DNA of 64,000 nt from Pseudooceanicola algae (GTDB taxonomy: Bacteria; Pseudomonadota; Alphaproteobacteria; Rhodobacterales; Rhodobacteraceae). A model generated the notes under the pieces. The model did not search any database and had not been told where the DNA came from. It saw nothing but the letters and a program-made list of their open reading frames with translations. The stretch's first letter is position 1. Each line of letters opens with the position of its first letter. Below are positions 1-64,000 of this stretch, piece by piece. The stretch spans positions 2,266,001-2,330,000 of the forward strand of contig NZ_CP060436.1 in NCBI RefSeq assembly GCF_003590145.2. The letters run 5' to 3'. Position numbers and translations under genes: made by a program.

Positions 1-548
1 GACGCCTGGTCGATGACGATGGGCGGTTGCCCGGCGCGCGGAATGGCGCAGGTGATCGGGTTGGTGCCAAGAACGGGACGGTTGCCGCCAAGCGGGGCGA
101 TGGCGGCAGGCACATTGGCGCAACCGATGGCCAGGTAGCCGGCCTCGGCGAACCGCTCCGTATGCCAGCCCATGACATCGGCGGCAAAGCAATCGGTCAC
201 CACCAGGGTCGCGATGCCGCAGGCGCGCACCGCACTCAGCGTATCCTCGAAAGCAGCCTGAAAGGCGGGCTGGGGAAAACCGCCACGGGCATCGGCCAGC
301 ACCATGGCAGGCGCCGGACGTGTCACCACCGGCACCGCCGCCCCGGCCACCCGGCCAGAGGCGACATGCCCGCAGACACCGGGAACCCGCGCCAGCCCGT
401 GCGAGGCGATGCCGTCCAGTTCCGCCTCTGTAAAGATCCGCGCCATCAGCGCGGCGACCTCATCCCTGCAGCCTGCCATGGCAAAGGCCGCACGGGCCAG
501 TTCAAGCGCCTCGGGCGCTGTCAGGGTAATCCTGTCCTGCGTGTTCAT
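1..548 (-). CDS. Ldh-family NAD(P)-dependent dehydrogenase, C-terminus cut by window edge
   Basis: The first 182 codons of a protein of the malate/L-lactate (Ldh_2, AllD/YlbC, delta1-piperideine-2-carboxylate reductase) superfamily, which reduces 2-oxo acids or cyclic imines with NAD(P)H. The start is the ATG at 548, preceded by AGGGAGAC. The family SHG motif (residues 49-51, in GIASHGLARVPG) and the GTNPIT segment (about 161-166) are both visible. The usual NSxHFGxxG segment is replaced by a divergent stretch (TDCFAADVMG, about 118-127), so substrate and activity may differ. It is the last visible gene of the operon and overlaps the preceding FAD oxidoreductase by about 47 nt. Pairing with a DAO-type oxidase suggests reduction of an oxo acid or imine made by that enzyme; this is inference. 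Confidence 0.85.
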   Translation of the reverse strand, partial: MNTQDRITLTAPEALELARAAFAMAGCRDEVAALMARIFTEAELDGIASHGLARVPGVCGHVASGRVAGAAVPVVTRPAPAMVLADARGGFPQPAFQAAFEDTLSAVRACGIATLVVTDCFAADVMGWHTERFAEAGYLAIGCANVPAAIAPLGGNRPVLGTNPITCAIPRAGQPPIVIDQA

Positions 549-1851
549 CTGTCGTCTCCCTGCGCGCGCCGGCGCTGAACCTGTGGAATGAGAATGCCCC
601 GATGGCCAGGCTCGGGGCGCGGCCCGCGGCCAGTTCCGCCACGATCTGTCCGATGGCCGGGCCGGGGCCGAAACCGCCGCCGGAAAACCCCGTGGCAAGG
701 ATCAGGCCCGGATGGCTGGCAACCGGCCCGATGACCGGCAGCGCATCGGGCGTGCCTTCGATATAGCCCGACCAGCTGTCGGTGATCTGGACGCCACGCA
801 GCGCCGGCATCGCCGCGTCCAGCCGGGCACGGGCATAATCCAGCATCCGGGGCATCGCCGGACCGCCCAGCACACGGGCTTCGGCGCGGCGCGTGGAACG
901 CTCCTCGGCCAGGGCGCGGAAGAAATCGACCGGATTGCCGCTGATCGAGATCAGATCGTGGTTCTTTCGAAGCGTCGGCAGGAAATCCAGGAAATAGCGC
1001 AGATGATCGGGCGACACTTCGGTCCGGTTCAGGCTGCGGCGGGCGATGGTATAGCCGCCGTCCAGCCGCTTGCGAAAGCTGACGTCCCTGGCGGAAACGC
1101 ACAGGTCCGGGCCATCAACGGGCGCGGTGCGCGCGACGCTGCCGCGCAGGCGTAATTGCGGCAGGCGCAGGCCCAGCCCCCGCAGGAAGGGCGACGACCA
1201 TGCCCCGGCGGCCAGGATCACCGCACGGCACCGCAGGCGGCCCTTGGCGGTCTGCACCGCCGTGATCGCGCCGCCCGTCGTTTCAACTTCTCGCACCGCG
1301 CAATCGGTATAGATCCGCGCGCCCTGTTTGCGGGCGCCAAGGGCGATGGCGGGCGCGGCCATGAAGGGTTCTGCGCAGCCGTCTGTCGGCGTGTAGATCC
1401 CCCCGACGAAGGGACGTTCGCAGCCCGGCAGCAAACGCTTCACGCCCGCGCGGTCAAGGATCACGCTGCCGGTGCCTGCCGGGTCGCCGACCTCACGTTT
1501 CCAGCGGGCGTGAGCGGCAAGCTGTTTGTGGCTGTCACAGGGATACAGCGCGCCGTTCTGGCGGTATCCCGTGGCCTCTCCGGTCCGGGCCTCAAGGCCC
1601 TGCCAAAGGGTTTCGGCCATGACGGACAGGTCGATTTCCGCAGCGGCGCGGCCCATCTTGCGCACCCAGCCCCAGTTGCGGCCCGATTGTTCGCAGGCGA
1701 TCTGGGCCTTCTCGAACAGACAGACGGGGATGCCCTGCTCTGCCAGCCAGAGGGCGGCAGAGGTGCCGACGATACCGCCGCCGATGATGACGACCTCGGT
1801 CTCTTCCGGCAGATCGGTGTCCGAGGCGACGCGGATCAGGTCCTGGAGCAT
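502..1851 (-). CDS. FAD-dependent oxidoreductase, DAO (D-amino acid/glycine oxidase) family
   Basis: A 449-aa flavoprotein of the DAO fold. The dinucleotide-binding GGGIVG is at residues 24-29, after VVII. The segment EQSGRNWGWVRK (about 55-66) is typical of DadA-like amino-acid or amine oxidoreductases, and a C-terminal SGYIEGTPDALPVIGP segment matches the FAD-contacting end of the family. Members oxidise a C-N bond of an amino acid or secondary amine and pass electrons to oxygen or to the quinone pool. The gene overlaps the upstream ATPase gene by 16 nt and the downstream dehydrogenase by 47 nt, so it is firmly inside the transporter operon. The likely substrate is whatever the PotDBCA-like importer brings in. 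The exact substrate cannot be read from sequence. Confidence 0.85.
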   Translation of the reverse strand: MLQDLIRVASDTDLPEETEVVIIGGGIVGTSAALWLAEQGIPVCLFEKAQIACEQSGRNWGWVRKMGRAAAEIDLSVMAETLWQGLEARTGEATGYRQNGALYPCDSHKQLAAHARWKREVGDPAGTGSVILDRAGVKRLLPGCERPFVGGIYTPTDGCAEPFMAAPAIALGARKQGARIYTDCAVREVETTGGAITAVQTAKGRLRCRAVILAAGAWSSPFLRGLGLRLPQLRLRGSVARTAPVDGPDLCVSARDVSFRKRLDGGYTIARRSLNRTEVSPDHLRYFLDFLPTLRKNHDLISISGNPVDFFRALAEERSTRRAEARVLGGPAMPRMLDYARARLDAAMPALRGVQITDSWSGYIEGTPDALPVIGPVASHPGLILATGFSGGGFGPGPAIGQIVAELAAGRAPSLAIGAFSFHRFSAGARRETTDEHAGQDYPDSARGA

Positions 1852-2969
1852 CGCGCCTCTCCCGCTGGCGCGGCGCCATCGGTTTGGGCATCTGCGGGGC
1901 TGAAGGTCTCGTCGATGACATGGACGGCCCGGTCGGGAATGACCACGGCCAGGTCTTCGCCGGCGCGAAAACCCGCGACCCGCATGGCCGGCTGCTTGAT
2001 CCGCAACTCGGTTCCGCCAAGGGTGCAGATCATCACCGCCATGTCGCCGTAGTCGAACTTTTCCACCATCCGCGCCCGCAGGGCTCCGGCGGGGACCTCC
2101 TGCCCCGCGCCGACGACCTCGATGTTCTCGGGCCGCACCAGCGCTTCGTAATGGCCCGGCGCAAGGCCGGGAGTGACGGCGGGACGACGGGTGCCGATAT
2201 CGTCGATATCGACCGTCCCATCGGCGGCAAGGCGGCAGGGCATGATGTTGCTGTCGCCGATGAATTCAGCCACGAAGCGGGTCTTTGGCCGGGCATAGAT
2301 TTCAGCCGGTACGCCCACCTGTTCGATCCGTCCGCCGGAAAAGACCACGATGCGGTCGGACATCACCATCGCTTCGGACTGGTCATGGGTGACGAAGATC
2401 ATCGTCGCGCCGGTATCTGCGTGAATGCGTTTCAGTTCGATCTGCATCTGTTCGCGCAGGTTCTTGTCGAGCGCCCCGAAAGGTTCGTCGAGCAGAACCA
2501 GTTCGGGTTCAAAGACCAGCGCCCGGGCCAGGGCGACGCGCTGCTGCTGCCCGCCCGAAAGCTCTGACGGGAAGCGATCGAAGTAGCCGCCAAGCCCAAC
2601 CATCTTCAGCGCGGCCTCGGCACGGGCGCGGGTGTCGCTGCGGCTGACGCGGCGCATCTTCAGCGGATAGCCGACGTTGCGCCCGACGCTCATATGCGGG
2701 AACAGCGCGTAGTTCTGGAACACCATGCCCACGTTGCGCTTGTAGGGCGGCACATCCCCGACAGAGCGGCCGTTCAGGATGACCTCGCCCTGCGTCGGGG
2801 TTTCGAACCCGCCGACGATCATCAGCGTCGTGGTCTTGCCGGACCCTGACGGGCCGAGCAGGGACACGAATTCCCCCTTCCTGATTTCAAGGTCATCGAC
2901 GGTCAGGACGGTGGTGCGGCCGTCGTAGGATTTCGTGAGGTCACGCAGGTAAAGCGAAATGTCGGTCAT
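1836..2969 (-). CDS. PotA-like ABC importer ATPase
   Basis: A 377-aa ATPase of the spermidine/putrescine/iron (PotA/FbpC) class. It shows Walker A GPSGSGKT (39-46), the Q-loop FQNYALFPH, signature LSGGQQQR (137-144), Walker B VLLDEP (158-163) and the switch His in VTHDQSEAM. The last 130 residues have the TOBE-type tail of this class. It energises the two permeases encoded just upstream. Its ATG shares one base with the stop codon of the preceding permease gene (TGATG). The substrate is not set by the ATPase; the operon partners (DAO oxidase, Ldh dehydrogenase, dipeptidase) point to an amino-acid derivative or opine-like compound rather than a plain polyamine (inference). Confidence 0.93.
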   Translation of the reverse strand: MTDISLYLRDLTKSYDGRTTVLTVDDLEIRKGEFVSLLGPSGSGKTTTLMIVGGFETPTQGEVILNGRSVGDVPPYKRNVGMVFQNYALFPHMSVGRNVGYPLKMRRVSRSDTRARAEAALKMVGLGGYFDRFPSELSGGQQQRVALARALVFEPELVLLDEPFGALDKNLREQMQIELKRIHADTGATMIFVTHDQSEAMVMSDRIVVFSGGRIEQVGVPAEIYARPKTRFVAEFIGDSNIMPCRLAADGTVDIDDIGTRRPAVTPGLAPGHYEALVRPENIEVVGAGQEVPAGALRARMVEKFDYGDMAVMICTLGGTELRIKQPAMRVAGFRAGEDLAVVIPDRAVHVIDETFSPADAQTDGAAPAGEARCSRT

Positions 2970-3811
2970 CAGGCAGGCACCTTTTCTGTCCGGGAAGCAG
3001 GGGCAGCGCCGCGCTTGCGGCGGCGTCCCGAAGGGCTGAGCGCAAAGCGCAGAAGCGCCGCGATCAGGACGAAGAGCACCAGCAGGAACACCAGCGCCCC
3101 GGAGGCGGCGGCGATCACCGGGTCCATGTCCATCATGAAGCTGTTGAACAATTGGCGCGGCAGGGTCGCCTTGTCCCGTCCCGAGATGAAGACGGAAATC
3201 ACCGCTTCGTCGAAGGAATGGATGAAGGCATAGAACCCCGCCACCATGATCGACGGGCCAAGCGCCGGAACCGTCACGTTCAGGAAGGTCGCGCGCGGAT
3301 CCGCCCCCAGCGACAGGGAGGCCCGTTCAAGGTTGCGATCCAGCGAGGCGATGCCCGCGGTCAGCACCATCACGGCGGCGGGCAGGTTGATGCAGGCATG
3401 GGCGATGATGACGCTGCCATAACTCTGGAACATGCCGATTTCGACGAAGTAGATGTAGTAGCCGATGGCCAGCACGATATGCGGCACCAGCAGCGGCGCG
3501 ATCATCAGCAACCGGAACATGGCCTTGCCCGCAAAGCTCCACCGCGTCAGCGCGAAGGAGGCTGGCAAGGCCAGCGCCAGCGTCAGCACCACGTTGCAGG
3601 CCGCGATGAACAGGCTGTTGAACAGCGGCCCGGTCCAGGCGGGGTCGGTGAAGAATTCCCGGTAGTAATCCAGCGAATAGGCCGGCGGCGGGAAAGACAG
3701 CGACACCGAGGCGCTGAAGGACATCGGAATGACGATCAGCACCGGCCAGATCAGAATATTGGCCACCACGAAGGCGATGACGGCAAAGACGCGGGTTTCC
3801 CTGACTTTCAT
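2969..3811 (-). CDS. PotC-like ABC importer permease
   Basis: A 280-aa inner-membrane permease with about six hydrophobic segments and a clear cytoplasmic EAA loop (ERASLSLGADPRATFLNV, then P). I chose the ATG at 3811 because it overlaps the stop of the upstream permease gene as ATGA and has GGAGCG upstream. A GTG four codons earlier (3823) is the alternative. It pairs with the PotB-like permease encoded next to it. The C-terminus is rich in Arg/Lys and Ala, as expected for a cytoplasmic tail. The role is transport of the ligand delivered by the Tat-type binding protein of this operon. Confidence 0.92.
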   Translation of the reverse strand: MKVRETRVFAVIAFVVANILIWPVLIVIPMSFSASVSLSFPPPAYSLDYYREFFTDPAWTGPLFNSLFIAACNVVLTLALALPASFALTRWSFAGKAMFRLLMIAPLLVPHIVLAIGYYIYFVEIGMFQSYGSVIIAHACINLPAAVMVLTAGIASLDRNLERASLSLGADPRATFLNVTVPALGPSIMVAGFYAFIHSFDEAVISVFISGRDKATLPRQLFNSFMMDMDPVIAAASGALVFLLVLFVLIAALLRFALSPSGRRRKRGAAPASRTEKVPA

Positions 3812-4638
3812 TTCGCGCTCCACAGCCGGTCGAGAGAGGTGAAGGAGCCGTAGATCAGGAACAGCACCCCGGTGAAGGAAGTCAGGATCACGCTTGACGC
3901 AGCCGCCGTCCCGAAGCTGAGCATCTGTTCCATCTGCTTGCCGATCAGACCCGAGATCATCAGGTCACGCGGACTGCCGAGGATCGCGGGCGTCACGTAA
4001 TAGCCCATGCAGGTGATGAAGATCAGCACCCCGCCATTGGCCAGCCCCGGCAGCGACAGCGGCAGGTGCACGTTCAGAAGCGAGCGCAGGTTGTTCGCGC
4101 CAAGGCTGGCGGAGGCCAGCATCAGCCGCGGGTCGATCCGGCGCATCGTGGCATAAAGGACCAGCACCATCAGCGGCGTCAGAAGCTGGGTCATCGCGAT
4201 GACGGAGGCCATGGTGGTGTACAGCAACCTCGGCGGCGGGTTCCATCCCATCAGCGCAAGGATGCTCTGGGCCGGGCCGCCATTGCCCAGGATCACCAGC
4301 CAGGCGAAGGTCCGCACCAGGAAGCTGACGAGGAAGGAGCTCATCACCACCATCGCCAGGGCACGGGCATAGGCAGAGGGGCTGTTGGCAATGATGAAGG
4401 CCACCGGATAGGCCATGAAGGCGCTGACCACGGTGACCACGCCGGCCATCAGCACGGTGCGCAGCAGCGTTTCCACCATGTAGCCGCTCTGAAAGAAGCG
4501 GGCGTAATTGGCCAGCCCCGGCTTGGGGTCCATGAAGCTCAGCCAGAGCACATAGACCATCGGGGCAAGAAAGAAGACCGCAAGGAAGGCCGTGGGAACC
4601 AGAACCGACAGGCGGCGGATGAGGGGAACGGAAGTCAT
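3808..4638 (-). CDS. PotB-like ABC importer permease
   Basis: A 276-aa multi-spanning permease. The first membrane segment follows a short N-terminus (LSVLVPTAFLAVFFLAP), and the EAA loop reads LASASLGANNLRSLLNVHLP. Length and topology match PotB. It lies 69 nt downstream of the solute-binding-protein gene; that gap holds a strong hairpin. It overlaps the second permease gene by 4 nt (ATGA). It should form the heterodimeric channel with its neighbour. Confidence 0.92.
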   Translation of the reverse strand: MTSVPLIRRLSVLVPTAFLAVFFLAPMVYVLWLSFMDPKPGLANYARFFQSGYMVETLLRTVLMAGVVTVVSAFMAYPVAFIIANSPSAYARALAMVVMSSFLVSFLVRTFAWLVILGNGGPAQSILALMGWNPPPRLLYTTMASVIAMTQLLTPLMVLVLYATMRRIDPRLMLASASLGANNLRSLLNVHLPLSLPGLANGGVLIFITCMGYYVTPAILGSPRDLMISGLIGKQMEQMLSFGTAAASSVILTSFTGVLFLIYGSFTSLDRLWSAK

Positions 4639-4667
4639 TGTGTGACCCTCGAATATTTCCGGGTGGG

Positions 4668-4690
4668 GCGGCGGCCCGTCTGGCCGCCGC
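4668..4690 (-). terminator. Hairpin between binding-protein and permease genes
   Basis: A perfect 9-bp stem (GCGGCGGCC / GGCCGCCGC) with a 5-nt loop sits between the stop of the PotD-like gene and the start of the PotB-like gene. No T-tract follows on the minus strand. It is more likely a processing or attenuation hairpin that keeps the binding-protein message abundant than a complete terminator. Confidence 0.6.
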
Positions 4691-4707
4691 GCAGATTTCA
4701 GCTCAAC

Positions 4708-5772
4708 TCAGCTCAGCAACCAATCCGCGAAACGGGAATTCATCTCGTCCAGCTGATCGGCGATGCCGGGCGCGCTGAGCCAGACCACGAGGTCCTTGTA
4801 CTGCGGTGCCGTGGGCAGACGGTGCAAGACATCCGGCGAGATGTAATCGAGCGCTGCGGGATTCACCGGGCCGGTGCCTGCATTGACGGCGAAGGGGCCC
4901 ACGCGTTCGGCCTTTACGGCGGATTTGACGAATTCCCAGGCAAGCGCTTCACGGGGCGTGCCTTCGGCCACGACCCAGAAGGCCGTATCCACAAGGCATT
5001 CGTTCCACACGATGGTTGCCTCTGCGCCGTCGTCGATGGCGCTTTGGGCATAGGCGGGCCACATGCCGATCATCTCGACTTCCTGGTCGCGGATCATCTG
5101 GGTGGATTGCGGGCCTTGCGTCCACCAGTTGACGACCGAGGGCTTGATCTTGTCCAGCGAGGCAAAGGCCCGGTCCAGGTCGTAGGGGAACAGCTCGTCC
5201 TTGGGGACCCCATCGGCCATCAGGGCAAAGGCCAGCACCCGCGCGGGGTAGTTCTGCAGCGACCGGTCGCCGGGGAAGGTCTCGGTATCCCAGAACTCGG
5301 CCCAGCTTTGCGGACCCGCCTCGCCGAAGGTGTCGTTGCGATAGACGATGTTGTTGCCGAAGGCATGGCTGGCCACGCCGCCGTTGATTACACCGCCCTC
5401 AAAGACCTCACCTTCCTTGATGTTGTCTTCGGCCATGGCGATCAGCCCGGCCTGCGCGGCCTGGGCCAGCTGCGCCACGCCAAGGGTGGTCACGTCGAAT
5501 TCATAGGCGCCGGACCGTTTCTGCGCTGCCAGCTTGGCCATGGACACCGGCGACACGGTGCGGATTTCCACCCCGGTATCGGCAGTGAAGGGGTCAAACA
5601 GGTACTTGCGCGCGTTCTCTTCCCAGGAACCGCCCCAGGTGTTGACGTAAAGTACGTCCTCTGCCGCCTTGGCGTCACGGATATAGGGCGCGCCCAGAAC
5701 GAATGCGCCACTTGCGGCGCCGGTCTGAAGCAGGCGGCGCCGGGTCATTGGAAGTCGGGTCTTTCCGGTCAT
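4708..5772 (-). CDS. PotD/F-like periplasmic solute-binding protein, Tat-type signal
   Basis: A 354-aa extracellular solute-binding protein of the spermidine/putrescine-binding class. The start at 5772 is chosen because CAGGAGA lies upstream and because it begins a proper signal peptide with a twin-arginine core (TRRRLLQ) and an Ala-rich h-region ending near AKA. The mature part begins with VLYVNTWGGSWEENARKY, typical of the family. A longer in-frame opening continues upstream to 6294 but reads like antisense to the dipeptidase gene and is not coding. It captures the ligand in the periplasm for the two permeases encoded downstream. Ligand identity is open; the family binds polyamines, but also opines and amino-acid derivatives. 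Confidence 0.92.
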   Translation of the reverse strand: MTGKTRLPMTRRRLLQTGAASGAFVLGAPYIRDAKAAEDVLYVNTWGGSWEENARKYLFDPFTADTGVEIRTVSPVSMAKLAAQKRSGAYEFDVTTLGVAQLAQAAQAGLIAMAEDNIKEGEVFEGGVINGGVASHAFGNNIVYRNDTFGEAGPQSWAEFWDTETFPGDRSLQNYPARVLAFALMADGVPKDELFPYDLDRAFASLDKIKPSVVNWWTQGPQSTQMIRDQEVEMIGMWPAYAQSAIDDGAEATIVWNECLVDTAFWVVAEGTPREALAWEFVKSAVKAERVGPFAVNAGTGPVNPAALDYISPDVLHRLPTAPQYKDLVVWLSAPGIADQLDEMNSRFADWLLS

Positions 5773-5929
5773 TCTTTCATCTCCTGTTGGTAAGGATCGG
5801 CCCCGGCATTCTGATGTCCCGGTGACCGTGGTTTGTTGTCCGTCCGTCAATCCACCTTGCAGCCTGTCAATCAGCTGTCCGGCAACCTGTCTCCGGACCT
5901 TGCGGCCCTGTGGCCTGTCGGGCCCGCGA

Positions 5930-6895
5930 TCAGCCGAAGTTCGCCTCGTAGACGCGCATCCAGTTGGCCCCGCAAAGCTTGTCGACGTCTTCGGGGGTAA
6001 AGCCGCGTCGTGCCAGCGCCGCGGGAAGGCCGGACATCTGCGAGACGTCCTCCATCCATTGCTGGGCCGGGGCGCCATAGGCATTGGTCGTCTTGGCCGC
6101 ACCGAACTGCGCGCTGCGGGTCCAGCGGCCGACACGCATCCAGTCCAGCTCGGGCCTGGCGACGTAGTGCCCGGCGTCGGTGCCGATACCCACATGATCG
6201 ATGCCCATAAGATCGACGGTACGGGCGACCATCTCGGCCCAACCGTCGATGCTGGCGGTGGCGTAATCCGGCGTGATGTTGTGATAGACCGCAAGGCCCA
6301 GGATCGAATTGGTTTCCACCAGCGCCTTCAGCACCGCGTCGCTCTTGTTGCGATGGTGGGGCATCAGGCTGGCGGGGTTGGCATGGGTCACGGCGACCGG
6401 CTTGGACGAGGCCTCGATGGCCATCAGCGTGGTCTTTTCACCGACATGGGAACAATCGGCCATGATGCCGTGGGTGTTCATCTCGCCGATCAGCTCCCTG
6501 CCGTAGCGGGTCAGCCCGCTGTCGGAGGGTTCATAGCAACTGCCGCCGACGTCGTTCTGGATGTTGTAGGTCAGCTGCGCCACCCGGACCCCAAGCTGCG
6601 CGAAGAGTTCCGGGTACCGAATGCGGCCTTCGAACATGCCCGAGTTCTGGAACCCCATCAGCACGCCGACCTTGCCGTCGGCTTCGGCCTTGCGGATATC
6701 GGCGACCGAGCGGACGATCATCATGACGTCGGAATTCTCGCGTTCCTTGTCCAGCCACGCGGCGATGGAATCCATGCTGTCGATGGCCCCACCCCAGAAT
6801 TCCAGCGTGTTGGTCACGCAGGTAAAGCCGCCATCGCGCAGCTTCAGCAGGATATCGCGGCGGAAGTCGCCGCATTGCAGGCCGTCGATCAGCAT
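5930..6895 (-). CDS. M19 (renal/membrane dipeptidase) family protein with altered metal motif
   Basis: A 321-aa protein of the membrane dipeptidase family (TIM-barrel, dinuclear zinc). Conserved parts include GFQNSG (about 91-96), LTYNIQNDVGGSCYE, GLTRYG, the metal-ligand segments ADCSH and VTHANP, and GIGTDAG. The canonical N-terminal DGHxD, whose His and Asp bind zinc, reads DGLQCGDF here (residues 4-11), so two zinc ligands are missing. The protein may therefore use one metal or catalyse another hydrolysis. The start at 6895 overlaps the upstream unknown gene by 7 nt. Position in the importer operon suggests it cleaves an amide-type imported compound in the cytoplasm; no signal peptide is seen. 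Confidence 0.85.
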   Translation of the reverse strand: MLIDGLQCGDFRRDILLKLRDGGFTCVTNTLEFWGGAIDSMDSIAAWLDKERENSDVMMIVRSVADIRKAEADGKVGVLMGFQNSGMFEGRIRYPELFAQLGVRVAQLTYNIQNDVGGSCYEPSDSGLTRYGRELIGEMNTHGIMADCSHVGEKTTLMAIEASSKPVAVTHANPASLMPHHRNKSDAVLKALVETNSILGLAVYHNITPDYATASIDGWAEMVARTVDLMGIDHVGIGTDAGHYVARPELDWMRVGRWTRSAQFGAAKTTNAYGAPAQQWMEDVSQMSGLPAALARRGFTPEDVDKLCGANWMRVYEANFG

Positions 6896-7635
6896 TCGCT
6901 GTCTCCCTCGTCCTGCATTCCGGCTTCGACCAGTTTCTCTCTTTCCAGCATCGTCACGTCCATTTCCTCGAATTCTTCTTCGTCCGCCGAGACCAGCGAA
7001 CCGTCTTCCATCATCATCACCGACCCGGTGTGCATCCGCGACAGGCGGGTATCGGGGGCCTGTGCCTCGTTCGACAGGTGGAACAGGTGCCACCACAGGT
7101 CCGGGTCCACCGCGATCCGCTCTTCGGCGATGCGCATCAGCTCGCGGGGTTCGGCCCCGGCCAGCGACAGACGCGCCACGGCGCTGTCCGTCCCGGTCAC
7201 CTCGACCACCGCGCCAAGCCCGTGCTTCTGCACGATGGCGCTGACAACCTTCAGTTCCTCGGGGTGTGTCACGGATTGGATCGCCACAGTGGCATCGCCC
7301 CGGATCCGGGCGAGATCCGTCAGCAGGTCAGAGACCTCTTCCGCCACCAGCCAGGCGTGCTTGCCCGCCGCATCCAGAACCAGCCCCCCGGTCCTGCCGT
7401 CCGCCGCGCCCTGCCCGTCGCCTATATGGCTGAGGCGTCCGCAGCCTGCCATCAGCAGATCCAGCGTGGCCTCGAGCCCGGCAAAGCCCGACAGCCCGAG
7501 CGAGGCCGAAAACATGCCTGCGTCGGCCACCGGCCAGCGGCGTCCAGGGTCCATGCCCTTGAACTGCAACAGCCGTTCGATCACCATCCGGCTTTCGCGC
7601 AGGGTGACCCGGAACTCCCCGGATGCGGTGCTCAT
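6889..7635 (-). CDS. Protein of unknown function, 248 aa
   Basis: I do not recognise a family. The start at 7635 has AGAGGAGA upstream and overlaps the stop of the 592-aa gene (ATGA). The protein is soluble-looking, with no signal peptide and no membrane segment. The N-terminal half is Gly/Ala/Leu-rich. A 30-residue acidic stretch near the C-terminus (around DEEEFEEMD) is notable. A central part with alternating hydrophobic residues (VVSAIVQKHGLGAVVEV) suggests a mixed alpha/beta fold. Tight coupling to the 592-aa gene and to the dipeptidase gene makes a shared complex or pathway likely. It could be a small partner subunit of the 592-aa protein. Confidence 0.75.
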   Translation of the reverse strand: MSTASGEFRVTLRESRMVIERLLQFKGMDPGRRWPVADAGMFSASLGLSGFAGLEATLDLLMAGCGRLSHIGDGQGAADGRTGGLVLDAAGKHAWLVAEEVSDLLTDLARIRGDATVAIQSVTHPEELKVVSAIVQKHGLGAVVEVTGTDSAVARLSLAGAEPRELMRIAEERIAVDPDLWWHLFHLSNEAQAPDTRLSRMHTGSVMMMEDGSLVSADEEEFEEMDVTMLEREKLVEAGMQDEGDSEC

Positions 7636-9410
7636 GCCAGGCTCTCCTCTTGCTTGATGCTTTCGCTGCGGGGCGGTGCGGACCAGTCGGCGCAGGCGGT
7701 GCCGGCCATGACCTCTTCCGGCAGGGGCGCGCCCTGAAACAGGATCCCGCGGATCACCCGGTCGAGCGAATCCACGGTCTTGTCCAGCCCGTGCAGCCCG
7801 CTGTTGAGGCACTTGGTGATATGCGCGGGGACAAAATCCGCCGCCATGATGTTGGCATGGGGTGAATGGTAGGTCATCCCGGCCAGGGATTGCACGCGGG
7901 TCGTGATCTGGCGCAAATCGGGGTGGGCAACGAGGAAACGCGCGATGCTTGTGTCGGCAGGCACCCCTGCCAGCGCCGCATCCAGGGTCAGCACCAGCCG
8001 CGGCAGATCCAGACCAAGCCCGTGCTTGGCATCGATATCCTTGCGCGGGCCGCGCCGGGGCTCTTCTGCATTGCGCGACTTGTACCAGATGAAGTGATTG
8101 GCCTCGGTCGATTGCAGGTCGATCTGCCAGCACCAGCCGTATTCGGTGCCCAGCACCTTGCGCAGCTGGCCCACCGTCATCTCCGGCGTGCCGGTGACCT
8201 CTTCGTCGACCACCAGGGATTGCACCTGTGCCTGGGCATATTCCGGCACCAGGTCGATCAGCGCCGACAGACAGCTTTCGACCGCGTGATCGCTGTAGCG
8301 CCCCTCGAGCGCGGCCGAGAACGCTGCAAGCGGCGCCGCGCCGGCAGCATGCAGCCGTGACTTCAGCACCCGCACCTCGGCCGCGATGGCCTGGAGTTCC
8401 TGCGCGACATCGCCGCTTTTCGGGTAGCGGCCATATTCGGTCATGTCCTCGGCCCGGAAGGTCGCCAGCCGGTCCAGCCCGTCGGCCAGCCGGTCCAGCA
8501 GCGCCGGTTCGGCGGCCACGTCCAGCATCTTGGCCCGCGCGATGCTTTTCTCGCGGATCCAGATCCAGCGGTTCACCAGTTTCGGGCGGTTGTTGACGAA
8601 ATACATCAGCCCCAGCGCCGAGCCATTGCCGACGCCAAGGTAGCGCCGCAAACCGGGTGCCAGTGTCACCGCCTGATCGCCACCGTCCAGCTGCGCGAAA
8701 TGATCGACCAGATCGGCGGCAAAGACCCGCATCATGTAGGCCGACAGCATCTGCGCGGACAGCGCCCATCTCAGCGGATGGTCCTTTTCCAGCGTGACGA
8801 AGCTGCGCGTGCCGAAGGTGCCGTTCCCGTCCAGCCCGGTGTTCCGCATCGTGTAGCCGGCTTTCCACAACATCTCCGGCTCCGGCTGCTGCCCTTTGGC
8901 CAGCGCTTCGACGCAACGGTCAAAAACCCGGCCGGATCTGTTGGCGCGAAACCATGTCAGCGTCAGCGGCGTGGCGCGGCCCCGGTATAGCTTTGGCAAT
9001 TCGCGGCGGGTGGCGGCGAAATCGGCATCACTCAGCCTGCCTTCGACCATGGCGCCCATCATGTCCCAGGCGGTGCCGATGATCCGGCCCGTGCGCCCCT
9101 CTTTCGAAGGACGGAAGGAATAGATCGGGAAGGAAAAGACATACCCCCGCGCCTCGACCTCGTAGAGCGCCTCGCCCAACCCGTCGCGCGCGATGCTGAA
9201 ACGCTTGCAGCGAAAGCTCCAGCGTTCGCGGATCATCTGGGCGATCAACGCCCGCGAGGCGCTGATGCGGGAGGGCTGAAAAGCCGCCAGGCGCTCTGGC
9301 TGCATCACGATGCCGGGGTTGCGGAAACTCGAATACTCGAAGCCGTCCAACGGCCCGGCCTTGTCGAGTCCGGGCGTTCCAAGGTCATGGGTCTCGAAAT
9401 TCGCGTTCAT
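7632..9410 (-). CDS. Protein of unknown function, 592 aa, first gene of the operon
   Basis: A large soluble protein I cannot assign. There is no signal peptide, membrane span, nucleotide-binding loop or metal motif that I can see. Notable segments are FCPIYSF-like aromatic runs in the first 100 residues (YVFSFPIYSFRPS), RRYLGVGNGSALGLMYFVNN in the middle (about 255-275), WCWQIDLQSTEANHFIWYKSRN (about 430) and a Met/His-rich part near the C-terminus (TYHSPHANIMAADF). The start is the ATG at 9410. It begins a nine-gene minus-strand operon, divergent from an IclR gene, and its stop overlaps the next start (ATGA). It is probably an enzyme or assembly factor specific to the imported substrate. Confidence 0.8.
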   Translation of the reverse strand: MNANFETHDLGTPGLDKAGPLDGFEYSSFRNPGIVMQPERLAAFQPSRISASRALIAQMIRERWSFRCKRFSIARDGLGEALYEVEARGYVFSFPIYSFRPSKEGRTGRIIGTAWDMMGAMVEGRLSDADFAATRRELPKLYRGRATPLTLTWFRANRSGRVFDRCVEALAKGQQPEPEMLWKAGYTMRNTGLDGNGTFGTRSFVTLEKDHPLRWALSAQMLSAYMMRVFAADLVDHFAQLDGGDQAVTLAPGLRRYLGVGNGSALGLMYFVNNRPKLVNRWIWIREKSIARAKMLDVAAEPALLDRLADGLDRLATFRAEDMTEYGRYPKSGDVAQELQAIAAEVRVLKSRLHAAGAAPLAAFSAALEGRYSDHAVESCLSALIDLVPEYAQAQVQSLVVDEEVTGTPEMTVGQLRKVLGTEYGWCWQIDLQSTEANHFIWYKSRNAEEPRRGPRKDIDAKHGLGLDLPRLVLTLDAALAGVPADTSIARFLVAHPDLRQITTRVQSLAGMTYHSPHANIMAADFVPAHITKCLNSGLHGLDKTVDSLDRVIRGILFQGAPLPEEVMAGTACADWSAPPRSESIKQEESLA

Positions 9411-9438
9411 AATCTCACTGCCGTCTTGTATTCTAATT

Positions 9439-9453
9439 GAATATCATATGTTC
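9439..9453. promoter_or_regulatory. Candidate IclR operator in the divergent promoter region
   Basis: The 151-bp gap between the two divergent genes is AT-rich around 9430-9470. It holds an imperfect 15-bp palindrome, GAATATCATATGTTC (form GAA-N-AT...AT-N-TTC). IclR proteins bind palindromes of about this length near the promoters they control. This is a position- and symmetry-based guess only. Confidence 0.35.
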
Positions 9454-9561
9454 TATTTAAAGCATGATCGCAGAAGCATCATTCTGTCAATCAAAACTGG
9501 GCAGCCCGGTGGGTTTGACGGTAAAATGGCCCTCGCCAGGGCCGAAAGGGAGAGGAAAAGC

Positions 9562-10305
9562 ATGACCGACGAGGGGCAGACAGACAGCCAGGGAAAAGGC
9601 GTGCGCAGCCTTTCCAGCGCGATCAAGGTATTGAAAATGCTTGATCTTGTGGCCAACAATCCGGAGCCGTCCCGGTTCACGGATCTGCAGAAACAATCGG
9701 GCCTGTTGCGCAGCACAGTCTTTCAGCAGCTGCGCACGCTGGTCGAGGCGGGGTACCTCGATCTGCGCGACGACGGGCGATATCAGCTATCGCTGCGCTG
9801 CGTTGCGCTCTCCGCGATGGCCATGCGGCAGATGGATCTGACCGACCGGATCGAACCGCTTCTGGACCGTCTGGCCCGGCGCACGCATCTGACGGCCTCG
9901 TTGACCATGATCCGGTCCGGGCGCCCCACCATCGTCCAGCGGGTCGAAGCCGAAAGCCTGATCGTCGCCCGCCAGACGCTTGGCGCGGACATGTCGCTGC
10001 TGCTGTCGGCTTCGGGGCGGGTGCATATTTCGTTCCAGGACCCCAAGGCGTTGGAAGCGATAGCCGAAGGACCGGGGCTGGATCCGGCGCTTGTCGCCGA
10101 GATCCGCGAAAGAAAGATTGCCTATACCCCCTCCGGCCTGGGGGTCACGGCCTCTGCCACGCCGGTCTTCGACGGCGGCGGGCGTTGCTTTGCCGCACTG
10201 TCCATCGTGGGCGTCGAAGAGGTGGATATCCGCGCCCATGATGCGGATCTGCTGGAATTCGGCGCCGCGATCAATGCCGCGCTGCGGCCGGCCTCGGCGG
10301 GGTAA
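9562..10305 (+). CDS. IclR-family transcriptional regulator
   Basis: A 247-aa regulator. An N-terminal winged helix (about residues 15-80, with LSSAIKVLKMLDLVA and the recognition part RSTVFQQLRTLVEAGYLDL) is followed by the IclR effector-binding domain (about 95-245) ending with DADLLEFGAAINAAL. I chose the ATG at 9562 because GGGAGAGG lies upstream and the N-terminus then has normal length; earlier in-frame codons give a non-homologous extension. It is divergent from the nine-gene importer/oxidase operon and is its natural local regulator. The ligand is probably the imported compound or a breakdown product. Confidence 0.92.
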   Translation: MTDEGQTDSQGKGVRSLSSAIKVLKMLDLVANNPEPSRFTDLQKQSGLLRSTVFQQLRTLVEAGYLDLRDDGRYQLSLRCVALSAMAMRQMDLTDRIEPLLDRLARRTHLTASLTMIRSGRPTIVQRVEAESLIVARQTLGADMSLLLSASGRVHISFQDPKALEAIAEGPGLDPALVAEIRERKIAYTPSGLGVTASATPVFDGGGRCFAALSIVGVEEVDIRAHDADLLEFGAAINAALRPASAG

Positions 10306-10310
10306 GGCGC

Positions 10311-10341
10311 GGCCCCCGCCCGATATGCTTGGGCGGGGGCC
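10311..10341. terminator. Bidirectional terminator hairpin
   Basis: A perfect 11-bp GC stem (GGCCCCCGCCC / GGGCGGGGGCC) with a 9-nt loop lies just after the IclR stop. It faces the end of the convergent isochorismate synthase gene. There is no strong T-run, as is common in GC-rich alphaproteobacteria. Confidence 0.75.
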
Positions 10342-10388
10342 ATTGAAATGGTGGAAAGGCAACCGCCCGCAGGTGGCCGCCGCCCCGA

Positions 10389-11540
10389 TCAGAGAATGGC
10401 GCCGATGGTCTTGGATTTTTCCACGGTCTCTTCCCATTCTGTGGCCGGATCCGAGGCCGCGACAATGCCGCCCCCGACATGCAGGAATATCTTGCCGCCC
10501 GAAACGCTGGCGGACCGCAGGTTGACGTAAAGGCTGGTGGCGCCCCCAAGGTCACGCGGACCAAGATAGCCGGTGTAGAACCGGCGCGTCGCGCCTTCCT
10601 CTTGCAGAATGAACTCCATCGCCGGGGCCTTCGGCATCCCGCAGACAGCCGAGGTGGGGTGCAACTGCCCCAACAACCGACCCAGCGCCGCCCCGTCCCC
10701 GGATGGCGCGCGGAAATCCGACCGCAGATGGCAAAGGTTGGCGGCCCTCACGGTATAGGGCGCGGTCTCTTCCACATCGCTGAAGCCTTCGGCGGCAAAG
10801 GCGTCACGGATGAAATCGGCCACATGCGCCTGTTCATCGATGATCTTCTGCGGCCAGGTCAGGCTGTCGATATCGGTCTCTGGATCAGGCCACTGGGTAC
10901 CGGCCAGCGCCATGGTGCGCAGCCCTTCGGCGTCACGGGCAAGCAGGACCTCGGGCGTTGCGGTCAGCCAGGTGCCCGTTTCCTGCGATGAAACAAGACA
11001 GACGAAGGCGTGCGGGTGCAATTGGGCCAGGTGTTCGGTCAGGTCCAGCAGGTCACGACCGGCGGGCAGGTCACGCGGGTCGATCCGCGACAGCACGATC
11101 TTGTCACAGCCCCCCTCGCCGATCTTTTCGACCGCGCGGGCGACACGCGCCATATAGCTTTCCCGTTCCGTCGGCGCCGGGTTTTCGCCCTGCGGCACCT
11201 CAAGCCGGTCGATGGCCGGGCCTTGCGGATCGGTCAGCATGGCCTGTTCATCGGTCTGCGGCCTTGGGCCCAATGCATTCCCGTCCCGATAGCGCGCTCC
11301 GCCTGCGGAAACCAGCACATCGGCGGCAAAGGTCCAGGCCAGGTTGCCATCCTCGCAAGAGAAGGGTGCCATGACGAACCCCGGCGCTGCGGGCCCGCCG
11401 AAAACGGGGGCAAGTTGCGGCGCGCTGGTAGAGATCAGGGCCGTGAAATCCGCGCCGAAGGGGTCCCGCCAGATCGCGAAGGGCAGCCCGTTCGCATTGG
11501 CCCGCTTGCAGGCGGCACGCTGCATGTCATTGATCAACAA
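10389..11540 (-). CDS. Isochorismate synthase (chorismate-binding family)
   Basis: A 383-aa enzyme of the MenF/EntC/DhbC group that isomerises chorismate to isochorismate. The C-terminal chorismate-binding domain is complete: CDKIVLSR (about 145-152), ATPEVLLARD, TMALAGTQ, the HPTSAVCGMPK segment and the FYTGYLG and GGGIVAASDP motifs near the end. The N-terminal 120 residues are the weaker regulatory part. No isochorismatase, DHB dehydrogenase, adenylation enzyme, MenD or MbtI/PchB-type partner is nearby, so the use of the product (catecholate siderophore, salicylate, menaquinone) is unknown. It stands alone between an IclR gene and a LysR gene, 94 nt downstream of the latter on the same strand. 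Confidence 0.88.
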   Translation of the reverse strand: MLINDMQRAACKRANANGLPFAIWRDPFGADFTALISTSAPQLAPVFGGPAAPGFVMAPFSCEDGNLAWTFAADVLVSAGGARYRDGNALGPRPQTDEQAMLTDPQGPAIDRLEVPQGENPAPTERESYMARVARAVEKIGEGGCDKIVLSRIDPRDLPAGRDLLDLTEHLAQLHPHAFVCLVSSQETGTWLTATPEVLLARDAEGLRTMALAGTQWPDPETDIDSLTWPQKIIDEQAHVADFIRDAFAAEGFSDVEETAPYTVRAANLCHLRSDFRAPSGDGAALGRLLGQLHPTSAVCGMPKAPAMEFILQEEGATRRFYTGYLGPRDLGGATSLYVNLRSASVSGGKIFLHVGGGIVAASDPATEWEETVEKSKTIGAIL

Positions 11541-11634
11541 TGGAAACCTCCTCTTTTACAAGACGGGAAACTGCGCCCGGAACAGGGCAGGCGTCCAGAT
11601 CGAAGACTATGGAGAGTTATAGCGAGGGACTATA

Positions 11635-12567
11635 TCACCGCCCCCTGGTCTCGGCCCTGATCTCTGCCTCGACCGGCAGACCCAGCTCCTGCGCCGCCTG
11701 CAGAAGACAGCGCCGGGCCTCGCGCACTTCGATGTCATCGACGTTGTCGGACCGGCAGTGCAACAGGATCGGCTGTCGCTCTGTCCCCGCCAGTGGCCGC
11801 ACGCTGAGCGCGGGGTTGGTCACACCGAACGCGGAAAGCTCATCCTGCAGGGCAATGCCGAAGCCTTCGCGCATCAGGTGCGGCGCGGATTCGGCGAACC
11901 GGGTCTCGATGGAGATATTCGGCTCGATCCCCGCAGATTCGAAGATCTTTCTGACCAGTTCGCCATGGGGCGTGTTGCGGTGAAAGAAGATCAGCGGCTC
12001 TTCGGCGATGTCATGCACGGTCAGTTCGCTTTTGCGCGCCAAAGGATGCTCGCTGGGAACAACGCAGACCATGCCGGCCGAAGAGATCCGGAACGAGGTG
12101 ATCCCGGGATCGTCGAGCGGAAAGATCGTCACGGTGCAATTGCCCTCGGCCATCCAGAGGTAGTCGCGGTTCTGCTTCATCGACAGGGTGTCCATGCGCA
12201 GGTTCATTTCGGGCCGGCGTTTGCGAAAGATCGACAGGCAGCGCGGCCCCAGCGCCTGGCTGACCGAAGGCGAAACCCCGAGGCGGAACATGGTGCCCTT
12301 GCCCTGCACCATCTCGTTGACGCGATCGGTGATCTGTTCGAAGGCGGTCATCGACGGCGCAGCCACATCGAAGATCTGTCGCGCCAGGGCAGTAGGGCGC
12401 AAACGGGCGCCGGAGCGGTTGAACAATTGCACCGACAACACGTCTTCCAGGCGGCGCACCGTATTGGTCACCGTGGGCTGCGCGATCCCCAATTGCTGGG
12501 CGGCACCGCTGATCGATCCCGTCAACATGACCGCCCGAAACACTTCAAGTTGCCGAAATGAAATCAC
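11635..12567 (-). CDS. LysR-family transcriptional regulator
   Basis: A 310-aa LysR regulator. The winged helix covers residues 1-65 (FRQLEVFRAVMLTGSISGAAQQLG, then PTVTNTVRRLEDVL). The substrate-binding domain follows from about 90, with the usual FRLGVSPSVSQALGP start. It is divergent from the ABC importer operon starting at 12863, with a 295-bp gap holding a clear LysR-type site. It most likely activates that operon. It also lies upstream of the isochorismate synthase gene on the same strand, so read-through into that gene is possible. Confidence 0.92.
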   Translation of the reverse strand: MISFRQLEVFRAVMLTGSISGAAQQLGIAQPTVTNTVRRLEDVLSVQLFNRSGARLRPTALARQIFDVAAPSMTAFEQITDRVNEMVQGKGTMFRLGVSPSVSQALGPRCLSIFRKRRPEMNLRMDTLSMKQNRDYLWMAEGNCTVTIFPLDDPGITSFRISSAGMVCVVPSEHPLARKSELTVHDIAEEPLIFFHRNTPHGELVRKIFESAGIEPNISIETRFAESAPHLMREGFGIALQDELSAFGVTNPALSVRPLAGTERQPILLHCRSDNVDDIEVREARRCLLQAAQELGLPVEAEIRAETRGR

Positions 12568-12739
12568 TTTCCGATCCGTCCGCCGTTGGGTTGCGGGAAA
12601 CTACCTGACTTGACATGGATCCCCCATCGGGGCGACCTGCGTCACCAAGTAAATTCCAGGGTTTCCTCGTGGCAAGGGCCCGGCCCCGCCGGGGCGAACC
12701 GCCCTCGGCTGAACTGACGCCCCCCACGAAACAGAACCC

Positions 12740-12756
12740 CATAGCGTCAGGCTATG
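12740..12756. promoter_or_regulatory. LysR-type operator, ATAG-N7-CTAT
   Basis: A perfect palindrome, CATAGC-GTCAG-GCTATG, which contains the LysR box form ATAG-N7-CTAT. It lies about 107 bp before the start of the binding-protein gene and 173 bp before the LysR start. The rest of the 295-bp gap shows GC-rich hairpin potential near 12680-12700 and no gene. Confidence 0.55.
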
Positions 12757-12862
12757 CAAGTCTAGCAAGTCATAGCTTTTCACTTCGCCCTGCTTGCGCC
12801 AGTGTGGGACTTCCGCCGGGTCATGGAGAGGCCCGGCACTGACAGACTCTGGGAGGAGTTAT

Positions 12863-13888
12863 ATGGCTTTCGCAAAATTGACCCGCCGTGCCTGGCTGGC
12901 CGGCCTCGCTGGCCTGTCGCTGGTATCGGCCAACCCCTTGATGGCACAGGAAAAGGACGATGTGGTCCTGGGCGCGCTGCGCTTTACCAGCCATGCGGCA
13001 GGGTTCGTGGCCTATGAAAAGGGCTATTTCGACGAAGAGAACCTGAACGTGTCCTTCGAATTCTTCCAGGCCGCCCAGCCGATCGCTGTCGCGACCGCAG
13101 GCGGGGACGTGGATTTCGGCCTGGCTGGCGTGACCGGCGGCATGATGAACCTTGCCGAAAAGGGCGCTGTTCGGATCGTCGGGGGCGTCCTGCATGAAAA
13201 GAAGGGCGTCGATGGCATGATGGTCATGGCCTCGAACAAGGCCTATGAAGCGGGCCTCGACACGGTCCCCGAGATCAAGGGCCATTCGATGGCGATGACC
13301 CAGGTCGGGTCCACCTTCCACTACATGACCAGCCGTATCGCGGATACCGAAGGCTTCGACATCTCCGACGTGCGCCTGATGCCGCTGCAAAAGGTCGGCG
13401 CCATGGTCGCTGCGCTGCAGTCGGGTCAGGTCGATACGATGATCATGGTCCCCCATATCGCCAAGCCGATGGTCGCTGCCGGCAATGCGAAAGAGCTCGG
13501 CTGGCTTTACGACTATGCCGAATACCAGATCTCGACCCTGTTCACGAGCGTCGAGAACATCGAGACGAGGCGCGACATGGTCGAACGCTTCATCCGCGCC
13601 TATGCCAAGGGGATCGCCGAATTCAACCGCGTCATGCTGGCTGAAAATCCCGATCCCGAGGAACTGGACGAGATGACCCGCCTGATCGCCAAATACGTGG
13701 CGCCGGACAAGCCTTATGACGAGGCCAAGGAATCGATCCAGCAGGGGGCGATGAACCTGAACGAGGATCTCGCGCTCAACCTCAGCGATGTCGCCCTGCA
13801 GGTGCAGTGGTTCAAGGATCAGAACCTGGTGACCTCGGATCTGTCGGTCGACCAGCTGGTCGATGACAGCTTCGTCGAAACCTACTGA
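12863..13888 (+). CDS. ABC transporter solute-binding protein, SsuA/TauA/NMT1-like
   Basis: A 341-aa periplasmic binding protein of the sulfonate/nitrate/taurine and NMT1/THI5-like class. The start at 12863 follows GGGAGGAG. It opens a signal peptide with a twin-arginine pair (TRRAWLAGLAG) and an AxA site near LMAQ. The mature part has LRFTSHAAGFVAYEKGYFDEENL, the standard N-lobe of the family, and DVDFGLAGVTGGMM. It delivers its ligand to the SsuC-like permease encoded downstream. The family handles sulfonates, pyrimidines, phthalate and similar compounds. The FAD oxidoreductase at the operon end suggests a carbon or nitrogen compound that is oxidised after uptake. Confidence 0.9.
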   Translation: MAFAKLTRRAWLAGLAGLSLVSANPLMAQEKDDVVLGALRFTSHAAGFVAYEKGYFDEENLNVSFEFFQAAQPIAVATAGGDVDFGLAGVTGGMMNLAEKGAVRIVGGVLHEKKGVDGMMVMASNKAYEAGLDTVPEIKGHSMAMTQVGSTFHYMTSRIADTEGFDISDVRLMPLQKVGAMVAALQSGQVDTMIMVPHIAKPMVAAGNAKELGWLYDYAEYQISTLFTSVENIETRRDMVERFIRAYAKGIAEFNRVMLAENPDPEELDEMTRLIAKYVAPDKPYDEAKESIQQGAMNLNEDLALNLSDVALQVQWFKDQNLVTSDLSVDQLVDDSFVETY

Positions 13889-13909
13889 CCCCGCGACGAG
13901 GCTGATGAC

Positions 13910-14677
13910 ATGGACCTTCGCGTCGAGAACCTTTCGCATTCTTACGATAATCTCGAGGTTCTGAGGGATCTCAACCTGACGATCCCCCATGGCGAGATCG
14001 TCTGTATCATCGGCCCGTCCGGCTGCGGCAAATCCACCCTCCTGCGTCTGCTGGGGGGGCTGGAAAAACCCAGCCGGGGACGTATCGTGCAAATGGGCGA
14101 GGCGCCTGACGGCTCGCTCAACCCGCTGACCTATGTCTTTCAGGACTTCGCCCTGCTGCCCTGGCGCACGGTCGAGGGGAACATCTCGCTGGTGCTGGAA
14201 CCGCATGGCCTTTCGGCAGAGGAACGCGAAAGGCGCATTGCCGATGTGCTGGACCGCACCCGGCTGAGCGATTTTCGCAAGGCGGTGCCCAAACAGCTGT
14301 CGGGCGGCATGAAGCAACGTGTCGCCATTGCCCGCGCGCTGGCGGTGAACCCGGCCGTCCTGCTGATGGATGAACCGCTGTCCGCGCTCGACAGTCAGAC
14401 CCGCGAACTGCTGATGGACGACCTGACGGCACTGTGGGAACGCGAACCCTTCACCTCCTGCTACATCACCCACAATCTGAACGAAGCCGTCCGCCTTGGC
14501 CACAAGGTGGTCGTCTTGTCGCGCCGCCCCGGCATCATCCGCGATATCGTCGACATCGATATCCCGCTGGCCGAGCGCGACGTGGGCAACGCCAAGCTGG
14601 CCGCCCTGCAGGAAACCCTGTGGGAGATGATGCGCGAAGAGGCGCAGACAGCAGACCGGGAACTGGCCTCCGGCTAA
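13910..14677 (+). CDS. SsuB/TauB-like ABC importer ATPase
   Basis: A 255-aa ATPase. Walker A GPSGCGKS is at 35-42, the Q-loop in YVFQDFALLPW, signature LSGGMKQR at 130-137, Walker B VLLMDEP at 150-156 and the switch in YITHNLNEAV. Length and the LPWRTV segment after the Q-loop are characteristic of the sulfonate/nitrate class. It begins 21 nt after the binding-protein gene and supplies energy to the permease encoded 154 nt downstream. Confidence 0.92.
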   Translation: MDLRVENLSHSYDNLEVLRDLNLTIPHGEIVCIIGPSGCGKSTLLRLLGGLEKPSRGRIVQMGEAPDGSLNPLTYVFQDFALLPWRTVEGNISLVLEPHGLSAEERERRIADVLDRTRLSDFRKAVPKQLSGGMKQRVAIARALAVNPAVLLMDEPLSALDSQTRELLMDDLTALWEREPFTSCYITHNLNEAVRLGHKVVVLSRRPGIIRDIVDIDIPLAERDVGNAKLAALQETLWEMMREEAQTADRELASG

Positions 14678-14831
14678 GGTCACCGGTCACGCCGGTTCGA
14701 TACGCCCGGCCTGTCTTCGCATTGATCCAGGGCAGCGCCCCGCACCGCCACCGAACGGGCCTGCCCGACCGGCTTTCGCTTGCCTGCGCCCATCCCTGCC
14801 CCTCGTCCCCTTCCGTGAAAGGACCCCCTTC

Positions 14832-15674
14832 ATGAGCGATACTTCCGTCCCGGGCGGCTCCCGATCCGCCCCAGCCTTCGAAAGCACAGACGGCAAGACC
14901 GTCCCCTTCCGGGGCGGGGGTTTTTCCCCGAGACCGCGTAAATTCATCGGGCTGGCGGTCTTTGTCGTGCTGATCGCGGTATGGGAGCTTGGGTCGCGCA
15001 CTGGCGTGATCTCGTCGCTGGTCCTGCCTGCCCCTTCGGAAGCCTTCGGGTCCTTCATGGATCTGGTCCATTCCGGCAACCTCTGGCGCCACCTTTCTGC
15101 CTCGCTGCAACGGCTCGTGTTCGGCTTTTCGGCGGGGGTCAGCCTTGGGCTGATCTGCGGGACGGCGGCGGGCCTGTCCTCGGTCGCGCGGGCCATCATC
15201 ACGCCGCTGGTTTCGGCCATTTTCCCGATCCCCAAGATCGCGCTGCTGCCGCTCTTCATCATCTGGTTCGGGATCGGCGAAGGATCGAAGGTCGCGACAA
15301 TCCTCTTCGGCAGCTTCTTTCCCATGGTCATCGCCACCTACAGCGCGATCGACAACGTGGACCGCACGTTGATCCGCATGGGGCAAAGCTTCAGCCTCGG
15401 CAAGGCGCAGATCATCTGGAAGATCGTGCTGCCCGCCGCCCTGCCCGGCATCCTTTCGGGCACCCGCATCGCGGCCTCGATCTCGATCATCCTGCTGGTC
15501 GCGGCGGAAATGATCGGCGCGCAATACGGCATCGGCGCCTATGTGCTGCTGGCCGGGAACCTGATGGCGACCGATCAGCTGATCGCCGGCGTGGCGATCC
15601 TGTCGATGCTCGGCCTGACGGTCAGCTGGCTGATCTCGCGCCTCGAGAAACATTTTCTGGGATGGAGAAACTGA
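14832..15674 (+). CDS. SsuC/TauC-like ABC importer permease
   Basis: A 280-aa membrane protein with about six spans after a roughly 35-residue polar N-terminus. The EAA loop is visible as RMGQSFSLGKAQIIWKIVLPAALPGI, with the adjoining GTRIAASISIILLVAAEMIGA typical of SsuC. The start is the ATG at 14832; GAAAGGA lies upstream. The 154-bp gap before it is GC-rich and holds nothing I can assign. The stop codon overlaps the start of the oxidoreductase gene (TGATG), showing that they are translated together. Confidence 0.9.
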   Translation: MSDTSVPGGSRSAPAFESTDGKTVPFRGGGFSPRPRKFIGLAVFVVLIAVWELGSRTGVISSLVLPAPSEAFGSFMDLVHSGNLWRHLSASLQRLVFGFSAGVSLGLICGTAAGLSSVARAIITPLVSAIFPIPKIALLPLFIIWFGIGEGSKVATILFGSFFPMVIATYSAIDNVDRTLIRMGQSFSLGKAQIIWKIVLPAALPGILSGTRIAASISIILLVAAEMIGAQYGIGAYVLLAGNLMATDQLIAGVAILSMLGLTVSWLISRLEKHFLGWRN

Positions 15675-16942
15675 TGCCCCGTCACGAAACCGATTACGAT
15701 GTGGTGATTGCCGGCGGTGGGGCCGGTGGTGTCGGTGCCGCCCTGGGTGCGGCCAAGGCGGGCGCACGTGTGGCGCTGGTGGAAAAGTACGGCTTTCTTG
15801 GGGGTGCGGCGACCAATGCCCAGGTGCTCGCCTATTGCGGCTTTTACCATCAGGGCGGCGAACCGGTCCGGGCCGTGGCCGGAGCCGGGGAACAGGTGCT
15901 GGCGGAATTGCGCGGCATGGGCGTGGCCTGCGAACCCTTCCATTCCCCCACCACCAGCAACTGGATCGTACTGCTGGACCCTGAAAAGCTGAAGGTCGCG
16001 CTCGACCGGGTGCTGAGCGCCCATGGTGTCGATGTCTACCTGCATGCGCGCGTCGCGGCGGCCAGCCGGACCGCCCGGGCCCTGGAAAGCGTGACCGTGG
16101 CGGGCATGGACGGGCGTTTCCGCCTGATCGCGGAAAGCTTCGTCGATGCCAGCGGCGATGCCAACCTGGCGCTCGTTTCGGGCGTGCCGATGCGCACCGG
16201 CGACAGCCAAAGCCGCATTCAGGCCTATACCATGCCCCTGCGCATCGGCGGGCTGGCGCCCGACACACGGATCGACCGCGCCCGGATGCAGCAGGTCATC
16301 ACCGAATTCAACAGGGTCTCGCCCCACAAGATCAACCGCACCGATGCGGGCATCTTCACCCGCGTTCCGGGCACGACGGATTTCTGGTGGCTTGTGGTCG
16401 ACCGCGCCATGCCGGACCTGTCCTCGAACAGCTTCACCCGCGCCGAGCAGACAGGGCGCGAGATGTCGTTGCAACTGGTCGATCTTCTGCGCGCCTCGGT
16501 GCCCGGTTTCGAAAACGCCTGGCTTGCCCAGACCGGCCCGCAGATCGGCGTGCGCGAAACGCGCCACCCGGCGGCCCGTTATGATGTCACCCGCGATGAT
16601 GTTGTTCAGGGCCGGTTGCGCGAAGACGGCATTGCCCGGGCCGCCTGGCCGATCGAGCTGCATTCAGAGGCCGGAAAGCCAATCTATGAACATGTCGGCG
16701 GCGAAGGGTTCTTTCACGTGCCCTACGATGCCCTGCGTGCGCGGGACCTGGATAATCTCTGGTACGCCGGGCGGGTCATCGGCGCGGACGACCATGCATA
16801 CGGATCCATCAGGGTGATGGGCACCGCCTTTGCCACGGGCGAGGCCGCCGGCGTTGCCGCCGCGCTTGGGGCACAGGGCCGGGACCCGGTCACGGCGCAG
16901 GCGGTGCGACGGGAATTGCTGCGGGGAGGGGCGCTTATCTGA
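15674..16942 (+). CDS. FAD-dependent oxidoreductase (FAD_oxidored/Rossmann type)
   Basis: A 422-aa flavoprotein. The FAD-binding GGGAGG is at residues 14-19 and is followed by the second conserved part LVEKYGFLGGAATNA. A VDASGDANLA segment (about 155) and a GxMGTAFATGEAAGVAAALG-like C-terminal motif (about 380-400) match the FAD-dependent oxidoreductase family PF12831. The start at 15674 is chosen because GGAG lies 7 nt upstream and it overlaps the permease stop; an ATG at 15662 is possible. It probably oxidises or reduces the compound brought in by the SsuABC-like importer. No more precise substrate can be read. Confidence 0.85.
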   Translation: MPRHETDYDVVIAGGGAGGVGAALGAAKAGARVALVEKYGFLGGAATNAQVLAYCGFYHQGGEPVRAVAGAGEQVLAELRGMGVACEPFHSPTTSNWIVLLDPEKLKVALDRVLSAHGVDVYLHARVAAASRTARALESVTVAGMDGRFRLIAESFVDASGDANLALVSGVPMRTGDSQSRIQAYTMPLRIGGLAPDTRIDRARMQQVITEFNRVSPHKINRTDAGIFTRVPGTTDFWWLVVDRAMPDLSSNSFTRAEQTGREMSLQLVDLLRASVPGFENAWLAQTGPQIGVRETRHPAARYDVTRDDVVQGRLREDGIARAAWPIELHSEAGKPIYEHVGGEGFFHVPYDALRARDLDNLWYAGRVIGADDHAYGSIRVMGTAFATGEAAGVAAALGAQGRDPVTAQAVRRELLRGGALI

Positions 16943-17053
16943 TCCCCGCCAGCCCCCACCGACCCAAATCCGGTCGCGGCGGGTCACCACCCCGGCAGAC
17001 GGAACCAAGCAAGTGAATGCGGGTTGGGTGACTGGAACACGGAGGCCGCGATC

Positions 17054-17587
17054 TTGTCGGAGATGTTTTTCCAGGATTGGACCGGGTTGGTCAGGACCCT
17101 TGTTGTCGGCTGTCTGGCCTATCCTTCGCTTCTTCTGATGCTTCGGCTGTCGGGAAAACGCACGCTGGCCAAGCTCAACGCCTTCGACCTGATCGTGACC
17201 GTGGCCCTTGGCTCCACCCTTGCCTCGATCCTGCTGTCTGAAAGCGTCGCCCTGGCAGAGGGGTTGCTGGCGCTTCTGGTGCTGATCAGCCTGCAATGGC
17301 TGGTCGCCTGGTCCTCGGTCCGCTCGGCCACCGTGGCAGACCTTGTCCGGTCGGATGCCGCCTTGCTGGTGCGCGAAGGAGAGTTGTGCCGTGGCACGAT
17401 GATGCGCGAGCGGATCACAGAGACCGAGATCCTTGCCGTCATCCGCCAAAGCCCTGCCAGATCGCTTGAGAATACCAGTGCCGCCATTCTGGAAACGGAT
17501 GGGTCGTTCAGCGTCATTCCACTGGCAAAAGACGGCACGCCCAGGGCCTACGCGCAGGCCGGCCTCGGGCGGTTCAAAGACGTCTAG
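17054..17587 (+). CDS. DUF421 (YetF-like) membrane protein
   Basis: A 177-aa inner-membrane protein. Three N-terminal hydrophobic segments (about residues 10-85) precede the conserved cytoplasmic DUF421 domain, with LRLSGKRTLAKLNAFDLIVTVALGS and LLVREGEL. I chose TTG at 17054 because GGAGG ends 8 nt before it; ATG at 17063 or TTG at 17024 are alternatives. The function of DUF421 proteins is not settled. The gene stands alone; its stop overlaps the stop of the convergent anti-sigma gene by 4 nt. Confidence 0.82.
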   Translation: MSEMFFQDWTGLVRTLVVGCLAYPSLLLMLRLSGKRTLAKLNAFDLIVTVALGSTLASILLSESVALAEGLLALLVLISLQWLVAWSSVRSATVADLVRSDAALLVREGELCRGTMMRERITETEILAVIRQSPARSLENTSAAILETDGSFSVIPLAKDGTPRAYAQAGLGRFKDV

Positions 17588-18294
17588 ACTTGCGGCGCAG
17601 CGAACCCCTTGCCGATGATCGGTCCGGTCGGGCGCCCGGTAGGGGAACCGCCAAGCGGCTCCAGCGTGACCTCGTACAGCTGCTGCGCGCTCGGGAACGG
17701 CAGATCCTGGAAATTGAGCCGTGCCGCACCGATCCGGTCCAACGTCCCGAGAGAGGTCGGTCCCATCTGTTCCGACGGCAACGTCCAGACCTGCAGGGTC
17801 CGGTCGGCCGGGACGTCAATGTCCGCCACAAATCGCACGGTCGCCGTGTCGTTGCCATAATCGTCGATGACGGCCTGCGGCACCCCTGCGTCATCCAGCA
17901 GGACGGCCACCACAGTTGGCTGCGGCAGGGGGCGCAAACCGGCCCCGCCGAAGCCGACGGCCAGACCGACCAGCGACGCCGCAACCACCCCGAGGCCCCA
18001 TTTCCGGGGCGCCGAGGACAGGTTCGCGGGCGGCGGCGGTGCCGTGCCGGACACCAACGGGCGGTCCTGCGCGGGAAGCCGGGCACGCAGGTCTCGGGCG
18101 AAACCGTCTGGCAGATCCTGCGGCGTGGCGGATTGGTCCAGCGGCAGAAGATGATCGCGCAGCGCCCCGACGCGGCGGGAAAGCTCGGCGTCCCGCGCCA
18201 TGACCTCTTCCATCAGGGTGGCCTCGGTCCCGGACAACAGGCCCAGCACATATTCGTCGGACAGCGCGATGATCTCGTCGGATGGATCGGTCAT
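17584..18294 (-). CDS. Anti-sigma factor, RskA/ChrR-linked type
   Basis: A 236-aa single-span membrane protein. The N-terminal 90 residues form a zinc-free anti-sigma-like helical domain (DEYVLGLLSGTEATLMEEVMA is the usual opening). One membrane segment (about 105-125, LGVVAASLVGLAVGF) and a periplasmic C-terminal RskA domain (VWTLPSEQMGPTSLGTL) follow. It would hold the neighbouring ECF sigma factor at the membrane. Its start overlaps the sigma stop by 4 nt (ATGA), the normal arrangement for a sigma/anti-sigma pair. Confidence 0.9.
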   Translation of the reverse strand: MTDPSDEIIALSDEYVLGLLSGTEATLMEEVMARDAELSRRVGALRDHLLPLDQSATPQDLPDGFARDLRARLPAQDRPLVSGTAPPPPANLSSAPRKWGLGVVAASLVGLAVGFGGAGLRPLPQPTVVAVLLDDAGVPQAVIDDYGNDTATVRFVADIDVPADRTLQVWTLPSEQMGPTSLGTLDRIGAARLNFQDLPFPSAQQLYEVTLEPLGGSPTGRPTGPIIGKGFAAPQV

Positions 18295-18887
18295 GTCAGA
18301 CAGTCCTTCAATGCGTGCAGACCCCGACGGATCAGCGATTTTATCGTGCCCAGGGGCACATCCTGGCGGGTGGCGATTTCGGCGTGGCTAAACCCTGCGA
18401 CATGGGCGAGCAGGATGATGTGCCGGCTTTGTCCATCCAGCCCCTTGAGGCAGTCGCGGATGCGGCTTGGCGCGGCCAGGATCTCCCAGTCTTCGGTGGG
18501 CACGATAGCCTGCCGCCGCTCTTGCAGCGTCGCTAGGTCACCCGGAGACAGAAGGCTCAGCCGTTTGCCGTCGCGCAGGATGTTCAGGCAGCGGTTGCGC
18601 AAGATCGCATAGATCCAGCCGCGCGCCGACCCGCTGTCGGCGCTGAACTGCCTGGCCTTGCGCCAGATCAGCAACATCGCGTCCTGAAGCGCCTCTTCTG
18701 CCAGATCATGCCGCCCGAGGATACGGTGCGCGACCCCCAGAAGCTGCGGGCCTTCGCTGTCCAGGATCGTATCGAGGCCGGCATTCCGCCCTGCCGCGCA
18801 GGCGAAAAGGGCGTCGCGCAGCCGCGTGGCCCGGATCGCGGCGCTGTCATTTTCCGTCAAGGTGCGATCCTTTTCTGCGCGCGGCAT
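18291..18887 (-). CDS. ECF-type RNA polymerase sigma factor
   Basis: A 198-aa sigma-70 family protein. Region 2 (about 40-105) contains RILGRHDLAEEALQDAMLLIWRKARQF and GWIYAILRNRCLN. Region 4 (about 140-195) ends with SHAEIATRQDVPLGTIKSLIRRGLHALKDCL. I chose ATG 18887; in-frame ATGs at 18911 and 18950 would add 8 to 21 residues without family support. It is encoded with its anti-sigma factor and is divergent from the DUF4394 gene, which is a likely target together with the pair itself. Confidence 0.88.
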   Translation of the reverse strand: MPRAEKDRTLTENDSAAIRATRLRDALFACAAGRNAGLDTILDSEGPQLLGVAHRILGRHDLAEEALQDAMLLIWRKARQFSADSGSARGWIYAILRNRCLNILRDGKRLSLLSPGDLATLQERRQAIVPTEDWEILAAPSRIRDCLKGLDGQSRHIILLAHVAGFSHAEIATRQDVPLGTIKSLIRRGLHALKDCLT

Positions 18888-19006
18888 CCGCGTCACCGCC
18901 CACCATCGCATTGAATGTATCGGCCCGGTGGGCAGGCCCGTAAACGCCATGGTTTCTTGCACAATCGGCCCCCTTTCAAAAGAGAAGACACGCAGGCCAC
19001 CGGCAT

Positions 19007-19038
19007 GGATGCAGAAAAATCTGAAAAACTCTGCATCC
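19007..19038. promoter_or_regulatory. Inverted repeat in the sigma/DUF4394 divergent region
   Basis: A perfect 9-bp inverted repeat, GGATGCAGA and TCTGCATCC, separated by 14 nt, lies 81 bp before the DUF4394 start. A second small hairpin (ACGGCG/CGCCGT, 19071-19087) sits closer to the start. Either could be an operator or a leader structure. I cannot identify a clear ECF -35/-10 pair. Confidence 0.4.
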
Positions 19039-19118
19039 GAAATCGCGGCCCCGGTGTCTTCGGTACATGGACGGCGAGAAACGCCGTGCTTTTGCAGACC
19101 CTGACAAAGGAACACACC

Positions 19119-19901
19119 ATGCTTCGTATCGCAGCTTTCTCGACCACCGCCCTGACCCTGTCGCTGTCGGCCGCCAGCGCCGCGCCTGCCATCGGCCTGG
19201 TGGGTGACAAGACCCTCGTGATGTTTGACACCGAAACGCTGGCCGTGTCCGGCACCATGGAGGTATCCGGCGTCGACAGCCTGCTGGGACTCGACCTGCG
19301 CCCTGCCGACAAGACGCTGGTCGGTGTGACCCCCGACATGGCCATCGTCAGCATCGACCCCGCCACGGGGGCGGCGACCGAGATGTCGATGATGGACACT
19401 GCCCTGCCCGTCGGGGACATGCCGGTGATCGTCGACTTCAACCCGATGGCCGACAAGCTGCGCTTCATGTCCGGCACGACCAACCACCGGGTCGATGTGG
19501 ACAGCGGCGCGGTGACCGTGGACGGCAGCCTGGACTGGCAGGAAGGCGACATGCACGTCGGTGAAATGCCCGCCATTGCCGCCGCCGCCTATATCAACAG
19601 CCATGGCAAACCCGAAAGCACCGCGATGTTCGACATCGACAGCACCATCGTAGCCGTTATCCAGCAGGTTTCGCCCAATGACGGGACGCTTGGCGCCATC
19701 GGCAAGCTCGGCATCAAGGACCCCGCGGACACCTACGCCTTCGATATCCAGACCACCGAAGCGATGGAAAACACCGGCTGGCTGGTGAACGGCATGACCC
19801 TTTATTCGGTCGACCTGGAAACCGGTGCGGCAACCGAAGTCGGGGCGATCGAAGGTGTCGATGGCGCGATCCGCGACATCACGATCCTGCCCGCCATGTA
19901 A
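19119..19901 (+). CDS. Secreted DUF4394 protein
   Basis: A 260-aa exported protein. The start at 19119 opens a signal peptide (MLRIAAFSTTALTLSLSAASA). The mature part is the beta-propeller-like DUF4394 domain, with repeated GLVGDKTLVMFDTETL, LLGLDLRPADKTLVGV, VDFNPMADKLRFMSGTTNHRVDV and TLGAIGKLGI units. No enzymatic role is known for the family; it is often found beside ECF sigma/anti-sigma pairs, as here. It is divergent from that pair by 231 bp and is probably in its regulon. Confidence 0.85.
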   Translation: MLRIAAFSTTALTLSLSAASAAPAIGLVGDKTLVMFDTETLAVSGTMEVSGVDSLLGLDLRPADKTLVGVTPDMAIVSIDPATGAATEMSMMDTALPVGDMPVIVDFNPMADKLRFMSGTTNHRVDVDSGAVTVDGSLDWQEGDMHVGEMPAIAAAAYINSHGKPESTAMFDIDSTIVAVIQQVSPNDGTLGAIGKLGIKDPADTYAFDIQTTEAMENTGWLVNGMTLYSVDLETGAATEVGAIEGVDGAIRDITILPAM

Positions 19902-19922
19902 GCTGACCCGCGACTTACCTTT

Positions 19923-19948
19923 CGGCGCGGCCCGGGCGGGTCGCGCCG
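19923..19948 (+). terminator. Hairpin after the DUF4394 gene
   Basis: A 7-bp stem (CGGCGCG / CGCGCCG) with a 12-nt GC-rich loop begins 21 nt after the stop. It has no T-run. It is the only strong hairpin before the DeoR promoter region. Confidence 0.5.
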
Positions 19949-20064
19949 ACCTGCCGGCAAGCTGACCACCTGCGCAAGGGCGGCATTGCTCGACCGCTCA
20001 CGAATTTCCCCATTTCGAACAGGAACTGTCATATCGGTGTAACACGCGGCGCTCATATGGACAC

Positions 20065-20838
20065 ATGGGGGCGCAAATGAACCGACATCTGATGATTCTG
20101 GAAGAAGCACGATCAAACGGACGGGTAAGTGTCGAGACACTGGCCGAGGTCTTCAACCTGTCCACGCATACCATTCGCCGCGACATCAAGACCCTGTGCG
20201 AACAGGGCAAGCTACGCCGCTTGCACGGCGGTGCCGAGTTCGTCGAAGACGCGTCCAACCTGCCGTATTCGGTGCGCAACTCGCTGAACATCGCCGCGAA
20301 AAAGCAGATCGCCACGCAGGCGGCGCAGCTTATTCCGGACAGGGCCACGCTGTTCTTTTCCATCGGCACCACCCCGGCCCTTGTCGCGACGGCCCTGACC
20401 ATCCGCACCGGCCTGACCGTCATCACCAACAACCTCAATGTCGCCATGATCCTGTCCGAAGCCCCGGATGTCCGGATCGTTCTGGCCGGAGGGGAGTTGC
20501 GCCTTCCGGATCGCGACATTCTTGGCGAACAGGCGCTGGCGCTGTTCGAAGGCTACCGCGCCGATTACGCGATCTTCGGCGTGGGCGGCATCGATGTCGA
20601 CGGCAGCCTGCTCGACTTTCACGAAGCCGAAGTGCGTGCCCGTCAGGCCATGCACAGAAACGCCCGCAACTCCATCCTGGTCGCGGATGTGACGAAATTC
20701 GGCCGCCGCGCCGCCGCGGTCGGCGGCAGCTTGCAGGACGCAGACCACATCGTGACCGACTTGCGTCCCGACGGCAGCTTTGGCCCCCAGATGGACCTGC
20801 TGAAAGACCGCCTGATCGTCACCGGAGAGCAGATATGA
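20065..20838 (+). CDS. DeoR-family transcriptional regulator (GlpR-like)
   Basis: A 257-aa repressor. The N-terminal helix-turn-helix (about residues 5-60) reads LMILEEARSNGRVSVETLAEVF and STHTIRRDIKTLCEQGKLRRLHGGA, the DeoR signature. The C-terminal sugar-phosphate-binding domain includes IGTTPALVATAL and FGVGGID. ATG 20065 is used; ATG 20077 is possible. It is the first gene of the Ugp-like importer operon, its stop overlapping the ATPase start (ATGA), so it should control its own operon with a phosphorylated sugar or glycerol as ligand. A GlpR-like half site, TTTCGAAC, lies at 20013-20020. Confidence 0.9.
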   Translation: MGAQMNRHLMILEEARSNGRVSVETLAEVFNLSTHTIRRDIKTLCEQGKLRRLHGGAEFVEDASNLPYSVRNSLNIAAKKQIATQAAQLIPDRATLFFSIGTTPALVATALTIRTGLTVITNNLNVAMILSEAPDVRIVLAGGELRLPDRDILGEQALALFEGYRADYAIFGVGGIDVDGSLLDFHEAEVRARQAMHRNARNSILVADVTKFGRRAAAVGGSLQDADHIVTDLRPDGSFGPQMDLLKDRLIVTGEQI

Positions 20839-21860
20839 CCTTCTTGGCGCTTGGCGCGATTACCCGCCAATGGGACGGCCAGGGCGGGGTTGTCGATATC
20901 AACCTGTCCCTGCCCAAGGGCGCGTTCCTCTCCATTCTCGGCCCCTCGGGCTGCGGAAAGTCCACGCTTCTGCGGCTGATTGCAGGATTGGAGCATCCCC
21001 AGTCCGGGCAAATCGTGATCGACGGGCGGGACGTGACCGCCCTGCCCCCGGCAGAGCGCAACCTGTCGATGGTCTTTCAATCCTACGCGCTGTTTCCGCA
21101 TCTGAGCGTCGCTGAAAACGTGCTGTTCGGCCTCAAGGTCCGCCGCATCGCGCGGGCCGAACGGGACGCGCGGCTGGCCGAGGTGCTGGAGATGACCGGC
21201 CTGAAAGGGCTGGAAAAACGCAAGCCGTCGGAACTGTCCGGCGGTCAGCGCCAGCGTGTCGCCCTGGCCCGTGCGGCGGTTGCGCAAAAGCCGCTTTGCC
21301 TGATGGACGAGCCGCTGTCGAACCTTGACGCCAAGCTGCGCAATTCCGTGCGCCGCGACATTCGCGCCCTGTCCCGCAAGCTGGGTCTGACCGTGGTTTA
21401 TGTCACCCATGATCAGGGCGAGGCGATGAGCCTGTCGGACAAGGTTGTCCTGATGAACAACGGCCAGATCGAACAGGTCGGCACGCCGGCGGAACTGTAC
21501 AACCGCCCCGCGACGACCTTTGCCGCGCAGTTCATCGGCGAACCACCCATGGCGCTGATCAACGGCGCCGCCCTTGGATATGACGCTGGCTACACCGTCG
21601 GGATCCGTCCCGAAGCGGTCAGGGTCGTGCCCGCCGGGCAGGGCGACCTCGACGTGATCGTCGATGACCTGGAATTCATGGGCAACGAGACGCAGCTTGC
21701 CTTTACCCATCCGGCCGCCACGGGGCTGGCCGCGATCCTGAACGACAACGCCCGCCCGGATCTGGGGCAGACGACCGGCGTTCGACTTCCTGAAGAAAGC
21801 CGGCTCCTTTTCAGTGCCGTTACCGGAACACTCGAAAAGGAACCTCAGCAGAATTCGTGA
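20835..21860 (+). CDS. ugpC: UgpC/MalK-like ABC importer ATPase
   Basis: A 341-aa ATPase of the carbohydrate class. Walker A GPSGCGKS is at 36-43, the Q-loop in VFQSYALFPHLSV, signature LSGGQRQ at 134-140, Walker B CLMDEP near 155-160 and the switch in VTHDQGEAMSLSD. A TOBE/MalK-type regulatory tail occupies about 235-341 (YTVGIRPEAVRVV). It overlaps the DeoR stop by 4 nt and lies 93 nt before the binding-protein gene. Placement of the ATPase before the binding protein differs from the E. coli ugpBAEC order. Confidence 0.88.
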   Translation: MTFLALGAITRQWDGQGGVVDINLSLPKGAFLSILGPSGCGKSTLLRLIAGLEHPQSGQIVIDGRDVTALPPAERNLSMVFQSYALFPHLSVAENVLFGLKVRRIARAERDARLAEVLEMTGLKGLEKRKPSELSGGQRQRVALARAAVAQKPLCLMDEPLSNLDAKLRNSVRRDIRALSRKLGLTVVYVTHDQGEAMSLSDKVVLMNNGQIEQVGTPAELYNRPATTFAAQFIGEPPMALINGAALGYDAGYTVGIRPEAVRVVPAGQGDLDVIVDDLEFMGNETQLAFTHPAATGLAAILNDNARPDLGQTTGVRLPEESRLLFSAVTGTLEKEPQQNS

Positions 21861-21953
21861 ACAAGGCCGGTGGCGCGCATTCGCCAAAATCCTGCGCCAT
21901 CGGCTGGCCTGACGGTCCCCATTCCACCTCAATCAGTCAAAGAGGAACCTTAA

Positions 21954-23216
21954 ATGACCCGAATTACCACTGTAGCAGCATTGATGGCCGCTTCCACCGC
22001 TCTGGTCAACCCGGCCTTCGCCGAGACGGAGCTGACCATGTATTACCCCATCGCAGTCGGCGGCGCGCTGACCGAGGTCGTCGACGGTATCGTCGACAAG
22101 TTCGAAGCGCAGAACCCCGATGTCAAAGTCAACGCGATCTATGCCGGCAACTACGACGACGCGCGCATCAAGGCCCTTGCCGCGCTGGACGCTGGCGAGC
22201 CGGCGCATCTGGCCGTCATGTTCTCGATCGACGCCTATGACCTGCTTGATCAGGATCACATCGTCGCCTTCGACGATCTGGTCGACGGCGACGAAGACAC
22301 CGCCTGGCTGAACAGCTTCTACCCGGCTTTGATGGCCAATGGTCAGATCGAGGGCAAGACCTGGGGCGTGCCGTTCCAGCGGTCGACCATCGTTGCCTAC
22401 TACAACAAGGACATGTTCCGCGAAGCCGGTCTTGACCCCGAAAAGGCCCCGACCACCTGGGAAGAAATGGTGTCGATGGGCAAGGCGCTGACCAATGATG
22501 ACCACTATGGCATCATGATCCCCTCGACGGGCTATCCCTACTGGATGTTCCAGGCCCTGGCGATCCAGAACGACAAGGAGCTGATGTCGGACGACGGTGT
22601 CACCACCTATTTCAACGACCCGGCGGCCATCGAAACGCTGGAGTTCTGGAAGTCGCTCAGCCAGGAACACCAGATCATGCCCGAAGGCACGGTCGAATGG
22701 GGCACCCTGCGTCAGGCCTTCCTTGAATCCAAGACCGCCATGATGTGGCATTCCACCGGCAACCTGACGGCCGTGAAGAACGCCGCCGAATTCGACTTCG
22801 GTGTGGCCATGCTGCCGGCGCACAAGCGCCCCGGCTCGCCCACGGGTGGCGGCAACTTCTATGTCTTCAAGAATGCCTCCGAAGAAGAACAGCAAGCCGC
22901 GCTGGATCTGATCCAGTTCATGACCGCGCCCGAACAGGCGGCGGAATGGTCGATTGCGACCGGGTACATGGGTGTTTCGCCCGCTGCCTATGAAACCGAT
23001 GCGCTGCAAGCCTATGTCGAGGACTTCGCCCCGGCGCTGGTCGCACGTGATCAGCTGGAACATGCGGTGGCCGAGTTTTCGACCTTTGAAACCGCGCGGG
23101 TGCGGGACGGTCTGAACGGCGCGATCCAGTCGGTTCTGACGGGCGACAAATCCGCAGAAGAGGCCCTGAACGAAGCCCAGGCCGCCGCCGAGCGCCTGCT
23201 GCGCCCCTACAACTAA
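21954..23216 (+). CDS. ugpB: Solute-binding protein family 1, UgpB-like
   Basis: A 420-aa periplasmic protein with a cleavable signal (about residues 1-23, ending AFA). The mature part begins ETELTMYYPIAVGGALTEVV. The segments YYNKDMFREAGLDP, PEGTVEWGTLRQAF and AMMWHSTGNLT resemble UgpB, the glycerol-3-phosphate or glycerophosphodiester binder. The GlpR-like regulator agrees with such a ligand, but other sugar ligands remain possible. The gene is followed by an attenuator hairpin, so it should be expressed above the permeases. Confidence 0.85.
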   Translation: MTRITTVAALMAASTALVNPAFAETELTMYYPIAVGGALTEVVDGIVDKFEAQNPDVKVNAIYAGNYDDARIKALAALDAGEPAHLAVMFSIDAYDLLDQDHIVAFDDLVDGDEDTAWLNSFYPALMANGQIEGKTWGVPFQRSTIVAYYNKDMFREAGLDPEKAPTTWEEMVSMGKALTNDDHYGIMIPSTGYPYWMFQALAIQNDKELMSDDGVTTYFNDPAAIETLEFWKSLSQEHQIMPEGTVEWGTLRQAFLESKTAMMWHSTGNLTAVKNAAEFDFGVAMLPAHKRPGSPTGGGNFYVFKNASEEEQQAALDLIQFMTAPEQAAEWSIATGYMGVSPAAYETDALQAYVEDFAPALVARDQLEHAVAEFSTFETARVRDGLNGAIQSVLTGDKSAEEALNEAQAAAERLLRPYN

Positions 23217-23227
23217 ATCCACCGAGG

Positions 23228-23262
23228 GGGGCTGGCCCGGTCGGGCTGGCCCCTTTCCTTTT
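23228..23262 (+). terminator. Attenuator hairpin after the ugpB-like gene
   Basis: A 12-nt arm GGGGCTGGCCCG (23228-23239) can pair with CGGGCTGGCCCC (23242-23253) through ten Watson-Crick and two G-T pairs. TTTCCTTTT follows at once. It looks like a partial intrinsic terminator between binding-protein and permease genes. Confidence 0.7.
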
Positions 23263-23274
23263 CGGGGACAAGGC

Positions 23275-24168
23275 ATGACTGATCTTTTCGCACTGGAGCG
23301 CCGACGCCGGGCCATAAACGGCTGGCTGTTGCTGGCGCCCTCATTGGTCATGCTGTCGATCTTTGCGCTTTATCCTTCCGTCTCGACGATCGTCGCCTCG
23401 CTCTGGTCACGGGGCACGCGGCGGAATCCGGCGGAATTCGTCGGGATCGAGAACTATCGCTACATGTTCGACGACCCGGGCTTCTGGCTGGTGGTGAAGA
23501 ACAACCTGTTCTACGCGGGCGTCACAATCCCGATCTCCATCGGGCTGGCGCTGATGATGGCGCTCTGGGCCAATGCCAAACTTCCGGCGCGGGGCTTCGT
23601 GCGCACGGCCTATTTCACGCCGACCGTCCTGCCGATGATCGCGGCGGCAAACCTGTGGCTGTTCTTTTACACGCCCAGCTTTGGCATCCTCAACCAAGTC
23701 GGCGCCTTGCTGGGAGCAGATCCGGTGAACTGGCTGGGTCAGCCAGGCACCGCGCTTTGGGCGATTTGCGTCGTCACCATCTGGAAAGAGGCCGGGTTCT
23801 TCATGATCTTCTACCTGGCGGCCCTGCAGACCATCCCGCCCGACCTGAAAGAGGCCGCGGATATCGAGGGCGCCTCGCGCTGGACCTATACTCGCCGTGT
23901 CGTGCTGCCGCTGCTTATGCCGACGACCCTGTTCATCCTGATCAACGCCATGATCAATTCGGTCAAGCTGATCGACCACCTGTTCATCCTGACCAAGGGC
24001 GGGCCCTCCGACAGCACCAAGCTGATCCTCTATTACATCTGGGAACATGCCTTTGCCTACTTCGACCGCCCCACGGCTGCCGCGATGACGGCGCTGGTGC
24101 TTGCCGTTCTGGGCGCCCTGGCCGCGATCCAGTTCATCGTTTTCGACAAGAAGGCCCACTACCGATGA
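23275..24168 (+). CDS. ugpA: UgpA-like ABC importer permease
   Basis: A 297-aa membrane protein with six predicted spans. The first follows a short N-terminus (NGWLLLAPSLVMLSIFALYPS). The EAA loop reads KEAADIEGASRWTYTRRVVLPLLMP. Length and segments match the MalF/UgpA class. It overlaps the partner permease gene by 4 nt (ATGA). Confidence 0.9.
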   Translation: MTDLFALERRRRAINGWLLLAPSLVMLSIFALYPSVSTIVASLWSRGTRRNPAEFVGIENYRYMFDDPGFWLVVKNNLFYAGVTIPISIGLALMMALWANAKLPARGFVRTAYFTPTVLPMIAAANLWLFFYTPSFGILNQVGALLGADPVNWLGQPGTALWAICVVTIWKEAGFFMIFYLAALQTIPPDLKEAADIEGASRWTYTRRVVLPLLMPTTLFILINAMINSVKLIDHLFILTKGGPSDSTKLILYYIWEHAFAYFDRPTAAAMTALVLAVLGALAAIQFIVFDKKAHYR

Positions 24169-24965
24169 GCCGCCGGATCGAAGCCGCGATGGCCATCGTC
24201 CTGGCCATCCTGTGGATTTCACCGCTGCTGTTCGCCCTTTGGGCGGCGTTTCATGGCGTCAGCGATGCGGTCAACTTCCGGCTGGCCGCCCCGCTGACGC
24301 TGGACAACTTCCGCACCGCCTGGGACGGCGCGCCATGGCTGCGCTATTTCTTCAACACCTTCGCCCTGGTGACCCTGATCCTGATCGGGCAATTCACGCT
24401 GTGCACGCTGGCGGGATTTGCCTTTGCGCAGGTTACCTTCAAGGGGCGCGACACGGTCTTCGTGCTGGTCCTGCTGCAGCTGTTCATCCTGCCCGAAGTG
24501 CTGATCGTCGAAAACTACCGCGTCGCGGCCTCGCTGGGGCTTATCGATACGCTGATGGGGATCGGCGCGCCCTACATGGCCTCGGCCTTCGGGATCTTCC
24601 TGATGCGCCAGACCTTCAAATCCGTGCCCAAGGACCTCGACGAAGCCGCACGCGTGGAGGGCTGCAATACCCTCGGCGTTCTCTGGCGCGTCTATGTGCC
24701 AGCCGCGCGGCCGACCTACCTGGCCTATGCGCTGGTGTCGATCTCGACCCACTGGAACAATTTCCTCTGGCCGCTGATCGTGACGAATTCAGACACCGCG
24801 CGCCCGTTGACCGTGGGACTGTCGCTGTTCGGCGCGCCGGAAAACGGCGTCGACATCTCGATCATCTCGGCCGCGACGATCATGATGATCGCGCCGCTCC
24901 TGATCGGGTTCCTGATCTTCCAGCGCCAGTTCGTGCAGGCCTTCCTGACGGCGGGCGTGAAGTAA
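24165..24965 (+). CDS. ugpE: UgpE-like ABC importer permease
   Basis: A 266-aa membrane protein of the MalG/UgpE class, with EAA loop DEAARVEGCNTLGVLWRVYVP and the conserved HWNNFLWPLIV near the C-terminus. The start at 24165 overlaps the stop of the UgpA-like gene. It is the last gene of the DeoR-Ugp operon and is followed by two hairpins. Confidence 0.9.
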   Translation: MSRRIEAAMAIVLAILWISPLLFALWAAFHGVSDAVNFRLAAPLTLDNFRTAWDGAPWLRYFFNTFALVTLILIGQFTLCTLAGFAFAQVTFKGRDTVFVLVLLQLFILPEVLIVENYRVAASLGLIDTLMGIGAPYMASAFGIFLMRQTFKSVPKDLDEAARVEGCNTLGVLWRVYVPAARPTYLAYALVSISTHWNNFLWPLIVTNSDTARPLTVGLSLFGAPENGVDISIISAATIMMIAPLLIGFLIFQRQFVQAFLTAGVK

Positions 24966-25007
24966 ACTGCCGGTCACTGGGGCCGTTAATCCCAGTGCCA
25001 GAGGCGC

Positions 25008-25031
25008 GCGGCCCCTTGACCGGGCCGCTTT
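25008..25031. terminator. Terminator between convergent genes
   Basis: A perfect 7-bp stem GCGGCCC/GGGCCGC with a 7-nt loop and a short TTT after it lies between the end of the importer operon and the end of the minus-strand Cys-rich gene. A second 7-bp hairpin (CACTGGG/CCCAGTG, 24975-24997) precedes it. Confidence 0.65.
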
Positions 25032-25035
25032 GGCT

Positions 25036-25527
25036 TCAGGGCATCTTGCAATCGTACATTCGCACCGAAGGTTTATCGCAGATGACACGCTCGGCCAGCG
25101 CCCTTCGGGCAGCCTGGCAGGCCTGCTGCTGATCGCTAAGCGCCGTTGCAACCGGCATGCACCGTTCCGCGACCCTGCTGAAGGGATAGGGGCAGCCTTT
25201 GATTATCCTCTGCGTTGACGCGAATCCCCGGATCATGCACTGGCCGCTTTGCGCGTTCCATACGGCGCCGCAGGCATTGCGGTATATCGTCGGTGTATTG
25301 TTCTGAACGCAGGTCCCGTAGGCCGTGCAGCCGGCCTCCGTATCCGTGACCAGTTTGCAATCCGCACTGATACCGTTGCAGATCTTGATGTCATCGCAGG
25401 CATGTCGCACGTCACCGCAGGCTTTTCTCGCGGCCTCGTAAAGATCATCGCATTGGTCCGCCTGCACTGACCCGGTGAAGCCGACCAGAACGCAAAGGAC
25501 GCTGACGAATTTGAAGAGGTGTTTCAC
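25036..25527 (-). CDS. Small secreted cysteine-rich protein, unknown
   Basis: A 163-aa exported protein. I chose GTG at 25527 because it opens a clean signal peptide (KHLFKFVSVLCVLVGFTGSVQA); an ATG 12 codons earlier (25563) would put charged residues before it. The mature part has 13 or 14 cysteines, spaced roughly every 8-12 residues in the first half (DQC, KAC, HAC, IC, DC, GC, TC), which suggests several disulfides in the periplasm. No family is recognised. It stands alone, convergent with the Ugp operon. Confidence 0.65.
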   Translation of the reverse strand: MKHLFKFVSVLCVLVGFTGSVQADQCDDLYEAARKACGDVRHACDDIKICNGISADCKLVTDTEAGCTAYGTCVQNNTPTIYRNACGAVWNAQSGQCMIRGFASTQRIIKGCPYPFSRVAERCMPVATALSDQQQACQAARRALAERVICDKPSVRMYDCKMP

Positions 25528-25943
25528 GGGATCTGCGCCTTTCCGGTCGTTGCAACGTGCCATATTCCATCAATAGGACATTCGACGCATTGGGCGTAGG
25601 AAAATTTCGTTTTGCCTGTGTTCGACTGGGTAAGACCCCCTGTGGGTTCTGGCGCAGAAGGTGGTGGCAAGGCCTCGCGATGCAGGGCATTCACGCCCGT
25701 ACGGTCCATCGCCGGGTGGCCCCAACGGCTCACTGATTTCCCTTCAGATCCAAAGCGAACCCTCAAGTTGACGCCCAGCCACAGACAGTAAGAACTGTGC
25801 CTTCTTGCTGCCTGTCCGCATTTTCGTTGCCTTGAGGCACTTCAATCACCCCTCCTTTTTACTTGAAGTATGAAATACCCTGTGGAAATGTCGGACCATC
25901 CCGCCCGCCAGGGCCGGAGCCGTTCATTTCCGGGAGGAATACC
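25528..25943. other. Intergenic region with no gene seen
   Basis: About 415 bp between the divergent Cys-rich and cupin genes. Codon bias and ribosome-site evidence for a gene are absent in all frames. The right end is AT-rich and contains a MarR-type candidate site (25860-25870). The rest shows nothing I can name. Confidence 0.5.
25860..25870. promoter_or_regulatory. TACTTGAAGTA site, candidate MarR operator
   Basis: An 11-bp near-perfect palindrome, TACTTGAAGTA, 74 bp before the cupin start. A close copy on the other strand (10 of 11, TACTTGAAGCA) lies before the MarR gene at 28625-28635, and a 9 of 11 copy lies before the 761-aa monooxygenase/reductase gene at 33030-33040. The shared motif suggests common control. 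Confidence 0.5.
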
Positions 25944-26369
25944 ATGACCGACACGGTTGTCCCCGTTGTCACCCGCTCTGCCGAGTTGGGAGAGAACACG
26001 TTGCAGTCGGGCGAATGCGTCCGCAAGTCCGGCGTCAGCCCGCAGCATACGCCTGCCAAGAAGATCTGGTTCGGCCGAGTGAGCAACGACCCCGGCCACC
26101 GTTCGCCGCCGCATCACCACGAGGAATGCGAGACCGGCGGCTATGTCCTGAAAGGCCACGGCCGGATCTACTTTGGCGAGGACTACCGCGACTTCATCGA
26201 CATGTACGAAGGGGATTTCGTCTTCGTCCCGCCCTACATGCCCCATGTCGAGGTCAACATGTCCACGACCGAGGAACTGGTCTGGCTGACCTGCCGCACC
26301 CCGGACAACCTGGTCACCAACCTGCCCGAGATCCCTGACGAGGCGCTGGAAGGCTACCGCCGCGCCTGA
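25944..26369 (+). CDS. Cupin-domain protein
   Basis: A 141-aa single-domain cupin. The start at 25944 follows GGGAGGAAT. Cupin motif 1 is visible as SPPHHHEECETGGYVLKGHGRIYFG (shown here in part), with His, His and Glu metal ligands near residues 51-55. Motif 2 is GDFVFVPPYMPHVEVN (about 92-107). It is too short for a gentisate or homogentisate dioxygenase, so it may be a small isomerase, a dioxygenase-like enzyme or a binding protein. It leads a three-gene unit with the FAH and SDR genes. Confidence 0.85.
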   Translation: MTDTVVPVVTRSAELGENTLQSGECVRKSGVSPQHTPAKKIWFGRVSNDPGHRSPPHHHEECETGGYVLKGHGRIYFGEDYRDFIDMYEGDFVFVPPYMPHVEVNMSTTEELVWLTCRTPDNLVTNLPEIPDEALEGYRRA

Positions 26370-26435
26370 CCCCTGCCCTCTCCCCTGCGCGACCTCCCCG
26401 GCCCCGAAACGGGCCACGCGAAAAAGGAAGACAAG

Positions 26436-27278
26436 ATGAAACTGCTTCGCTACGGCCCCGTCGGGTCGGAGAAACCCGGCATCCTTGATGATCAGGGCCG
26501 GATCCGCGATCTTTCGACCATCGTGCCCGAAATCGATGGCGCCGCCCTGTCGCCGGGGGGGCTGGCGCGCATCGCCGCCGCCGATCCCGCCGACCTTCCG
26601 CTGGTCGGGGGCACGCCGCGCCTCGGGTCCGCCATCGCGCGGCCGGCCAAGTTCCTTTGCGTCGGGCTCAACTACTCCGACCACGCCAGGGAGACCGGCA
26701 AGGAACCCCCCGAGGAACCGATCCTGTTCATGAAATCCACCAGCGCGCTTTGCGGCCCGAACGACGACGTGGAAATACCCCGCACCTCGGACCGGACTGA
26801 TTGGGAGGTCGAACTGGGCATCGTCATCGGCAGCACCGCGAAATACGTCCCGGAAGACCAGGCTCTGGACCACGTGGCGGGCTATGCGCTGGTCAATGAC
26901 GTGTCCGAACGCCGGTTCCAGTCCGAGCGGGGCGGCCAATGGGTCAAGGGCAAGAGCCATGACACCTTTGGCCCCGTCGGCCCCTGGATGGTCACGAAAG
27001 ACGAAATCGCGGATGTGCAGGACATCGACCTGTGGCTGGACGTGGACGGCACACGCCGCCAGACCGGCAACACCCGGACGATGATCTTCGGGGCCGCCTT
27101 CCTGGTGCACTACATCTCACAGTTCATGACGCTGGAACCGGGGGACATCATCGCTACCGGAACCCCGCCGGGCGTTGGCTTGGGCATGAAGCCCCCGACC
27201 TTCCTGAAGGCCGGGCAGGTCGTGACCCTTGGCGCAGCAGGCCTTGGCGAACAGCGCCAGGTGATGGTGCAGGCATGA
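26436..27278 (+). CDS. Fumarylacetoacetate hydrolase (FAH) family protein
   Basis: A 280-aa FAH-fold enzyme that cleaves or hydrolyses a C-C or C-N bond next to a 2-oxo group. It has the family landmarks KFLCVGLNYSDHA (about 72-84), PILFMKS (about 95), the metal-ligand segment DWEVELGIVIG (about 121-131), GYALVNDVSER and TGTPPGVGLGMKP (about 235-247). It resembles the ureidoglycolate lyase/2,4-diketo-3-deoxy-fuconate hydrolase branch more than fumarylpyruvate hydrolase. The stop overlaps the SDR start (ATGA). Confidence 0.88.
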   Translation: MKLLRYGPVGSEKPGILDDQGRIRDLSTIVPEIDGAALSPGGLARIAAADPADLPLVGGTPRLGSAIARPAKFLCVGLNYSDHARETGKEPPEEPILFMKSTSALCGPNDDVEIPRTSDRTDWEVELGIVIGSTAKYVPEDQALDHVAGYALVNDVSERRFQSERGGQWVKGKSHDTFGPVGPWMVTKDEIADVQDIDLWLDVDGTRRQTGNTRTMIFGAAFLVHYISQFMTLEPGDIIATGTPPGVGLGMKPPTFLKAGQVVTLGAAGLGEQRQVMVQA

Positions 27279-28084
27279 ACGTCGACTTCCACAAGGCCCG
27301 CGCGGCCCTGACGGACCTGACCGGCAAGACAGCCATCGTCACCGGCGGCGCCCGCGGTCAAGGCGCCGTCGAGGCCGAACTGCTGGCAAGCGCCGGCGCC
27401 GCGGTCCTGATCTGCGATGTCCTTGAAGACGAAGGGGCGGCTCTTGCCGCGCGGCTGAACGCCGAAGGACACAGTGCGCAGTTCCTGCAACTGGACGTCA
27501 CCTCGGAGGCCGGCTGGGCGCAGGCGATGGACATTGTGCGCGACTGGACAGGGCAGCTGGACGTTCTGGTCAACAACGCAGGCATCATCAACCGCAAGAT
27601 CATTCGCGACATGTCTGTCGAGGAATGGCGCAGGGTGCTGGACGTGAACGCCACCGGCGCCTTTATCGGGACCAGGCTGGGCGCGCCCCTGATGGCGCAG
27701 ACCGGTGGCGGCAGCATCGTCAACATTTCGTCCAACAGCGGGTTTTCCGGCCATTACGACCCGGCCTATACCGCGTCGAAATGGGCATTGCGCGGGCTGA
27801 CCCGGTCCGCCGCGATGGAGTTCGCCGAAGACGGCGTCCGTGTCAACGCGATCTGCCCCGGCCTGATCGTCACCGACCTCAACCGCAAGTCGCCGCACCT
27901 GGGGCCGATGATCGACATGACCCCGGCACAGCGCGCGGGTGAGGCCATCGAGGTGGCGCAACTGGTGCTTTTTCTTGCCTCCGAAGGCGCGTCCTTCATC
28001 ACCGGCGAGGATTTCGTGATCGACGGCGGCTTTACCGCGGGTGCGGCCTATCGTCGGGTCGCACGGGAAACCGGACTCCTGTGA
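27275..28084 (+). CDS. Short-chain dehydrogenase/reductase (SDR)
   Basis: A 269-aa classical SDR. The cofactor motif is TGGARGQG (about 22-29), followed by LDVTS, NNAG (about 89-92), the catalytic Ser in NISSNSG and the YxxxK pair YTASK (about 160-164). GxxxTDLNRK after PGL is the usual C-terminal part. It oxidises or reduces an alcohol/ketone with NAD(H) or NADP(H). Overlap with the FAH gene suggests that the two act in series. It may work on the same pathway as the divergently arranged aromatic genes. Confidence 0.9.
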   Translation: MNVDFHKARAALTDLTGKTAIVTGGARGQGAVEAELLASAGAAVLICDVLEDEGAALAARLNAEGHSAQFLQLDVTSEAGWAQAMDIVRDWTGQLDVLVNNAGIINRKIIRDMSVEEWRRVLDVNATGAFIGTRLGAPLMAQTGGGSIVNISSNSGFSGHYDPAYTASKWALRGLTRSAAMEFAEDGVRVNAICPGLIVTDLNRKSPHLGPMIDMTPAQRAGEAIEVAQLVLFLASEGASFITGEDFVIDGGFTAGAAYRRVARETGLL

Positions 28085-28093
28085 CCCCGAGTC

Positions 28094-28122
28094 GAACGTG
28101 GGCCCCGGCGGGGCCTGCGTTC
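28094..28122. terminator. Bidirectional terminator
   Basis: Stem GAACG..GGCCCC / GGGGCC..CGTTC (11 pairs, interrupted by a TG/TG mismatch) with a 3-nt loop. It lies between the convergent SDR and MarR genes and touches the MarR stop. TTTCTG follows at 28127. Confidence 0.7.
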
Positions 28123-28591
28123 AGGCTTTCTGCTTGCGGCGAATGTCGAGCATGATGGAAATCCCGCGCGCCGCATCTGCCTCTGAGACATCACGAAACA
28201 TCTCGTCGATCCATGTCAGATGCTCTGCGGTCATCTCGTCCATCAGGGCGCGGCCCTTTTCGGTGATCCGCACCAGAAAGGCGCGACGGTCCGAGGCAAG
28301 GTTCTGTCGCTCGACCAGACCTTCGGCCACCAACCGGTCGACCACACCCGTCACATTGCCGTTGGAGACCACGAGGTGCTGGGAAAGCTCGCTCATCTTC
28401 ATGCCTTCGGGCGCGGCATGAAGCGCCGCCAGCACGTCGAACCGGGGCAGCGTCGTTTCATACCCCGACCGCAGCCGTTCGCGCAGCTGGCCTTCGACAC
28501 AGCGCGTGGCCTTCAGCATCTGCAGCCACAACCTCAGCCTGTGTCGGGCCAGACCGTCATCGTTGATTTCATGCCGGGTCTGCTGGTCCAT
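28121..28591 (-). CDS. MarR-family transcriptional regulator
   Basis: A 156-aa regulator. The winged helix covers about 50-120, with LPRFDVLAALHAAPEGMKMSELSQHL, the recognition helix SNGNVTGVVDRLVAEGLVER and the wing LASDRRAFLVRITEKG. I chose ATG 28591 (GGCGGA upstream); an in-frame ATG at 28639 would add 16 residues. It lies downstream of the aromatic operon on the same strand, with its own promoter gap. A TACTTGAAG-type site there suggests autoregulation and control of both flanking operons, possibly by an aryl-CoA ligand. Confidence 0.9.
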   Translation of the reverse strand: MDQQTRHEINDDGLARHRLRLWLQMLKATRCVEGQLRERLRSGYETTLPRFDVLAALHAAPEGMKMSELSQHLVVSNGNVTGVVDRLVAEGLVERQNLASDRRAFLVRITEKGRALMDEMTAEHLTWIDEMFRDVSEADAARGISIMLDIRRKQKA

Positions 28592-28624
28592 GGGTCCGCC
28601 TGTTCCGCAAGTCTGCGTGGAAAT

Positions 28625-28635
28625 TGCTTCAAGTA
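28625..28635 (-). promoter_or_regulatory. TACTTGAAGCA site before the MarR gene
   Basis: The minus strand reads TACTTGAAGCA, ten of eleven bases the same as the palindrome before the cupin gene. It lies 34 bp before the MarR start, in the only AT-rich part of this gap, as expected for an autoregulatory operator. Confidence 0.45.
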
Positions 28636-28723
28636 TCAACCTAAGGCGGCAGAGGTAAAGGAAAAGATGCGAAACCGCAGCAGAATGGGCCAGGGCGGCG
28701 GTCAGCGACGCCGACCCCTTGCA

Positions 28724-29101
28724 TCACAAGAGCTTCCGTGGCGTCCCTTCGGCATCGACCGCGACCATGAGGACGTCAGCCTGAAAGATCTCACGCTGCG
28801 GCTCAGAGGCACCGGCCCAGGCGGAAAGAAGCAGGTTAAAGGAAGTGTTGCCCTTGCGGGTCAGCTCTGCCCGGATCTGGAAATCCTCGCCTGCGCGCAG
28901 AGCATCGCGAAAGGTCAGATCCTTGATCGACAGGATCAGCGCCTCGCCCCCCGAGGCCCGGCGCCCGGCCAGCCCCGCCGCCAGATCAAGCTGTGTCAGC
29001 ATCCAGCCACCGGTCACGGCGCCGCGCGGGGTCACCGCGTCAAGGGGCGCCATGGTCATCAGAACCGGCAAGGCCGCCGTCCCAACCCCGAGGTCAGTCA
29101 T
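28724..29101 (-). CDS. Acyl-CoA thioesterase-like hotdog protein
   Basis: A 125-aa single hotdog-fold protein of the YciA/acyl-CoA thioesterase kind. It has GAVTGGWMLTQLDLAAGLAG in place of the N-terminal helix, followed by SIKDLTFRDALRAGE and a central strand set. It would hydrolyse an aryl- or acyl-CoA to the free acid. Its start overlaps the end of the Rid gene by 8 nt. It ends the five-gene operon headed by the 761-aa monooxygenase/reductase. Confidence 0.8.
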   Translation of the reverse strand: MTDLGVGTAALPVLMTMAPLDAVTPRGAVTGGWMLTQLDLAAGLAGRRASGGEALILSIKDLTFRDALRAGEDFQIRAELTRKGNTSFNLLLSAWAGASEPQREIFQADVLMVAVDAEGTPRKLL

Positions 29102-29507
29102 GTGGAAGGACCGCTGTCGCCTCGATCTCGATCCGGGCTGCGTCCTCCATCAGACCGGTGACCTGAACCACGGCCATGGCGGGAAAGTGGCGGCCGATCA
29201 CCTCGCGGTAGGCGGCCCCGAAAGCGCGCAGATTGTCGAGGTATTCGCGTTTGTCGGTAATGTACCAGGTCAGGCGCACAAGGTGTTCGGGCCGCGCACC
29301 GGCTTCTGCAAGGACAGCCACGATGTTCAACAGGGTCTGGCGGAACTGGCCCGCCATGTCGTGATGCTGCCATTCCTGATTGCCGGTCCAGCCGACCAGC
29401 CCGCCGGTAAAGAGGATGCGGCCCTCGGCCAGAACGCCGTTGGCATAGCCCTTGGCCGGCATCCAGCCATCAGGTTGAAGGAACATGTGCGGGGTCAAAG
29501 CGGTCAT
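29094..29507 (-). CDS. Rid-family protein (enamine/imine deaminase-like)
   Basis: A 137-aa protein of the YjgF/YER057c/UK114 family, usually a trimer that hydrolyses enamines and imines. Family segments: GRILFTGGLVGWTG, FRQTLLNIVAVLAEAGARPEHLVRLTWYITD, and IEIEATAVL at the end. The Arg that defines active RidA (in FPARSCVEV of E. coli) is replaced here by Met (FPAMAVVQV, about 109-117), so it belongs to a non-RidA subgroup. The context fits: the fused enzyme encoded upstream may give a 2-amino-5-oxo-cyclohexene-type product, which is an enamine. This role is inference. Confidence 0.85.
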   Translation of the reverse strand: MTALTPHMFLQPDGWMPAKGYANGVLAEGRILFTGGLVGWTGNQEWQHHDMAGQFRQTLLNIVAVLAEAGARPEHLVRLTWYITDKREYLDNLRAFGAAYREVIGRHFPAMAVVQVTGLMEDAARIEIEATAVLPHD

Positions 29508-29523
29508 CTTCGGGTCTTTCCTG

Positions 29524-29958
29524 TCAGGTATCTGGGGCGTCGAGGTATCGCGACATGGACTGGCGCACGGGGTCCGGCCAGCGGGCAGCGCGGGCGCCGG
29601 ATCCGGAATCGAGGCTGGCGTAAATCACGGTGGCCTCGCCGGTAAAACGAAGTTCGCCGGCGCAGGTACAGCGCAGCGCGAAGCGGGCCGAGGCCCCACC
29701 GATGGCGGCCACCGAAAGCGAGAGATCCAGAAGATCTTCCAACCGCGACGGCGCCTCGAAACGAATGTGGATGTCGCCCATCGGCGTGCCGGTACCTTCG
29801 GTGGCGGCCATGGCCTTCCAACTGACGCCGACTGCATCCGCGAAGAAGCGTTCGATGAGGGCCGAGATCATCTCGAAATAACGGGGATAGAATACGATGC
29901 CCGCCGGGTCGCAGTGATTGAATTCGACCTGACGGCGGATGCTGAAAACCTGGGTCAC
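29524..29958 (-). CDS. 4-hydroxybenzoyl-CoA thioesterase-like protein
   Basis: A 144-aa hotdog thioesterase of the 4HBT class. The active-site motif is FNHCDPAGIVFYPRYFEMI (about 14-32), with Asp17 the expected nucleophile or base. The GTG start at 29958 overlaps the SDR stop (GTGA). It would release an aryl acid from CoA. It lies with a second thioesterase and a Rid gene in the operon of the 761-aa flavoprotein. Confidence 0.87.
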   Translation of the reverse strand: MTQVFSIRRQVEFNHCDPAGIVFYPRYFEMISALIERFFADAVGVSWKAMAATEGTGTPMGDIHIRFEAPSRLEDLLDLSLSVAAIGGASARFALRCTCAGELRFTGEATVIYASLDSGSGARAARWPDPVRQSMSRYLDAPDT

Positions 29959-30698
29959 GTCTCGCCCCCGGAGACGGAGATCGCCTGCCCCGTGACCATA
30001 TCCGACCCTTCCCCGCACAGCCAAAGGACAGCACGCGCCACGTCTTCGGGCGGCACGAGGCGCTGCATCGGGTTGGTGGCTTCCACCGTGGCGCGGGCCT
30101 CTTCGGGGCTGCGGCCGGTCTTGGCAACGATAGTGGCGATCGAGCGTTCGGTCATCTCCGTATCCAGAAAGCCGGGGCAGATGGCGTTGACGGTCACCCC
30201 CTTGCGGGCCTGCTCCAGCGCGACGGACTTCACCATGCCGACCACGCCGTGCTTGGCGGCCGCATAGGGCGCGACATAAGGATACCCTTTCAGCCCGGCG
30301 GTCGAGGCGATGGCGATCAGCCGCCCCCAGGGCTTGCCCTGCATCGCCCGCACGCCCTCCCGCAGGGTCAGGAAGGTGCCGGTCAAATTCACCGAGATCA
30401 TGCGTTCGAACGCGGCAAGTTCCGTCTTGGCGAAAGGCGCACTTGTCGAAGCACCGGCATTGGCCACAACGATATCCGGCGCCGCGTCTGCAACAGCACG
30501 TATCAGCGCCGCTTCGTCCGTCACATCGCAGACAACCGTCCGAATGCCCGGGTGGCATGCGGCGACCGCTTCAAGCGGTTCGATCCGGCGACCGCAGATC
30601 GTGACCTGCGCCCCCTCGCCCGCCAAAAGCGTGGCGATAACCGCCCCGACGCCGGACCCGCCACCGGTCACGAAGGCGCTGCGCCCCTCGAGCATCAT
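29955..30698 (-). CDS. Short-chain dehydrogenase/reductase (SDR)
   Basis: A 247-aa classical SDR. Cofactor motif TGGGSGVG (about 10-17), NAGAS, the Ser in AIASTAG and the YAAAK pair (about 146-150) are present, and PGFLDTEM follows. In aminobenzoyl-CoA gene sets an SDR acts as a 3-hydroxyacyl-CoA type dehydrogenase after the ring reduction, so this is a good candidate step. It overlaps both neighbours by 4 nt. Confidence 0.9.
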   Translation of the reverse strand: MMLEGRSAFVTGGGSGVGAVIATLLAGEGAQVTICGRRIEPLEAVAACHPGIRTVVCDVTDEAALIRAVADAAPDIVVANAGASTSAPFAKTELAAFERMISVNLTGTFLTLREGVRAMQGKPWGRLIAIASTAGLKGYPYVAPYAAAKHGVVGMVKSVALEQARKGVTVNAICPGFLDTEMTERSIATIVAKTGRSPEEARATVEATNPMQRLVPPEDVARAVLWLCGEGSDMVTGQAISVSGGET

Positions 30699-32980
30699 TG
30701 CGCCATGGCCTTTGCCCGTTCGGCAAGTGTGTTGGCCTGCCGCCGCCCCCCTTCGTAGGGCGCGGGCCAGGTCTGTTCAGTGTCTCCCAGGTCGACCGCG
30801 GCATGCAGCGTCCAGTAGGGATCGGCCAGGTGCGGGCGGGCCAGCAGGACAAGATCCGCGCGCCCGGCCATCAGGATCGAATTCACATGGTCCGGCTCAT
30901 AGATATTGCCGGCAACCAGAGTGGGCAGGTCGATTTCATTGCGGACCTGATCCGCGAAGGGCACCTGGAACATACGTCCATAGATCGGCTGCTCGGCCTT
31001 GTCGGTCTGCCCGGAGGACACGTTGATCGCATCGGCGCCGGCCTGCTTGAACAGGGCCGCAATCCTGACCGCATCCTCCGGGGTCACGGCGTCTTCGCCC
31101 ATCCAGTCATGGGCGGAAATCCGGACCGTCATCGGCTTTTCGACGGGCCATTCTGCGCGCATTGCCGCAAAGATCTCCAACGGGAAGCGCATCCGGTTCT
31201 CGAGACTGCCGCCATAGGCATCGCTGCGTTTGTTGGTCACCGGAGAGATGAAGGAGGCCAGAAGATAGCCGTGCGCCGCGTGCATCTCGATCATGTCGAA
31301 ACCGGCCGCATTGGCAGCGCGCGTGCTGGCGATGAACTGGTCGCGAACCATGTCCATGTCGGCGCGGTCCATTTCCTTCGGGATGACGTTGCCCTTCAGC
31401 AGCGGGATCGCGGAGGCCGACAGAAGGTCCCAGTTTTCGCCATCCGGCAGCGCCTTGTCGATCCCGTCCCAGGCAAGCCGGGTCGATCCCTTGCGGCCCG
31501 CATGGCCGATCTGGGCGCAGATCCTTGCCGGGGTTTCGCCATGGACAAAATCGACCAGACGGGCCCATGCGGGCACCTGATCGTCGCCGATACAGGGACA
31601 GCCCGGCGTGATCCTGCCTTCCATGCTGACGCAGAGCATTTCGGTAAAGACCAGACCGGCCCCGCCCTTGGCGCGTTCGGCGTAATGCACGAAATGCCAG
31701 TCGGTCGGCATCCCGTCCTGCGCCTTGTATTGCGCCATGGGCGAAACGACGACGCGGTTCGCAAGCGTCATGTCGCGTAGCGTGAAAGGCGCGAACATCG
31801 GGCTGCGGGCGGAATTGCTGCCCGCCCGCGCCTGAAACCAGGCCTCGGCAGAGGCCAGCCAGGCCGGATCGCGCAGTCGCAGGTTTTCGTGGCTGATCCG
31901 TTGCGACCGGGTCAGCAGGGCATAGGTGAACTGCATCATGTCGAGGGTCAGGTAACGCTCGACCTCCTCGAACCACTGGGTCGAATTGCGTGCGGCCGAA
32001 GTGACCCGCAGCACCTGCAACTTGCGTTCTTCCTGATAGGTCTGAAGGGCCTCCTGCAACGGCTTGCCGGAATTCAGTTCGTCGGCCAGTGCGATGGCGC
32101 TTTCCATCCCCAGCTTGGTCCCCGACCCGATCGAGAAATGCGCCGTGGCCGAGGCATCCCCCAGCAGCACGACATTGTCGAAATACCAGTTCTCACAGGT
32201 CACACGCGGGAACTGGATCCAGGCAGAGCCGCGGATATGGCCCGCGTTGGTCATCAGCGGATGGCCACCGAGGTGACGCGCGAAGATCTTTTCGCACAGC
32301 GCGATGCTGTCTTCCTGGTTCAGGGTGTCGAAACCGAAGGCCTTGTAGACCTCGGGGCCGCACTCCACGATGAAGGTCGCCGTGTCATCGTCGAACTGAT
32401 AGGCATGGGCCCAGATCCAGCCATGATCGGTCTTTTCGAAGATGAAGGTGAAGGCGTCATCGAATTTCTGATGCGTACCAAGCCAGACGAAGTGGTTCCG
32501 CCGCATGTCGATCTCGGGCTTGAAGGCATCCTCGTGGATCTGGCGCGTGCGGGAATTCAGACCATCCGAGGCAACGACAAGGTCGCATTCCGACTTCAGC
32601 TTTTCCAACCCTTCCGGCGTGATCTCGGTTTCATAGGCAAGGGCCACGCCAACCTGCCGCGCGCGGTCCTGCAGAAGCAGCAGCATCTGCTTGCGGCCAA
32701 TCCCGCAGAAGCCGTGACCGCCAGAGGTCATGGCCTCTTGCCCGCGCACGACCTTCACGTCATCCCAATAGGCGAAGTGATCGCGGATCATCTTTTCGCT
32801 GACCGGATCGTTGCCCTCGAAATTCGACATCGTCTCGTCCGAAAGCACGACGCCCCAGCCGAAGGTGTCATCGGTCCGGTTCCGCTCGTAGACCGTGACA
32901 TCATGCGCCGCGTCGCGCAGCTTCATCGAAATTGCGAAGTAAAGGCCGGCGGGGCCTCCGCCCAGTACAGCGATCTTCAT
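30695..32980 (-). CDS. Fused FAD monooxygenase/Old Yellow Enzyme protein (2-aminobenzoyl-CoA or salicylyl-CoA type)
   Basis: A 761-aa two-domain flavoprotein. Residues 1 to about 395 are an aromatic-ring FAD monooxygenase: GGGPAG (7-12), DG near 165 in VVASDGLNSRTR, and GDASATAHFSIGSG around 285. Residues about 398-761 are an Old Yellow Enzyme-like FMN reductase: APFTLRDMTLANRVVVSPM, QIGHAGRKGS, IEMHAAHGYLLASFISP and the C-terminal LVLLARPHLADPYW. This fusion is known in 2-aminobenzoyl-CoA monooxygenase/reductase and in proteins called salicylyl-CoA 5-hydroxylase. The adjacent Rid gene and the isatin hydrolase favour 2-aminobenzoyl-CoA (inference). It heads a five-gene operon. Confidence 0.9.
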   Translation of the reverse strand: MKIAVLGGGPAGLYFAISMKLRDAAHDVTVYERNRTDDTFGWGVVLSDETMSNFEGNDPVSEKMIRDHFAYWDDVKVVRGQEAMTSGGHGFCGIGRKQMLLLLQDRARQVGVALAYETEITPEGLEKLKSECDLVVASDGLNSRTRQIHEDAFKPEIDMRRNHFVWLGTHQKFDDAFTFIFEKTDHGWIWAHAYQFDDDTATFIVECGPEVYKAFGFDTLNQEDSIALCEKIFARHLGGHPLMTNAGHIRGSAWIQFPRVTCENWYFDNVVLLGDASATAHFSIGSGTKLGMESAIALADELNSGKPLQEALQTYQEERKLQVLRVTSAARNSTQWFEEVERYLTLDMMQFTYALLTRSQRISHENLRLRDPAWLASAEAWFQARAGSNSARSPMFAPFTLRDMTLANRVVVSPMAQYKAQDGMPTDWHFVHYAERAKGGAGLVFTEMLCVSMEGRITPGCPCIGDDQVPAWARLVDFVHGETPARICAQIGHAGRKGSTRLAWDGIDKALPDGENWDLLSASAIPLLKGNVIPKEMDRADMDMVRDQFIASTRAANAAGFDMIEMHAAHGYLLASFISPVTNKRSDAYGGSLENRMRFPLEIFAAMRAEWPVEKPMTVRISAHDWMGEDAVTPEDAVRIAALFKQAGADAINVSSGQTDKAEQPIYGRMFQVPFADQVRNEIDLPTLVAGNIYEPDHVNSILMAGRADLVLLARPHLADPYWTLHAAVDLGDTEQTWPAPYEGGRRQANTLAERAKAMAQ

Positions 32981-33029
32981 GATTCAGGTTCCCTGCTTGG
33001 TTTCCCCTCAAAGTATCGATTCGACAAAC

Positions 33030-33040
33030 TACTTCAAGAC
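33030..33040. promoter_or_regulatory. TACTTCAAGAC site before the 761-aa gene
   Basis: Nine of eleven bases match the reverse form of the TACTTGAAGTA palindrome seen at 25860. It lies 50 bp before the flavoprotein start in an AT-rich stretch (33025-33055). It may be the operator through which the MarR protein controls the aromatic operon. Confidence 0.4.
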
Positions 33041-33263
33041 TAAAATAAATATTGCCCCTGAAACCGGGGCTCCCCCCTGCAATCCCTCTAGGTTCGCGCA
33101 TTTTTATTGACCCGAAGTCAGCGCGAGTGACAGGAGTTCTTGACCTGTTGGCGGGATCACATATTCTTTAGACACAAAATACATAGGGACCACCTTCCGC
33201 CTCAATTCCTGGCCTTCATCAGTGGCGCGGGGCGCCGGCCCGACCAATTCAAGAGGACCCGCC

Positions 33264-33692
33264 ATGCCGTTCAAGATATCCAAGCCCATGCGCTTTGGTG
33301 ACTGCGATCTTACAGGGATCGCCTATCACCCGGCCTACCTTTCCATGCTCGTCGATGTAAACGAGGCAATGTTCGCCTCTTTCGGTGTCACCTGGAAGGA
33401 GTTGATGTACGACCGCAAGCTTGGCCTGCCCAGCCTCAAGATGAACATCCTTTTCAAGAAGCCGGCCGTTTACGGCGACACCCTGGACTTTAATGTCCAT
33501 GTGCGCCGCATCGGGAAATCCTCGCTTGACCTTTATACCGTTGTCGAAGTGGACGGAGAGGTCATCTGGACCATCGAGCAACTGATCGTCATGACCTCGA
33601 CCGTCGACCACAAGTCCCACCCCTGGCCTGAAGACTGCCGCCTCGGCCTGACGACATATCTGCACCCCGAACTCCTGACTGACGAGGCCTGA
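33264..33692 (+). CDS. Acyl-CoA thioesterase, 4HBT-like
   Basis: A 142-aa hotdog thioesterase. The active-site part is MRFGDCDLTGIAYHPAYLSMLVDVNE (here about 9-33), with Asp in the GDCDLTGI position. The start at 33264 has AGAGGAC upstream. It is a single gene, divergent from the aromatic operon across 283 bp, and followed by a GC-rich hairpin. It is the third thioesterase within 5 kb, so it probably acts in the same aryl-CoA network. Confidence 0.85.
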   Translation: MPFKISKPMRFGDCDLTGIAYHPAYLSMLVDVNEAMFASFGVTWKELMYDRKLGLPSLKMNILFKKPAVYGDTLDFNVHVRRIGKSSLDLYTVVEVDGEVIWTIEQLIVMTSTVDHKSHPWPEDCRLGLTTYLHPELLTDEA

Positions 33693-34022
33693 ACGGCGCC
33701 CCCAGGCCACTTCGCGCCTGGATGGGAAAATGACCGCAGAGCGACAACACCGCCCCCAGACGCGGCAGGGCGCGGTGTGTGATCGGTCTGGCCAACCGAC
33801 GCCCCCCCCCCCGACGGCCCGCGACTCGGGGGGCTGCAATCGGGGGGCGGATAAGGCGGACTTCAATAGTCCACTCCTGAAAAATATTCGGCAAAAGCGT
33901 CAAAATCCGGCAAACCGCCCGGCATTTTCGGCAATCCGCCGGTTTTTGACCTCCCCTCCCAGTTTTTCCTTGCGCCATTTAGTTTAGACTTAAAGGTATA
34001 CAGCAAGAGAAGGGGATTTCTC
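33693..34022. other. Intergenic region with terminator-like hairpin and GTATAC site
   Basis: No gene is seen. A run of 11 C (33802-33812) leads into an 8-bp stem CCCCCCGA (33807-33814) / TCGGGGGG (33826-33833), a probable terminator of the thioesterase gene. A second TCGGGGGGC copy follows at 33839. The right 100 bp are AT-rich. GTATAC at 33996-34001 is a candidate GntR half-palindrome or -10 element. Confidence 0.55.
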
Positions 34023-34715
34023 ATGCAGACAATCATCCAGGCCAAGCCGCTGCCGCTGGCCCAGAAGGTCTACGAAGACCTGCTGGAAGATATCGCGCAG
34101 AACCGCCGCCTTTCCGGAGAGCGCATGATCGAAGCGGCGATCGCCCGGGACCTCGACGTATCCCGGACGCCGGTGCGCGAGGCGCTCAACCGACTTGAAA
34201 ACGATGGGCTGATCCAGAGCGCCCGGCCGGCCGGCTACGTGGTCATCCGCCCCTCGATCGAAGACATCCGCGAGATCTTCCAGATCCGTCGAGCGCTGGA
34301 ACCCGTGGCCTTTGCCTCTGTCGTGGCACGGGCGCAACCGGGCGAAGACCTGACCTTCCTGGGATTGCGGGACGGCATCCGGGATGCAGGGACGCCAACG
34401 GCCTCGGCGATCGCCAACCGGCGGTTCCGGCACTTCTGGCTGTCCCGCACCCCCAACCGGCGGCTGCGCGCGACGCTGGAACGCTATCACCTTCAGGTGC
34501 AACTGGTGCGCGCCGCGACCCTGCATTCCGAACAAGGGCGCAGGGCGGCCACTGCCGGAGCACGCGTGCTTGCCCGCGCCTTCGTGGACCGGGACGCAGA
34601 GGCCGCCCAGGCCGCGATGACAGATTTCGTCGACGCCGCCCTGGCCTTTTTCGAACAGGCCGATGCGGAAGGCACCCTAAGGCCGACGCCGCTTCGCGAT
34701 TGCGGCGGGCAATAA
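34023..34715 (+). CDS. GntR-family transcriptional regulator (FCD type)
   Basis: A 230-aa regulator. The N-terminal winged helix (about 10-75) shows VYEDLLEDIAQNRRLSGERMIEAAIARDLDVSRTPVREALNRLENDGLI in family form (cited here by its key VSRTPVREAL). The C-terminal FCD domain (about 85-215) contains RRALEPVAF and repeated helices with metal-ligand candidates. AAGGGG lies upstream of the ATG. It is the first gene before the TRAP operon, 57 nt from the binding-protein start, and so probably controls it. Confidence 0.9.
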   Translation: MQTIIQAKPLPLAQKVYEDLLEDIAQNRRLSGERMIEAAIARDLDVSRTPVREALNRLENDGLIQSARPAGYVVIRPSIEDIREIFQIRRALEPVAFASVVARAQPGEDLTFLGLRDGIRDAGTPTASAIANRRFRHFWLSRTPNRRLRATLERYHLQVQLVRAATLHSEQGRRAATAGARVLARAFVDRDAEAAQAAMTDFVDAALAFFEQADAEGTLRPTPLRDCGGQ

Positions 34716-34772
34716 TTTCGACGTCACGCAGAGCCGGTCAACGGATGTGACACAACCAACAGTGAGGATATC

Positions 34773-35762
34773 ATGAAAAAAACGTTTCTCTACAGCGGCT
34801 TTGCGGCTGCGATCCTGGGGCTTTCCTCGGTCGCCGCGCAGGCAGAGGACCTGATCCGCGCGATCACCTTCACGCCCGCGCAGGTTTCCTTTGCACGCAA
34901 TTTCCAGGGCTTCGTCGACCTGGTGAATGAACGCGGCGAAGGCATCGTCCAGATCCAGGTCATCGGCGGCCCCGAAACCATCCCGCCAACACGCATGGGC
35001 GAAGCCCAGCAGAACGGCATCGCGGACATGTTCCTGCTGCCCGCCGGTCTTTACCTGAACATTGTCCCCGAAGGCGAAGCCTTTGCCGGTTCCAACCGCG
35101 ACCCGCTGAGCCTGCGCGCCGATGGCGGCATCGAGATGATCAACGACATCTTCCACGAAAAGGCCAATGCCCATGTCCTGGCCCATGTCGATGGCGGGGC
35201 CGGGTTCCACCTGTGGATGACCAAGAAGCCCGCCATCGCGGAAGACGGCCAGCTTGACCTCAACGGCATGCGCCTGCGCGCCGCGCCGCTGTTCAGGGCC
35301 TTCCTCGAGGAACTGGACGCCACCATCGTCGTTCAGCCCGCTGGCGAGGTCTATACCTCTCTTGAACGCGGTGTCGTGGATGGCACCGGCTGGCCGGTCA
35401 CCGGCCTGCGCGATTTCGGCTGGGACAAGTTCGTGAAGTACCGCATCGACCCGGGCTTTTTCCAGACCGACGTCCTGATCAGCATGAACCTCGACAGCTG
35501 GGACGGGCTTTCCCCCGAAGCCAAGGAGATCATCCAGCAGGCCGCGATCGAGCATGAGCAAACCTCCTACGAGGCCAATATCGCGCTGAACGAGGAAGAA
35601 ACCGCGATCATGGCCGAGAACGGCATGGAGACGATCGAGCTGACCGGTGAGCAGCGCGAGCTTTTCCTGACCACGGCCTATGACATTGCCTGGGCCCGCC
35701 TGCAAAGCCGGGATGCCACCCATCATGACGACCTGAAGGCTGTCTTCTTCGAAGACTTCTGA
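34773..35762 (+). CDS. TRAP transporter solute-binding protein (DctP family)
   Basis: A 329-aa periplasmic protein with a signal peptide (KKTFLYSGFAAAILGLSSVAAQA). The key Arg of DctP proteins, which pairs with a ligand carboxylate, is likely in LNGMRLRAAPLFRAF (about 165-180). The remainder has the usual GEVYTSLERGVVDGTGWP segment. It delivers an organic acid to the DctQM permease. The downstream GlcD-type dehydrogenase and HpcH aldolase suggest a hydroxy- or oxo-acid. An 11-bp hairpin follows. Confidence 0.88.
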   Translation: MKKTFLYSGFAAAILGLSSVAAQAEDLIRAITFTPAQVSFARNFQGFVDLVNERGEGIVQIQVIGGPETIPPTRMGEAQQNGIADMFLLPAGLYLNIVPEGEAFAGSNRDPLSLRADGGIEMINDIFHEKANAHVLAHVDGGAGFHLWMTKKPAIAEDGQLDLNGMRLRAAPLFRAFLEELDATIVVQPAGEVYTSLERGVVDGTGWPVTGLRDFGWDKFVKYRIDPGFFQTDVLISMNLDSWDGLSPEAKEIIQQAAIEHEQTSYEANIALNEEETAIMAENGMETIELTGEQRELFLTTAYDIAWARLQSRDATHHDDLKAVFFEDF

Positions 35763-35768
35763 AACCAG

Positions 35769-35802
35769 CCGAAGCGGGCGGCACGGATGCTGCCCGCTTC
35801 GG
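35769..35802 (+). terminator. Attenuator hairpin after the DctP gene
   Basis: A perfect 11-bp stem, CCGAAGCGGGC / GCCCGCTTCGG, with a 12-nt loop, 7 nt after the binding-protein stop. No T-run follows. As in the other importer operons here, it probably limits read-through into the membrane genes or protects the DctP message. Confidence 0.65.
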
Positions 35803-35877
35803 TGATCCCTGCCCCGCCCGATCCGCCGATACCCCCGGAACACCGGGGCCGTGCCCGCATTCGTCAAAGGTCCCGTC

Positions 35878-36390
35878 ATGTCCCTTTCCCTGCGCATCCT
35901 CGATGCGATTTCCCTGCTGCTGTTCCGGCTTGCCTGCCTGCTGATCTTCGGCATCGTCGCCCTTGTCACCTATGACGTCCTGTCGCGGAACCTTGGGCTG
36001 CCGACGGCGGTCTGGGCAGTGAATTCCGTGGAATACGCGATGCTTCACATCACCTTCCTCTGCCTGCCGGAACTGGTGCGCACACGCGGCCACGTCTGTG
36101 TCGAGGTCCTGCTGACCTACATGCCCGACGGCCTGCGCAAGACCTGGGAACTCGGTCTGCACATCCTGTCGGCGCTGATCTGTTTCTACCTGGCCTGGCA
36201 AACCGCGGATTCGTTCCTGACCGCGCTGATCAAGGGCACCTACGAGGTCCGCTCCTACGACATGCCGAACTGGCTCATCTACGCGACCATGCCGCTCGGC
36301 TTCTTCTTCGGCGGGCTGCAATTCCTGGCTTTCCCGATACGTGGAGAGAGCTTTTTCGGTGCGTCCCCCGACGCCCATGCAGGCATGTGA
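35878..36390 (+). CDS. TRAP transporter small permease (DctQ)
   Basis: A 170-aa membrane protein with four predicted spans (LLLFRLACLLIFGIVALVTYDV being the first). ATG 35878 is chosen over an in-frame GTG at 35851 because CAAAGG precedes it and the first span then begins normally. The segment YDVLSRNLG and the charged EVLLTYMPDGLRK loop match DctQ. It lies 11 nt before the DctM gene. Confidence 0.88.
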   Translation: MSLSLRILDAISLLLFRLACLLIFGIVALVTYDVLSRNLGLPTAVWAVNSVEYAMLHITFLCLPELVRTRGHVCVEVLLTYMPDGLRKTWELGLHILSALICFYLAWQTADSFLTALIKGTYEVRSYDMPNWLIYATMPLGFFFGGLQFLAFPIRGESFFGASPDAHAGM

Positions 36391-36401
36391 GGCCTTAAAT
36401 C

Positions 36402-37715
36402 ATGATGGACTGGACCCTTTCTATCGCGATCCTGATCGGCGGGCTGCTGCTGTCGATGGGAATCGGACTGCCGGTGGCGCTCGGCTTTTTCTTCATCAAC
36501 ATCCTCGGTGTCTTCCTCTTCATGGGCGGCGCCCGTGGCATCGACCAGATGATCGCAAATGCCACCATAGCGGTCTCGACATATTCACTGGCGCCGGTGC
36601 CGCTGTTTCTGGTGATGGGCGCGCTGTTCTTCCATTCCGGCCTGGCCCGCAGGGTGCTGGACGCGATCGACGTGCTGATCGGTCGGCTGCCGGCGCGACT
36701 GTCCTATCTGACGGTGACATCCGGCACGGTCTTTGCCGCCCTTTCGGGGTCGTCGCTGGCCAATACCGGGATGCTCGGCACGCTCATGGTGCCCGAGATG
36801 ATGAAGCGAGGCTACAAGAAGCACATGGCCATCGGCCCGATCCTTGGCTCGGGTGGCCTTGCGGTGATCATTCCGCCCTCGGCGCTGGCCGTGCTTTTCG
36901 GTTCGCTGGCGCGGATCGACATTGGCGGGTTGCTGGTTGCCGGTTTGCTGCCGGGCCTCATCCTTGCGCTGCTCTATGCCGCCCTGATCTTCGTGCAGGC
37001 CAAATGGGATCCCGAGGCAGCGCCCAGCTATGACTATGAACCCAAGCCCCTGGGCGAACGCCTGTTCATCTTTGCCCGCGACATCCTGCCGATGGCCGTC
37101 ATCATCTTTTCCGTCGTCGGGTCGATCCTGACCGGGATCGCCACCCCGACCGAAAGCGGCGCCCTTGGCATCATGGCCGTCGCCATTCTGGCGCTGCTGT
37201 TCAAGGCGCTCGACCTGAAGGCGGTCACCACCGCGATCAGCGATGCGGCGCGCGTCACCGGGATGACCTTCCTGCTGATCACCGCCTCGTCTACCTTTGC
37301 ACAGTTGCTGGCCTTTTCAGGCGCCTCCTCGGGGATGGTCCGCTGGGCCACCTCGCTGGACATGGGGCCGACGCAGACCCTGCTGGTCATGGCGCTGATC
37401 CTGCTGGTGCTTGGGATGTTCATGGACCAGATCTCGATGATGCTGATCACGCTGCCGATCTTCGTACCGCTGGCGATAAGCCTGCAATTCGACATGGTCT
37501 GGTGGGGACTGATCATGCTGCTGATGCTCGAGGTCAGCTTTACCACGCCACCCTTCGGCCTGCTGCTGTTCGTGATGTACGGGGTCAGCCCACCAGGCAC
37601 CACCCTGCCCGAAGTGGCGCGGGCCGCCCTGCCCTATATCGCCTGCGTCTTCCTGTTGATCGCGCTGGTCATCACCTTCCCGATCCTGGCAACGCTGATC
37701 CCGTCGCTGATGTAG
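36402..37715 (+). CDS. TRAP transporter large permease (DctM)
   Basis: A 437-aa protein with about 12 membrane spans. Family landmarks: FFINILGVFLFMGGARG, GSSLANTGMLGTLMVPEMMKRGYKK, GPILGSGGLAVIIPPS and TPTESGALG. It forms the sodium-coupled channel with DctQ. The TRAP set is followed after 44 nt by a V4R-domain gene, then by catabolic genes in one run. Confidence 0.92.
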   Translation: MMDWTLSIAILIGGLLLSMGIGLPVALGFFFINILGVFLFMGGARGIDQMIANATIAVSTYSLAPVPLFLVMGALFFHSGLARRVLDAIDVLIGRLPARLSYLTVTSGTVFAALSGSSLANTGMLGTLMVPEMMKRGYKKHMAIGPILGSGGLAVIIPPSALAVLFGSLARIDIGGLLVAGLLPGLILALLYAALIFVQAKWDPEAAPSYDYEPKPLGERLFIFARDILPMAVIIFSVVGSILTGIATPTESGALGIMAVAILALLFKALDLKAVTTAISDAARVTGMTFLLITASSTFAQLLAFSGASSGMVRWATSLDMGPTQTLLVMALILLVLGMFMDQISMMLITLPIFVPLAISLQFDMVWWGLIMLLMLEVSFTTPPFGLLLFVMYGVSPPGTTLPEVARAALPYIACVFLLIALVITFPILATLIPSLM

Positions 37716-37759
37716 CCGGCGGGTCGAAAACCCCAACCATACGAAACAAGGAGCACCCC

Positions 37760-38266
37760 ATGAGTTTCCGTGACAGGGTCGTCTTCGACCCGGAGGCCGG
37801 CACCTATTTCGACGGTGCCATGCGCTATATCTTCATCAAGCCCGAAGCCGTCATGGGCATCGCGCTTGCCCTGCCCGAAGACCAGCGTGGGGCAGTGCTC
37901 GCTGCGATGGCGGAAAGCATCCACATCAATGGCGGCAAGTCCGCGCAAAGCTATCAAGCCGCAGGCGCGGATGATGGCGAGGCCCTGCTGGCCGTCATTC
38001 GCGAAACCGCGCCGCAACTCGGCTGGGGCCGCTGGAGCACCACGCGGGACAAGGATGTCCTGACCGTGACGGTCGAAGGCTCCCCCTTTGCCATGGGATA
38101 CGGCGCGGCAGACCGGCCGGTCTGCACGCCCATTCTGGGCATGTTGCGGGCCATCTCTCCGATGGTTCTGGGCGGCCCGGTCGATGTGGCGGAAACAACC
38201 TGTACCGCCATGGGCGCGCCGCGTTGCACCTTTGTCGCCACCCTGCGCCCGGAGAAGACCGCGTGA
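37760..38266 (+). CDS. Stand-alone V4R (4-vinyl reductase) domain protein
   Basis: A 168-aa protein. The start at 37760 follows AAGGAG. The C-terminal two thirds fit the V4R small-molecule-binding domain, including FAMGYGAADRPVCTPILG and the closing CTAMGAPRCTFVA with two conserved Cys. V4R domains bind small hydrophobic or aromatic ligands in XylR/DmpR-type sensors and occur in BchJ. No DNA-binding or enzymatic domain is attached here. The stop overlaps the next start (GTGA). It may present or sense an aromatic ligand for the pathway; this is inference. Confidence 0.75.
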   Translation: MSFRDRVVFDPEAGTYFDGAMRYIFIKPEAVMGIALALPEDQRGAVLAAMAESIHINGGKSAQSYQAAGADDGEALLAVIRETAPQLGWGRWSTTRDKDVLTVTVEGSPFAMGYGAADRPVCTPILGMLRAISPMVLGGPVDVAETTCTAMGAPRCTFVATLRPEKTA

Positions 38267-39663
38267 ACGACTTCGCCGCCTCACTGCTGAAAACGTTTGG
38301 CGCGGATGTCGTCACTCTCGGGGATGCGATATCACCGAAATATCGTCAAGACTGGGCCGCTCTTGCGCCGGTGCTGCCTCTGGCTCTGGCGCGCCCGCGC
38401 GACACGGCCGAGGTCTCGGCCCTGCTTGCGGCCTGTCATGCGGCGGGGGTCCCCGTCGTGCCCCAGGGCGGCCTGACCGGCGTTTCCGGCGCGGCCCATC
38501 CCGACGCAGGCGGCATTGCCCTCAGCCTTGAACGGCTGAACCGGATCGAAGCGGTCGACGCCGATGGCGGCACCCTGACCGCCGGGGCCGGTGTCATACT
38601 GGAAACCGCGCAGAATGCGGCGCAGGACGCCGGGCTGATGCTGGGGATCGACATCGGCGCGCGCGGCTCTTGCCAGTTGGGCGGAGTGCTGGCCACCAAC
38701 GCCGGGGGCAACACCGTGATCCGCTACGGCATGGCGCGCGACCACGTTCTGGGGCTCGAGGTCGTCCTGGCCGACGGCACCGTGATCAACGGCATGAACG
38801 CCTTGCTGAAGAACAATGCCGGACTGGACCTGAAGCAGCTTTTCATCGGTTCCGAAGGGCTTCTGGGCGTCATCACGCGCTGCGTCCTGCGCCTGCATCC
38901 GCAGCCCGCGGCACGCGCCACCGCCTTTCTGGGCTGCGCCGATACCACCGCCACCATCGCCCTGCTGCGCGCGGCACGCGGCGCGCTCGGCCCGATGCTG
39001 TCCAGCTTCGAGGTCATGTGGCCCAGCTTCTTCCATTACATGTCGCGGGCCAGCGGCCTCGGCTCGCCGCTGGCCGGGGAACATGGCGCCTATGTCATCA
39101 TCGAGGCGACCGGATTTGACGACATGGCGACCCGCGCAACCCTGGAAGACTTCTTCGACAAGGCCTTCGCGGCTGACCTGGTCGAAGACGGCGTGCTGGC
39201 CGGATCGACCCGGGAAGAACGCGCGTTTTGGGCCGTTCGCGAAAGCCCGGCGGACTACGAGGCCCTGCTGGGCCCGGTCATCCCCTTCGACGTCGGCATC
39301 CCCATCGCACACATGGCAGAGGCCGTCGCCCGGATCGAGTCCGAGATCCCGCAGATCTTTCCGACCGCCCGCGTCTTGTCCTACGGCCACATCGGGGATT
39401 CCAACCTGCACGTGGTCGTCAACCTGCCCGAGGCGGGCCGCAACCAGCCCCATGGCGCGGTCAAGGCGACGGTCTACCGGATCGTCGGGGCCCTTGGCGG
39501 CACGGTTTCGGCGGAACATGGCATCGGATTGCTGAAACGCGACTACCTCGGCCACAGCCGCACCGCGACCGAAATCACGCTGATGCGTCAGATCAAGAAA
39601 ATGCTCGATCCGAAGGGTATCCTGAACCCCGGCAAGAGCTTTGACCAGGAGGTCCCATCATGA
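38263..39663 (+). CDS. FAD-linked D-2-hydroxyacid dehydrogenase (GlcD/D2HGDH-like)
   Basis: A 466-aa FAD oxidase of the GlcD/D-lactate/D-2-hydroxyglutarate group. GTG 38263 overlaps the V4R stop. The FAD-binding PP-loop is PQGGLTGVSGAA (about 68-79), with GIDIGARGSCQLGGVLATNAGG after it. The metal and substrate part near the C-terminus has SYGHIGDSNLHVVVN (about 379-393) and SAEHGIGLLKRDYLG (about 423-437). It would oxidise a D-2-hydroxy acid to the 2-oxo acid. The next gene is an aldolase of 2-oxo acids, so the order of steps is plausible. Confidence 0.9.
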   Translation: MNDFAASLLKTFGADVVTLGDAISPKYRQDWAALAPVLPLALARPRDTAEVSALLAACHAAGVPVVPQGGLTGVSGAAHPDAGGIALSLERLNRIEAVDADGGTLTAGAGVILETAQNAAQDAGLMLGIDIGARGSCQLGGVLATNAGGNTVIRYGMARDHVLGLEVVLADGTVINGMNALLKNNAGLDLKQLFIGSEGLLGVITRCVLRLHPQPAARATAFLGCADTTATIALLRAARGALGPMLSSFEVMWPSFFHYMSRASGLGSPLAGEHGAYVIIEATGFDDMATRATLEDFFDKAFAADLVEDGVLAGSTREERAFWAVRESPADYEALLGPVIPFDVGIPIAHMAEAVARIESEIPQIFPTARVLSYGHIGDSNLHVVVNLPEAGRNQPHGAVKATVYRIVGALGGTVSAEHGIGLLKRDYLGHSRTATEITLMRQIKKMLDPKGILNPGKSFDQEVPS

Positions 39664-40400
39664 CCGGACTGCGCGTCGCCATCGCCGCCCGCACCCCTCT
39701 GCGCGGGCCCTTCGTGGCCATCCCTTCGCCCATGGTGGTCGAGATCATGGGGGGCGCCAACCCCGATTTCCTCTGCATCGATACCGAGCACAGCCCGATC
39801 CCGGACTTTCTGCTGACAGAGATGATCCGCGCCGGTGACCTTAGCGGTCAGCCGGTCCTTGTCCGCGTCCAAAGCGCCCTGGCCCAGAACATCACCGCAG
39901 CGCTCGACGCCGGGGCCACAGGTATCCTCGTGCCCCATGTCTCTTCCGCGCAAGAGGCCGCCGCCGTCGTCAAGGCCGCGCGCTTCCCCCCCGAAGGCAC
40001 GCGGGGCGCCGGGCCCGGCCGCGCGGCCGGCTACATCCGCAACATCGCCGGCTATATCGAAGACGCCCGCCGCGACACGGTTGTCATGGTCCAGATCGAG
40101 ACGGTCGCCGCCGTCGCCCGCGTGGCCGAGATCCTGGCGGTGCCGGGCATCGACCTGGCACTGATCGGCCCCGGCGACCTGGCCGTGGACCTGGCGGCGC
40201 GGGACGAGACGCGCAGCCTCGACACCCTGATCGACGAGGTGATCGCGGCAGGACAGGCGGCCGATCTTCCCATCGGCATCTTCTCACCGGACCGGGACAC
40301 CAGCCGGACCTGGCTAAAGCGCCTGTCCTTCGTGATCGAAGGCTCGGACGCGCTGTTTCTGACCCTGGCCTCCGATGCGGCCAGCGCGCCGCTCGACTGA
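39660..40400 (+). CDS. HpcH/HpaI-family aldolase
   Basis: A 246-aa class II pyruvate aldolase of the HpcH/HpaI/GarL group. Landmarks: FLCIDTEHSPI (about 38-48), VLVRVQS, GATGILVPHVSSAQEA, PPEGTRGAGPGRAAGY, the metal ligands in MVQIET and the GPGDLAVDL segment. It splits a 4-hydroxy-2-oxo acid into pyruvate and an aldehyde, or may act as a lyase on a malyl-type compound. It overlaps the dehydrogenase gene (ATGA). Confidence 0.9.
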   Translation: MTGLRVAIAARTPLRGPFVAIPSPMVVEIMGGANPDFLCIDTEHSPIPDFLLTEMIRAGDLSGQPVLVRVQSALAQNITAALDAGATGILVPHVSSAQEAAAVVKAARFPPEGTRGAGPGRAAGYIRNIAGYIEDARRDTVVMVQIETVAAVARVAEILAVPGIDLALIGPGDLAVDLAARDETRSLDTLIDEVIAAGQAADLPIGIFSPDRDTSRTWLKRLSFVIEGSDALFLTLASDAASAPLD

Positions 40401-40448
40401 CTGCTCGCTTCCAGCGGGCTCCAGCGACTTCCCCCGAAGGAACCGACC

Positions 40449-41045
40449 TTGGACCATACTTGTTTCGACTTCACCGAAATCTCTCCCGTCGACCGCTACC
40501 GCCTCATGGCCAATGCCGTGACCCCGCGCCCTGTGGCCTTCGTCACGACGCTCAGCGCCGAGGGCGTGCCGAACGCTGCGGCCTTTTCGTTCTTCGGGCT
40601 GCTCAGCCACGACCCGGCAACCCTGGCGATCGGGATCGAGCCGCGTGCGGACGGGCGGCGCAAGGACACGGCCGAGAATATCCTGCGCACCGGGGTCTTC
40701 ACCGTCCATATCGCCGATGCTGCCCTTGCCGCGCAGATGGAGGCCTGTGGGGCACCGGTCGAACCGGGTGTCGACGAACTGGCCATGACCGGCCTTGCCA
40801 CACTGCCGGGCGGCGCCATCGACGTGCCCCGCATCGCCGAGGCCCCCGTTGCCATGGAATGCCGCCTGCATAGCCAGATCCCGCTCGGCCCTGCCCGAGA
40901 CGTGATCCTTGGCACCATCGAGCGTTTCTACCTGCGCGCCGATAGCCTCGACGCCCAAGGGCGGGTCGATCAGGACCGGCTGGACCCCATCGGGCGGGTC
41001 GGTGCGATGTCCTATTGCACGACGCGCGACCGTTTCCGCGTCTGA
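40449..41045 (+). CDS. Flavin reductase-like FMN-binding protein
   Basis: A 198-aa split-barrel flavin reductase domain protein (HpaC/RutF-like family with NAD(P)H:flavin reductase members). Family parts: NAVTPRPVAFVTTLSAEGVPNAAAFSFFGLLSHDPATLAIGI (key SFFGLLSHDPA), NILRTGVFTVHI and HSQIPLG. The start is TTG at 40449, with AAGGAA upstream; no better ATG exists before residue 20. It could supply reduced flavin to a two-component monooxygenase such as the group D enzyme encoded at 55820-57004. Confidence 0.85.
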   Translation: MDHTCFDFTEISPVDRYRLMANAVTPRPVAFVTTLSAEGVPNAAAFSFFGLLSHDPATLAIGIEPRADGRRKDTAENILRTGVFTVHIADAALAAQMEACGAPVEPGVDELAMTGLATLPGGAIDVPRIAEAPVAMECRLHSQIPLGPARDVILGTIERFYLRADSLDAQGRVDQDRLDPIGRVGAMSYCTTRDRFRV

Positions 41046-41443
41046 AGGCAGGTGGCAAACAGAGTCGTCTTCAAGGTCAGGCTCCTGCGCTGTTCATCCA
41101 AGGGGAACGGCGGCCTGCGTGATCAAAAACTACTTTATATCTGCAAGATATAGTGAATTCCGAAGGAAGAAGCGCCACGGCATGGGCGACAGAACAGGGC
41201 GGAAATCGGCTTGCATCCGCGCCATTCCCGGCACGACAATCTGCACATTTTCCCTTCTGACATGGCTATTGGCAGCGGATCACTTCGGCTCGCTGATATT
41301 TTGAGCAGTGCGCGCCCGCGCCTGCCCAATCGGCGGCACTGAATGAAATTCCCGAAAAAATAACTTTGAACTTGAAGAGATTCAGTACATGCATTTGCAT
41401 ATCTCTCAGATACCAACCCAATCCCAACAGGAGAGGACGCAAG
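41046..41443. promoter_or_regulatory. 398-bp control region before the isatin hydrolase operon
   Basis: No gene is seen. Two palindromes stand out: TATATCT-GCA-AGATATA (41136-41152, perfect 7-3-7) and ATGCA-TT-TGCAT (41389-41400), the second 44 bp before the start. A degenerate TACTTGAAGTA-like site (AACTTGAAGAG) lies at 41369-41379, and a TTGAAC at 41366-41371 is a possible -35 element. The operon contains a MarR gene that may act here. Confidence 0.45.
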
Positions 41444-42238
41444 ATGAGCGCTCAGGATACACTGGCCCAACTGGCCACTTCGCTGCTTGACGGTTCGATC
41501 AAGGTCGTCGATTGCACCGCCCCCCTCGGCCCGGACACCCCGCTGCTGAAACTGCCCGACGAGATCGCGGACCAGACACCGCCGATCGAGATCCACAAGA
41601 TTTCGGAATACGGTGACCGGGGTCCCTTCTGGGCCTGGAACTGGCTGAAGCTGGGCGAACATTCCGGCACCCATTACGACGCGCCGCACCACTGGGTGAC
41701 CGGCAAGGACTTTCCCGACGGCTCGGTCGACACCATCGCGCCGCAGAACTTCGTGGCGCCGGCAAACGTGCTCGATTTTTCCAAGGAAGCGGCCGAAGAT
41801 CCCGGCTTCCTGCTGACCGTCGACCATGTGAAGGCCTGGGAGGCCGAGCATGGCGAGATCGGAGAAGGCGAATGGGTACTCTTCCGCACGGATTGGGACC
41901 AGTACAACACCGATGAGGACAAGTTCCTGAACGTTGTCGGCGACAGCCCCGTCACACCCGGCCCGACCGCCGAGACCATCATCTATCTGATGGAAGAAAA
42001 GAAGGCGCTTGGCTGGGGATCCCAGTGCATCGGCACCGACGCGGGCGCCGCCGGCGGGTTCGAGATCCCCTTCCCTGCCCATAACCTGCTGCACAAGAAC
42101 AACAAGTACGGCCTGGCGTCGCTGACCAACCTCAGCGAATTGCCGACCAAGGGCGCGATCCTGGTCACCGCACCGCTCAAGATCGTCAAGGGCACCGGGT
42201 CGCCGATCCGCGCCCTGGCACTTGTGCCCGGCGCGTAA
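41444..42238 (+). CDS. Isatin hydrolase-like cyclase-family protein
   Basis: A 264-aa Mn-dependent hydrolase of the cyclase/kynurenine-formamidase fold. The metal motif HSGTHYDAPHH (H-x-GTH-x-D-x-P-x-H) lies at about 71-81. The segments GWGSQCIGTDAGAAGG, PFPAHNLLH and GTGSPIRALALVPGA, together with the conserved TDWDQYNTDEDKFLN area, match roseobacter isatin hydrolases in my memory. It would open isatin to isatinate. ATG 41444 has CAGGAGAGG upstream. It leads an operon with two FAD oxidoreductases, a MarR gene and iorAB. The alternative is another cyclase-family hydrolase of a formyl or lactam compound. Confidence 0.78.
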   Translation: MSAQDTLAQLATSLLDGSIKVVDCTAPLGPDTPLLKLPDEIADQTPPIEIHKISEYGDRGPFWAWNWLKLGEHSGTHYDAPHHWVTGKDFPDGSVDTIAPQNFVAPANVLDFSKEAAEDPGFLLTVDHVKAWEAEHGEIGEGEWVLFRTDWDQYNTDEDKFLNVVGDSPVTPGPTAETIIYLMEEKKALGWGSQCIGTDAGAAGGFEIPFPAHNLLHKNNKYGLASLTNLSELPTKGAILVTAPLKIVKGTGSPIRALALVPGA

Positions 42239-42248
42239 GGACAGCCGC

Positions 42249-43814
42249 ATGACCGCATCCGCAGATATCGCCATCGTCGGCTCCGGCATCAACGCGCTTG
42301 CCGCCGGGGCCATGCTGGCCCGGTCCGGCAAACGCGTCGCCGTCTTCGAACGCGCGCCGGTCGCGGGGGGCTGCATGCGGTCCGAAACCCTGGCCGAGGG
42401 GGTGACCTATGACCCCCTCGCCACCACCTTCGTGCTTTGGGTTACCGGGGCGGCGCATGGCGCGCTGGCCAAGAACCTGGAACGGCACGGGGTCGAATTC
42501 TGCACCACGGACACACCGACCGGCGTGCTGCTACCCGATGGCCGCGCACTGACCTACCGGATGGACCGCGCTGCCAATGTCGCGGCCTTCGAGGCGGAAG
42601 CGCCCGGTGACGGAAACCAGCTTGCCGCCGACCTGGACGCCTTCGGCGCGGATGCGGAACTGCTTTTCGGGCTGATGGGCGGCGACCCATGGTCACGCGC
42701 GACGGCGAAACTGTTGGGTCGCGAGGCCTGGAAGCGCAAGCCGCGCGGGCTGGCCACCACCATGGGCGGCGCCTTGCAAAGCATGCGCGGCTGGCTCGAA
42801 ACCTCGTTTGACAGCGATCTCACCCATGCGCTCTGGGCACCGTGGTGCCTGCACGCGGGCCTCGGCCCGGAAGCGGCGTTTTCGGGCCAGATGGGCCAGG
42901 TCATCGGCTTCGCGCTGGAGGCCGCCGGCGCGCCCGTGATCAAGGGCGGCGCGGCCAACATGGTGCGCGGCCTGACCGCGATCATCGAAGAACACGGCGG
43001 CGAAATACGCTGCAACGCCGAGGTGACCCGGATCATCCGCGACGGCGACCGCGCCACCGGCCTGCGCCTGGCCTCCGGCGAAGAAATAACGGCCCCAATG
43101 GTGCTGGCCTCTGTCACCCCGAACCAGCTTTACCAGGACCTCGCCCCCACGCCCGAACGCAGGGATGACTTGCGCAAGTATCTATATGGAAAGGGAAATT
43201 TCCAGTTGCACTACCTTCTGAACGGGCCGGTGAACTGGAAGACCAAAGGGCTGGAAAACGTCCAGCTTCTGCACCTGACGCCGGGCCTCGACGGGGTCTC
43301 CAAAGCCGGGAACGAAGCCGAGCGCGGGATGCTGCCCGAGGTCCCGACGATCTGCGTCGGCCAGCCCTGCGCCGCCGATCCCAGCCGCGCGCCGAACGGT
43401 CAGACGGTGCTTTGGCTGCAAATGCCCGAAGCCCCCCGCCACGTGAAGGGCGACGCTGCCGGGCTGATCGAGGCACCCAGAGACGGCCAGTGGACAAGTA
43501 CCCTGCGCGAAGCCTACGCCGACCGGATCGAGGCGATCCTGGCCAGCCATATCGACGGGTTTGCCGAGCAGGTCGTCACCCGTCGCGCGATCTCTCCGGC
43601 GGACCTCGAGGCCTATAACATCAACCTCGTCGGCGGTGATCCCTATGGCGGGTCCTGCGCGCTGGACCAGTTCTTTCTCTGGCGGCCCTTCGCGGACAGC
43701 GTCCGGCATGAGACCGGCCTGAAGGGGCTGTACCATATCGGCGCCTCGACCCATCCGGGGCCGGGTCTTTCGGGCGGCTCGGGCTTCCTTGTCGCCAAGG
43801 AGCTTGGCGCATGA
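42249..43814 (+). CDS. FAD/NAD(P)-binding oxidoreductase, PYROXD2/phytoene-desaturase-like
   Basis: A 521-aa flavoprotein. The FAD motif is AIVGSGINALAAGAMLAR (about 8-25), followed by ERAPVAGGCMRSE. The C-terminal part has GLYHIGASTHPGPGLSGGSG, the closing motif of the CrtI/PYROXD2 group. No carotenoid genes are nearby, so a desaturase or amine-oxidase-like role in the indole/aryl pathway is more likely. It is similar to the 514-aa protein encoded at 47984 (same motifs, about the same length) and the two flank marR-iorAB. Its stop overlaps the MarR start (ATGA). Confidence 0.83.
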   Translation: MTASADIAIVGSGINALAAGAMLARSGKRVAVFERAPVAGGCMRSETLAEGVTYDPLATTFVLWVTGAAHGALAKNLERHGVEFCTTDTPTGVLLPDGRALTYRMDRAANVAAFEAEAPGDGNQLAADLDAFGADAELLFGLMGGDPWSRATAKLLGREAWKRKPRGLATTMGGALQSMRGWLETSFDSDLTHALWAPWCLHAGLGPEAAFSGQMGQVIGFALEAAGAPVIKGGAANMVRGLTAIIEEHGGEIRCNAEVTRIIRDGDRATGLRLASGEEITAPMVLASVTPNQLYQDLAPTPERRDDLRKYLYGKGNFQLHYLLNGPVNWKTKGLENVQLLHLTPGLDGVSKAGNEAERGMLPEVPTICVGQPCAADPSRAPNGQTVLWLQMPEAPRHVKGDAAGLIEAPRDGQWTSTLREAYADRIEAILASHIDGFAEQVVTRRAISPADLEAYNINLVGGDPYGGSCALDQFFLWRPFADSVRHETGLKGLYHIGASTHPGPGLSGGSGFLVAKELGA

Positions 43815-44257
43815 TCGACCATTCTGACGAGCTTGAGGAGTTCACGCCCTACCTGATGAACCGCATCATCGCGCGGTATAACAAGGGGGTTGAAGCCGCG
43901 CTGAAGGACGCCGGGGTTTCCGTGGCCCAGATGCGCGCGCTGGCCGTCCTGGCGGAAAGCGGCACCTGCACGATCACCGAGCTTTCGGTGATGACGGTCA
44001 TCAAGCAATCCACCCTGTCGCGCACCCTGGACACGATGAAGCGCGCCGGCCTGATCCAGCGCCAGGCGCAAGACGGGGACAGCCGCTTTCGCCTGATCAG
44101 CCTGACCGATGCCGGGCGCGCCGCCTATGACGCCGGCTGGCCCGCGATGGGCCGCATGAAGGACACGATGCTCAAGGCCCTGACCCCGGCCGAGCAGGAC
44201 GAATTCAACCGGATGCTGCTTAAAATCCTCGTGGACATCCGGCACCACGATTTCTGA
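43811..44257 (+). CDS. MarR-family transcriptional regulator
   Basis: A 148-aa MarR regulator. The helix-turn-helix covers about 35-95: RALAVLAESGTCTITELSVMTVIKQSTLSRTLDTMKRAGLI (key SVMTVIKQSTLSRTLD) and the wing ARQDGDSRFRLISLT-like QAQDGDSRFRLI. It lies inside the operon, overlapping the oxidoreductase gene before it and 14 nt before iorA. It is the natural regulator of the isatin-hydrolase/iorAB operon, with the palindromes in the 41.0-41.4 kb gap as candidate sites. Confidence 0.9.
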   Translation: MIDHSDELEEFTPYLMNRIIARYNKGVEAALKDAGVSVAQMRALAVLAESGTCTITELSVMTVIKQSTLSRTLDTMKRAGLIQRQAQDGDSRFRLISLTDAGRAAYDAGWPAMGRMKDTMLKALTPAEQDEFNRMLLKILVDIRHHDF

Positions 44258-44271
44258 CAAGGAGACCACCG

Positions 44272-46416
44272 ATGGCCGAAAGATCATTCGCCAAGGAAGT
44301 CCAGAAACTGAAGATGGGTGAGGGGGAAACCTTCACCGGCGAGGGCATTCTTGCCATTACCAAGGCCCTGCTTGAAAACGGCGTCGGCTACGTGGGCGGC
44401 TACCAGGGCTCGCCGATCTCGCACCTGATGGACGTGCTGTCGGACGCGCAGGAGATCCTGGGCGAACTGGGGGTACATTTCGAGGCCTCGGCTTCGGAGG
44501 CCACCGCCACCGCGATGCTGGCCGCTTCGGTGCATTACCCGATCCGGGGCGCGGTGACCTACAAGTCCGTCGTCGGCACCAACGTCGCCTCGGATGCGCT
44601 GTCGAACCTGGCCTCGGGCGGTGTGACCGGCGGGGCACTGATCATCGTGGGCGAGGATTACGGCGAAGGTTCCTCGATCATGCAGGAGCGCACCTATGCC
44701 TTCGCGATGAAAAGCCAGGTATGGATGCTGGATCCCCGGCCCAACCTGCCCGCCATCGTCAAGGCCGTGGGCGATGGTTTCGAACTGTCGGAAGCCACCA
44801 ACACGCCGATCATGCTGCAGGTCGGCATCCGGTCCTGCCACGTGCACGGGCATTTCACCGCTGCCGACAACAAGCGCCCCACGCAGACGGTCTCCGAGGC
44901 GCTGGAAAACCCGCGCCGCAAGCTGGACCGGATCGTGTTGCCCCCGGCGACCTACCTGCACGAGGCCGAGAAGCTGACCAAGCGCAAGCCCGCCGCCGAG
45001 CAGTTCATCCTGGAGCGCGGCATCAACGAACGCTTTGGTGCGCCCGCCTCCAGGGTTGGCCTGATCATCCAGGGCGGCACCTACAACACCGTCATCCGGG
45101 CCCTGAACCGACTGGGTCTTGCCGACCTCTACGGCGATACGGATGTCGATATCCTGTGCCTAAACTGTGTCTACCCGCTGGTCGACAGCCAGATCGTGGA
45201 TTTCTGCGACGGCAAGGACGCGGTGCTGATCGTCGAGGAAGGCCACCCCAATTACATCGAACAGCAGATCGCCCACATGCTGTATCAAAAGGGCAAATCG
45301 GTAAAGCTGGAGGGCAAGGGCAAGCTGCCCATGGGCGGCGAATACACCGGTCAGGTGATGGTCGACGGTCTGGGCGCCTTCTTCAGCGAACACGCCCCGG
45401 GTCTTCTGCCGGTCGCCAAGGTGGCGACGAACGAAGAACCCATCGCCATCCCGGATCTGTCCGGCACCCTGCCCGCCCGCCCGCCGGGCTTCTGCACCGG
45501 CTGCCCGGAACGCCCGATCTTTGCCGCCACCAAGCTGGTCGAGGAAGAACTGGGCGAACATCACATCTCTTCCGATATCGGCTGTCACCTCTTCTCGATC
45601 ATGCCGCCCTTCGACCTTGGGGCGACGACCATGGGCTACGGCCTTGGCCCGGCCTCTGCCGCCGCCTTCCATAACGAGGACAAGAAGGGCCGCCGCGCGA
45701 TCTCCTTCGTCGGGGATGGCGGGTTCTGGCACAATGGCCTGACGTCTTCGGTCGGGAACGCGGTCTTCAACAAGTCCGACAACGTGATTGTCATCGTCGA
45801 CAACTTCTATTCGGCGGCGACCGGCGGGCAGGACATCCTGTCGTCACGGGCAGACAACAAGACCAAGCAGACCCAGAACTCCATCGTGGATGCCTGCAAG
45901 GGCATGGGCGTGAAGTGGATCCGCCAGATCGACCACACCTATGACGTGACCAAGGTGCGCGACACGCTGAAAGAGGCGCTGAGCACCGAAGAGGAAGGTC
46001 CGAAGGTCATCGTCGCCTCTTCCGAATGCATGCTGAACAAGCAGCGGCGGGTAAAGCCGCAACTGGCCAAGGCCGCCAAGGAGGGCAAGCGCGTCATCCG
46101 CCCGCGTTTCGGCGTGGACGAGGATATCTGCACCGGCGATCACGCCTGCATGCGGCTGTCCGGCTGTCCGTCGCTGTCGGTGAAGGACACCGGCGACCCC
46201 CTGCGGGACGATCCCGTGGCCGCCATCGACCAGACCTGCGTCGGCTGCGGCAATTGTGGCGAAGTGGCGGATGCCGCCGTCCTGTGCCCTTCGTTCTACC
46301 AGGCCGAGATCGTGTCGAACCCCACCGATGGCGAAAAACGTCGCGCGACCCGCGCGCACAAGGTCATCTCCTGGCTGCAAACCCGCCGTGACGCCAAGCG
46401 CGTCGCCTTTGCCTGA
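44272..46416 (+). CDS. iorA: Indolepyruvate:ferredoxin oxidoreductase, alpha subunit
   Basis: A 714-aa thiamine-diphosphate enzyme that oxidatively decarboxylates aryl pyruvates to aryl-acetyl-CoA with ferredoxin as acceptor. The N-terminal half has the pyrimidine-binding part (GYVGGYQGSPISHLMDVLSD, key YQGSPISH). CTGCPERP lies near 408. The TPP motif GDGGFWHNGLTSSVGNAVFN-type segment starts near 481 and ends NVIVIVDN. A ferredoxin domain follows at about 620-690 with CxxxxxC and CVGCGNCG clusters. Start 44272 has AAGGAGA upstream. It is 10 nt from the fused beta-like gene. Substrate can be indolepyruvate or phenylpyruvate. Confidence 0.92.
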   Translation: MAERSFAKEVQKLKMGEGETFTGEGILAITKALLENGVGYVGGYQGSPISHLMDVLSDAQEILGELGVHFEASASEATATAMLAASVHYPIRGAVTYKSVVGTNVASDALSNLASGGVTGGALIIVGEDYGEGSSIMQERTYAFAMKSQVWMLDPRPNLPAIVKAVGDGFELSEATNTPIMLQVGIRSCHVHGHFTAADNKRPTQTVSEALENPRRKLDRIVLPPATYLHEAEKLTKRKPAAEQFILERGINERFGAPASRVGLIIQGGTYNTVIRALNRLGLADLYGDTDVDILCLNCVYPLVDSQIVDFCDGKDAVLIVEEGHPNYIEQQIAHMLYQKGKSVKLEGKGKLPMGGEYTGQVMVDGLGAFFSEHAPGLLPVAKVATNEEPIAIPDLSGTLPARPPGFCTGCPERPIFAATKLVEEELGEHHISSDIGCHLFSIMPPFDLGATTMGYGLGPASAAAFHNEDKKGRRAISFVGDGGFWHNGLTSSVGNAVFNKSDNVIVIVDNFYSAATGGQDILSSRADNKTKQTQNSIVDACKGMGVKWIRQIDHTYDVTKVRDTLKEALSTEEEGPKVIVASSECMLNKQRRVKPQLAKAAKEGKRVIRPRFGVDEDICTGDHACMRLSGCPSLSVKDTGDPLRDDPVAAIDQTCVGCGNCGEVADAAVLCPSFYQAEIVSNPTDGEKRRATRAHKVISWLQTRRDAKRVAFA

Positions 46417-46426
46417 GGACACGCCC

Positions 46427-47980
46427 ATGAACATGCCAGTCCAACAACCGATCATCGCCCGCCGTTCGCCCGGTCCCGACGGGGAAAAGGTCATCACCCT
46501 CGCCGCGCTCGCCGTCGGCGGGCAGGGCGGCGGCGTCCTGACCAACTGGATCGTCGCCGTGGCCGAAGCAAACGGCTATCGTGCGCAATCGACCTCGGTC
46601 GCCGGGGTCGCGCAGCGGACCGGCGCGACGATCTATTACATCGAGATGTGCCGCGACACAGGCCGGATGCCGGTTTTTGCGCTGTCGCCCTCGATCGGCG
46701 ATGTGGATATCCTGATGGCGTCTGAACTGATGGAAGGCGGCCGGGCAATCATGCGCGGCTTCGTCACGCCGGGCCGCACCACGCTGATCGCTTCGACCCA
46801 CCGCATTGCCTCGGTCTCTGAAAAGGTTGCCCCCGGCGACGGGCGCGCCGACAGTGCCGAGGTGATCGCAGCCATGGGTCTTGCCGCCGATCACACCGTC
46901 GCCTTCGACATGGAGACGGTCGCAAAGCAGGCCGGATCGGTCATCTCGTCCTCCCTGCTGGGCGCGCTTGCCGGCTCCGGCGCCCTGCCCTTCCCGCGTG
47001 AAAGCTACGAAGAGGTCATCCGCGCCTCTGGTCGCGGGGTCGCGGCCTCGCTGCGCAGTTTCGCCGCGGCCTACGACATTGCCACCGGGGCAAAGCCCGC
47101 GCCCGAGACGCCCGAAACCCCGGTCCGGCCGGTGCCGGTGCTGAACGTCCCCGAAAAGCTTCGGGCGGACTGGGCAAAGGTCGAAACCCGCGTCGTCGCC
47201 CTGCCAGCCGAGGTGCAGGACATGACCGGCCTCGGCATCAAGAAGGTCGTCGATTATCAGGACGTGGCCTACGGCGCCCAATACCTCGACATGGTCGAAC
47301 AGGCGCTGGCGCTGGATGCCGCGCCCTACGATCTGACCATCGCCGCCGCCAAGTATTGCGCCCGCGCGCTTTGCTACGACGACCTGCCCCGCGTGGCGGA
47401 TATCAAGACACGCGCCTCGCGGTTCGATCGTGTGCGCGACGAGGTCGTCGTGAAGGATGACCAGGTCATGATGCTGACCGAATATTTCCACCCGCGGTAC
47501 GAGGAATTCGCAGCCTCCATGCCGAAGGGCCTCGGGCGCTGGCTTCAGAAGCGCAAGGGGCTCGAGGCCTTCTATGGCAAGCATTTCGACAAGGGGCGCC
47601 GGATCCGCACCGACTCCCTGACCGGGTTTCTGATGCTCTGGATCGTGTCCTCGCTGCGCCCGATCCGCCGCCGCCTGCTGCGGCACGAGGCCGAGATGGC
47701 CCATGTCGACGCCTGGTTCGCCAGGGTACTGGACACCGCCCCCACGGACCGCGCCCTTGCGACCGAGGTGCTGGGCAATTACCGGCTGATCAAGGGCTAT
47801 TCGGACACCCATCTGCGCGGCCATTCAAAGTTCGCGCGGGTGATGTCCGCCCTCGATCTGCTTGAGGGGCGCGAGGACGCCGCCGACTGGATGCGCCGCC
47901 TGCGCACCGCCGCACTGGATGACGTCAAGGGAGAGAAGCTGGACGGGGCGCTTGCCACCGTGCGCAGCTTCGCAGGGTGA
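46427..47980 (+). CDS. iorB: Indolepyruvate:ferredoxin oxidoreductase, beta-like subunit with C-terminal extension
   Basis: A 517-aa protein. Residues about 22-210 are the 2-oxoacid:acceptor gamma-type domain (LAVGGQGGGVLTNWI at 28-42, then RAQSTSVAGVAQRTGATIYYIEM in part). The remaining 300 residues form the extra C-terminal DUF6537-like domain found in fused IorB proteins of proteobacteria, with WDYQDVAYGAQYL-like and LGNYRLIKGYSDT segments. ATG 46427 is 10 nt after the iorA stop. It forms the active complex with IorA. The extension may replace a separate electron-transfer or assembly part. Confidence 0.88.
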   Translation: MNMPVQQPIIARRSPGPDGEKVITLAALAVGGQGGGVLTNWIVAVAEANGYRAQSTSVAGVAQRTGATIYYIEMCRDTGRMPVFALSPSIGDVDILMASELMEGGRAIMRGFVTPGRTTLIASTHRIASVSEKVAPGDGRADSAEVIAAMGLAADHTVAFDMETVAKQAGSVISSSLLGALAGSGALPFPRESYEEVIRASGRGVAASLRSFAAAYDIATGAKPAPETPETPVRPVPVLNVPEKLRADWAKVETRVVALPAEVQDMTGLGIKKVVDYQDVAYGAQYLDMVEQALALDAAPYDLTIAAAKYCARALCYDDLPRVADIKTRASRFDRVRDEVVVKDDQVMMLTEYFHPRYEEFAASMPKGLGRWLQKRKGLEAFYGKHFDKGRRIRTDSLTGFLMLWIVSSLRPIRRRLLRHEAEMAHVDAWFARVLDTAPTDRALATEVLGNYRLIKGYSDTHLRGHSKFARVMSALDLLEGREDAADWMRRLRTAALDDVKGEKLDGALATVRSFAG

Positions 47981-47983
47981 CCC

Positions 47984-49528
47984 ATGGCTGATCCGATCCT
48001 CATCATCGGCGCCGGGATCAACGGCCTTGTTGCCGCCGCCGATCTGGCCGCGCGGGGCAAGCCCGTCCGCGTGCTGGAACGTGGCCCCACTCCGGGTGGC
48101 GCCGTACGGACCGAGGAGCTGACGCTGCCCGGTTTCCGACACGACGTGGCGGCGATGAACCTGTCGATGTTCGCAGGCTCCGCCTTCATGGCGAAGCACG
48201 GCGACGAGATGGCGAAACACGGCATGGCGTTCGTGCCCATCGACCGCCCCTTTGCCCAGGCGATGGAACCCGGAGACCATCTTGGCGTCACGACGAACCC
48301 CGAAGAAACCCTCGCCACCTTCGCGTCAGCGGCCGACAAGGCGACCTGGCAGGCCCTGATGCAGGATTTTCCCGCCCGCGCCGGTGTCCTCGGCGGCCTG
48401 CTTGGCACGCCGATTCAGCGCGGACCGCTGGCGAAATTCCTGTGGAAGACATGGCGGCGCCTCGGTACCGCAGGCAGTCTGGAGATCGCCCAGTTCCTGA
48501 TGTCCTCACCGCGCGACTGGCTTGAACAGACCTTCGAGGATCCCCGCCTGCGGACCGCCCTGTCGACCTGGGGAATGCATCTTGATTTCGCGCCCGACAT
48601 CGCGGGCGGGGCGATCTTTCCCTACCTCGAGGCGATGGGGGGACAGGCCATGGGCATGGTCATCGGCAAGGGCGGCGCGGATGTCGCGACCCGCGCGCTG
48701 GTGGCGATGATCGAAGCCCACGGTGGACGTGTCACCTGCAATTGCGAGGTTTCGCAGATCCTGCACCGGGCCGGCAAGGCCACCGGAGTGATCGCCAATG
48801 GCGAAACCATCGCGGCTACCACGATCCTTGCAGGCCTCGCGCCCAAGCACCTGTCCGGGATGATCGGCGACAGCGGCAGCACCGGTTTTGATCGCGGGAT
48901 GAAGACCTTTCGCCACGCGCCCGGCACGATGATGCTGCACCTTGCGCTCGACGGGCCGGTGCCATGGCTGGCGCCCGAGCTGAACCGTTTTGCCTATGTC
49001 CATGTGGGCCGTTCCATAGACACGGCGGCGCGCACCTATGCGCAGGCCAAGGCCGGGCTGCTGCCCGACACGCCATTGTTGGTAGTGGGTCAGCCCTCGG
49101 TCTTCGATCCCAGCCGCGCGCCGGAGGGCAAGCAGGTGCTCTGGGTGCAGGCCCGCGTGGTCCCGGCCGAGATCTCCGGCGACGCGAAGGGCGAGATCAC
49201 CGCGCGGGACTGGCAGGACGCCAGGGCGCCGATGACCGAGCGCATCCTTGACCTTATCGAGGAGCAGGCCCCCGGACTGCGCGACCGCATCCTTGCCGCC
49301 ACGGCGGTGTCCCCGCTGGAGCTTGAGGCCGAAAACCCCAACCTCGTCGGTGGCGACCAGATCTGCGGCTCGCACCACCTGACGCAGAACTTCCTGTTCC
49401 GCCCCGTGCGTGGCTTTGCCGATGGCCGCACCCCGATCTCGGGTCTGCGGATGATCGGCGCGGCCTGCTGGCCGGGCGCCGGGACCGGCGCGGGCTCCGG
49501 CTTCTTTGCGGCGCAGGCAATCAGGTAG
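47984..49528 (+). CDS. FAD/NAD(P)-binding oxidoreductase, paralogue of the 42249 gene
   Basis: A 514-aa PYROXD2/CrtI-like flavoprotein. FAD motif IIGAGINGLVAAADLAARG (about 6-24), then ERGPTPGGAVRTEEL, and the C-terminal LRMIGAACWPGAGTGAGSG. It shares length, the internal DFAPDIAGGAIFPYLEAMGGQ-type region and the YVHVGRSID segment position with the protein encoded at 42249, so the two are paralogues around marR-iorAB. The start is 3 nt after iorB. The substrate is unknown; a desaturation or amine oxidation before or after the IOR step is possible. Confidence 0.83.
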   Translation: MADPILIIGAGINGLVAAADLAARGKPVRVLERGPTPGGAVRTEELTLPGFRHDVAAMNLSMFAGSAFMAKHGDEMAKHGMAFVPIDRPFAQAMEPGDHLGVTTNPEETLATFASAADKATWQALMQDFPARAGVLGGLLGTPIQRGPLAKFLWKTWRRLGTAGSLEIAQFLMSSPRDWLEQTFEDPRLRTALSTWGMHLDFAPDIAGGAIFPYLEAMGGQAMGMVIGKGGADVATRALVAMIEAHGGRVTCNCEVSQILHRAGKATGVIANGETIAATTILAGLAPKHLSGMIGDSGSTGFDRGMKTFRHAPGTMMLHLALDGPVPWLAPELNRFAYVHVGRSIDTAARTYAQAKAGLLPDTPLLVVGQPSVFDPSRAPEGKQVLWVQARVVPAEISGDAKGEITARDWQDARAPMTERILDLIEEQAPGLRDRILAATAVSPLELEAENPNLVGGDQICGSHHLTQNFLFRPVRGFADGRTPISGLRMIGAACWPGAGTGAGSGFFAAQAIR

Positions 49529-49659
49529 GCAGGAGCATCCGGATTTCTTGCCCATCGCCTTCAGATTTTTCTTTAACTATAAACTTTTTAAGTCAAAACT
49601 AAATATGAAAGGCCGAGTCCGGCAAACCGGGCCGCATCACACCAACAGGAGTTCGTCAC
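49529..49659 (+). promoter_or_regulatory. AT-rich promoter region before the Opp-like operon
   Basis: The 131-bp gap contains an AT-rich stretch (about 49564-49608, with TTTAACTATAAAC and TTTTTAAGTC) in otherwise GC-rich DNA, as expected for a promoter. A clear operator is not seen. Confidence 0.45.
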
Positions 49660-51198
49660 ATGAAAGACTTCAGCAAACTCAGCCGTCGCGGTTTTCTCGG
49701 CGCCTCTGCCGCGCTCACGGCGCTGGTCGCCAGTGGTATTCCCGCCATGGCGCAGGATGGCAGCAACCTGACCATCGCCTATAACCTCCCGGTGCAAAGC
49801 TGGGATCCCACCACTGGGCCGGCGGCCGTCAACCCGGCGCTGCAATCGGTCTACCTGGCCGTTTTCGACCGCTTCATCGGGCAGGCGCCGGACCTGTCCT
49901 TTGAACCGGGCCTGCTGACCGACTGGAGCTTCAGCGAGGACAAGTCCACCATCACCATGACCGTCCGCGACGGCGTGAAATGGCACGATGGCACCGATCT
50001 GACCCCGGAAGACGTGGTCTGGTCGCTGGAACGTGCGGCCAGCCCGGACACCGGCAACCCCATGCAATTCGTCTGGGGCAAGATCGGAAACTTTTCGGTC
50101 GACGGCCAGGTGATCACCGCGGATGTGCTGGAATTCGAACCTGCGCTGTTCAAGTGGATGGCCTTCCTGACCGCCTTCGTCCTGCCCAAGGCCTATTACG
50201 AAGAGGTCGGCGCCGAAGGCTTTGAAACCGCCCCGATCGGCACCGGTCCCTACATGGTCGACGCCTTCGAACAGGGGGCCTATGTGCGCCTGAAGGCCTT
50301 CCCCGACTACTGGGGCGAGGCGCCCGAATTCGAGACCGTGACGATCAAGTTCGTCACCGATTCCGCCTCTCGCGTGGCCGAGATCGAATCCGGCAATTCC
50401 GACATCACCACCAATATCCCCTACGAGGAATACGACCGCCTGATCGCCAAGGACGGGCTGTCGGGCGAGGCCGTTCCGATCACCGATATCGGCATGATCT
50501 TCCTGAACGACATCGAGGTGATGACCGACAAGAACGTGCGTCTTGCCGCCCATCATGCCATCGACAAGCAATTGATCATCGACCGCCTTCTGCGCGGCTA
50601 CGGCGTGCCGCTTTCGACCCTCGAGGCCCCCGGCTATGCCGCCTACGACGACAGTATCGTAGTCGAATACGATCCCGAAAAATCCGTGGAATTGCTGGCG
50701 GCCTCCGGCTATTCGACCGACAACCCCGTGACCTTCACCATCCAGACGACCCGTGGCTTCAAGCCCAAGGACTACGAGATGATCCAGGCCATCGTCGGCA
50801 TGTGGCGCAAGGTCGGCATCGAGGCCGAGATCGAAGTCTACGAAATCGCCAAGCATTACGAGCTGCGCGCGACCGATACCCTGGCGCCGGCGGCCTTCTA
50901 CAACTGGGGGAACTCCATCGGCGATCCCTCGACCTCGACCGGGTTCTCGATGTTCGGACCTTCGCCCCACGCGGTCTGGGACACCCAGGACCTGGTGGAA
51001 AAGATCGGCCCGCTGTTCGTCGAAGCCGATGAAGACAAGCGGATCCAGGGCTTCAAGGACGTGTCGAAGTACATCGCGGAAGAGGGCTACGTCATCCCAC
51101 TGCTGCAATACGTGATGCCGATCGTCTATGCCTCGGATCTTGCGGTCACGCCCTATACCTCTGGCGATCTGTTGCCGCAGGCCGTTTCCAAACCCTGA
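49660..51198 (+). CDS. Peptide/opine-type ABC solute-binding protein (SBP_bac_5)
   Basis: A 512-aa periplasmic protein of the OppA/DppA class. ATG 49660 opens a Tat-type signal (SRRGFLGASAALTALVASG, ending AMAQ). The mature part has TDWSFSEDKSTITMTVRDGVKWHDGTDLTPEDVVWSLER in family form (key VKWHDGTDLTPEDV) and APIGTGPYMV. A long extracytoplasmic binding cleft fits peptides or other large ligands. It is followed by a 12-bp hairpin. Position beside the indole/aryl genes suggests import of a related compound (inference). Confidence 0.9.
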   Translation: MKDFSKLSRRGFLGASAALTALVASGIPAMAQDGSNLTIAYNLPVQSWDPTTGPAAVNPALQSVYLAVFDRFIGQAPDLSFEPGLLTDWSFSEDKSTITMTVRDGVKWHDGTDLTPEDVVWSLERAASPDTGNPMQFVWGKIGNFSVDGQVITADVLEFEPALFKWMAFLTAFVLPKAYYEEVGAEGFETAPIGTGPYMVDAFEQGAYVRLKAFPDYWGEAPEFETVTIKFVTDSASRVAEIESGNSDITTNIPYEEYDRLIAKDGLSGEAVPITDIGMIFLNDIEVMTDKNVRLAAHHAIDKQLIIDRLLRGYGVPLSTLEAPGYAAYDDSIVVEYDPEKSVELLAASGYSTDNPVTFTIQTTRGFKPKDYEMIQAIVGMWRKVGIEAEIEVYEIAKHYELRATDTLAPAAFYNWGNSIGDPSTSTGFSMFGPSPHAVWDTQDLVEKIGPLFVEADEDKRIQGFKDVSKYIAEEGYVIPLLQYVMPIVYASDLAVTPYTSGDLLPQAVSKP

Positions 51199-51217
51199 TC
51201 CCCAACGCCCAGGACAT

Positions 51218-51249
51218 GGCCCGGACCGAGCACCGCATCGGTCCGGGCC
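51218..51249 (+). terminator. Attenuator hairpin after the OppA-like gene
   Basis: A perfect 12-bp stem, GGCCCGGACCGA / TCGGTCCGGGCC, with an 8-nt loop, 19 nt after the stop and before the permease genes. It is followed by CCTTAATTTCC. This is the strongest of the four post-binding-protein hairpins in the window. Confidence 0.75.
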
Positions 51250-51270
51250 CCTTAATTTCCCGAGGTTCCC

Positions 51271-52278
51271 ATGCTTCTCAGAACCGTGTTGATCCGGTTG
51301 CTGACCACCGCCATCACCCTTTTCGGTGTGGCTGTCGTGGTCTTTACCCTGGTCCGCGTCGCCCCCGGCAACCCCATTGCCATGATGCTGCCCCCGGGCG
51401 CCACCGAACAGGATATCGCCAATCTCACGGCGCTTTACGGTTTCGACAAGAGCCTTCCTCATCAGTTCGTCATCTGGCTGAGCGGCGTGGTCCAGGGCGA
51501 TTTCGGGACCTCGATCACCCTGCGCCGTCCCGTGTCGGACCTGGTGCTCAGCCGGCTGCCCGCGACGCTGGAACTGTCGGTCATGGCGCTGCTGATCGCC
51601 GTGGCGCTTGGCGGGCTGGTGGCGGTGCTGGGGGCGCGGCGCCGCAATTCCGCGACCGAGGTCGGGCTGGACCTTGGCAGCGGCGCGGTGCTGTCGATCC
51701 CGGATTTCCTCTGGGGGCTGATCTTCGTGCTGCTGTTCGGGGTGCTCTGGCCTGTGCTGTCGATTTCCGGCCGCATAGATCCGCGGATCGCGTTCGATTT
51801 CACCACGAATTACTATTTACTTGAAGGATTGCTGCGCGGGCGCTTCGATGTCGTCGGTTCGACCCTTGGGCATATGCTGATGCCGGCCATGTCGCTGGCC
51901 CTGCCCCTGGCGGCGATGATTGCCCAGCTTCTCAAGCAGAACCTGAAGGAAGAGCTGCTGAAGGATTACACCACGTTGACGCGGGTGCGGGGCTTTACCG
52001 AAACCGCCGTGATCCTGCGCGAGGCGCTGCGCAATGCCGCCCTGCCCACGCTGGCGCTGGTGGGAGTGCAATTCACCTTCCTGATCGGGGGCACGGTGAT
52101 CGTCGAACGGCTTTTCGCCTACGAAGGCCTTGGAAACATGGCCATCGACGCGGTGATCAACCGCGACCTGCCGCTGATCCAGGGCATCGTCATGCTGTTC
52201 GCGGCACTGTTCATCGTGATCAACCTTGCCGTCGATCTTTCCTATACCCTTCTGAACCCGAGGCTTCGTCATGGCTGA
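51271..52278 (+). CDS. DppB/OppB-like ABC importer permease
   Basis: A 335-aa membrane protein with six spans. The first is LLTTAITLFGVAVVVFTLVRVAPGNP, the hallmark start of DppB. The EAA loop reads EELLKDYTTLTRVRGFTETAVILREALRNAALP (key DYTTLTRVRGF). Overlap with the DppC-like gene is 8 nt. It forms the channel with DppC. Confidence 0.92.
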   Translation: MLLRTVLIRLLTTAITLFGVAVVVFTLVRVAPGNPIAMMLPPGATEQDIANLTALYGFDKSLPHQFVIWLSGVVQGDFGTSITLRRPVSDLVLSRLPATLELSVMALLIAVALGGLVAVLGARRRNSATEVGLDLGSGAVLSIPDFLWGLIFVLLFGVLWPVLSISGRIDPRIAFDFTTNYYLLEGLLRGRFDVVGSTLGHMLMPAMSLALPLAAMIAQLLKQNLKEELLKDYTTLTRVRGFTETAVILREALRNAALPTLALVGVQFTFLIGGTVIVERLFAYEGLGNMAIDAVINRDLPLIQGIVMLFAALFIVINLAVDLSYTLLNPRLRHG

Positions 52279-53140
52279 TATCACCGCCGCGCCCCGCCGA
52301 CGCCGCAGCGCGGGCAAGGGGCTGAACCTGCGTCTCTGGCTGCCGCTGAGCTGGATCGTGATCCTGATCTGCGCCGCCGTCTTCGCGCCGCTGGTCGCGC
52401 CGCAGGATCCATTGATGCAGGACCTGATGATGGAGCGCCTGCCGCCCTTCTTCATGCAAGGGGCAGAACCGGGTTTCTGGCTGGGCACCGACAGTCTGGG
52501 GCGCGATGTCCTGTCGCGCATGATCTACGGCGCGCGGATCGCGCTGTTCGTCAGCGTGATCGCCGCCACGACGACCTGCGTCTTCGGCTCCGCGCTCGGC
52601 CTGCTGGCGGGCTACTACGGCGGTTGGTGGGATCGCGTGATCTCGCGGCTGGTCGACATATGGATGGCCTTCCCGCCGGTGCTGTTCGCCGTGCTGCTGG
52701 TGGCGGTCATGGGCACCGGGCTGACGTCGGTCATCGCCGCCATCGCCCTGATCGACTGGACCCGCTTTGCCCGCGTCATCCGGGCCGAAACCATGGTGCA
52801 GGCGCGCATGGACTATGTCGACTCTGCCCGCATCGGCGGGGCCCGGCGTCTGGCCACGCTGGTGACCGAAATCCTGCCGAACGTCCTGCCGACCATCATC
52901 GCCTTGCTGATGCTGGAAATGGGCATCGCCATCATCGTCGAGGCGATCCTGAGCTTCGTGAACCTGTCGATCTCGTCGGACGATCCCACCTGGGGGTCCA
53001 TGATTGCCGAAGGGCGCGGCGCGATCCACTTTGCCTGGTGGGTGCTCCTGTTCCCGCTGATCGCGCTGTTCTTCAGTGTCCTCAGCTTTTCGACCCTGGG
53101 CGAAGGCCTGAAGAAACGTTTCGACCCGGTGCTGCAATGA
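52271..53140 (+). CDS. DppC/OppC-like ABC importer permease
   Basis: A 289-aa permease. It has the typical N-terminal span and WLGTDSLGRDVLSRMIYGARIALFVSV segment (key GTDSLGRDVLSR), and EAA loop MDYVDSARIGGARRLATLVTEILPNVLP (key DSARIGGAR). The stop overlaps the next start (ATGA). Confidence 0.92.
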   Translation: MADITAAPRRRRSAGKGLNLRLWLPLSWIVILICAAVFAPLVAPQDPLMQDLMMERLPPFFMQGAEPGFWLGTDSLGRDVLSRMIYGARIALFVSVIAATTTCVFGSALGLLAGYYGGWWDRVISRLVDIWMAFPPVLFAVLLVAVMGTGLTSVIAAIALIDWTRFARVIRAETMVQARMDYVDSARIGGARRLATLVTEILPNVLPTIIALLMLEMGIAIIVEAILSFVNLSISSDDPTWGSMIAEGRGAIHFAWWVLLFPLIALFFSVLSFSTLGEGLKKRFDPVLQ

Positions 53141-54033
53141 ACGATCAAACCACCTCCCGCCCCGCGCTTGAGATCATCGACCTGTCGATCGCCCTGCCGA
53201 ACGGGGTCCGCCTGCTGCGCGACGTCTCGCTGACGCTGCACCCCGGCGAGGTGCGCGCCCTGGTCGGGGAAAGCGGCGCGGGCAAGTCGATGATCGGCAA
53301 GACGGTGCTGGGCATCCTGCCCGACACGCTGAAACGCAGCCAGGGCGAGATCATCTTGGAAGGCCAGCACCTGAACATGATGACCGCCTGGACCCGCCGC
53401 CAGACGGTGGCCGAGGTCACGGCGCTGATCCCGCAGGACCCGCTGACGGCGCTGAACCCACTGCGCAAGATCGGCCCGCAGATCGTCGATCCGCTGATCC
53501 GAATCCGCGGCTGGGACAAGGGCCGTGCCCGCGCCCGCGCGCTGGAATTGCTGGAGCGCGTGCATATCCGCGACCCCGAGCGTGTCATGCAAAGCTATCC
53601 ACATGAGCTGTCCGGCGGGATGCGCCAGCGCATCCTGATCGCGGCGGCCTTCGCGCCCGCGCCCCGGCTGATCGTCGCGGATGAACCCACCACGGCGCTG
53701 GATGTGACCGTACAGAAGGAGATCCTGAAGCTGATCCGCGAGTTGCAGAAGGAAACCGGCACCGCTGTCCTGTTCGTCACCCATGACATGGGGGTGGTCG
53801 CCAAGATCTCTCAGCAGGTCACGGTGCTTTTCGCGGGCAAGGTGATGGAGGACGCCCCGACGCGGGACATCTTCACCAACCCCGCGCATCCCTATACCCG
53901 CGCGCTGATCGCGGCGACGCCCAGTTCCGCCGATCTCGACCGCCCGTTCAGCCCGGTCCCGCCCGAGCTTATCGCGGATCTGCATGCTCAGGTCGTCCGG
54001 GATGACGCCCTTTGGCAGGGAGGCAAAAGATGA
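53137..54033 (+). CDS. DppD-like ABC importer ATPase
   Basis: A 298-aa ATPase of the dipeptide/nickel class. Walker A GESGAGKS lies near 43-50, the Q-loop in IPQDPLTALNP, signature LSGGMRQR, Walker B LIVADEPTTALD and switch FVTHDMG. The C-terminal oligopeptide-transporter tail (PAHPYTRALIAATPS) is present. ATG 53137 overlaps the DppC stop by 4 nt. The Walker A Ala (GESGAGKS) is a normal variant. Confidence 0.92.
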   Translation: MNDQTTSRPALEIIDLSIALPNGVRLLRDVSLTLHPGEVRALVGESGAGKSMIGKTVLGILPDTLKRSQGEIILEGQHLNMMTAWTRRQTVAEVTALIPQDPLTALNPLRKIGPQIVDPLIRIRGWDKGRARARALELLERVHIRDPERVMQSYPHELSGGMRQRILIAAAFAPAPRLIVADEPTTALDVTVQKEILKLIRELQKETGTAVLFVTHDMGVVAKISQQVTVLFAGKVMEDAPTRDIFTNPAHPYTRALIAATPSSADLDRPFSPVPPELIADLHAQVVRDDALWQGGKR

Positions 54034-54836
54034 CCGCTCTCTTCTCTATCCGTGATCTGCATCTCTCTTTCCCGGATCGGGGCCGCAAGCCGCTGTTCGG
54101 CCCGGCCCCCCGGATCGAGGTCCTGAAGGGCCTGACGCTGGACATTCCCGAAGGCCGGATCACCGGGATCGTCGGGGAATCCGGGTCGGGGAAATCGACT
54201 TTCGGACGGGTCCTCGTGCGTCTGCTCGACCCGGATGCGGGACAGGTGCTGTTTGACGGCAAGGACATCGCCAGCCTCGGCGAACAAGCGCTCCTGCCCC
54301 TGCGCCGCGATCTTCAGATGATCTTTCAGGACCCGATGTCGTCGCTGAACCCGCGCCACAGGGTCTGGCGGCTGATTGCCCAACCGCTCAGGCGTTACGG
54401 GCGCGGCGGCACCAGGGGTCAGGCGATCGAGGCACTGGCCCGCGTCGGCCTGCCCGCCGCCTTCGCGGATCGCTATCCGCACCAGTTGTCCGGTGGCCAG
54501 CGACAGCGGGTCGGCATTGCCCGCGCCATCGCGCTGGAGCCGCGCTTCATCCTGGCGGATGAGATCGTCTCGGGTCTCGACGTGTCCAGCCAGGCACAGG
54601 TGCTGATGCTGCTCAAGAGCCTGGCGCAGGAAATGGGCCTGACCGTGGCCTTCATCAGCCATGATCTTTCGGTAATCCGCCACCTGTGCGACGACGTCAT
54701 CGTGCTGAACCACGGAGAGATCGTCGACGCGGGCCCCGTGGCCGAGGTTTTCGAGAACCCGCGATCCGATGTCACCCGCAAACTGCTTTCGGCGATCCCC
54801 CTGCCGGAAATGGACGATAGCTGGTTCGACGCCTGA
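54030..54836 (+). CDS. DppF-like ABC importer ATPase
   Basis: A 268-aa ATPase. Walker A GESGSGKS (about 50-57), Q-loop IFQDPMSSLNPRHRV, signature LSGGQRQRVGIARA, Walker B FILADEIVSGLD and switch FISHDLSV. The start at 54030 overlaps the DppD stop (ATGA), with GGGAGG upstream. It pairs with DppD and ends the importer operon. Only 46 nt separate it from the end of the convergent LysR gene. Confidence 0.92.
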   Translation: MTALFSIRDLHLSFPDRGRKPLFGPAPRIEVLKGLTLDIPEGRITGIVGESGSGKSTFGRVLVRLLDPDAGQVLFDGKDIASLGEQALLPLRRDLQMIFQDPMSSLNPRHRVWRLIAQPLRRYGRGGTRGQAIEALARVGLPAAFADRYPHQLSGGQRQRVGIARAIALEPRFILADEIVSGLDVSSQAQVLMLLKSLAQEMGLTVAFISHDLSVIRHLCDDVIVLNHGEIVDAGPVAEVFENPRSDVTRKLLSAIPLPEMDDSWFDA

Positions 54837-54882
54837 GGCGCCTTGCGGGTCAGGTTGCAGCTGAGTCCTTGGCGTGGGTGGC

Positions 54883-55797
54883 TCAATCCTGCAGGGTCTG
54901 CGCCAGCAGGCCGTGCAGCCAGATCAGCCCCGGATCGCTGGCAAAGCTGTCGTGGATCCAGAAGTTCACATCGAAATCCGGCACGTCGAAGGGCAGTTCG
55001 CAGAACCCGAATTCGCCATGCCGGTTCATCAGCGCGCAGACCGAATAGGGAAAGAGCGCGACGAAATCGGTGCGCCGGATGATTTCCGGCACGATGGTGA
55101 AATGATCTACTTGAGCCACGACCCTGTAGGGAATGCCAAGATCCGCGATCCTTTCCCGCGCCATGCGATAGCCGGTGGCGTCCTGCCCCACATCCAGGAA
55201 GGACAGCCCCGAAAAGGCATCTGGCGTCCAGTCCCGCGCCTCTAGCGGATGGCCGCTGCGGAACAGGCAGACGATCCTGTCCCGCATCACCGGCCAGCCA
55301 AGGCAGCTTGTCTCGGGAAGGCGCGGTTGATAGCCGATGGCCGCATCCACCTGCCCCGTCCGCAGGGCCGAGGCGATATCGTCCGGCGCGATCCGCGATG
55401 ACCGGACCCGGACATCTGGCGCCACGGTCTGAAGCGCGGCCAGCAGGCGCGGCAGGATGACGAATTCGCCGGTATCGGTCATCGCCACGCGGAACTGGCG
55501 CGCGGCGGTGGCGGGATCGAACTGCGTGGTCGCCTGCATCGTGTCCGCCACCAGACGCAGCGATTCCTCGAAGGCTGAACGCAGGGAAGCAGCCATCTGC
55601 GTCGGCGCCATCCCGTTGCCCGAACGGACGAACAGCGGGTCGCCGAATTCATCGCGCAACCGGCGCAGGGCATGGCTGACGGCGGGCTGGGTCAGGCCCA
55701 GCCTTCCCGCCGCGATGGTCAGGTTGCCGCTGTCCCAGACCGCCAGGAACACCTTTATCAGGTTCAGATCGAACCGCAGAAGGGTCTTGTTGTCCAT
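54883..55797 (-). CDS. LysR-family transcriptional regulator
   Basis: A 304-aa LysR regulator. The winged helix (1-62) shows FDLNLIKVFLAVWDSGNLTIAAGRLGLTQPAVSHALRRLRDEF in part (key AAGRLGLTQPAVSHALRRL). The substrate-binding domain begins near 90 (RQFRVAMTDTGEFV), as in the NodD/NahR/SyrM-like group that senses aromatic inducers. It lies 22 nt after the group D monooxygenase gene on the same strand, so the two are cotranscribed. Confidence 0.92.
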   Translation of the reverse strand: MDNKTLLRFDLNLIKVFLAVWDSGNLTIAAGRLGLTQPAVSHALRRLRDEFGDPLFVRSGNGMAPTQMAASLRSAFEESLRLVADTMQATTQFDPATAARQFRVAMTDTGEFVILPRLLAALQTVAPDVRVRSSRIAPDDIASALRTGQVDAAIGYQPRLPETSCLGWPVMRDRIVCLFRSGHPLEARDWTPDAFSGLSFLDVGQDATGYRMARERIADLGIPYRVVAQVDHFTIVPEIIRRTDFVALFPYSVCALMNRHGEFGFCELPFDVPDFDVNFWIHDSFASDPGLIWLHGLLAQTLQD

Positions 55798-55819
55798 GCC
55801 GCCGCCCCCTTTTCCCGGC

Positions 55820-57004
55820 TCAGGGATAGCCGCGCGGCGCCTCGAGCCCCGCGAGCACCCGACCGGCGTTTTCCAGGATCATTTCCGTCACCGCGGCATG
55901 TTGCGTCACCACCATGGCATCGCGCAGGTATCGCTGCATCGGGCTCTTGCGGCTGATGACCCCCATGCCGGCGATCCGATAGGCCTGCTGGACGACCTCG
56001 GCCCCCTTGAGCGCAGCATTGGTGGCGCTGAGCCGCAGCATGTTGTTCTGCTCCAGCGACACAGGATCCCCCTTCAGCAGGCTGTCCCAGGCCGCTTCGG
56101 CGGCTTCGTAGAAAAAGGCCCGCGCACCGCGCAACCTGGCTTCGCATTCCGCGATCCCGGACAGGAAATAGGGCCGGTCGCACAGCCGTGCATGGCCCAC
56201 GCCGATCTTGGCCGCGCCCGAAACGGATTTCGCCTGTTCGATCGCAGCGCGGGCAAGGCCAAGGTTGCAGGCCGCATGGACCTGGGCCTGATATGCCATG
56301 GCCGGATACCTGTAGAGCGGTTCGTCGATGACGCCGGGCGCGCCGCGTTCGCAGATCCACATGTCGGGGTAAAACTTGTCGGTGACCAAAGTGTCGTGAC
56401 TGCCGGTGCCCTGCATCCCGGAAACATCCCAGGTCTCGATGATCTCGACCTCGCAGGCGGGTGATACGCCCATCATCACGACCGGCGGCGCATCCGGTTG
56501 CGCGCCCTGTGGATCGCCCGCGATGCCGACGCCGATCCAGTCCGCGCCCTTGCAGCCCGAGGCGAATTTCCAGCGCCCGGACACTTTCCAGCCGCCCTCG
56601 ACCCGCGTCGCCTTCTGCACCGGGTGCAGCCCTCCGGCAAAGACCTGATCGGGACCCGTTGCGTAGATGACCGCCTGCGCTTCTTCGCAAAGCGCGGCCG
56701 TGTAGGTGTTGGCCGAGCCGAAGGCCGAAACCCAGGCGGCGGATCCATCTACCGTCCCGATCTTGTCCACCATCTTCAGAAAATGATGTGGGGCCATGGC
56801 GTCGCCACCGAACTTCTGCGGCGTGGCCGACCGGAAGATCCGCGCCGCCTTCATCAGATCGACAATATCCTGCGGGATATGGCGCAGGGTCTCGAAGGTC
56901 TCGCGCCGCGCCTCGATCACCTCGAGCAGATGTACGAATTCGGGGGTCTCGGTCAGCCGGTCGAAATCCACGGCGGGAGCGGCCAGCTTTTCAACATATG
57001 TCAT
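55820..57004 (-). CDS. Group D flavin-dependent monooxygenase (acyl-CoA dehydrogenase fold; IacA/IifC/HsaA-like)
   Basis: A 394-aa protein with the acyl-CoA dehydrogenase fold. GWKVSGRWKFASGCKGADWIGVG (about 130-152, key GRWKFASGC) and GTGSHDTLV are typical of two-component flavin monooxygenases such as HsaA, DszC, IacA and IifC rather than of true acyl-CoA dehydrogenases. No catalytic Glu motif of the dehydrogenases is obvious. AAGGAAG precedes ATG 57004. Such enzymes need reduced flavin from a separate reductase; the flavin reductase gene at 40449 is the only candidate in the window. Oxidation of an indole or other aryl ring fits the context (inference). Confidence 0.83.
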   Translation of the reverse strand: MTYVEKLAAPAVDFDRLTETPEFVHLLEVIEARRETFETLRHIPQDIVDLMKAARIFRSATPQKFGGDAMAPHHFLKMVDKIGTVDGSAAWVSAFGSANTYTAALCEEAQAVIYATGPDQVFAGGLHPVQKATRVEGGWKVSGRWKFASGCKGADWIGVGIAGDPQGAQPDAPPVVMMGVSPACEVEIIETWDVSGMQGTGSHDTLVTDKFYPDMWICERGAPGVIDEPLYRYPAMAYQAQVHAACNLGLARAAIEQAKSVSGAAKIGVGHARLCDRPYFLSGIAECEARLRGARAFFYEAAEAAWDSLLKGDPVSLEQNNMLRLSATNAALKGAEVVQQAYRIAGMGVISRKSPMQRYLRDAMVVTQHAAVTEMILENAGRVLAGLEAPRGYP

Positions 57005-58102
57005 GATGCACTTCCTTTATCCGGGAGCATCCTGGCCGAAGGGGACCTCATAAACCTAATTCATATTCATTATTGTAAAAATGCACCACATTCATGTACC
57101 CGGGACCTGAGCCCGGGCAGAGGCCGTCACACGCGTAATAGACCCCCATCGCACTGATATAATTACTAATTTTATACTCAGCAGATCCGGGGCTATCCGG
57201 TTCGGGAAATGGCGAATGACCAGACAAAAACCACGGCAACCGGGGATTCGCCCGTAAACCGGGCAAAAGGCCCGTTGGCTTACCCCCTGCGAGGAAGGGA
57301 TCGAGAGTCAGCCGCAGGCCTGCCTGCGCGGCGCAGGCTATCCGATGGCACATCCGGATGCCGAAAGCCCCGCGCATGAACAGCCGGACAGCCTTCGCAT
57401 CGTTGCAATGCAAGGCGATCTCGGGGTCCGAGGGCCAATGCCGCCAGCCTGAATTGAAAATAGGCAGCTCTTCAGGCAGCCATGCAAGACTTTATTGTTG
57501 CCTGAAACACAGATCCGTGCGATTCCGTATGGATTCTCGTCATCTTTCGACCCACCGACAGACAGGATGAAATCAAGCCGTTGTAAAAGTTGAATTTTTT
57601 ATATTTTATGGAGGCTGACCTGCCCCATCCACACATTGATCCAAGGCGGGCCCAGGGCCGCCTATGTCTTGCCCAAGACGGCGCGCTCCAAGGCGATTCG
57701 GCGATGAAGGCAGCGACGAACAAGCCTTTATCGCCTCTGGTTGAAGCATTGCAAACCTGAGACTTCTTCGCGCGAATTTCGATTGGAGATCCATCGACAG
57801 GACCCGGCGCTGGCACAAAAGTGATCTTCGGCCACCTGTTGATCTGGAAATTCCATTTACGCTTCGAATTCTTATTGCACCCCACTGGGGGAGCGATAAT
57901 CATCGTTGGGATTGCCGTCTACTCAATGTCATTTCTGCGTCTCCTTCCCGGGTCGCCCCGCTGGGAAATGGGAGGGACCTATTGCTTTTCTCTCGCAATA
58001 TCAGCAGTGTGGCCCGGTGCAACATGCTGGAAAATGGCAAGACGAAAGCGATTCCGAATATGCCATTTTGTTCTTGAGCGCGTTTGGGGATTAAAGCCGG
58101 AC
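57005..58102. other. About 1.1 kb without a supported gene; lower GC
   Basis: The left part is the promoter region of the monooxygenase-LysR unit (AT-rich around 57056-57090). From 57100 to 58100 base composition is clearly lower in GC than the neighbours, and reading frames are short, without ribosome sites or family resemblance. Frames at 57472-57903 (minus) and 57821-58276 (plus) look like decayed or chance coding. I see no intact transposase. It may be a relic of transferred DNA. Confidence 0.5.
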
Positions 58103-58276
58103 ATGACCATTAGAGTTTTTAAATGCCATGATTGCGGGCACAAAATGCGAATTCGCGGAAAGCATTGCGGGAGATGCTACGCGGTCAAGTATCCTTACCA
58201 AACGCGAAGACCATGGATTCTGGGTGCAGCAGCCGTATTACTGATCTTGTTCATGTTCGCATGTACGGTCGCCTGA
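58103..58276 (+). CDS. Small zinc-ribbon membrane protein, 57 aa
   Basis: A short frame: MTIRVFKCHDCGHKMRI, then HCGRC, giving two CxxC pairs (residues 8-11 and 21-24), a zinc-ribbon pattern. A single membrane span (WILGAAAVLLILFMFACTVA) ends the protein. A longer in-frame extension exists to 57821 but reads as non-coding. The ribosome site is weak (AAAGCCGG). It lies 53 bp before the tRNA. A function cannot be given; it may be a real small protein or a fragment. Confidence 0.4.
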   Translation: MTIRVFKCHDCGHKMRIRGKHCGRCYAVKYPYQTRRPWILGAAAVLLILFMFACTVA

Positions 58277-58329
58277 GGCATGCCCGGCTCTTGCATATCC
58301 GGATCAATTCGCTGAGAAGCATCCAGCGT

Positions 58330-58406
58330 GGCCCCGTAGCTCAACTGGATAGAGCAGCCGACTTCTAATCGGCAGGTTGAGGGTTCGAGTCCTTCCGGGG
58401 TCGCCA
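58330..58406 (+). tRNA. tRNA-Arg (anticodon TCT)
   Basis: A complete cloverleaf. Acceptor GGCCCCG pairs with CGGGGTC (one G-T pair). The anticodon stem GCCGA/TCGGC carries loop CTTCTAA with anticodon TCT, decoding AGA. The T arm is GAGGG-TTCGAGT-CCTTC. Discriminator G and an encoded CCA end at 58406. It marks the left boundary of the tniQ/helicase region, a common integration site. Confidence 0.95.
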
Positions 58407-58424
58407 CCTGCCACCTGCCACCTG
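58404..58424 (+). repeat. Three tandem CCACCTG heptamers at the tRNA 3' end
   Basis: The encoded CCA of the tRNA opens three perfect head-to-tail copies of CCACCTG. This may reflect replication slippage or repeated insertion at the tRNA end. A TGTG follows directly. Confidence 0.7.
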
Positions 58425-58561
58425 TGCCAATGAGGCATAAGCTTGCACGTTTCGGCGATTTTCATGCACATCCCCTGTCAAGGGGCTTGGGGTGCCATGT
58501 CGAAGGTTTCTTCTAGCACACTGAGATGAGACGCCATTTCAGCATATGCCGTGGCTAGCGG

Positions 58562-60436
58562 TCACTTTGCTCCATGAGATTTCAGGAGTGCCACAACCGG
58601 CGCAACAGCGTTGCGAAGATAGACCGGTCCGACATCCAGGCCGTTCGGTCGGAACGGCTGGATACCTTCGCTCTGCAGAACGGCCCGAATCGTGTTCAAA
58701 TGCGCACCGGTTTCGGCCGACAGCATCGATGGTGTCGTGTAGTTGGCCTCAAACGCAGCGATGTCGTCCCGGCTCATTCGCCACTCCCGACGCCTGGTCG
58801 TGGGATTCAAAACCAACATGGCCGGCGTGTGACCACCTTCGATCAGAGCCAGGAATTGACCCTTCCCCCGAATACCCGCCGACCGGGCGAAGGCCGCTGC
58901 GGTCACCTCTCCCTGGCTGGTCGATGGCTTGGGCTCCGGCGCGGTCTTCGCCTTGAACTCAGCAACCTCAGTGATTTCCACCACAAGCCCGTGGTAGCCG
59001 AACATATCAGGGCGCTGACCAAGGCGCAAAGCTCCCGTCCGGATAGCCGCAATGATCTCACCAACCGGAAGGTCCAGCCGCTTGTGAACGAGTTGGATCG
59101 TCTCCCACCCTGGCTCCTCTGGGGCAACCGGCTGCGCATAGGCCTCCAACTCCTCAAGAAGAGCGTGGCCATCCGCAATCCGCCAAGGCGATTTGATCGT
59201 CGCGACGTTGGTCCTCGGGACGAGGACACCGTCTGCCTTCAACCCTTTCAATTCGGCCAGGGTTGCGCCGATTGCCCGTCGCAGCGCAATCGGACCAACC
59301 AGTGTGGGGATTTCATCAAGAATGTGCTGCCAAGCCTTCGCATCATAGGTCTTGCGGGCATCGGCACGCTTGTCACCGGGCGCAAACGCGCCCGCTTCTG
59401 TCAGGAAATCATCCAGCACAGCCGGGCCGATGCCGGTTTCCTTGGATGCTGACGCAAGGGAGTGGAGGCGCCGCTCTATCACGGCCTGGCCGAGAAGGTC
59501 ATCCCCTGGCGCCAAGGGCCATATTTCCAGAAAATAATCACGAAGGATCCTGCGAAAGCCCGCAAAGGCATCGTCATCGAGATAGATGCCTTTAAGATGT
59601 TTGAAGAGCGGACCCAACTCGCCCTGCGTCACGATGTGGCCGCCGTCCTGCGATCGCATCAGGATGTCCAGAGCTGCGCGGATCCCATCAGGGCCTTGCG
59701 AGACGAAGGCAAATCCCGCGGCCTTGGCGCGCCGATCGTCCGGGGCCTCACCCTGTTTGCGCAGCAAAGCTGCACCGATAAACTCACAGAGTGTGATTGT
59801 CGGAAACACCGGCTGTGATGCCAGCCATGTTTTGTCCGCAGCGATACCCTGCGACAGACGCTTATCAAGCCAGAGGTCATAGTCGGTAGGATCGATGCGC
59901 AGGCGGTCGAATGATCCTGCTCGCAGATCCGGCAGGATTTCCGCCAATCGCGCTCCAATATCATCCCGTTCGATGGGGCGCGCGCTAGACCACAAGGGAA
60001 CCAGCGGATGGTGGTGCTGGTGGCAAATATCAACACCTCTGCAAAGCCAGTCCCCCCGCAAGGCAATGTGCCGCAATGGATGGGGATGATCGGCTGCTTG
60101 CTCACGCATGCAGTGTGGACAGCCCCGAATGATCGGATTTCGTAGGGCCCGCGAGACGAAGACCTCCTTCCGAAACCGCATTCGGACGTCTCCGATGCGT
60201 TCACCTGTCCAGGAGAGCACCTCGGCGAGCTGCATGGCAGACACCCCGGCGCGTTCTGCAAAAATCGCGACGGCCTCTTCGTCCTGCTCCAGGATACGTC
60301 GAAAGGTGGTACCGAGATCGAGGGCGAAATTGACAGCGTCCGTCCCATTCAGGATTGCCATGCGCGAAAACAGCGACGGGAGAGTCTCGCGGTCAACGGG
60401 CTCTACTGTAAGGGCGAGTTTCCGCACCAAATACAC
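58562..60436 (-). CDS. tniQ: TniQ/TnsD-family transposition target-selection protein
   Basis: A 624-aa protein. The N-terminal 150 residues are TniQ-like (VEPVDRETLPSLFSRMAILNG and the zinc-finger part RGCPHCMRE, C106/C109, with a second C138/H141 pair and R-G-D-W before it). The C-terminal half is a long variable region with helix-turn-helix-like parts (SMLSAETGAHLNTIRAVLQ). TniQ/TnsD proteins direct Tn7/Tn5053-like elements to a site, often a tRNA gene. Here the stop lies 155 bp from tRNA-Arg. The TnsA, B and C partners are not in the window and may lie to the right. Confidence 0.85.
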   Translation of the reverse strand: MYLVRKLALTVEPVDRETLPSLFSRMAILNGTDAVNFALDLGTTFRRILEQDEEAVAIFAERAGVSAMQLAEVLSWTGERIGDVRMRFRKEVFVSRALRNPIIRGCPHCMREQAADHPHPLRHIALRGDWLCRGVDICHQHHHPLVPLWSSARPIERDDIGARLAEILPDLRAGSFDRLRIDPTDYDLWLDKRLSQGIAADKTWLASQPVFPTITLCEFIGAALLRKQGEAPDDRRAKAAGFAFVSQGPDGIRAALDILMRSQDGGHIVTQGELGPLFKHLKGIYLDDDAFAGFRRILRDYFLEIWPLAPGDDLLGQAVIERRLHSLASASKETGIGPAVLDDFLTEAGAFAPGDKRADARKTYDAKAWQHILDEIPTLVGPIALRRAIGATLAELKGLKADGVLVPRTNVATIKSPWRIADGHALLEELEAYAQPVAPEEPGWETIQLVHKRLDLPVGEIIAAIRTGALRLGQRPDMFGYHGLVVEITEVAEFKAKTAPEPKPSTSQGEVTAAAFARSAGIRGKGQFLALIEGGHTPAMLVLNPTTRRREWRMSRDDIAAFEANYTTPSMLSAETGAHLNTIRAVLQSEGIQPFRPNGLDVGPVYLRNAVAPVVALLKSHGAK

Positions 60437-60793
60437 CTCCCTGTGTGCTCAACCACCGCATGTGTTTGGGTACGCTGCCCCATAGCCGTTTCGGGCTCGG
60501 AAGCGAAGTCGCCATTCGCCGCAAACTCGGTAAGACATGTGCAAAGCCGGGGCCCGGTAAGGATGCTACCGAGGTGAAGGGCGCAAGCAGCCTCGAGGAC
60601 TAGGTCGCGTCGGGCGGCCTAGGACCGCTGCGGGGCGTCCACCTCACCGGTTACTAAAGTTGTACCGCATGCCCTCAATATCGATCATGCCGATACCATC
60701 AGAAAAAATTTGGCAGAATGGCCGCTTGCATCCAATAAGCAGGTTTTTTAGCGACAGCGGCGAACTTCCGGAGTCCGCCTAACCAGAAATATC
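60437..60793. other. 357-bp gap between helicase and tniQ; no gene seen
   Basis: No frame has a ribosome site or family resemblance. The right half (about 60660-60790) is AT-rich and may carry the tniQ promoter. Short GC-rich repeats occur around 60560-60630. I see no structured RNA that I can name. Confidence 0.5.
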
Positions 60794-63586
60794 TTAGTTC
60801 ACGAGGTGGGCCGACGGCAGGACCCTTGCCAAGATTACAAAGGTATCTGACATCGAGTTGTTGGCGAGGTTTGCCAGCGTATCCTCAAGTGTCCTCAATC
60901 GATCCGTCATTCCTGATATACGCGCCTGCATGCGTCTCTGTTCGGCCGCGATCTGCCCTTCAATCATCTGGATCTGTTGCTGGTCTTGGATGTTGCGGGA
61001 CCGCAATTGCTCAATGCTGAGTTGCTTCCATCGGACATACGTTTCGGTTTCAGAGGTCAGGGTCTGCCTCCTGTCTGAAAATGCCGACATTGCTTCCTCG
61101 CGCGAATTTCCGAGGCGTATACGCTCTTCCTGCGTCATCTCCCTTGCCAGCGCGTTCACAAGCCTCTGGAATTCGGGGACAGGTGCTATCATCTTTTGGA
61201 TTTGCCGGTTCGTAGTCGGTTTGCAGCCTTCGCCGAGGAGGGCCCGTGTGATCTTGTCGGCGCCGACCTCCACGACCCCGTCAGCGGAGACCACAAGGCA
61301 GCGCGTCCTGATGACGTCGGGGAACAGGGTGGACATCCATCGGCGGTCAGAAAGGCGTCCGACGCGCACGGCCGGAACATCGTCGTCGCGCGTCCTGATT
61401 TGCTTGTCCATGAGTATCGATGGCCGCCAAGAGCTGCGAACCAATATCAGCGTTTTCCCGACCAGATCTGAAGCCAGGCCTTCATCCGACAAATGGACGC
61501 CGACCGTAGTAGGGGAAACCGTCATTACTTTCAACGTGGCATAAGCCTGACAGACCAAGTCATCATGTATTTCGTCTCCAGTCGAAAAGAAACGGGCTCG
61601 TTTCCCGAGTTGTTCCTTCGGCAAGACGACATCTTTTTTGGGTGGCTTACCAAGTCGATCCCGGCGCCAGCGAAAAACCTCGGATTCGCGCGTTGTCATC
61701 GCGCCGAGTTTGTAGGGGCAATCTTCCAGCAGTGGCGGCAAAGAAAGGGTTGCGACGCGTTCGCCGTCGTTGGATTTTGGAAATCCGCCTTTCAAGGCTC
61801 CACTGAAGTGCAATAGGCGCAACCAATCATTTCCAGCATGCTCCGCGGCACGAATATTGCCAACGATCTCGCTGATGTCGTCCGCGGTATCCGGCTGGGC
61901 CGGGCCAAAATCCTCTCCAGACTGGTTCAGGCCGAAGGACAGCTCGCTTTTCAGTTCGGAGGCGGCCTGCCTGAAGCTGTCGCGGCCAGCCGCTGCATCG
62001 GTGATGATCCTGTCGAGACGCTGGGACAGGGCTTCGTCGAGGTAAGGCAAGGGCTGTTCGAAGACCTCCATCAGGTCAAGTGCTTCAAGCACCCTCTCAT
62101 CTGCAGAACCGGCAACGACCATTCGCCATATACCAATCCTGCCCACGGTCCGATCTTTCATGTAGGCAATCAGCCCGCCGGAGCGGAGGCGGTCAAGGCG
62201 ACCTATGAGCTGATCGATACGCGAGGCTTGCCATGGCAGGTTGTAGAAGATCATGTCCTCGGCGAAGTTATGCAGGTTGAGACCTGCTTCGACAAATTCC
62301 TCCATGATCAGGACAGTCGCCTCACTTTGGACGGCACCGACTACATGCACCAGATCAGTGTTGTAGCGACCACGCATGGTTGCGATGCCACCTTCAGAGA
62401 GGTGCGGGAACATTTCGGACAGACGCCGTTCCAGCATGTCGACGGTGGGCGTGTCGCCCGCGACGATGATGATACGCCGCTCTGGATCTTTGTGCCAATA
62501 GCCGAGCAGCACGTCGCACAGGTCGTCGAACAACGCGTTGCCGGGATTGCGCGACAGGGTGGTCTCCACCTCGTCCCGCAAGTCCTGGTGGGCCGAGAAG
62601 GTTCGGTGGCGCAGCATTTCGCGTAGGCTGGATCCAGCACGGAACATCTGACGGCATTGTAGCCAAGGGGCCGACCCTATCGGATTGTCCCGACCGTCCC
62701 GGCAGGCTGCATTTTGCAGTTTTATCTTCGGCACCTCTGCATCGGACGGCGCGGTACGGACAGTGTGAACCTTTCGCGTAGGCGCCATCCCTGGCCATTG
62801 GCTTCGCGTCTGACGAAGGATTCGGCGATCCGCCGCGAAAGCGGTCCTGTAGGCCGCGGCGGAGAGTGTGCCGTCGGAAACGTGCGCCTGCGCCGCAGCG
62901 GCGTCTTCCGACAGGAATTCCAAGGGCTCGCGGCCGAGGAGGTTGGCGATTTCCGAGCGTTCCGGTTCGATCGCACCGATGACAGCGCGGGCCCAATCGC
63001 GATTGCCCAGACGCGGCGTTGCCGTCAGCAGCAGGACATGTCTGAACCGTGGCGCGTCGCGACGCTGACGCTCCCGGCACAGACTGGAAAGGAATGCCGC
63101 GTCTTCGAGGTTCATGGCGTGGATCTCGTCCACGATCAGCATGTCATAGCCCTCCGGAGAAGGACGTGCCGGTTGCCTGCGGACCATGTCTGCTTTGATC
63201 AGGTGGACATAGCCTTCGCCATCGGGATGCTCCTGCTCTTCATCTGCGTCAGTCAGGATGGGGGCTGATATGTGGCCGCGCGCCGAAAGCTCAACCTGCC
63301 ACTGGTAGCAGATGCGTTCCGGTGCGACGATTGCCACCCTTAAAGACGGGTCCCGCCTGCGCAAGATATTAAGGATCATCAAAGCCTGCACCGTCTTACC
63401 CATGCCGACCTCATCGGCGAGAAGGTGACGGATTTCCGTGTCCGCAAGGATGCGGCGTAGGTTGGCGATCTGATGTGGGTAAGGGTCGGCCGCGACGCCG
63501 AGGGCGCCACCCATCTCCCAAGACTCAGCTGCGACGAGGCGTTCTAGGGCGTGAAAGCCCGACTGGGCAAGATGAAAGCTATTCAT
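60794..63586 (-). CDS. SNF2-type DEAD/DEIH helicase, 930 aa, possible defence gene
   Basis: A superfamily 2 ATPase of the SNF2/RapA kind. Walker A DEVGMGKT (58-65), DEIH box (153-156), motif III LLLTATPR (185-192), motif V FVEAGLNLHNF (431-441) and motif VI QLIGRLDR (459-466) are all present. The C-terminal 450 residues are an accessory region with a coiled coil near the end (about 865-910, QQQIQMIEGQIAAEQRRM). It translocates on or remodels DNA. The start overlaps the stop of the 137-aa gene (ATGA). Its place in a tniQ island suggests a phage-defence or DNA-modification system; DpdE is a possible relative, not confirmed. Confidence 0.88.
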   Translation of the reverse strand: MNSFHLAQSGFHALERLVAAESWEMGGALGVAADPYPHQIANLRRILADTEIRHLLADEVGMGKTVQALMILNILRRRDPSLRVAIVAPERICYQWQVELSARGHISAPILTDADEEQEHPDGEGYVHLIKADMVRRQPARPSPEGYDMLIVDEIHAMNLEDAAFLSSLCRERQRRDAPRFRHVLLLTATPRLGNRDWARAVIGAIEPERSEIANLLGREPLEFLSEDAAAAQAHVSDGTLSAAAYRTAFAADRRILRQTRSQWPGMAPTRKVHTVRTAPSDAEVPKIKLQNAACRDGRDNPIGSAPWLQCRQMFRAGSSLREMLRHRTFSAHQDLRDEVETTLSRNPGNALFDDLCDVLLGYWHKDPERRIIIVAGDTPTVDMLERRLSEMFPHLSEGGIATMRGRYNTDLVHVVGAVQSEATVLIMEEFVEAGLNLHNFAEDMIFYNLPWQASRIDQLIGRLDRLRSGGLIAYMKDRTVGRIGIWRMVVAGSADERVLEALDLMEVFEQPLPYLDEALSQRLDRIITDAAAGRDSFRQAASELKSELSFGLNQSGEDFGPAQPDTADDISEIVGNIRAAEHAGNDWLRLLHFSGALKGGFPKSNDGERVATLSLPPLLEDCPYKLGAMTTRESEVFRWRRDRLGKPPKKDVVLPKEQLGKRARFFSTGDEIHDDLVCQAYATLKVMTVSPTTVGVHLSDEGLASDLVGKTLILVRSSWRPSILMDKQIRTRDDDVPAVRVGRLSDRRWMSTLFPDVIRTRCLVVSADGVVEVGADKITRALLGEGCKPTTNRQIQKMIAPVPEFQRLVNALAREMTQEERIRLGNSREEAMSAFSDRRQTLTSETETYVRWKQLSIEQLRSRNIQDQQQIQMIEGQIAAEQRRMQARISGMTDRLRTLEDTLANLANNSMSDTFVILARVLPSAHLVN

Positions 63587-63996
63587 GTAAGGTCAACATT
63601 CGTCATAGCGCGATAGCGCAAGGCAGCGTAGCGAACGGCACGCGCGGTGGATCGGTCAGCGCCGAAGCGCAGCAATCTGCCCCGCCATTCCGGGTCATCC
63701 ATGACCCGCTCCGGCGCCAAAAAAAGGTGCAACAAGGCTCGCAGGTCGGCCGGTGTTATCCAGCGCCCGCTCCGGGACTCAACATCGAGATGGCTGGACA
63801 CCAAGGCGGCAATCAGGTCGTCCAGATGGCTGGATTCATATGGCAACCGTTCGAGGCTTTCCGCGCGCTGCGCCGGCAGCACGAGTGCGGACAACTCGGG
63901 AAGGCGCGCCGCTTCACGGGCGCGTGCCACGAGCTTTTGCCAGCTGCCATCAGCATTGCCAGCGTCGAATTCGAGCTCAGCAGCTCCATCGGACAT
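63583..63996 (-). CDS. Unknown 137-aa protein coupled to the helicase gene
   Basis: The frame begins with ATG at 63996, but only four bases remain before the window edge, so the true start could lie outside. It is rich in Leu, Ala and Arg and helical in character, with RWITPADLRALLHLFLAPERVMDDPEWRGRLLRFGADRST (key segments DLRALLHLFLAPERVMDD and RGRLLRFGAD). No family is recognised. It overlaps the helicase gene (ATGA), so it is probably a partner subunit of the same system. Confidence 0.65.
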   Translation of the reverse strand: MSDGAAELEFDAGNADGSWQKLVARAREAARLPELSALVLPAQRAESLERLPYESSHLDDLIAALVSSHLDVESRSGRWITPADLRALLHLFLAPERVMDDPEWRGRLLRFGADRSTARAVRYAALRYRAMTNVDLT

Positions 63997-64000
63997 CGCT

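What the first reader, a model, noticed from the sequence alone, without database searches (positions are those of the whole stretch)
28121..57004. Distributed indole/aryl catabolic gene set
Seen: iorAB, an isatin hydrolase-like gene, a group D flavin monooxygenase, a flavin reductase, a fused FAD monooxygenase/OYE gene with Rid, SDR and three hotdog thioesterases, and two MarR plus one LysR regulators. Known: IOR makes indole-acetyl-CoA; group D monooxygenases such as IacA and IifC oxidise indoles; isatin hydrolase makes isatinate; 2-aminobenzoyl-CoA monooxygenase/reductase opens anthranilate degradation. Inference: together these form a route from tryptophan-derived indoles to a CoA-ester path. 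A CoA ligase and the step from isatinate to anthranilate are missing from the window, so the pathway is either split or different.
Basis: partly seen in the sequence, partly recalled or inferred. Interest (0 to 1): 0.75.

Follow-up and report, generated by a model that had tools for sequence, protein, structure and literature searches.

The report
Isatin-to-aminobenzoyl-CoA breakdown gene cluster
This bacterium carries a gene cluster that most likely breaks down isatin, an oxidised relative of indole and of the plant hormone auxin, by turning it directly into an activated (CoA-bound) ring compound, which would fill a step that has no assigned enzyme and suggest a job for two auxin-degradation genes of unknown function.

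Summary
The core is isatin hydrolase, two CrtI/CrtO-like flavoproteins, MarR, IorA, IorB and an Opp-type transporter, plus a 2-aminobenzoyl-CoA monooxygenase/reductase (ACMR) operon and a cupin/FAA-hydrolase/SDR operon that starts left of the stated region. In three relatives the two halves lie side by side; the flavin reductase, GlcD/HpaI genes and the LysR/group D pair do not travel with them. The 'missing' steps are probably not missing: isatinate, the product of isatin hydrolase, is an alpha-keto acid, and IorAB belongs to the enzymes that turn such acids into acyl-CoA, here 2-aminobenzoyl-CoA, the ACMR substrate. Support: among 292 genomes isatin hydrolase is in 42 of 45 with strong IorB and 1 of 247 others; ACMR in 44 of 45 and 75 of 247; 116 of 119 ACMR genomes have an anthranilate-CoA-ligase-type gene, and the three without it, this one included, all have IorAB. 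A second order repeats the IorB-ACMR link (36 of 37 against 41 of 202). Nothing was assayed, and what makes isatin is unknown. IadA/IadB of known auxin-degradation loci may do the same step.

The parts
25863..26369 (+). cupin-domain protein, first gene of the cupin/FAA-hydrolase/SDR operon; role unknown
   Evidence: Cupin_2 8e-11; 73-84% identical in 4 aligned relatives; beside the ACMR genes in relatives
26436..27278 (+). FAA-family hydrolase, perhaps C-C hydrolase of a diketone intermediate
   Evidence: PF01557 2.4e-71; closest solved relative 2,4-diketo-3-deoxyrhamnonate hydrolase 8gsr, 326.6 bits
27275..28084 (+). short-chain dehydrogenase (SDRa)
   Evidence: adh_short_C2 6.9e-60; start codon candidate
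28121..28639 (-). MarR regulator beside the ACMR operon (MarRa)
   Evidence: PF12802 1.3e-12; near ACMR in relatives
28724..29101 (-). hotdog thioesterase 1
   Evidence: 4HBT 4.1e-8
29094..29507 (-). Rid-family protein; would suit deamination of the enamine product of ACMR (inference)
   Evidence: PF01042 2.4e-18
29524..29958 (-). hotdog thioesterase 2, GTG start
   Evidence: 4HBT_2 7.1e-10; 52-58% to two relatives
29955..30698 (-). short-chain dehydrogenase (SDRb)
   Evidence: adh_short_C2 1.9e-48; beside ACMR in relatives
30695..32980 (-). 2-aminobenzoyl-CoA monooxygenase/reductase (ACMR)-type fused flavoenzyme
   Evidence: FAD_binding_3 + Oxidored_FMN; NF006101 1202.8 bits over cut-off 1078
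33222..33692 (+). hotdog thioesterase 3
   Evidence: 4HBT_2 3.9e-10; 85% homologue beside ACMR in L047 and L048
41444..42238 (+). isatin hydrolase, B type
   Evidence: 4j0n 396.7 bits; metal motif; ATG start
42249..43814 (+). CrtI/CrtO-like FAD oxidoreductase 1, candidate isatin-forming enzyme (inference)
   Evidence: Amino_oxidase 8.1e-15; crtI_fam 110.9 bits, below cut-off
43811..44257 (+). MarR regulator in the isatin/IorAB operon (MarRb)
   Evidence: MarR_2 9.4e-14; homologue near IorA in 67 of 80 loci
44272..46416 (+). IorA, TPP-binding and Fe-S subunit of the proposed isatinate oxidoreductase (2-aminobenzoyl-CoA forming)
   Evidence: TPP_enzyme_C 8.9e-18; conserved cysteines and GDG motif in 15 aligned sequences
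46427..47980 (+). IorB, POR-type subunit with DUF6537
   Evidence: NF006179 661.6 bits over cut-off 348; start codon candidate
47984..49528 (+). CrtI/CrtO-like FAD oxidoreductase 2
   Evidence: Amino_oxidase 2.5e-15
49660..51198 (+). Opp/Dpp-type substrate-binding protein
   Evidence: SBP_bac_5 1.5e-77; homologue in 41 of 80 IorA loci
51271..54836 (+). two permeases and two ATPases of the same ABC transporter
   Evidence: BPD_transp_1 and ABC_tran hits
34023..41045 (+). GntR, TRAP DctPQM, GlcD-like, HpaI-like, flavin reductase: judged not part of the core; TRAP homologues do stand near IorAB in a minority of loci
   Evidence: homologues of 40% or more in 80 loci: DctM 10, HpaI 2, GlcD 1, flavin reductase 1, GntR 0
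54883..57004 (-). LysR + group D monooxygenase pair, judged a separate unit

Best explanation
The locus is a catabolic cluster for isatin (or something oxidised to isatin) that feeds the 2-aminobenzoyl-CoA pathway without passing through free anthranilate. A substrate enters by the Opp-type transporter; the two CrtI/CrtO-like flavoproteins probably oxidise it to isatin (inferred, weakest step). Isatin hydrolase opens the ring to isatinate (strong homology to a characterised enzyme). Isatinate is 2-aminophenylglyoxylate, an alpha-keto acid; IorAB oxidatively decarboxylates it with CoA to 2-aminobenzoyl-CoA, CO2 and reduced acceptor, as phenylglyoxylate oxidoreductases make benzoyl-CoA (inferred from co-occurrence, enzyme class and chemistry). 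[quoted passage not shown] SDRb, Rid, the thioesterases and perhaps the FAA hydrolase and SDRa complete the breakdown (inferred). MarRb and MarRa are the likely repressors of the two halves (inferred).
For: Isatin hydrolase: 4j0n 396.7 bits, metal motif present. Synteny: in G223, G157 and G084 the two halves are contiguous (G157 lacks the CrtO genes and this transporter there). Over 292 genomes isatin hydrolase is in 42 of 45 genomes with strong IorB and 1 of 247 others; ACMR in 44 of 45 and 75 of 247. Counting the 5 genomes with only weak IorB matches as IorB genomes: isatin hydrolase 43 of 50 and 0 of 242, ACMR 45 of 50 and 74 of 242 (by hand). Second order, 239 genomes: ACMR in 36 of 37 with IorB and 41 of 202 others. 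Named genomes with IorA: ACMR in 48 of 48 searched. Ligase: 116 of 119 ACMR genomes have the ACMR-linked ligase type, among them all 75 without strong IorB; the three without (G000, G084, G157) all have IorAB. Best TIGR02262 score in the own genome 180.5 bits; four ACMR-linked ligases score 363.5-369.8. In G168 the cupin/FAA/SDR/MarR/Rid/SDR/ACMR set stands with a ligase and no IorAB. Both feeders share one cluster in two Alloyangia species. In G199 Rieske auxin-type genes, IorAB and ACMR lie within about 23 kb, the ligase about 260 kb off. PMC12633357 (section 4 part 1): a C8H7NO3 compound strongly accumulates only in strains overexpressing iadC-K2; the gene order implies that iadA/iadB are not in that piece (my inference). 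PMC8383072 (passages) gives C8H7NO3 for isatinic acid.
Against: No assay; the IorAB substrate is inferred. In Variovorax the iadC-K2 piece alone fully restores anthranilate (PMC12633357), so another way from isatinate to anthranilate exists there, and the accumulation is in overexpression strains. 41 of 45 IorB genomes also own the ligase, so for most IorAB is an addition, not a replacement; the swap rests on three genomes. Counts are not corrected for kinship (32 genera). ACMR lies within 30 kb of IorB in only 15 of 45 and 13 of 37 genomes and within about 10 kb of IorA in 21 of 80 loci. Isatin hydrolase was not counted in the second order. Three strong-IorB genomes show no isatin hydrolase, one shows no ACMR, and G363 of the second order shows none. 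NCBI names the fused enzyme salicylyl-CoA 5-hydroxylase. The maker of isatin is unidentified.
Confidence: 0.75

Rival explanations
1. IorAB is an ordinary indolepyruvate oxidoreductase of tryptophan breakdown (indoleacetyl-CoA), and its neighbours are coincidental.
For: Family names; the enzyme class takes arylpyruvates (recalled).
Against: Tight co-occurrence with isatin hydrolase and ACMR; a separate fused IOR in the genome.
Confidence: 0.08
2. IorAB acts on isatinate but the physiological product is anthranilate (thioester hydrolysed at once by the neighbouring thioesterases), with ACMR fed in another way.
For: Three thioesterases in the cluster; anthranilate is the reported end product of the iad route.
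Against: No ligase of the ACMR-linked type found in this genome, G084 or G157, so anthranilate could not re-enter ACMR by that route.
Confidence: 0.1
3. The fused enzyme is a salicylyl-CoA 5-hydroxylase and the cluster degrades salicylate-like compounds through gentisate (cupin, FAA hydrolase).
For: NF006101 name; cupin and FAA hydrolase next door.
Against: Isatin hydrolase and Rid point to an amino substrate; the FAA hydrolase scores far higher with a sugar-acid diketone hydrolase (326.6 bits) than with fumarylpyruvate or maleylpyruvate hydrolases (95.8 and 108 bits); the cupin is a single small domain.
Confidence: 0.07

Closest known systems
iad-like auxin degradation loci (Variovorax, Bradyrhizobium, Achromobacter; PMC9613470, PMC12633357)
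   Same: iorA/iorB hallmark genes (iadA/iadB), a gene of the isatin hydrolase/kynurenine formamidase type (IadI is annotated as kynurenine formamidase), MarR control, isatin/isatinic acid chemistry; IorA 64-70% identical to the window's in the named Rieske-bearing loci L185, L194, L167
   Different: No Rieske IadCDE, IadF-type ligase or thiolase among the scanned window genes; the best Rieske relative in the genome is 32% identical over part of the protein. It has CrtI/CrtO-like flavoproteins and an Opp transporter instead
2-aminobenzoyl-CoA (anthranilate-CoA) pathway, ACMR of Azoarcus evansii, Arthrobacter Rue61a (PMC3534580, passages)
   Same: fused monooxygenase/reductase; in the order's ligase-type loci also SDR, MarR and often Rid
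   Different: no ACMR-linked ligase found in the genome; no ECH or acyl-CoA dehydrogenase of the ligase-type loci seen in the cluster; cupin/FAA/SDR operon instead
Labrenzia aggregata isatin hydrolase B (4j0n; family described in PMC6117287, passages)
   Same: whole-length homology, metal motif
   Different: activity of the window's protein untested; the passages read do not say what becomes of isatinate
Phenylglyoxylate oxidoreductase (phenylglyoxylate to benzoyl-CoA; recalled, no call)
   Same: proposed reaction type: aryl alpha-keto acid + CoA to aroyl-CoA
   Different: different subunit make-up (recalled); amino-substituted substrate

Membership tests
isatin hydrolase family | HxG[T/A]HxDxPxH metal motif and full-length homology to LaIHB | tested here: met
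   HSGTHYDAPHH; 4j0n 396.7 bits over 263 residues; motif from passages of PMC6117287
isatin hydrolase family | isatin-hydrolysing activity | not testable with these tools
   needs assay
iad-like auxin degradation locus | iotA/iorB (iadA/iadB) marker genes | tested here: met
   marker status from passages of PMC9613470
iad-like auxin degradation locus | Rieske oxygenase IadDE | tested here: not met
   none among the scanned window genes; best in the own genome 32% identical, 120.9 bits
2-aminobenzoyl-CoA (abm-type) pathway | fused ACMR | tested here: met
   substrate not told apart from salicylyl-CoA by sequence here
2-aminobenzoyl-CoA (abm-type) pathway | 2-aminobenzoate-CoA ligase | tested here: not met
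   own genome best 180.5 bits with TIGR02262; no match at E<=1e-90 to the ACMR-linked ligase
2-oxoacid:ferredoxin oxidoreductase (IOR type) | TPP domain with GDG motif, Fe-S cysteines, POR subunit | tested here: met
2-oxoacid:ferredoxin oxidoreductase (IOR type) | acyl-CoA as product, substrate isatinate | not testable with these tools
   needs assay
iif/ind indole degradation cluster (PMC6221969, passages) | two-component oxygenase with flavin reductase, SDR and cofactor-independent oxygenase in one cluster | tested here: not met
   group D gene and flavin reductase lie about 15 kb apart on opposite strands and are not conserved with the set; homology to IifC itself was not tested

The most novel reading that the evidence does not exclude
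A widespread alphaproteobacterial pathway, not proposed in the papers found by my searches, in which an imported indole-type compound is oxidised to isatin by two CrtI/CrtO-like flavoproteins without any obvious oxygenase, and isatinate is converted by IorAB straight to 2-aminobenzoyl-CoA, saving the ATP of a ligase and yielding low-potential electrons; IadA/IadB of plant-microbiome auxin degraders carry out the same step, so that the iad route can end in 2-aminobenzoyl-CoA rather than anthranilate.
Probability: 0.45. Interest if true: 0.85.

Novelty: new variant of a known kind. Interest (0 to 1): 0.72.

Why it matters
Whether isatin is a real intermediate of indole breakdown, and what isatin hydrolase does there, are put as open questions in a review (PMC6221969, passages). 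iadA/iadB, marker genes of the auxin-degradation loci that protect roots, are given no reaction in the passages and sections I saw (no mention of either in the main text of PMC12633357). One enzyme assay would test both, and would place the 2-aminobenzoyl-CoA pathway downstream of isatin and auxin breakdown in marine and root bacteria.

Tried and rejected
Rejected: indoleacetyl-CoA role of IorAB; group D monooxygenase, flavin reductase and the GlcD/HpaI genes as pathway members; gentisate route. The TRAP transporter is set aside with less certainty: DctM homologues of 44% or more stand near IorAB in 5 of the 16 genomes and of 40% or more in 10 of 80 named loci. Led nowhere: solved-structure search with the IorA profile (0 matches); CrtO1 against solved structures gave weak hits only, mostly carotenoid desaturases; the structure job for CrtO1 was not ready at any of seven collecting calls (79; 81, 83, 85, 88, 90, 93, 94), so no fold comparison was made. 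Paper searches that paired isatin, isatinate or isatinic acid with CoA compounds, phenylglyoxylate, iorB or indolepyruvate listed no paper whose title, abstract start or read passages propose this step; only openly licensed PMC papers are in that library, and most listed papers were seen as listings only.

My errors: the middle thioesterase was first read in a wrong frame (and as a query in 28, 41, 46, 51; alignment) and corrected; the alignment is not used. The AMP-ligase pattern missed at least one ligase (G117, present and lying inside L054), so statements on absence rest, not on that pattern. Of five ligases scanned, one (L054) is of another type and is not among the four quoted.

Rows dropped before counting: five genomes (G008, G052, G142, G204, G224) with only 36-40% IorB matches were left out of the 45; the tallies with them are in the For line. 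One 37% ligase match (G280) was left out of the 116. The genome lists in those scripts were copied by hand. Three of the 37 IorB genomes of the second order (G299, G303, G332) were already known from the IorA scan, and G299 was the centre. The identity thresholds for labelling were my choice. The AMP-ligase, Rieske and GDG motifs are recalled. One search was given 50 of the 80 loci, of which 2 were not held. In one search the 16 loci without IorB are the best-scoring of 75 such genomes.

Full report
What is there. The isatin hydrolase-like gene is a close homologue of isatin hydrolase B of Labrenzia aggregata (4j0n, 396.7 bits) and keeps the metal motif (motif from passages of PMC6117287). The fused enzyme passes the NCBIfam cut-off of the family named salicylyl-CoA 5-hydroxylase/oxidoreductase (1202.8 over 1078 bits).

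What belongs together. A search for IorB in 292 genomes of the window's order gave 50 with a match at E<=1e-60, 45 of them strong. Twenty stretches from 16 of these genomes were mapped. In G223, G157 and G084 the ACMR operon, the SDR/FAA/cupin operon and the isatin hydrolase-to-IorAB operon follow each other; G157 lacks both CrtO genes and the Opp transporter at that place and has TRAP genes there. The GlcD, HpaI, flavin reductase, LysR and group D genes were not found in these stretches at matching length, apart from one 26% LysR match; TRAP homologues are near IorAB in some of them. One scan of named genomes with an IorA alignment kept 80 loci, mostly Rhodobacterales and Hyphomicrobiales. 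Within about 10 kb of IorA: isatin hydrolase in 58 of 80, MarRb in 67, CrtO1 and CrtO2 in 42 each (with isatin hydrolase in 41 and 42), isatin hydrolase + both CrtO + transporter binding protein in 38, ACMR in 21 (20 of these with isatin hydrolase, 6 with the ligase), Rieske auxin-type genes in 3, TRAP DctM of 40% or more in 10, flavin reductase in 1, group D gene in 0. A close group D homologue (78%) is in one other of 292 genomes, next to LysR, in a genome with no IorB, ACMR or isatin hydrolase match.

Co-occurrence. Isatin hydrolase (E<=1e-50) is in 43 of 292 genomes: 42 of the 45 strong-IorB genomes and 1 of the 247 others (Fisher 5e-46); that one, G224, has a weak IorB match. ACMR is in 119 of 292: 44 of 45 and 75 of 247 (7e-19). 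In 239 genomes of a second order, reached from a Mesorhizobium genome, ACMR is in 36 of 37 IorB genomes and 41 of 202 others (5e-20); isatin hydrolase was not counted there. Of 48 named IorA genomes searched, 48 have ACMR, including two Bradyrhizobium and one Pseudovibrio genome with Rieske auxin-type loci. These P values ignore kinship; the 45 strong IorB genomes fall in 32 genera. IorB and isatin hydrolase are within 30 kb in 38 of 45 genomes, IorB and ACMR in 15 of 45 and 13 of 37.

The ligase swap. ACMR needs 2-aminobenzoyl-CoA, normally made by a ligase. The ligase next to ACMR in G020, searched in the same 292 genomes, is in 116 (one further 37% match left out), every one with ACMR; only G000, G084 and G157 have ACMR and no such ligase, and all three have IorAB. 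All 75 ACMR genomes without strong IorB have the ligase; in the 16 of these whose ACMR stretch was fetched an AMP-ligase lies in the same 20 kb. Four ligases linked to ACMR have TIGR02262 as best family with 363.5-369.8 bits, just under its cut-off, while the own genome reaches 180.5. G168 has cupin, FAA hydrolase, SDR, MarR, Rid, SDR and ACMR like the window, with a ligase and no IorAB. Alloyangia pacifica and A. mangrovi have the IorAB module and the ligase in one cluster with ACMR, and G117 has both feeders near ACMR too. This is what two alternative makers of the same thioester would look like. Against a strict swap: 41 of 45 IorB genomes keep the ligase as well.

Mechanism. Isatin + water gives isatinate, which is 2-aminophenylglyoxylate, an alpha-keto acid (chemistry). 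IorAB is a TPP and Fe-S 2-oxoacid oxidoreductase, a class that forms acyl-CoA (recalled). Oxidative decarboxylation of isatinate would give the substrate of ACMR. PMC3534580 (passages) gives the ACMR product and reports anthraniloyl-CoA and a C7H8O4 thioester in anthranilate-grown Arthrobacter. Rid suits the enamine product; SDRb, thioesterases and the FAA hydrolase are placed by inference only. What forms isatin is open; CrtO1 and CrtO2 are candidates because they travel with isatin hydrolase.

Link to auxin. PMC9613470 (passages) calls iorB/iadB and iotA/iadA exclusive markers of iad-like loci and describes the route to anthranilate. In PMC12633357 (outline, section 4 part 1, sections 6, 11 and 42) the nine genes iadC-K2 suffice for anthranilate, and a C8H7NO3 compound strongly accumulates only in strains overexpressing that region; that iadA/iadB lie outside it is my reading of the gene order. 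PMC8383072 (passages) assigns C8H7NO3 to isatinic acid. This fits a missing isatinate-consuming step, but it also shows that anthranilate can form without IadAB. In an IorA tree of 41 sequences the six from Rieske-bearing loci (L167, L185, L194 by homology; L059 by Pfam, L055 and L064 in the same homology cluster) do not group (at least 5 changes forced by well-supported branches), as expected of a shared lower step joined to different upper pathways. In G199 Rieske auxin-type genes, IorAB and ACMR with its helpers lie within about 23 kb, the ligase about 260 kb off.

Verdict. Observation confirmed; interpretation partly supported. The cluster is neither an iad locus (no Rieske enzyme) nor an ordinary ligase-fed ACMR cluster. 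It is best described as a variant that joins isatin hydrolysis to the 2-aminobenzoyl-CoA path through IorAB. Supported by homology: isatin hydrolysis, ACMR reaction type. Inferred: IorAB on isatinate, isatin formation, everything after ACMR.

Noticed in passing
58330-63996: tRNA-Arg gene followed by a TniQ-domain gene and a large SNF2/helicase-type gene in a stretch of lower GC (0.59 against 0.61-0.66 elsewhere); may be the edge of an integrated element.
   Followed up: no
G000:C1:1156178-1159546: The genome has a separate fused indolepyruvate oxidoreductase (PRK13030, 1416.8 bits), so the split IorAB of the window is an additional enzyme.
   Followed up: partly
G000:C1:1667238-1669416: A second group D-type gene (38% identical) lies beside a Rieske oxygenase gene elsewhere in the genome.
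   Followed up: no
34023-40400: GntR, TRAP transporter, GlcD-like and HpaI-like genes look like a separate hydroxy-acid uptake and breakdown unit between the two halves of the cluster; TRAP homologues recur near IorAB in some relatives.
   Followed up: partly
25863-28084: The FAA hydrolase is closest to a 2,4-diketo-3-deoxyrhamnonate hydrolase, yet the operon sits beside the ACMR genes in several genera, where ligase-type ACMR loci have ECH and acyl-CoA dehydrogenase genes.
   Followed up: partly
17584-19604: Sigma-70-family (ECF-like) factor with an RskA-type anti-sigma gene.
   Followed up: no
20065-24168: DeoR regulator with a binding protein and permease of a sugar-type ABC transporter.
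   Followed up: no
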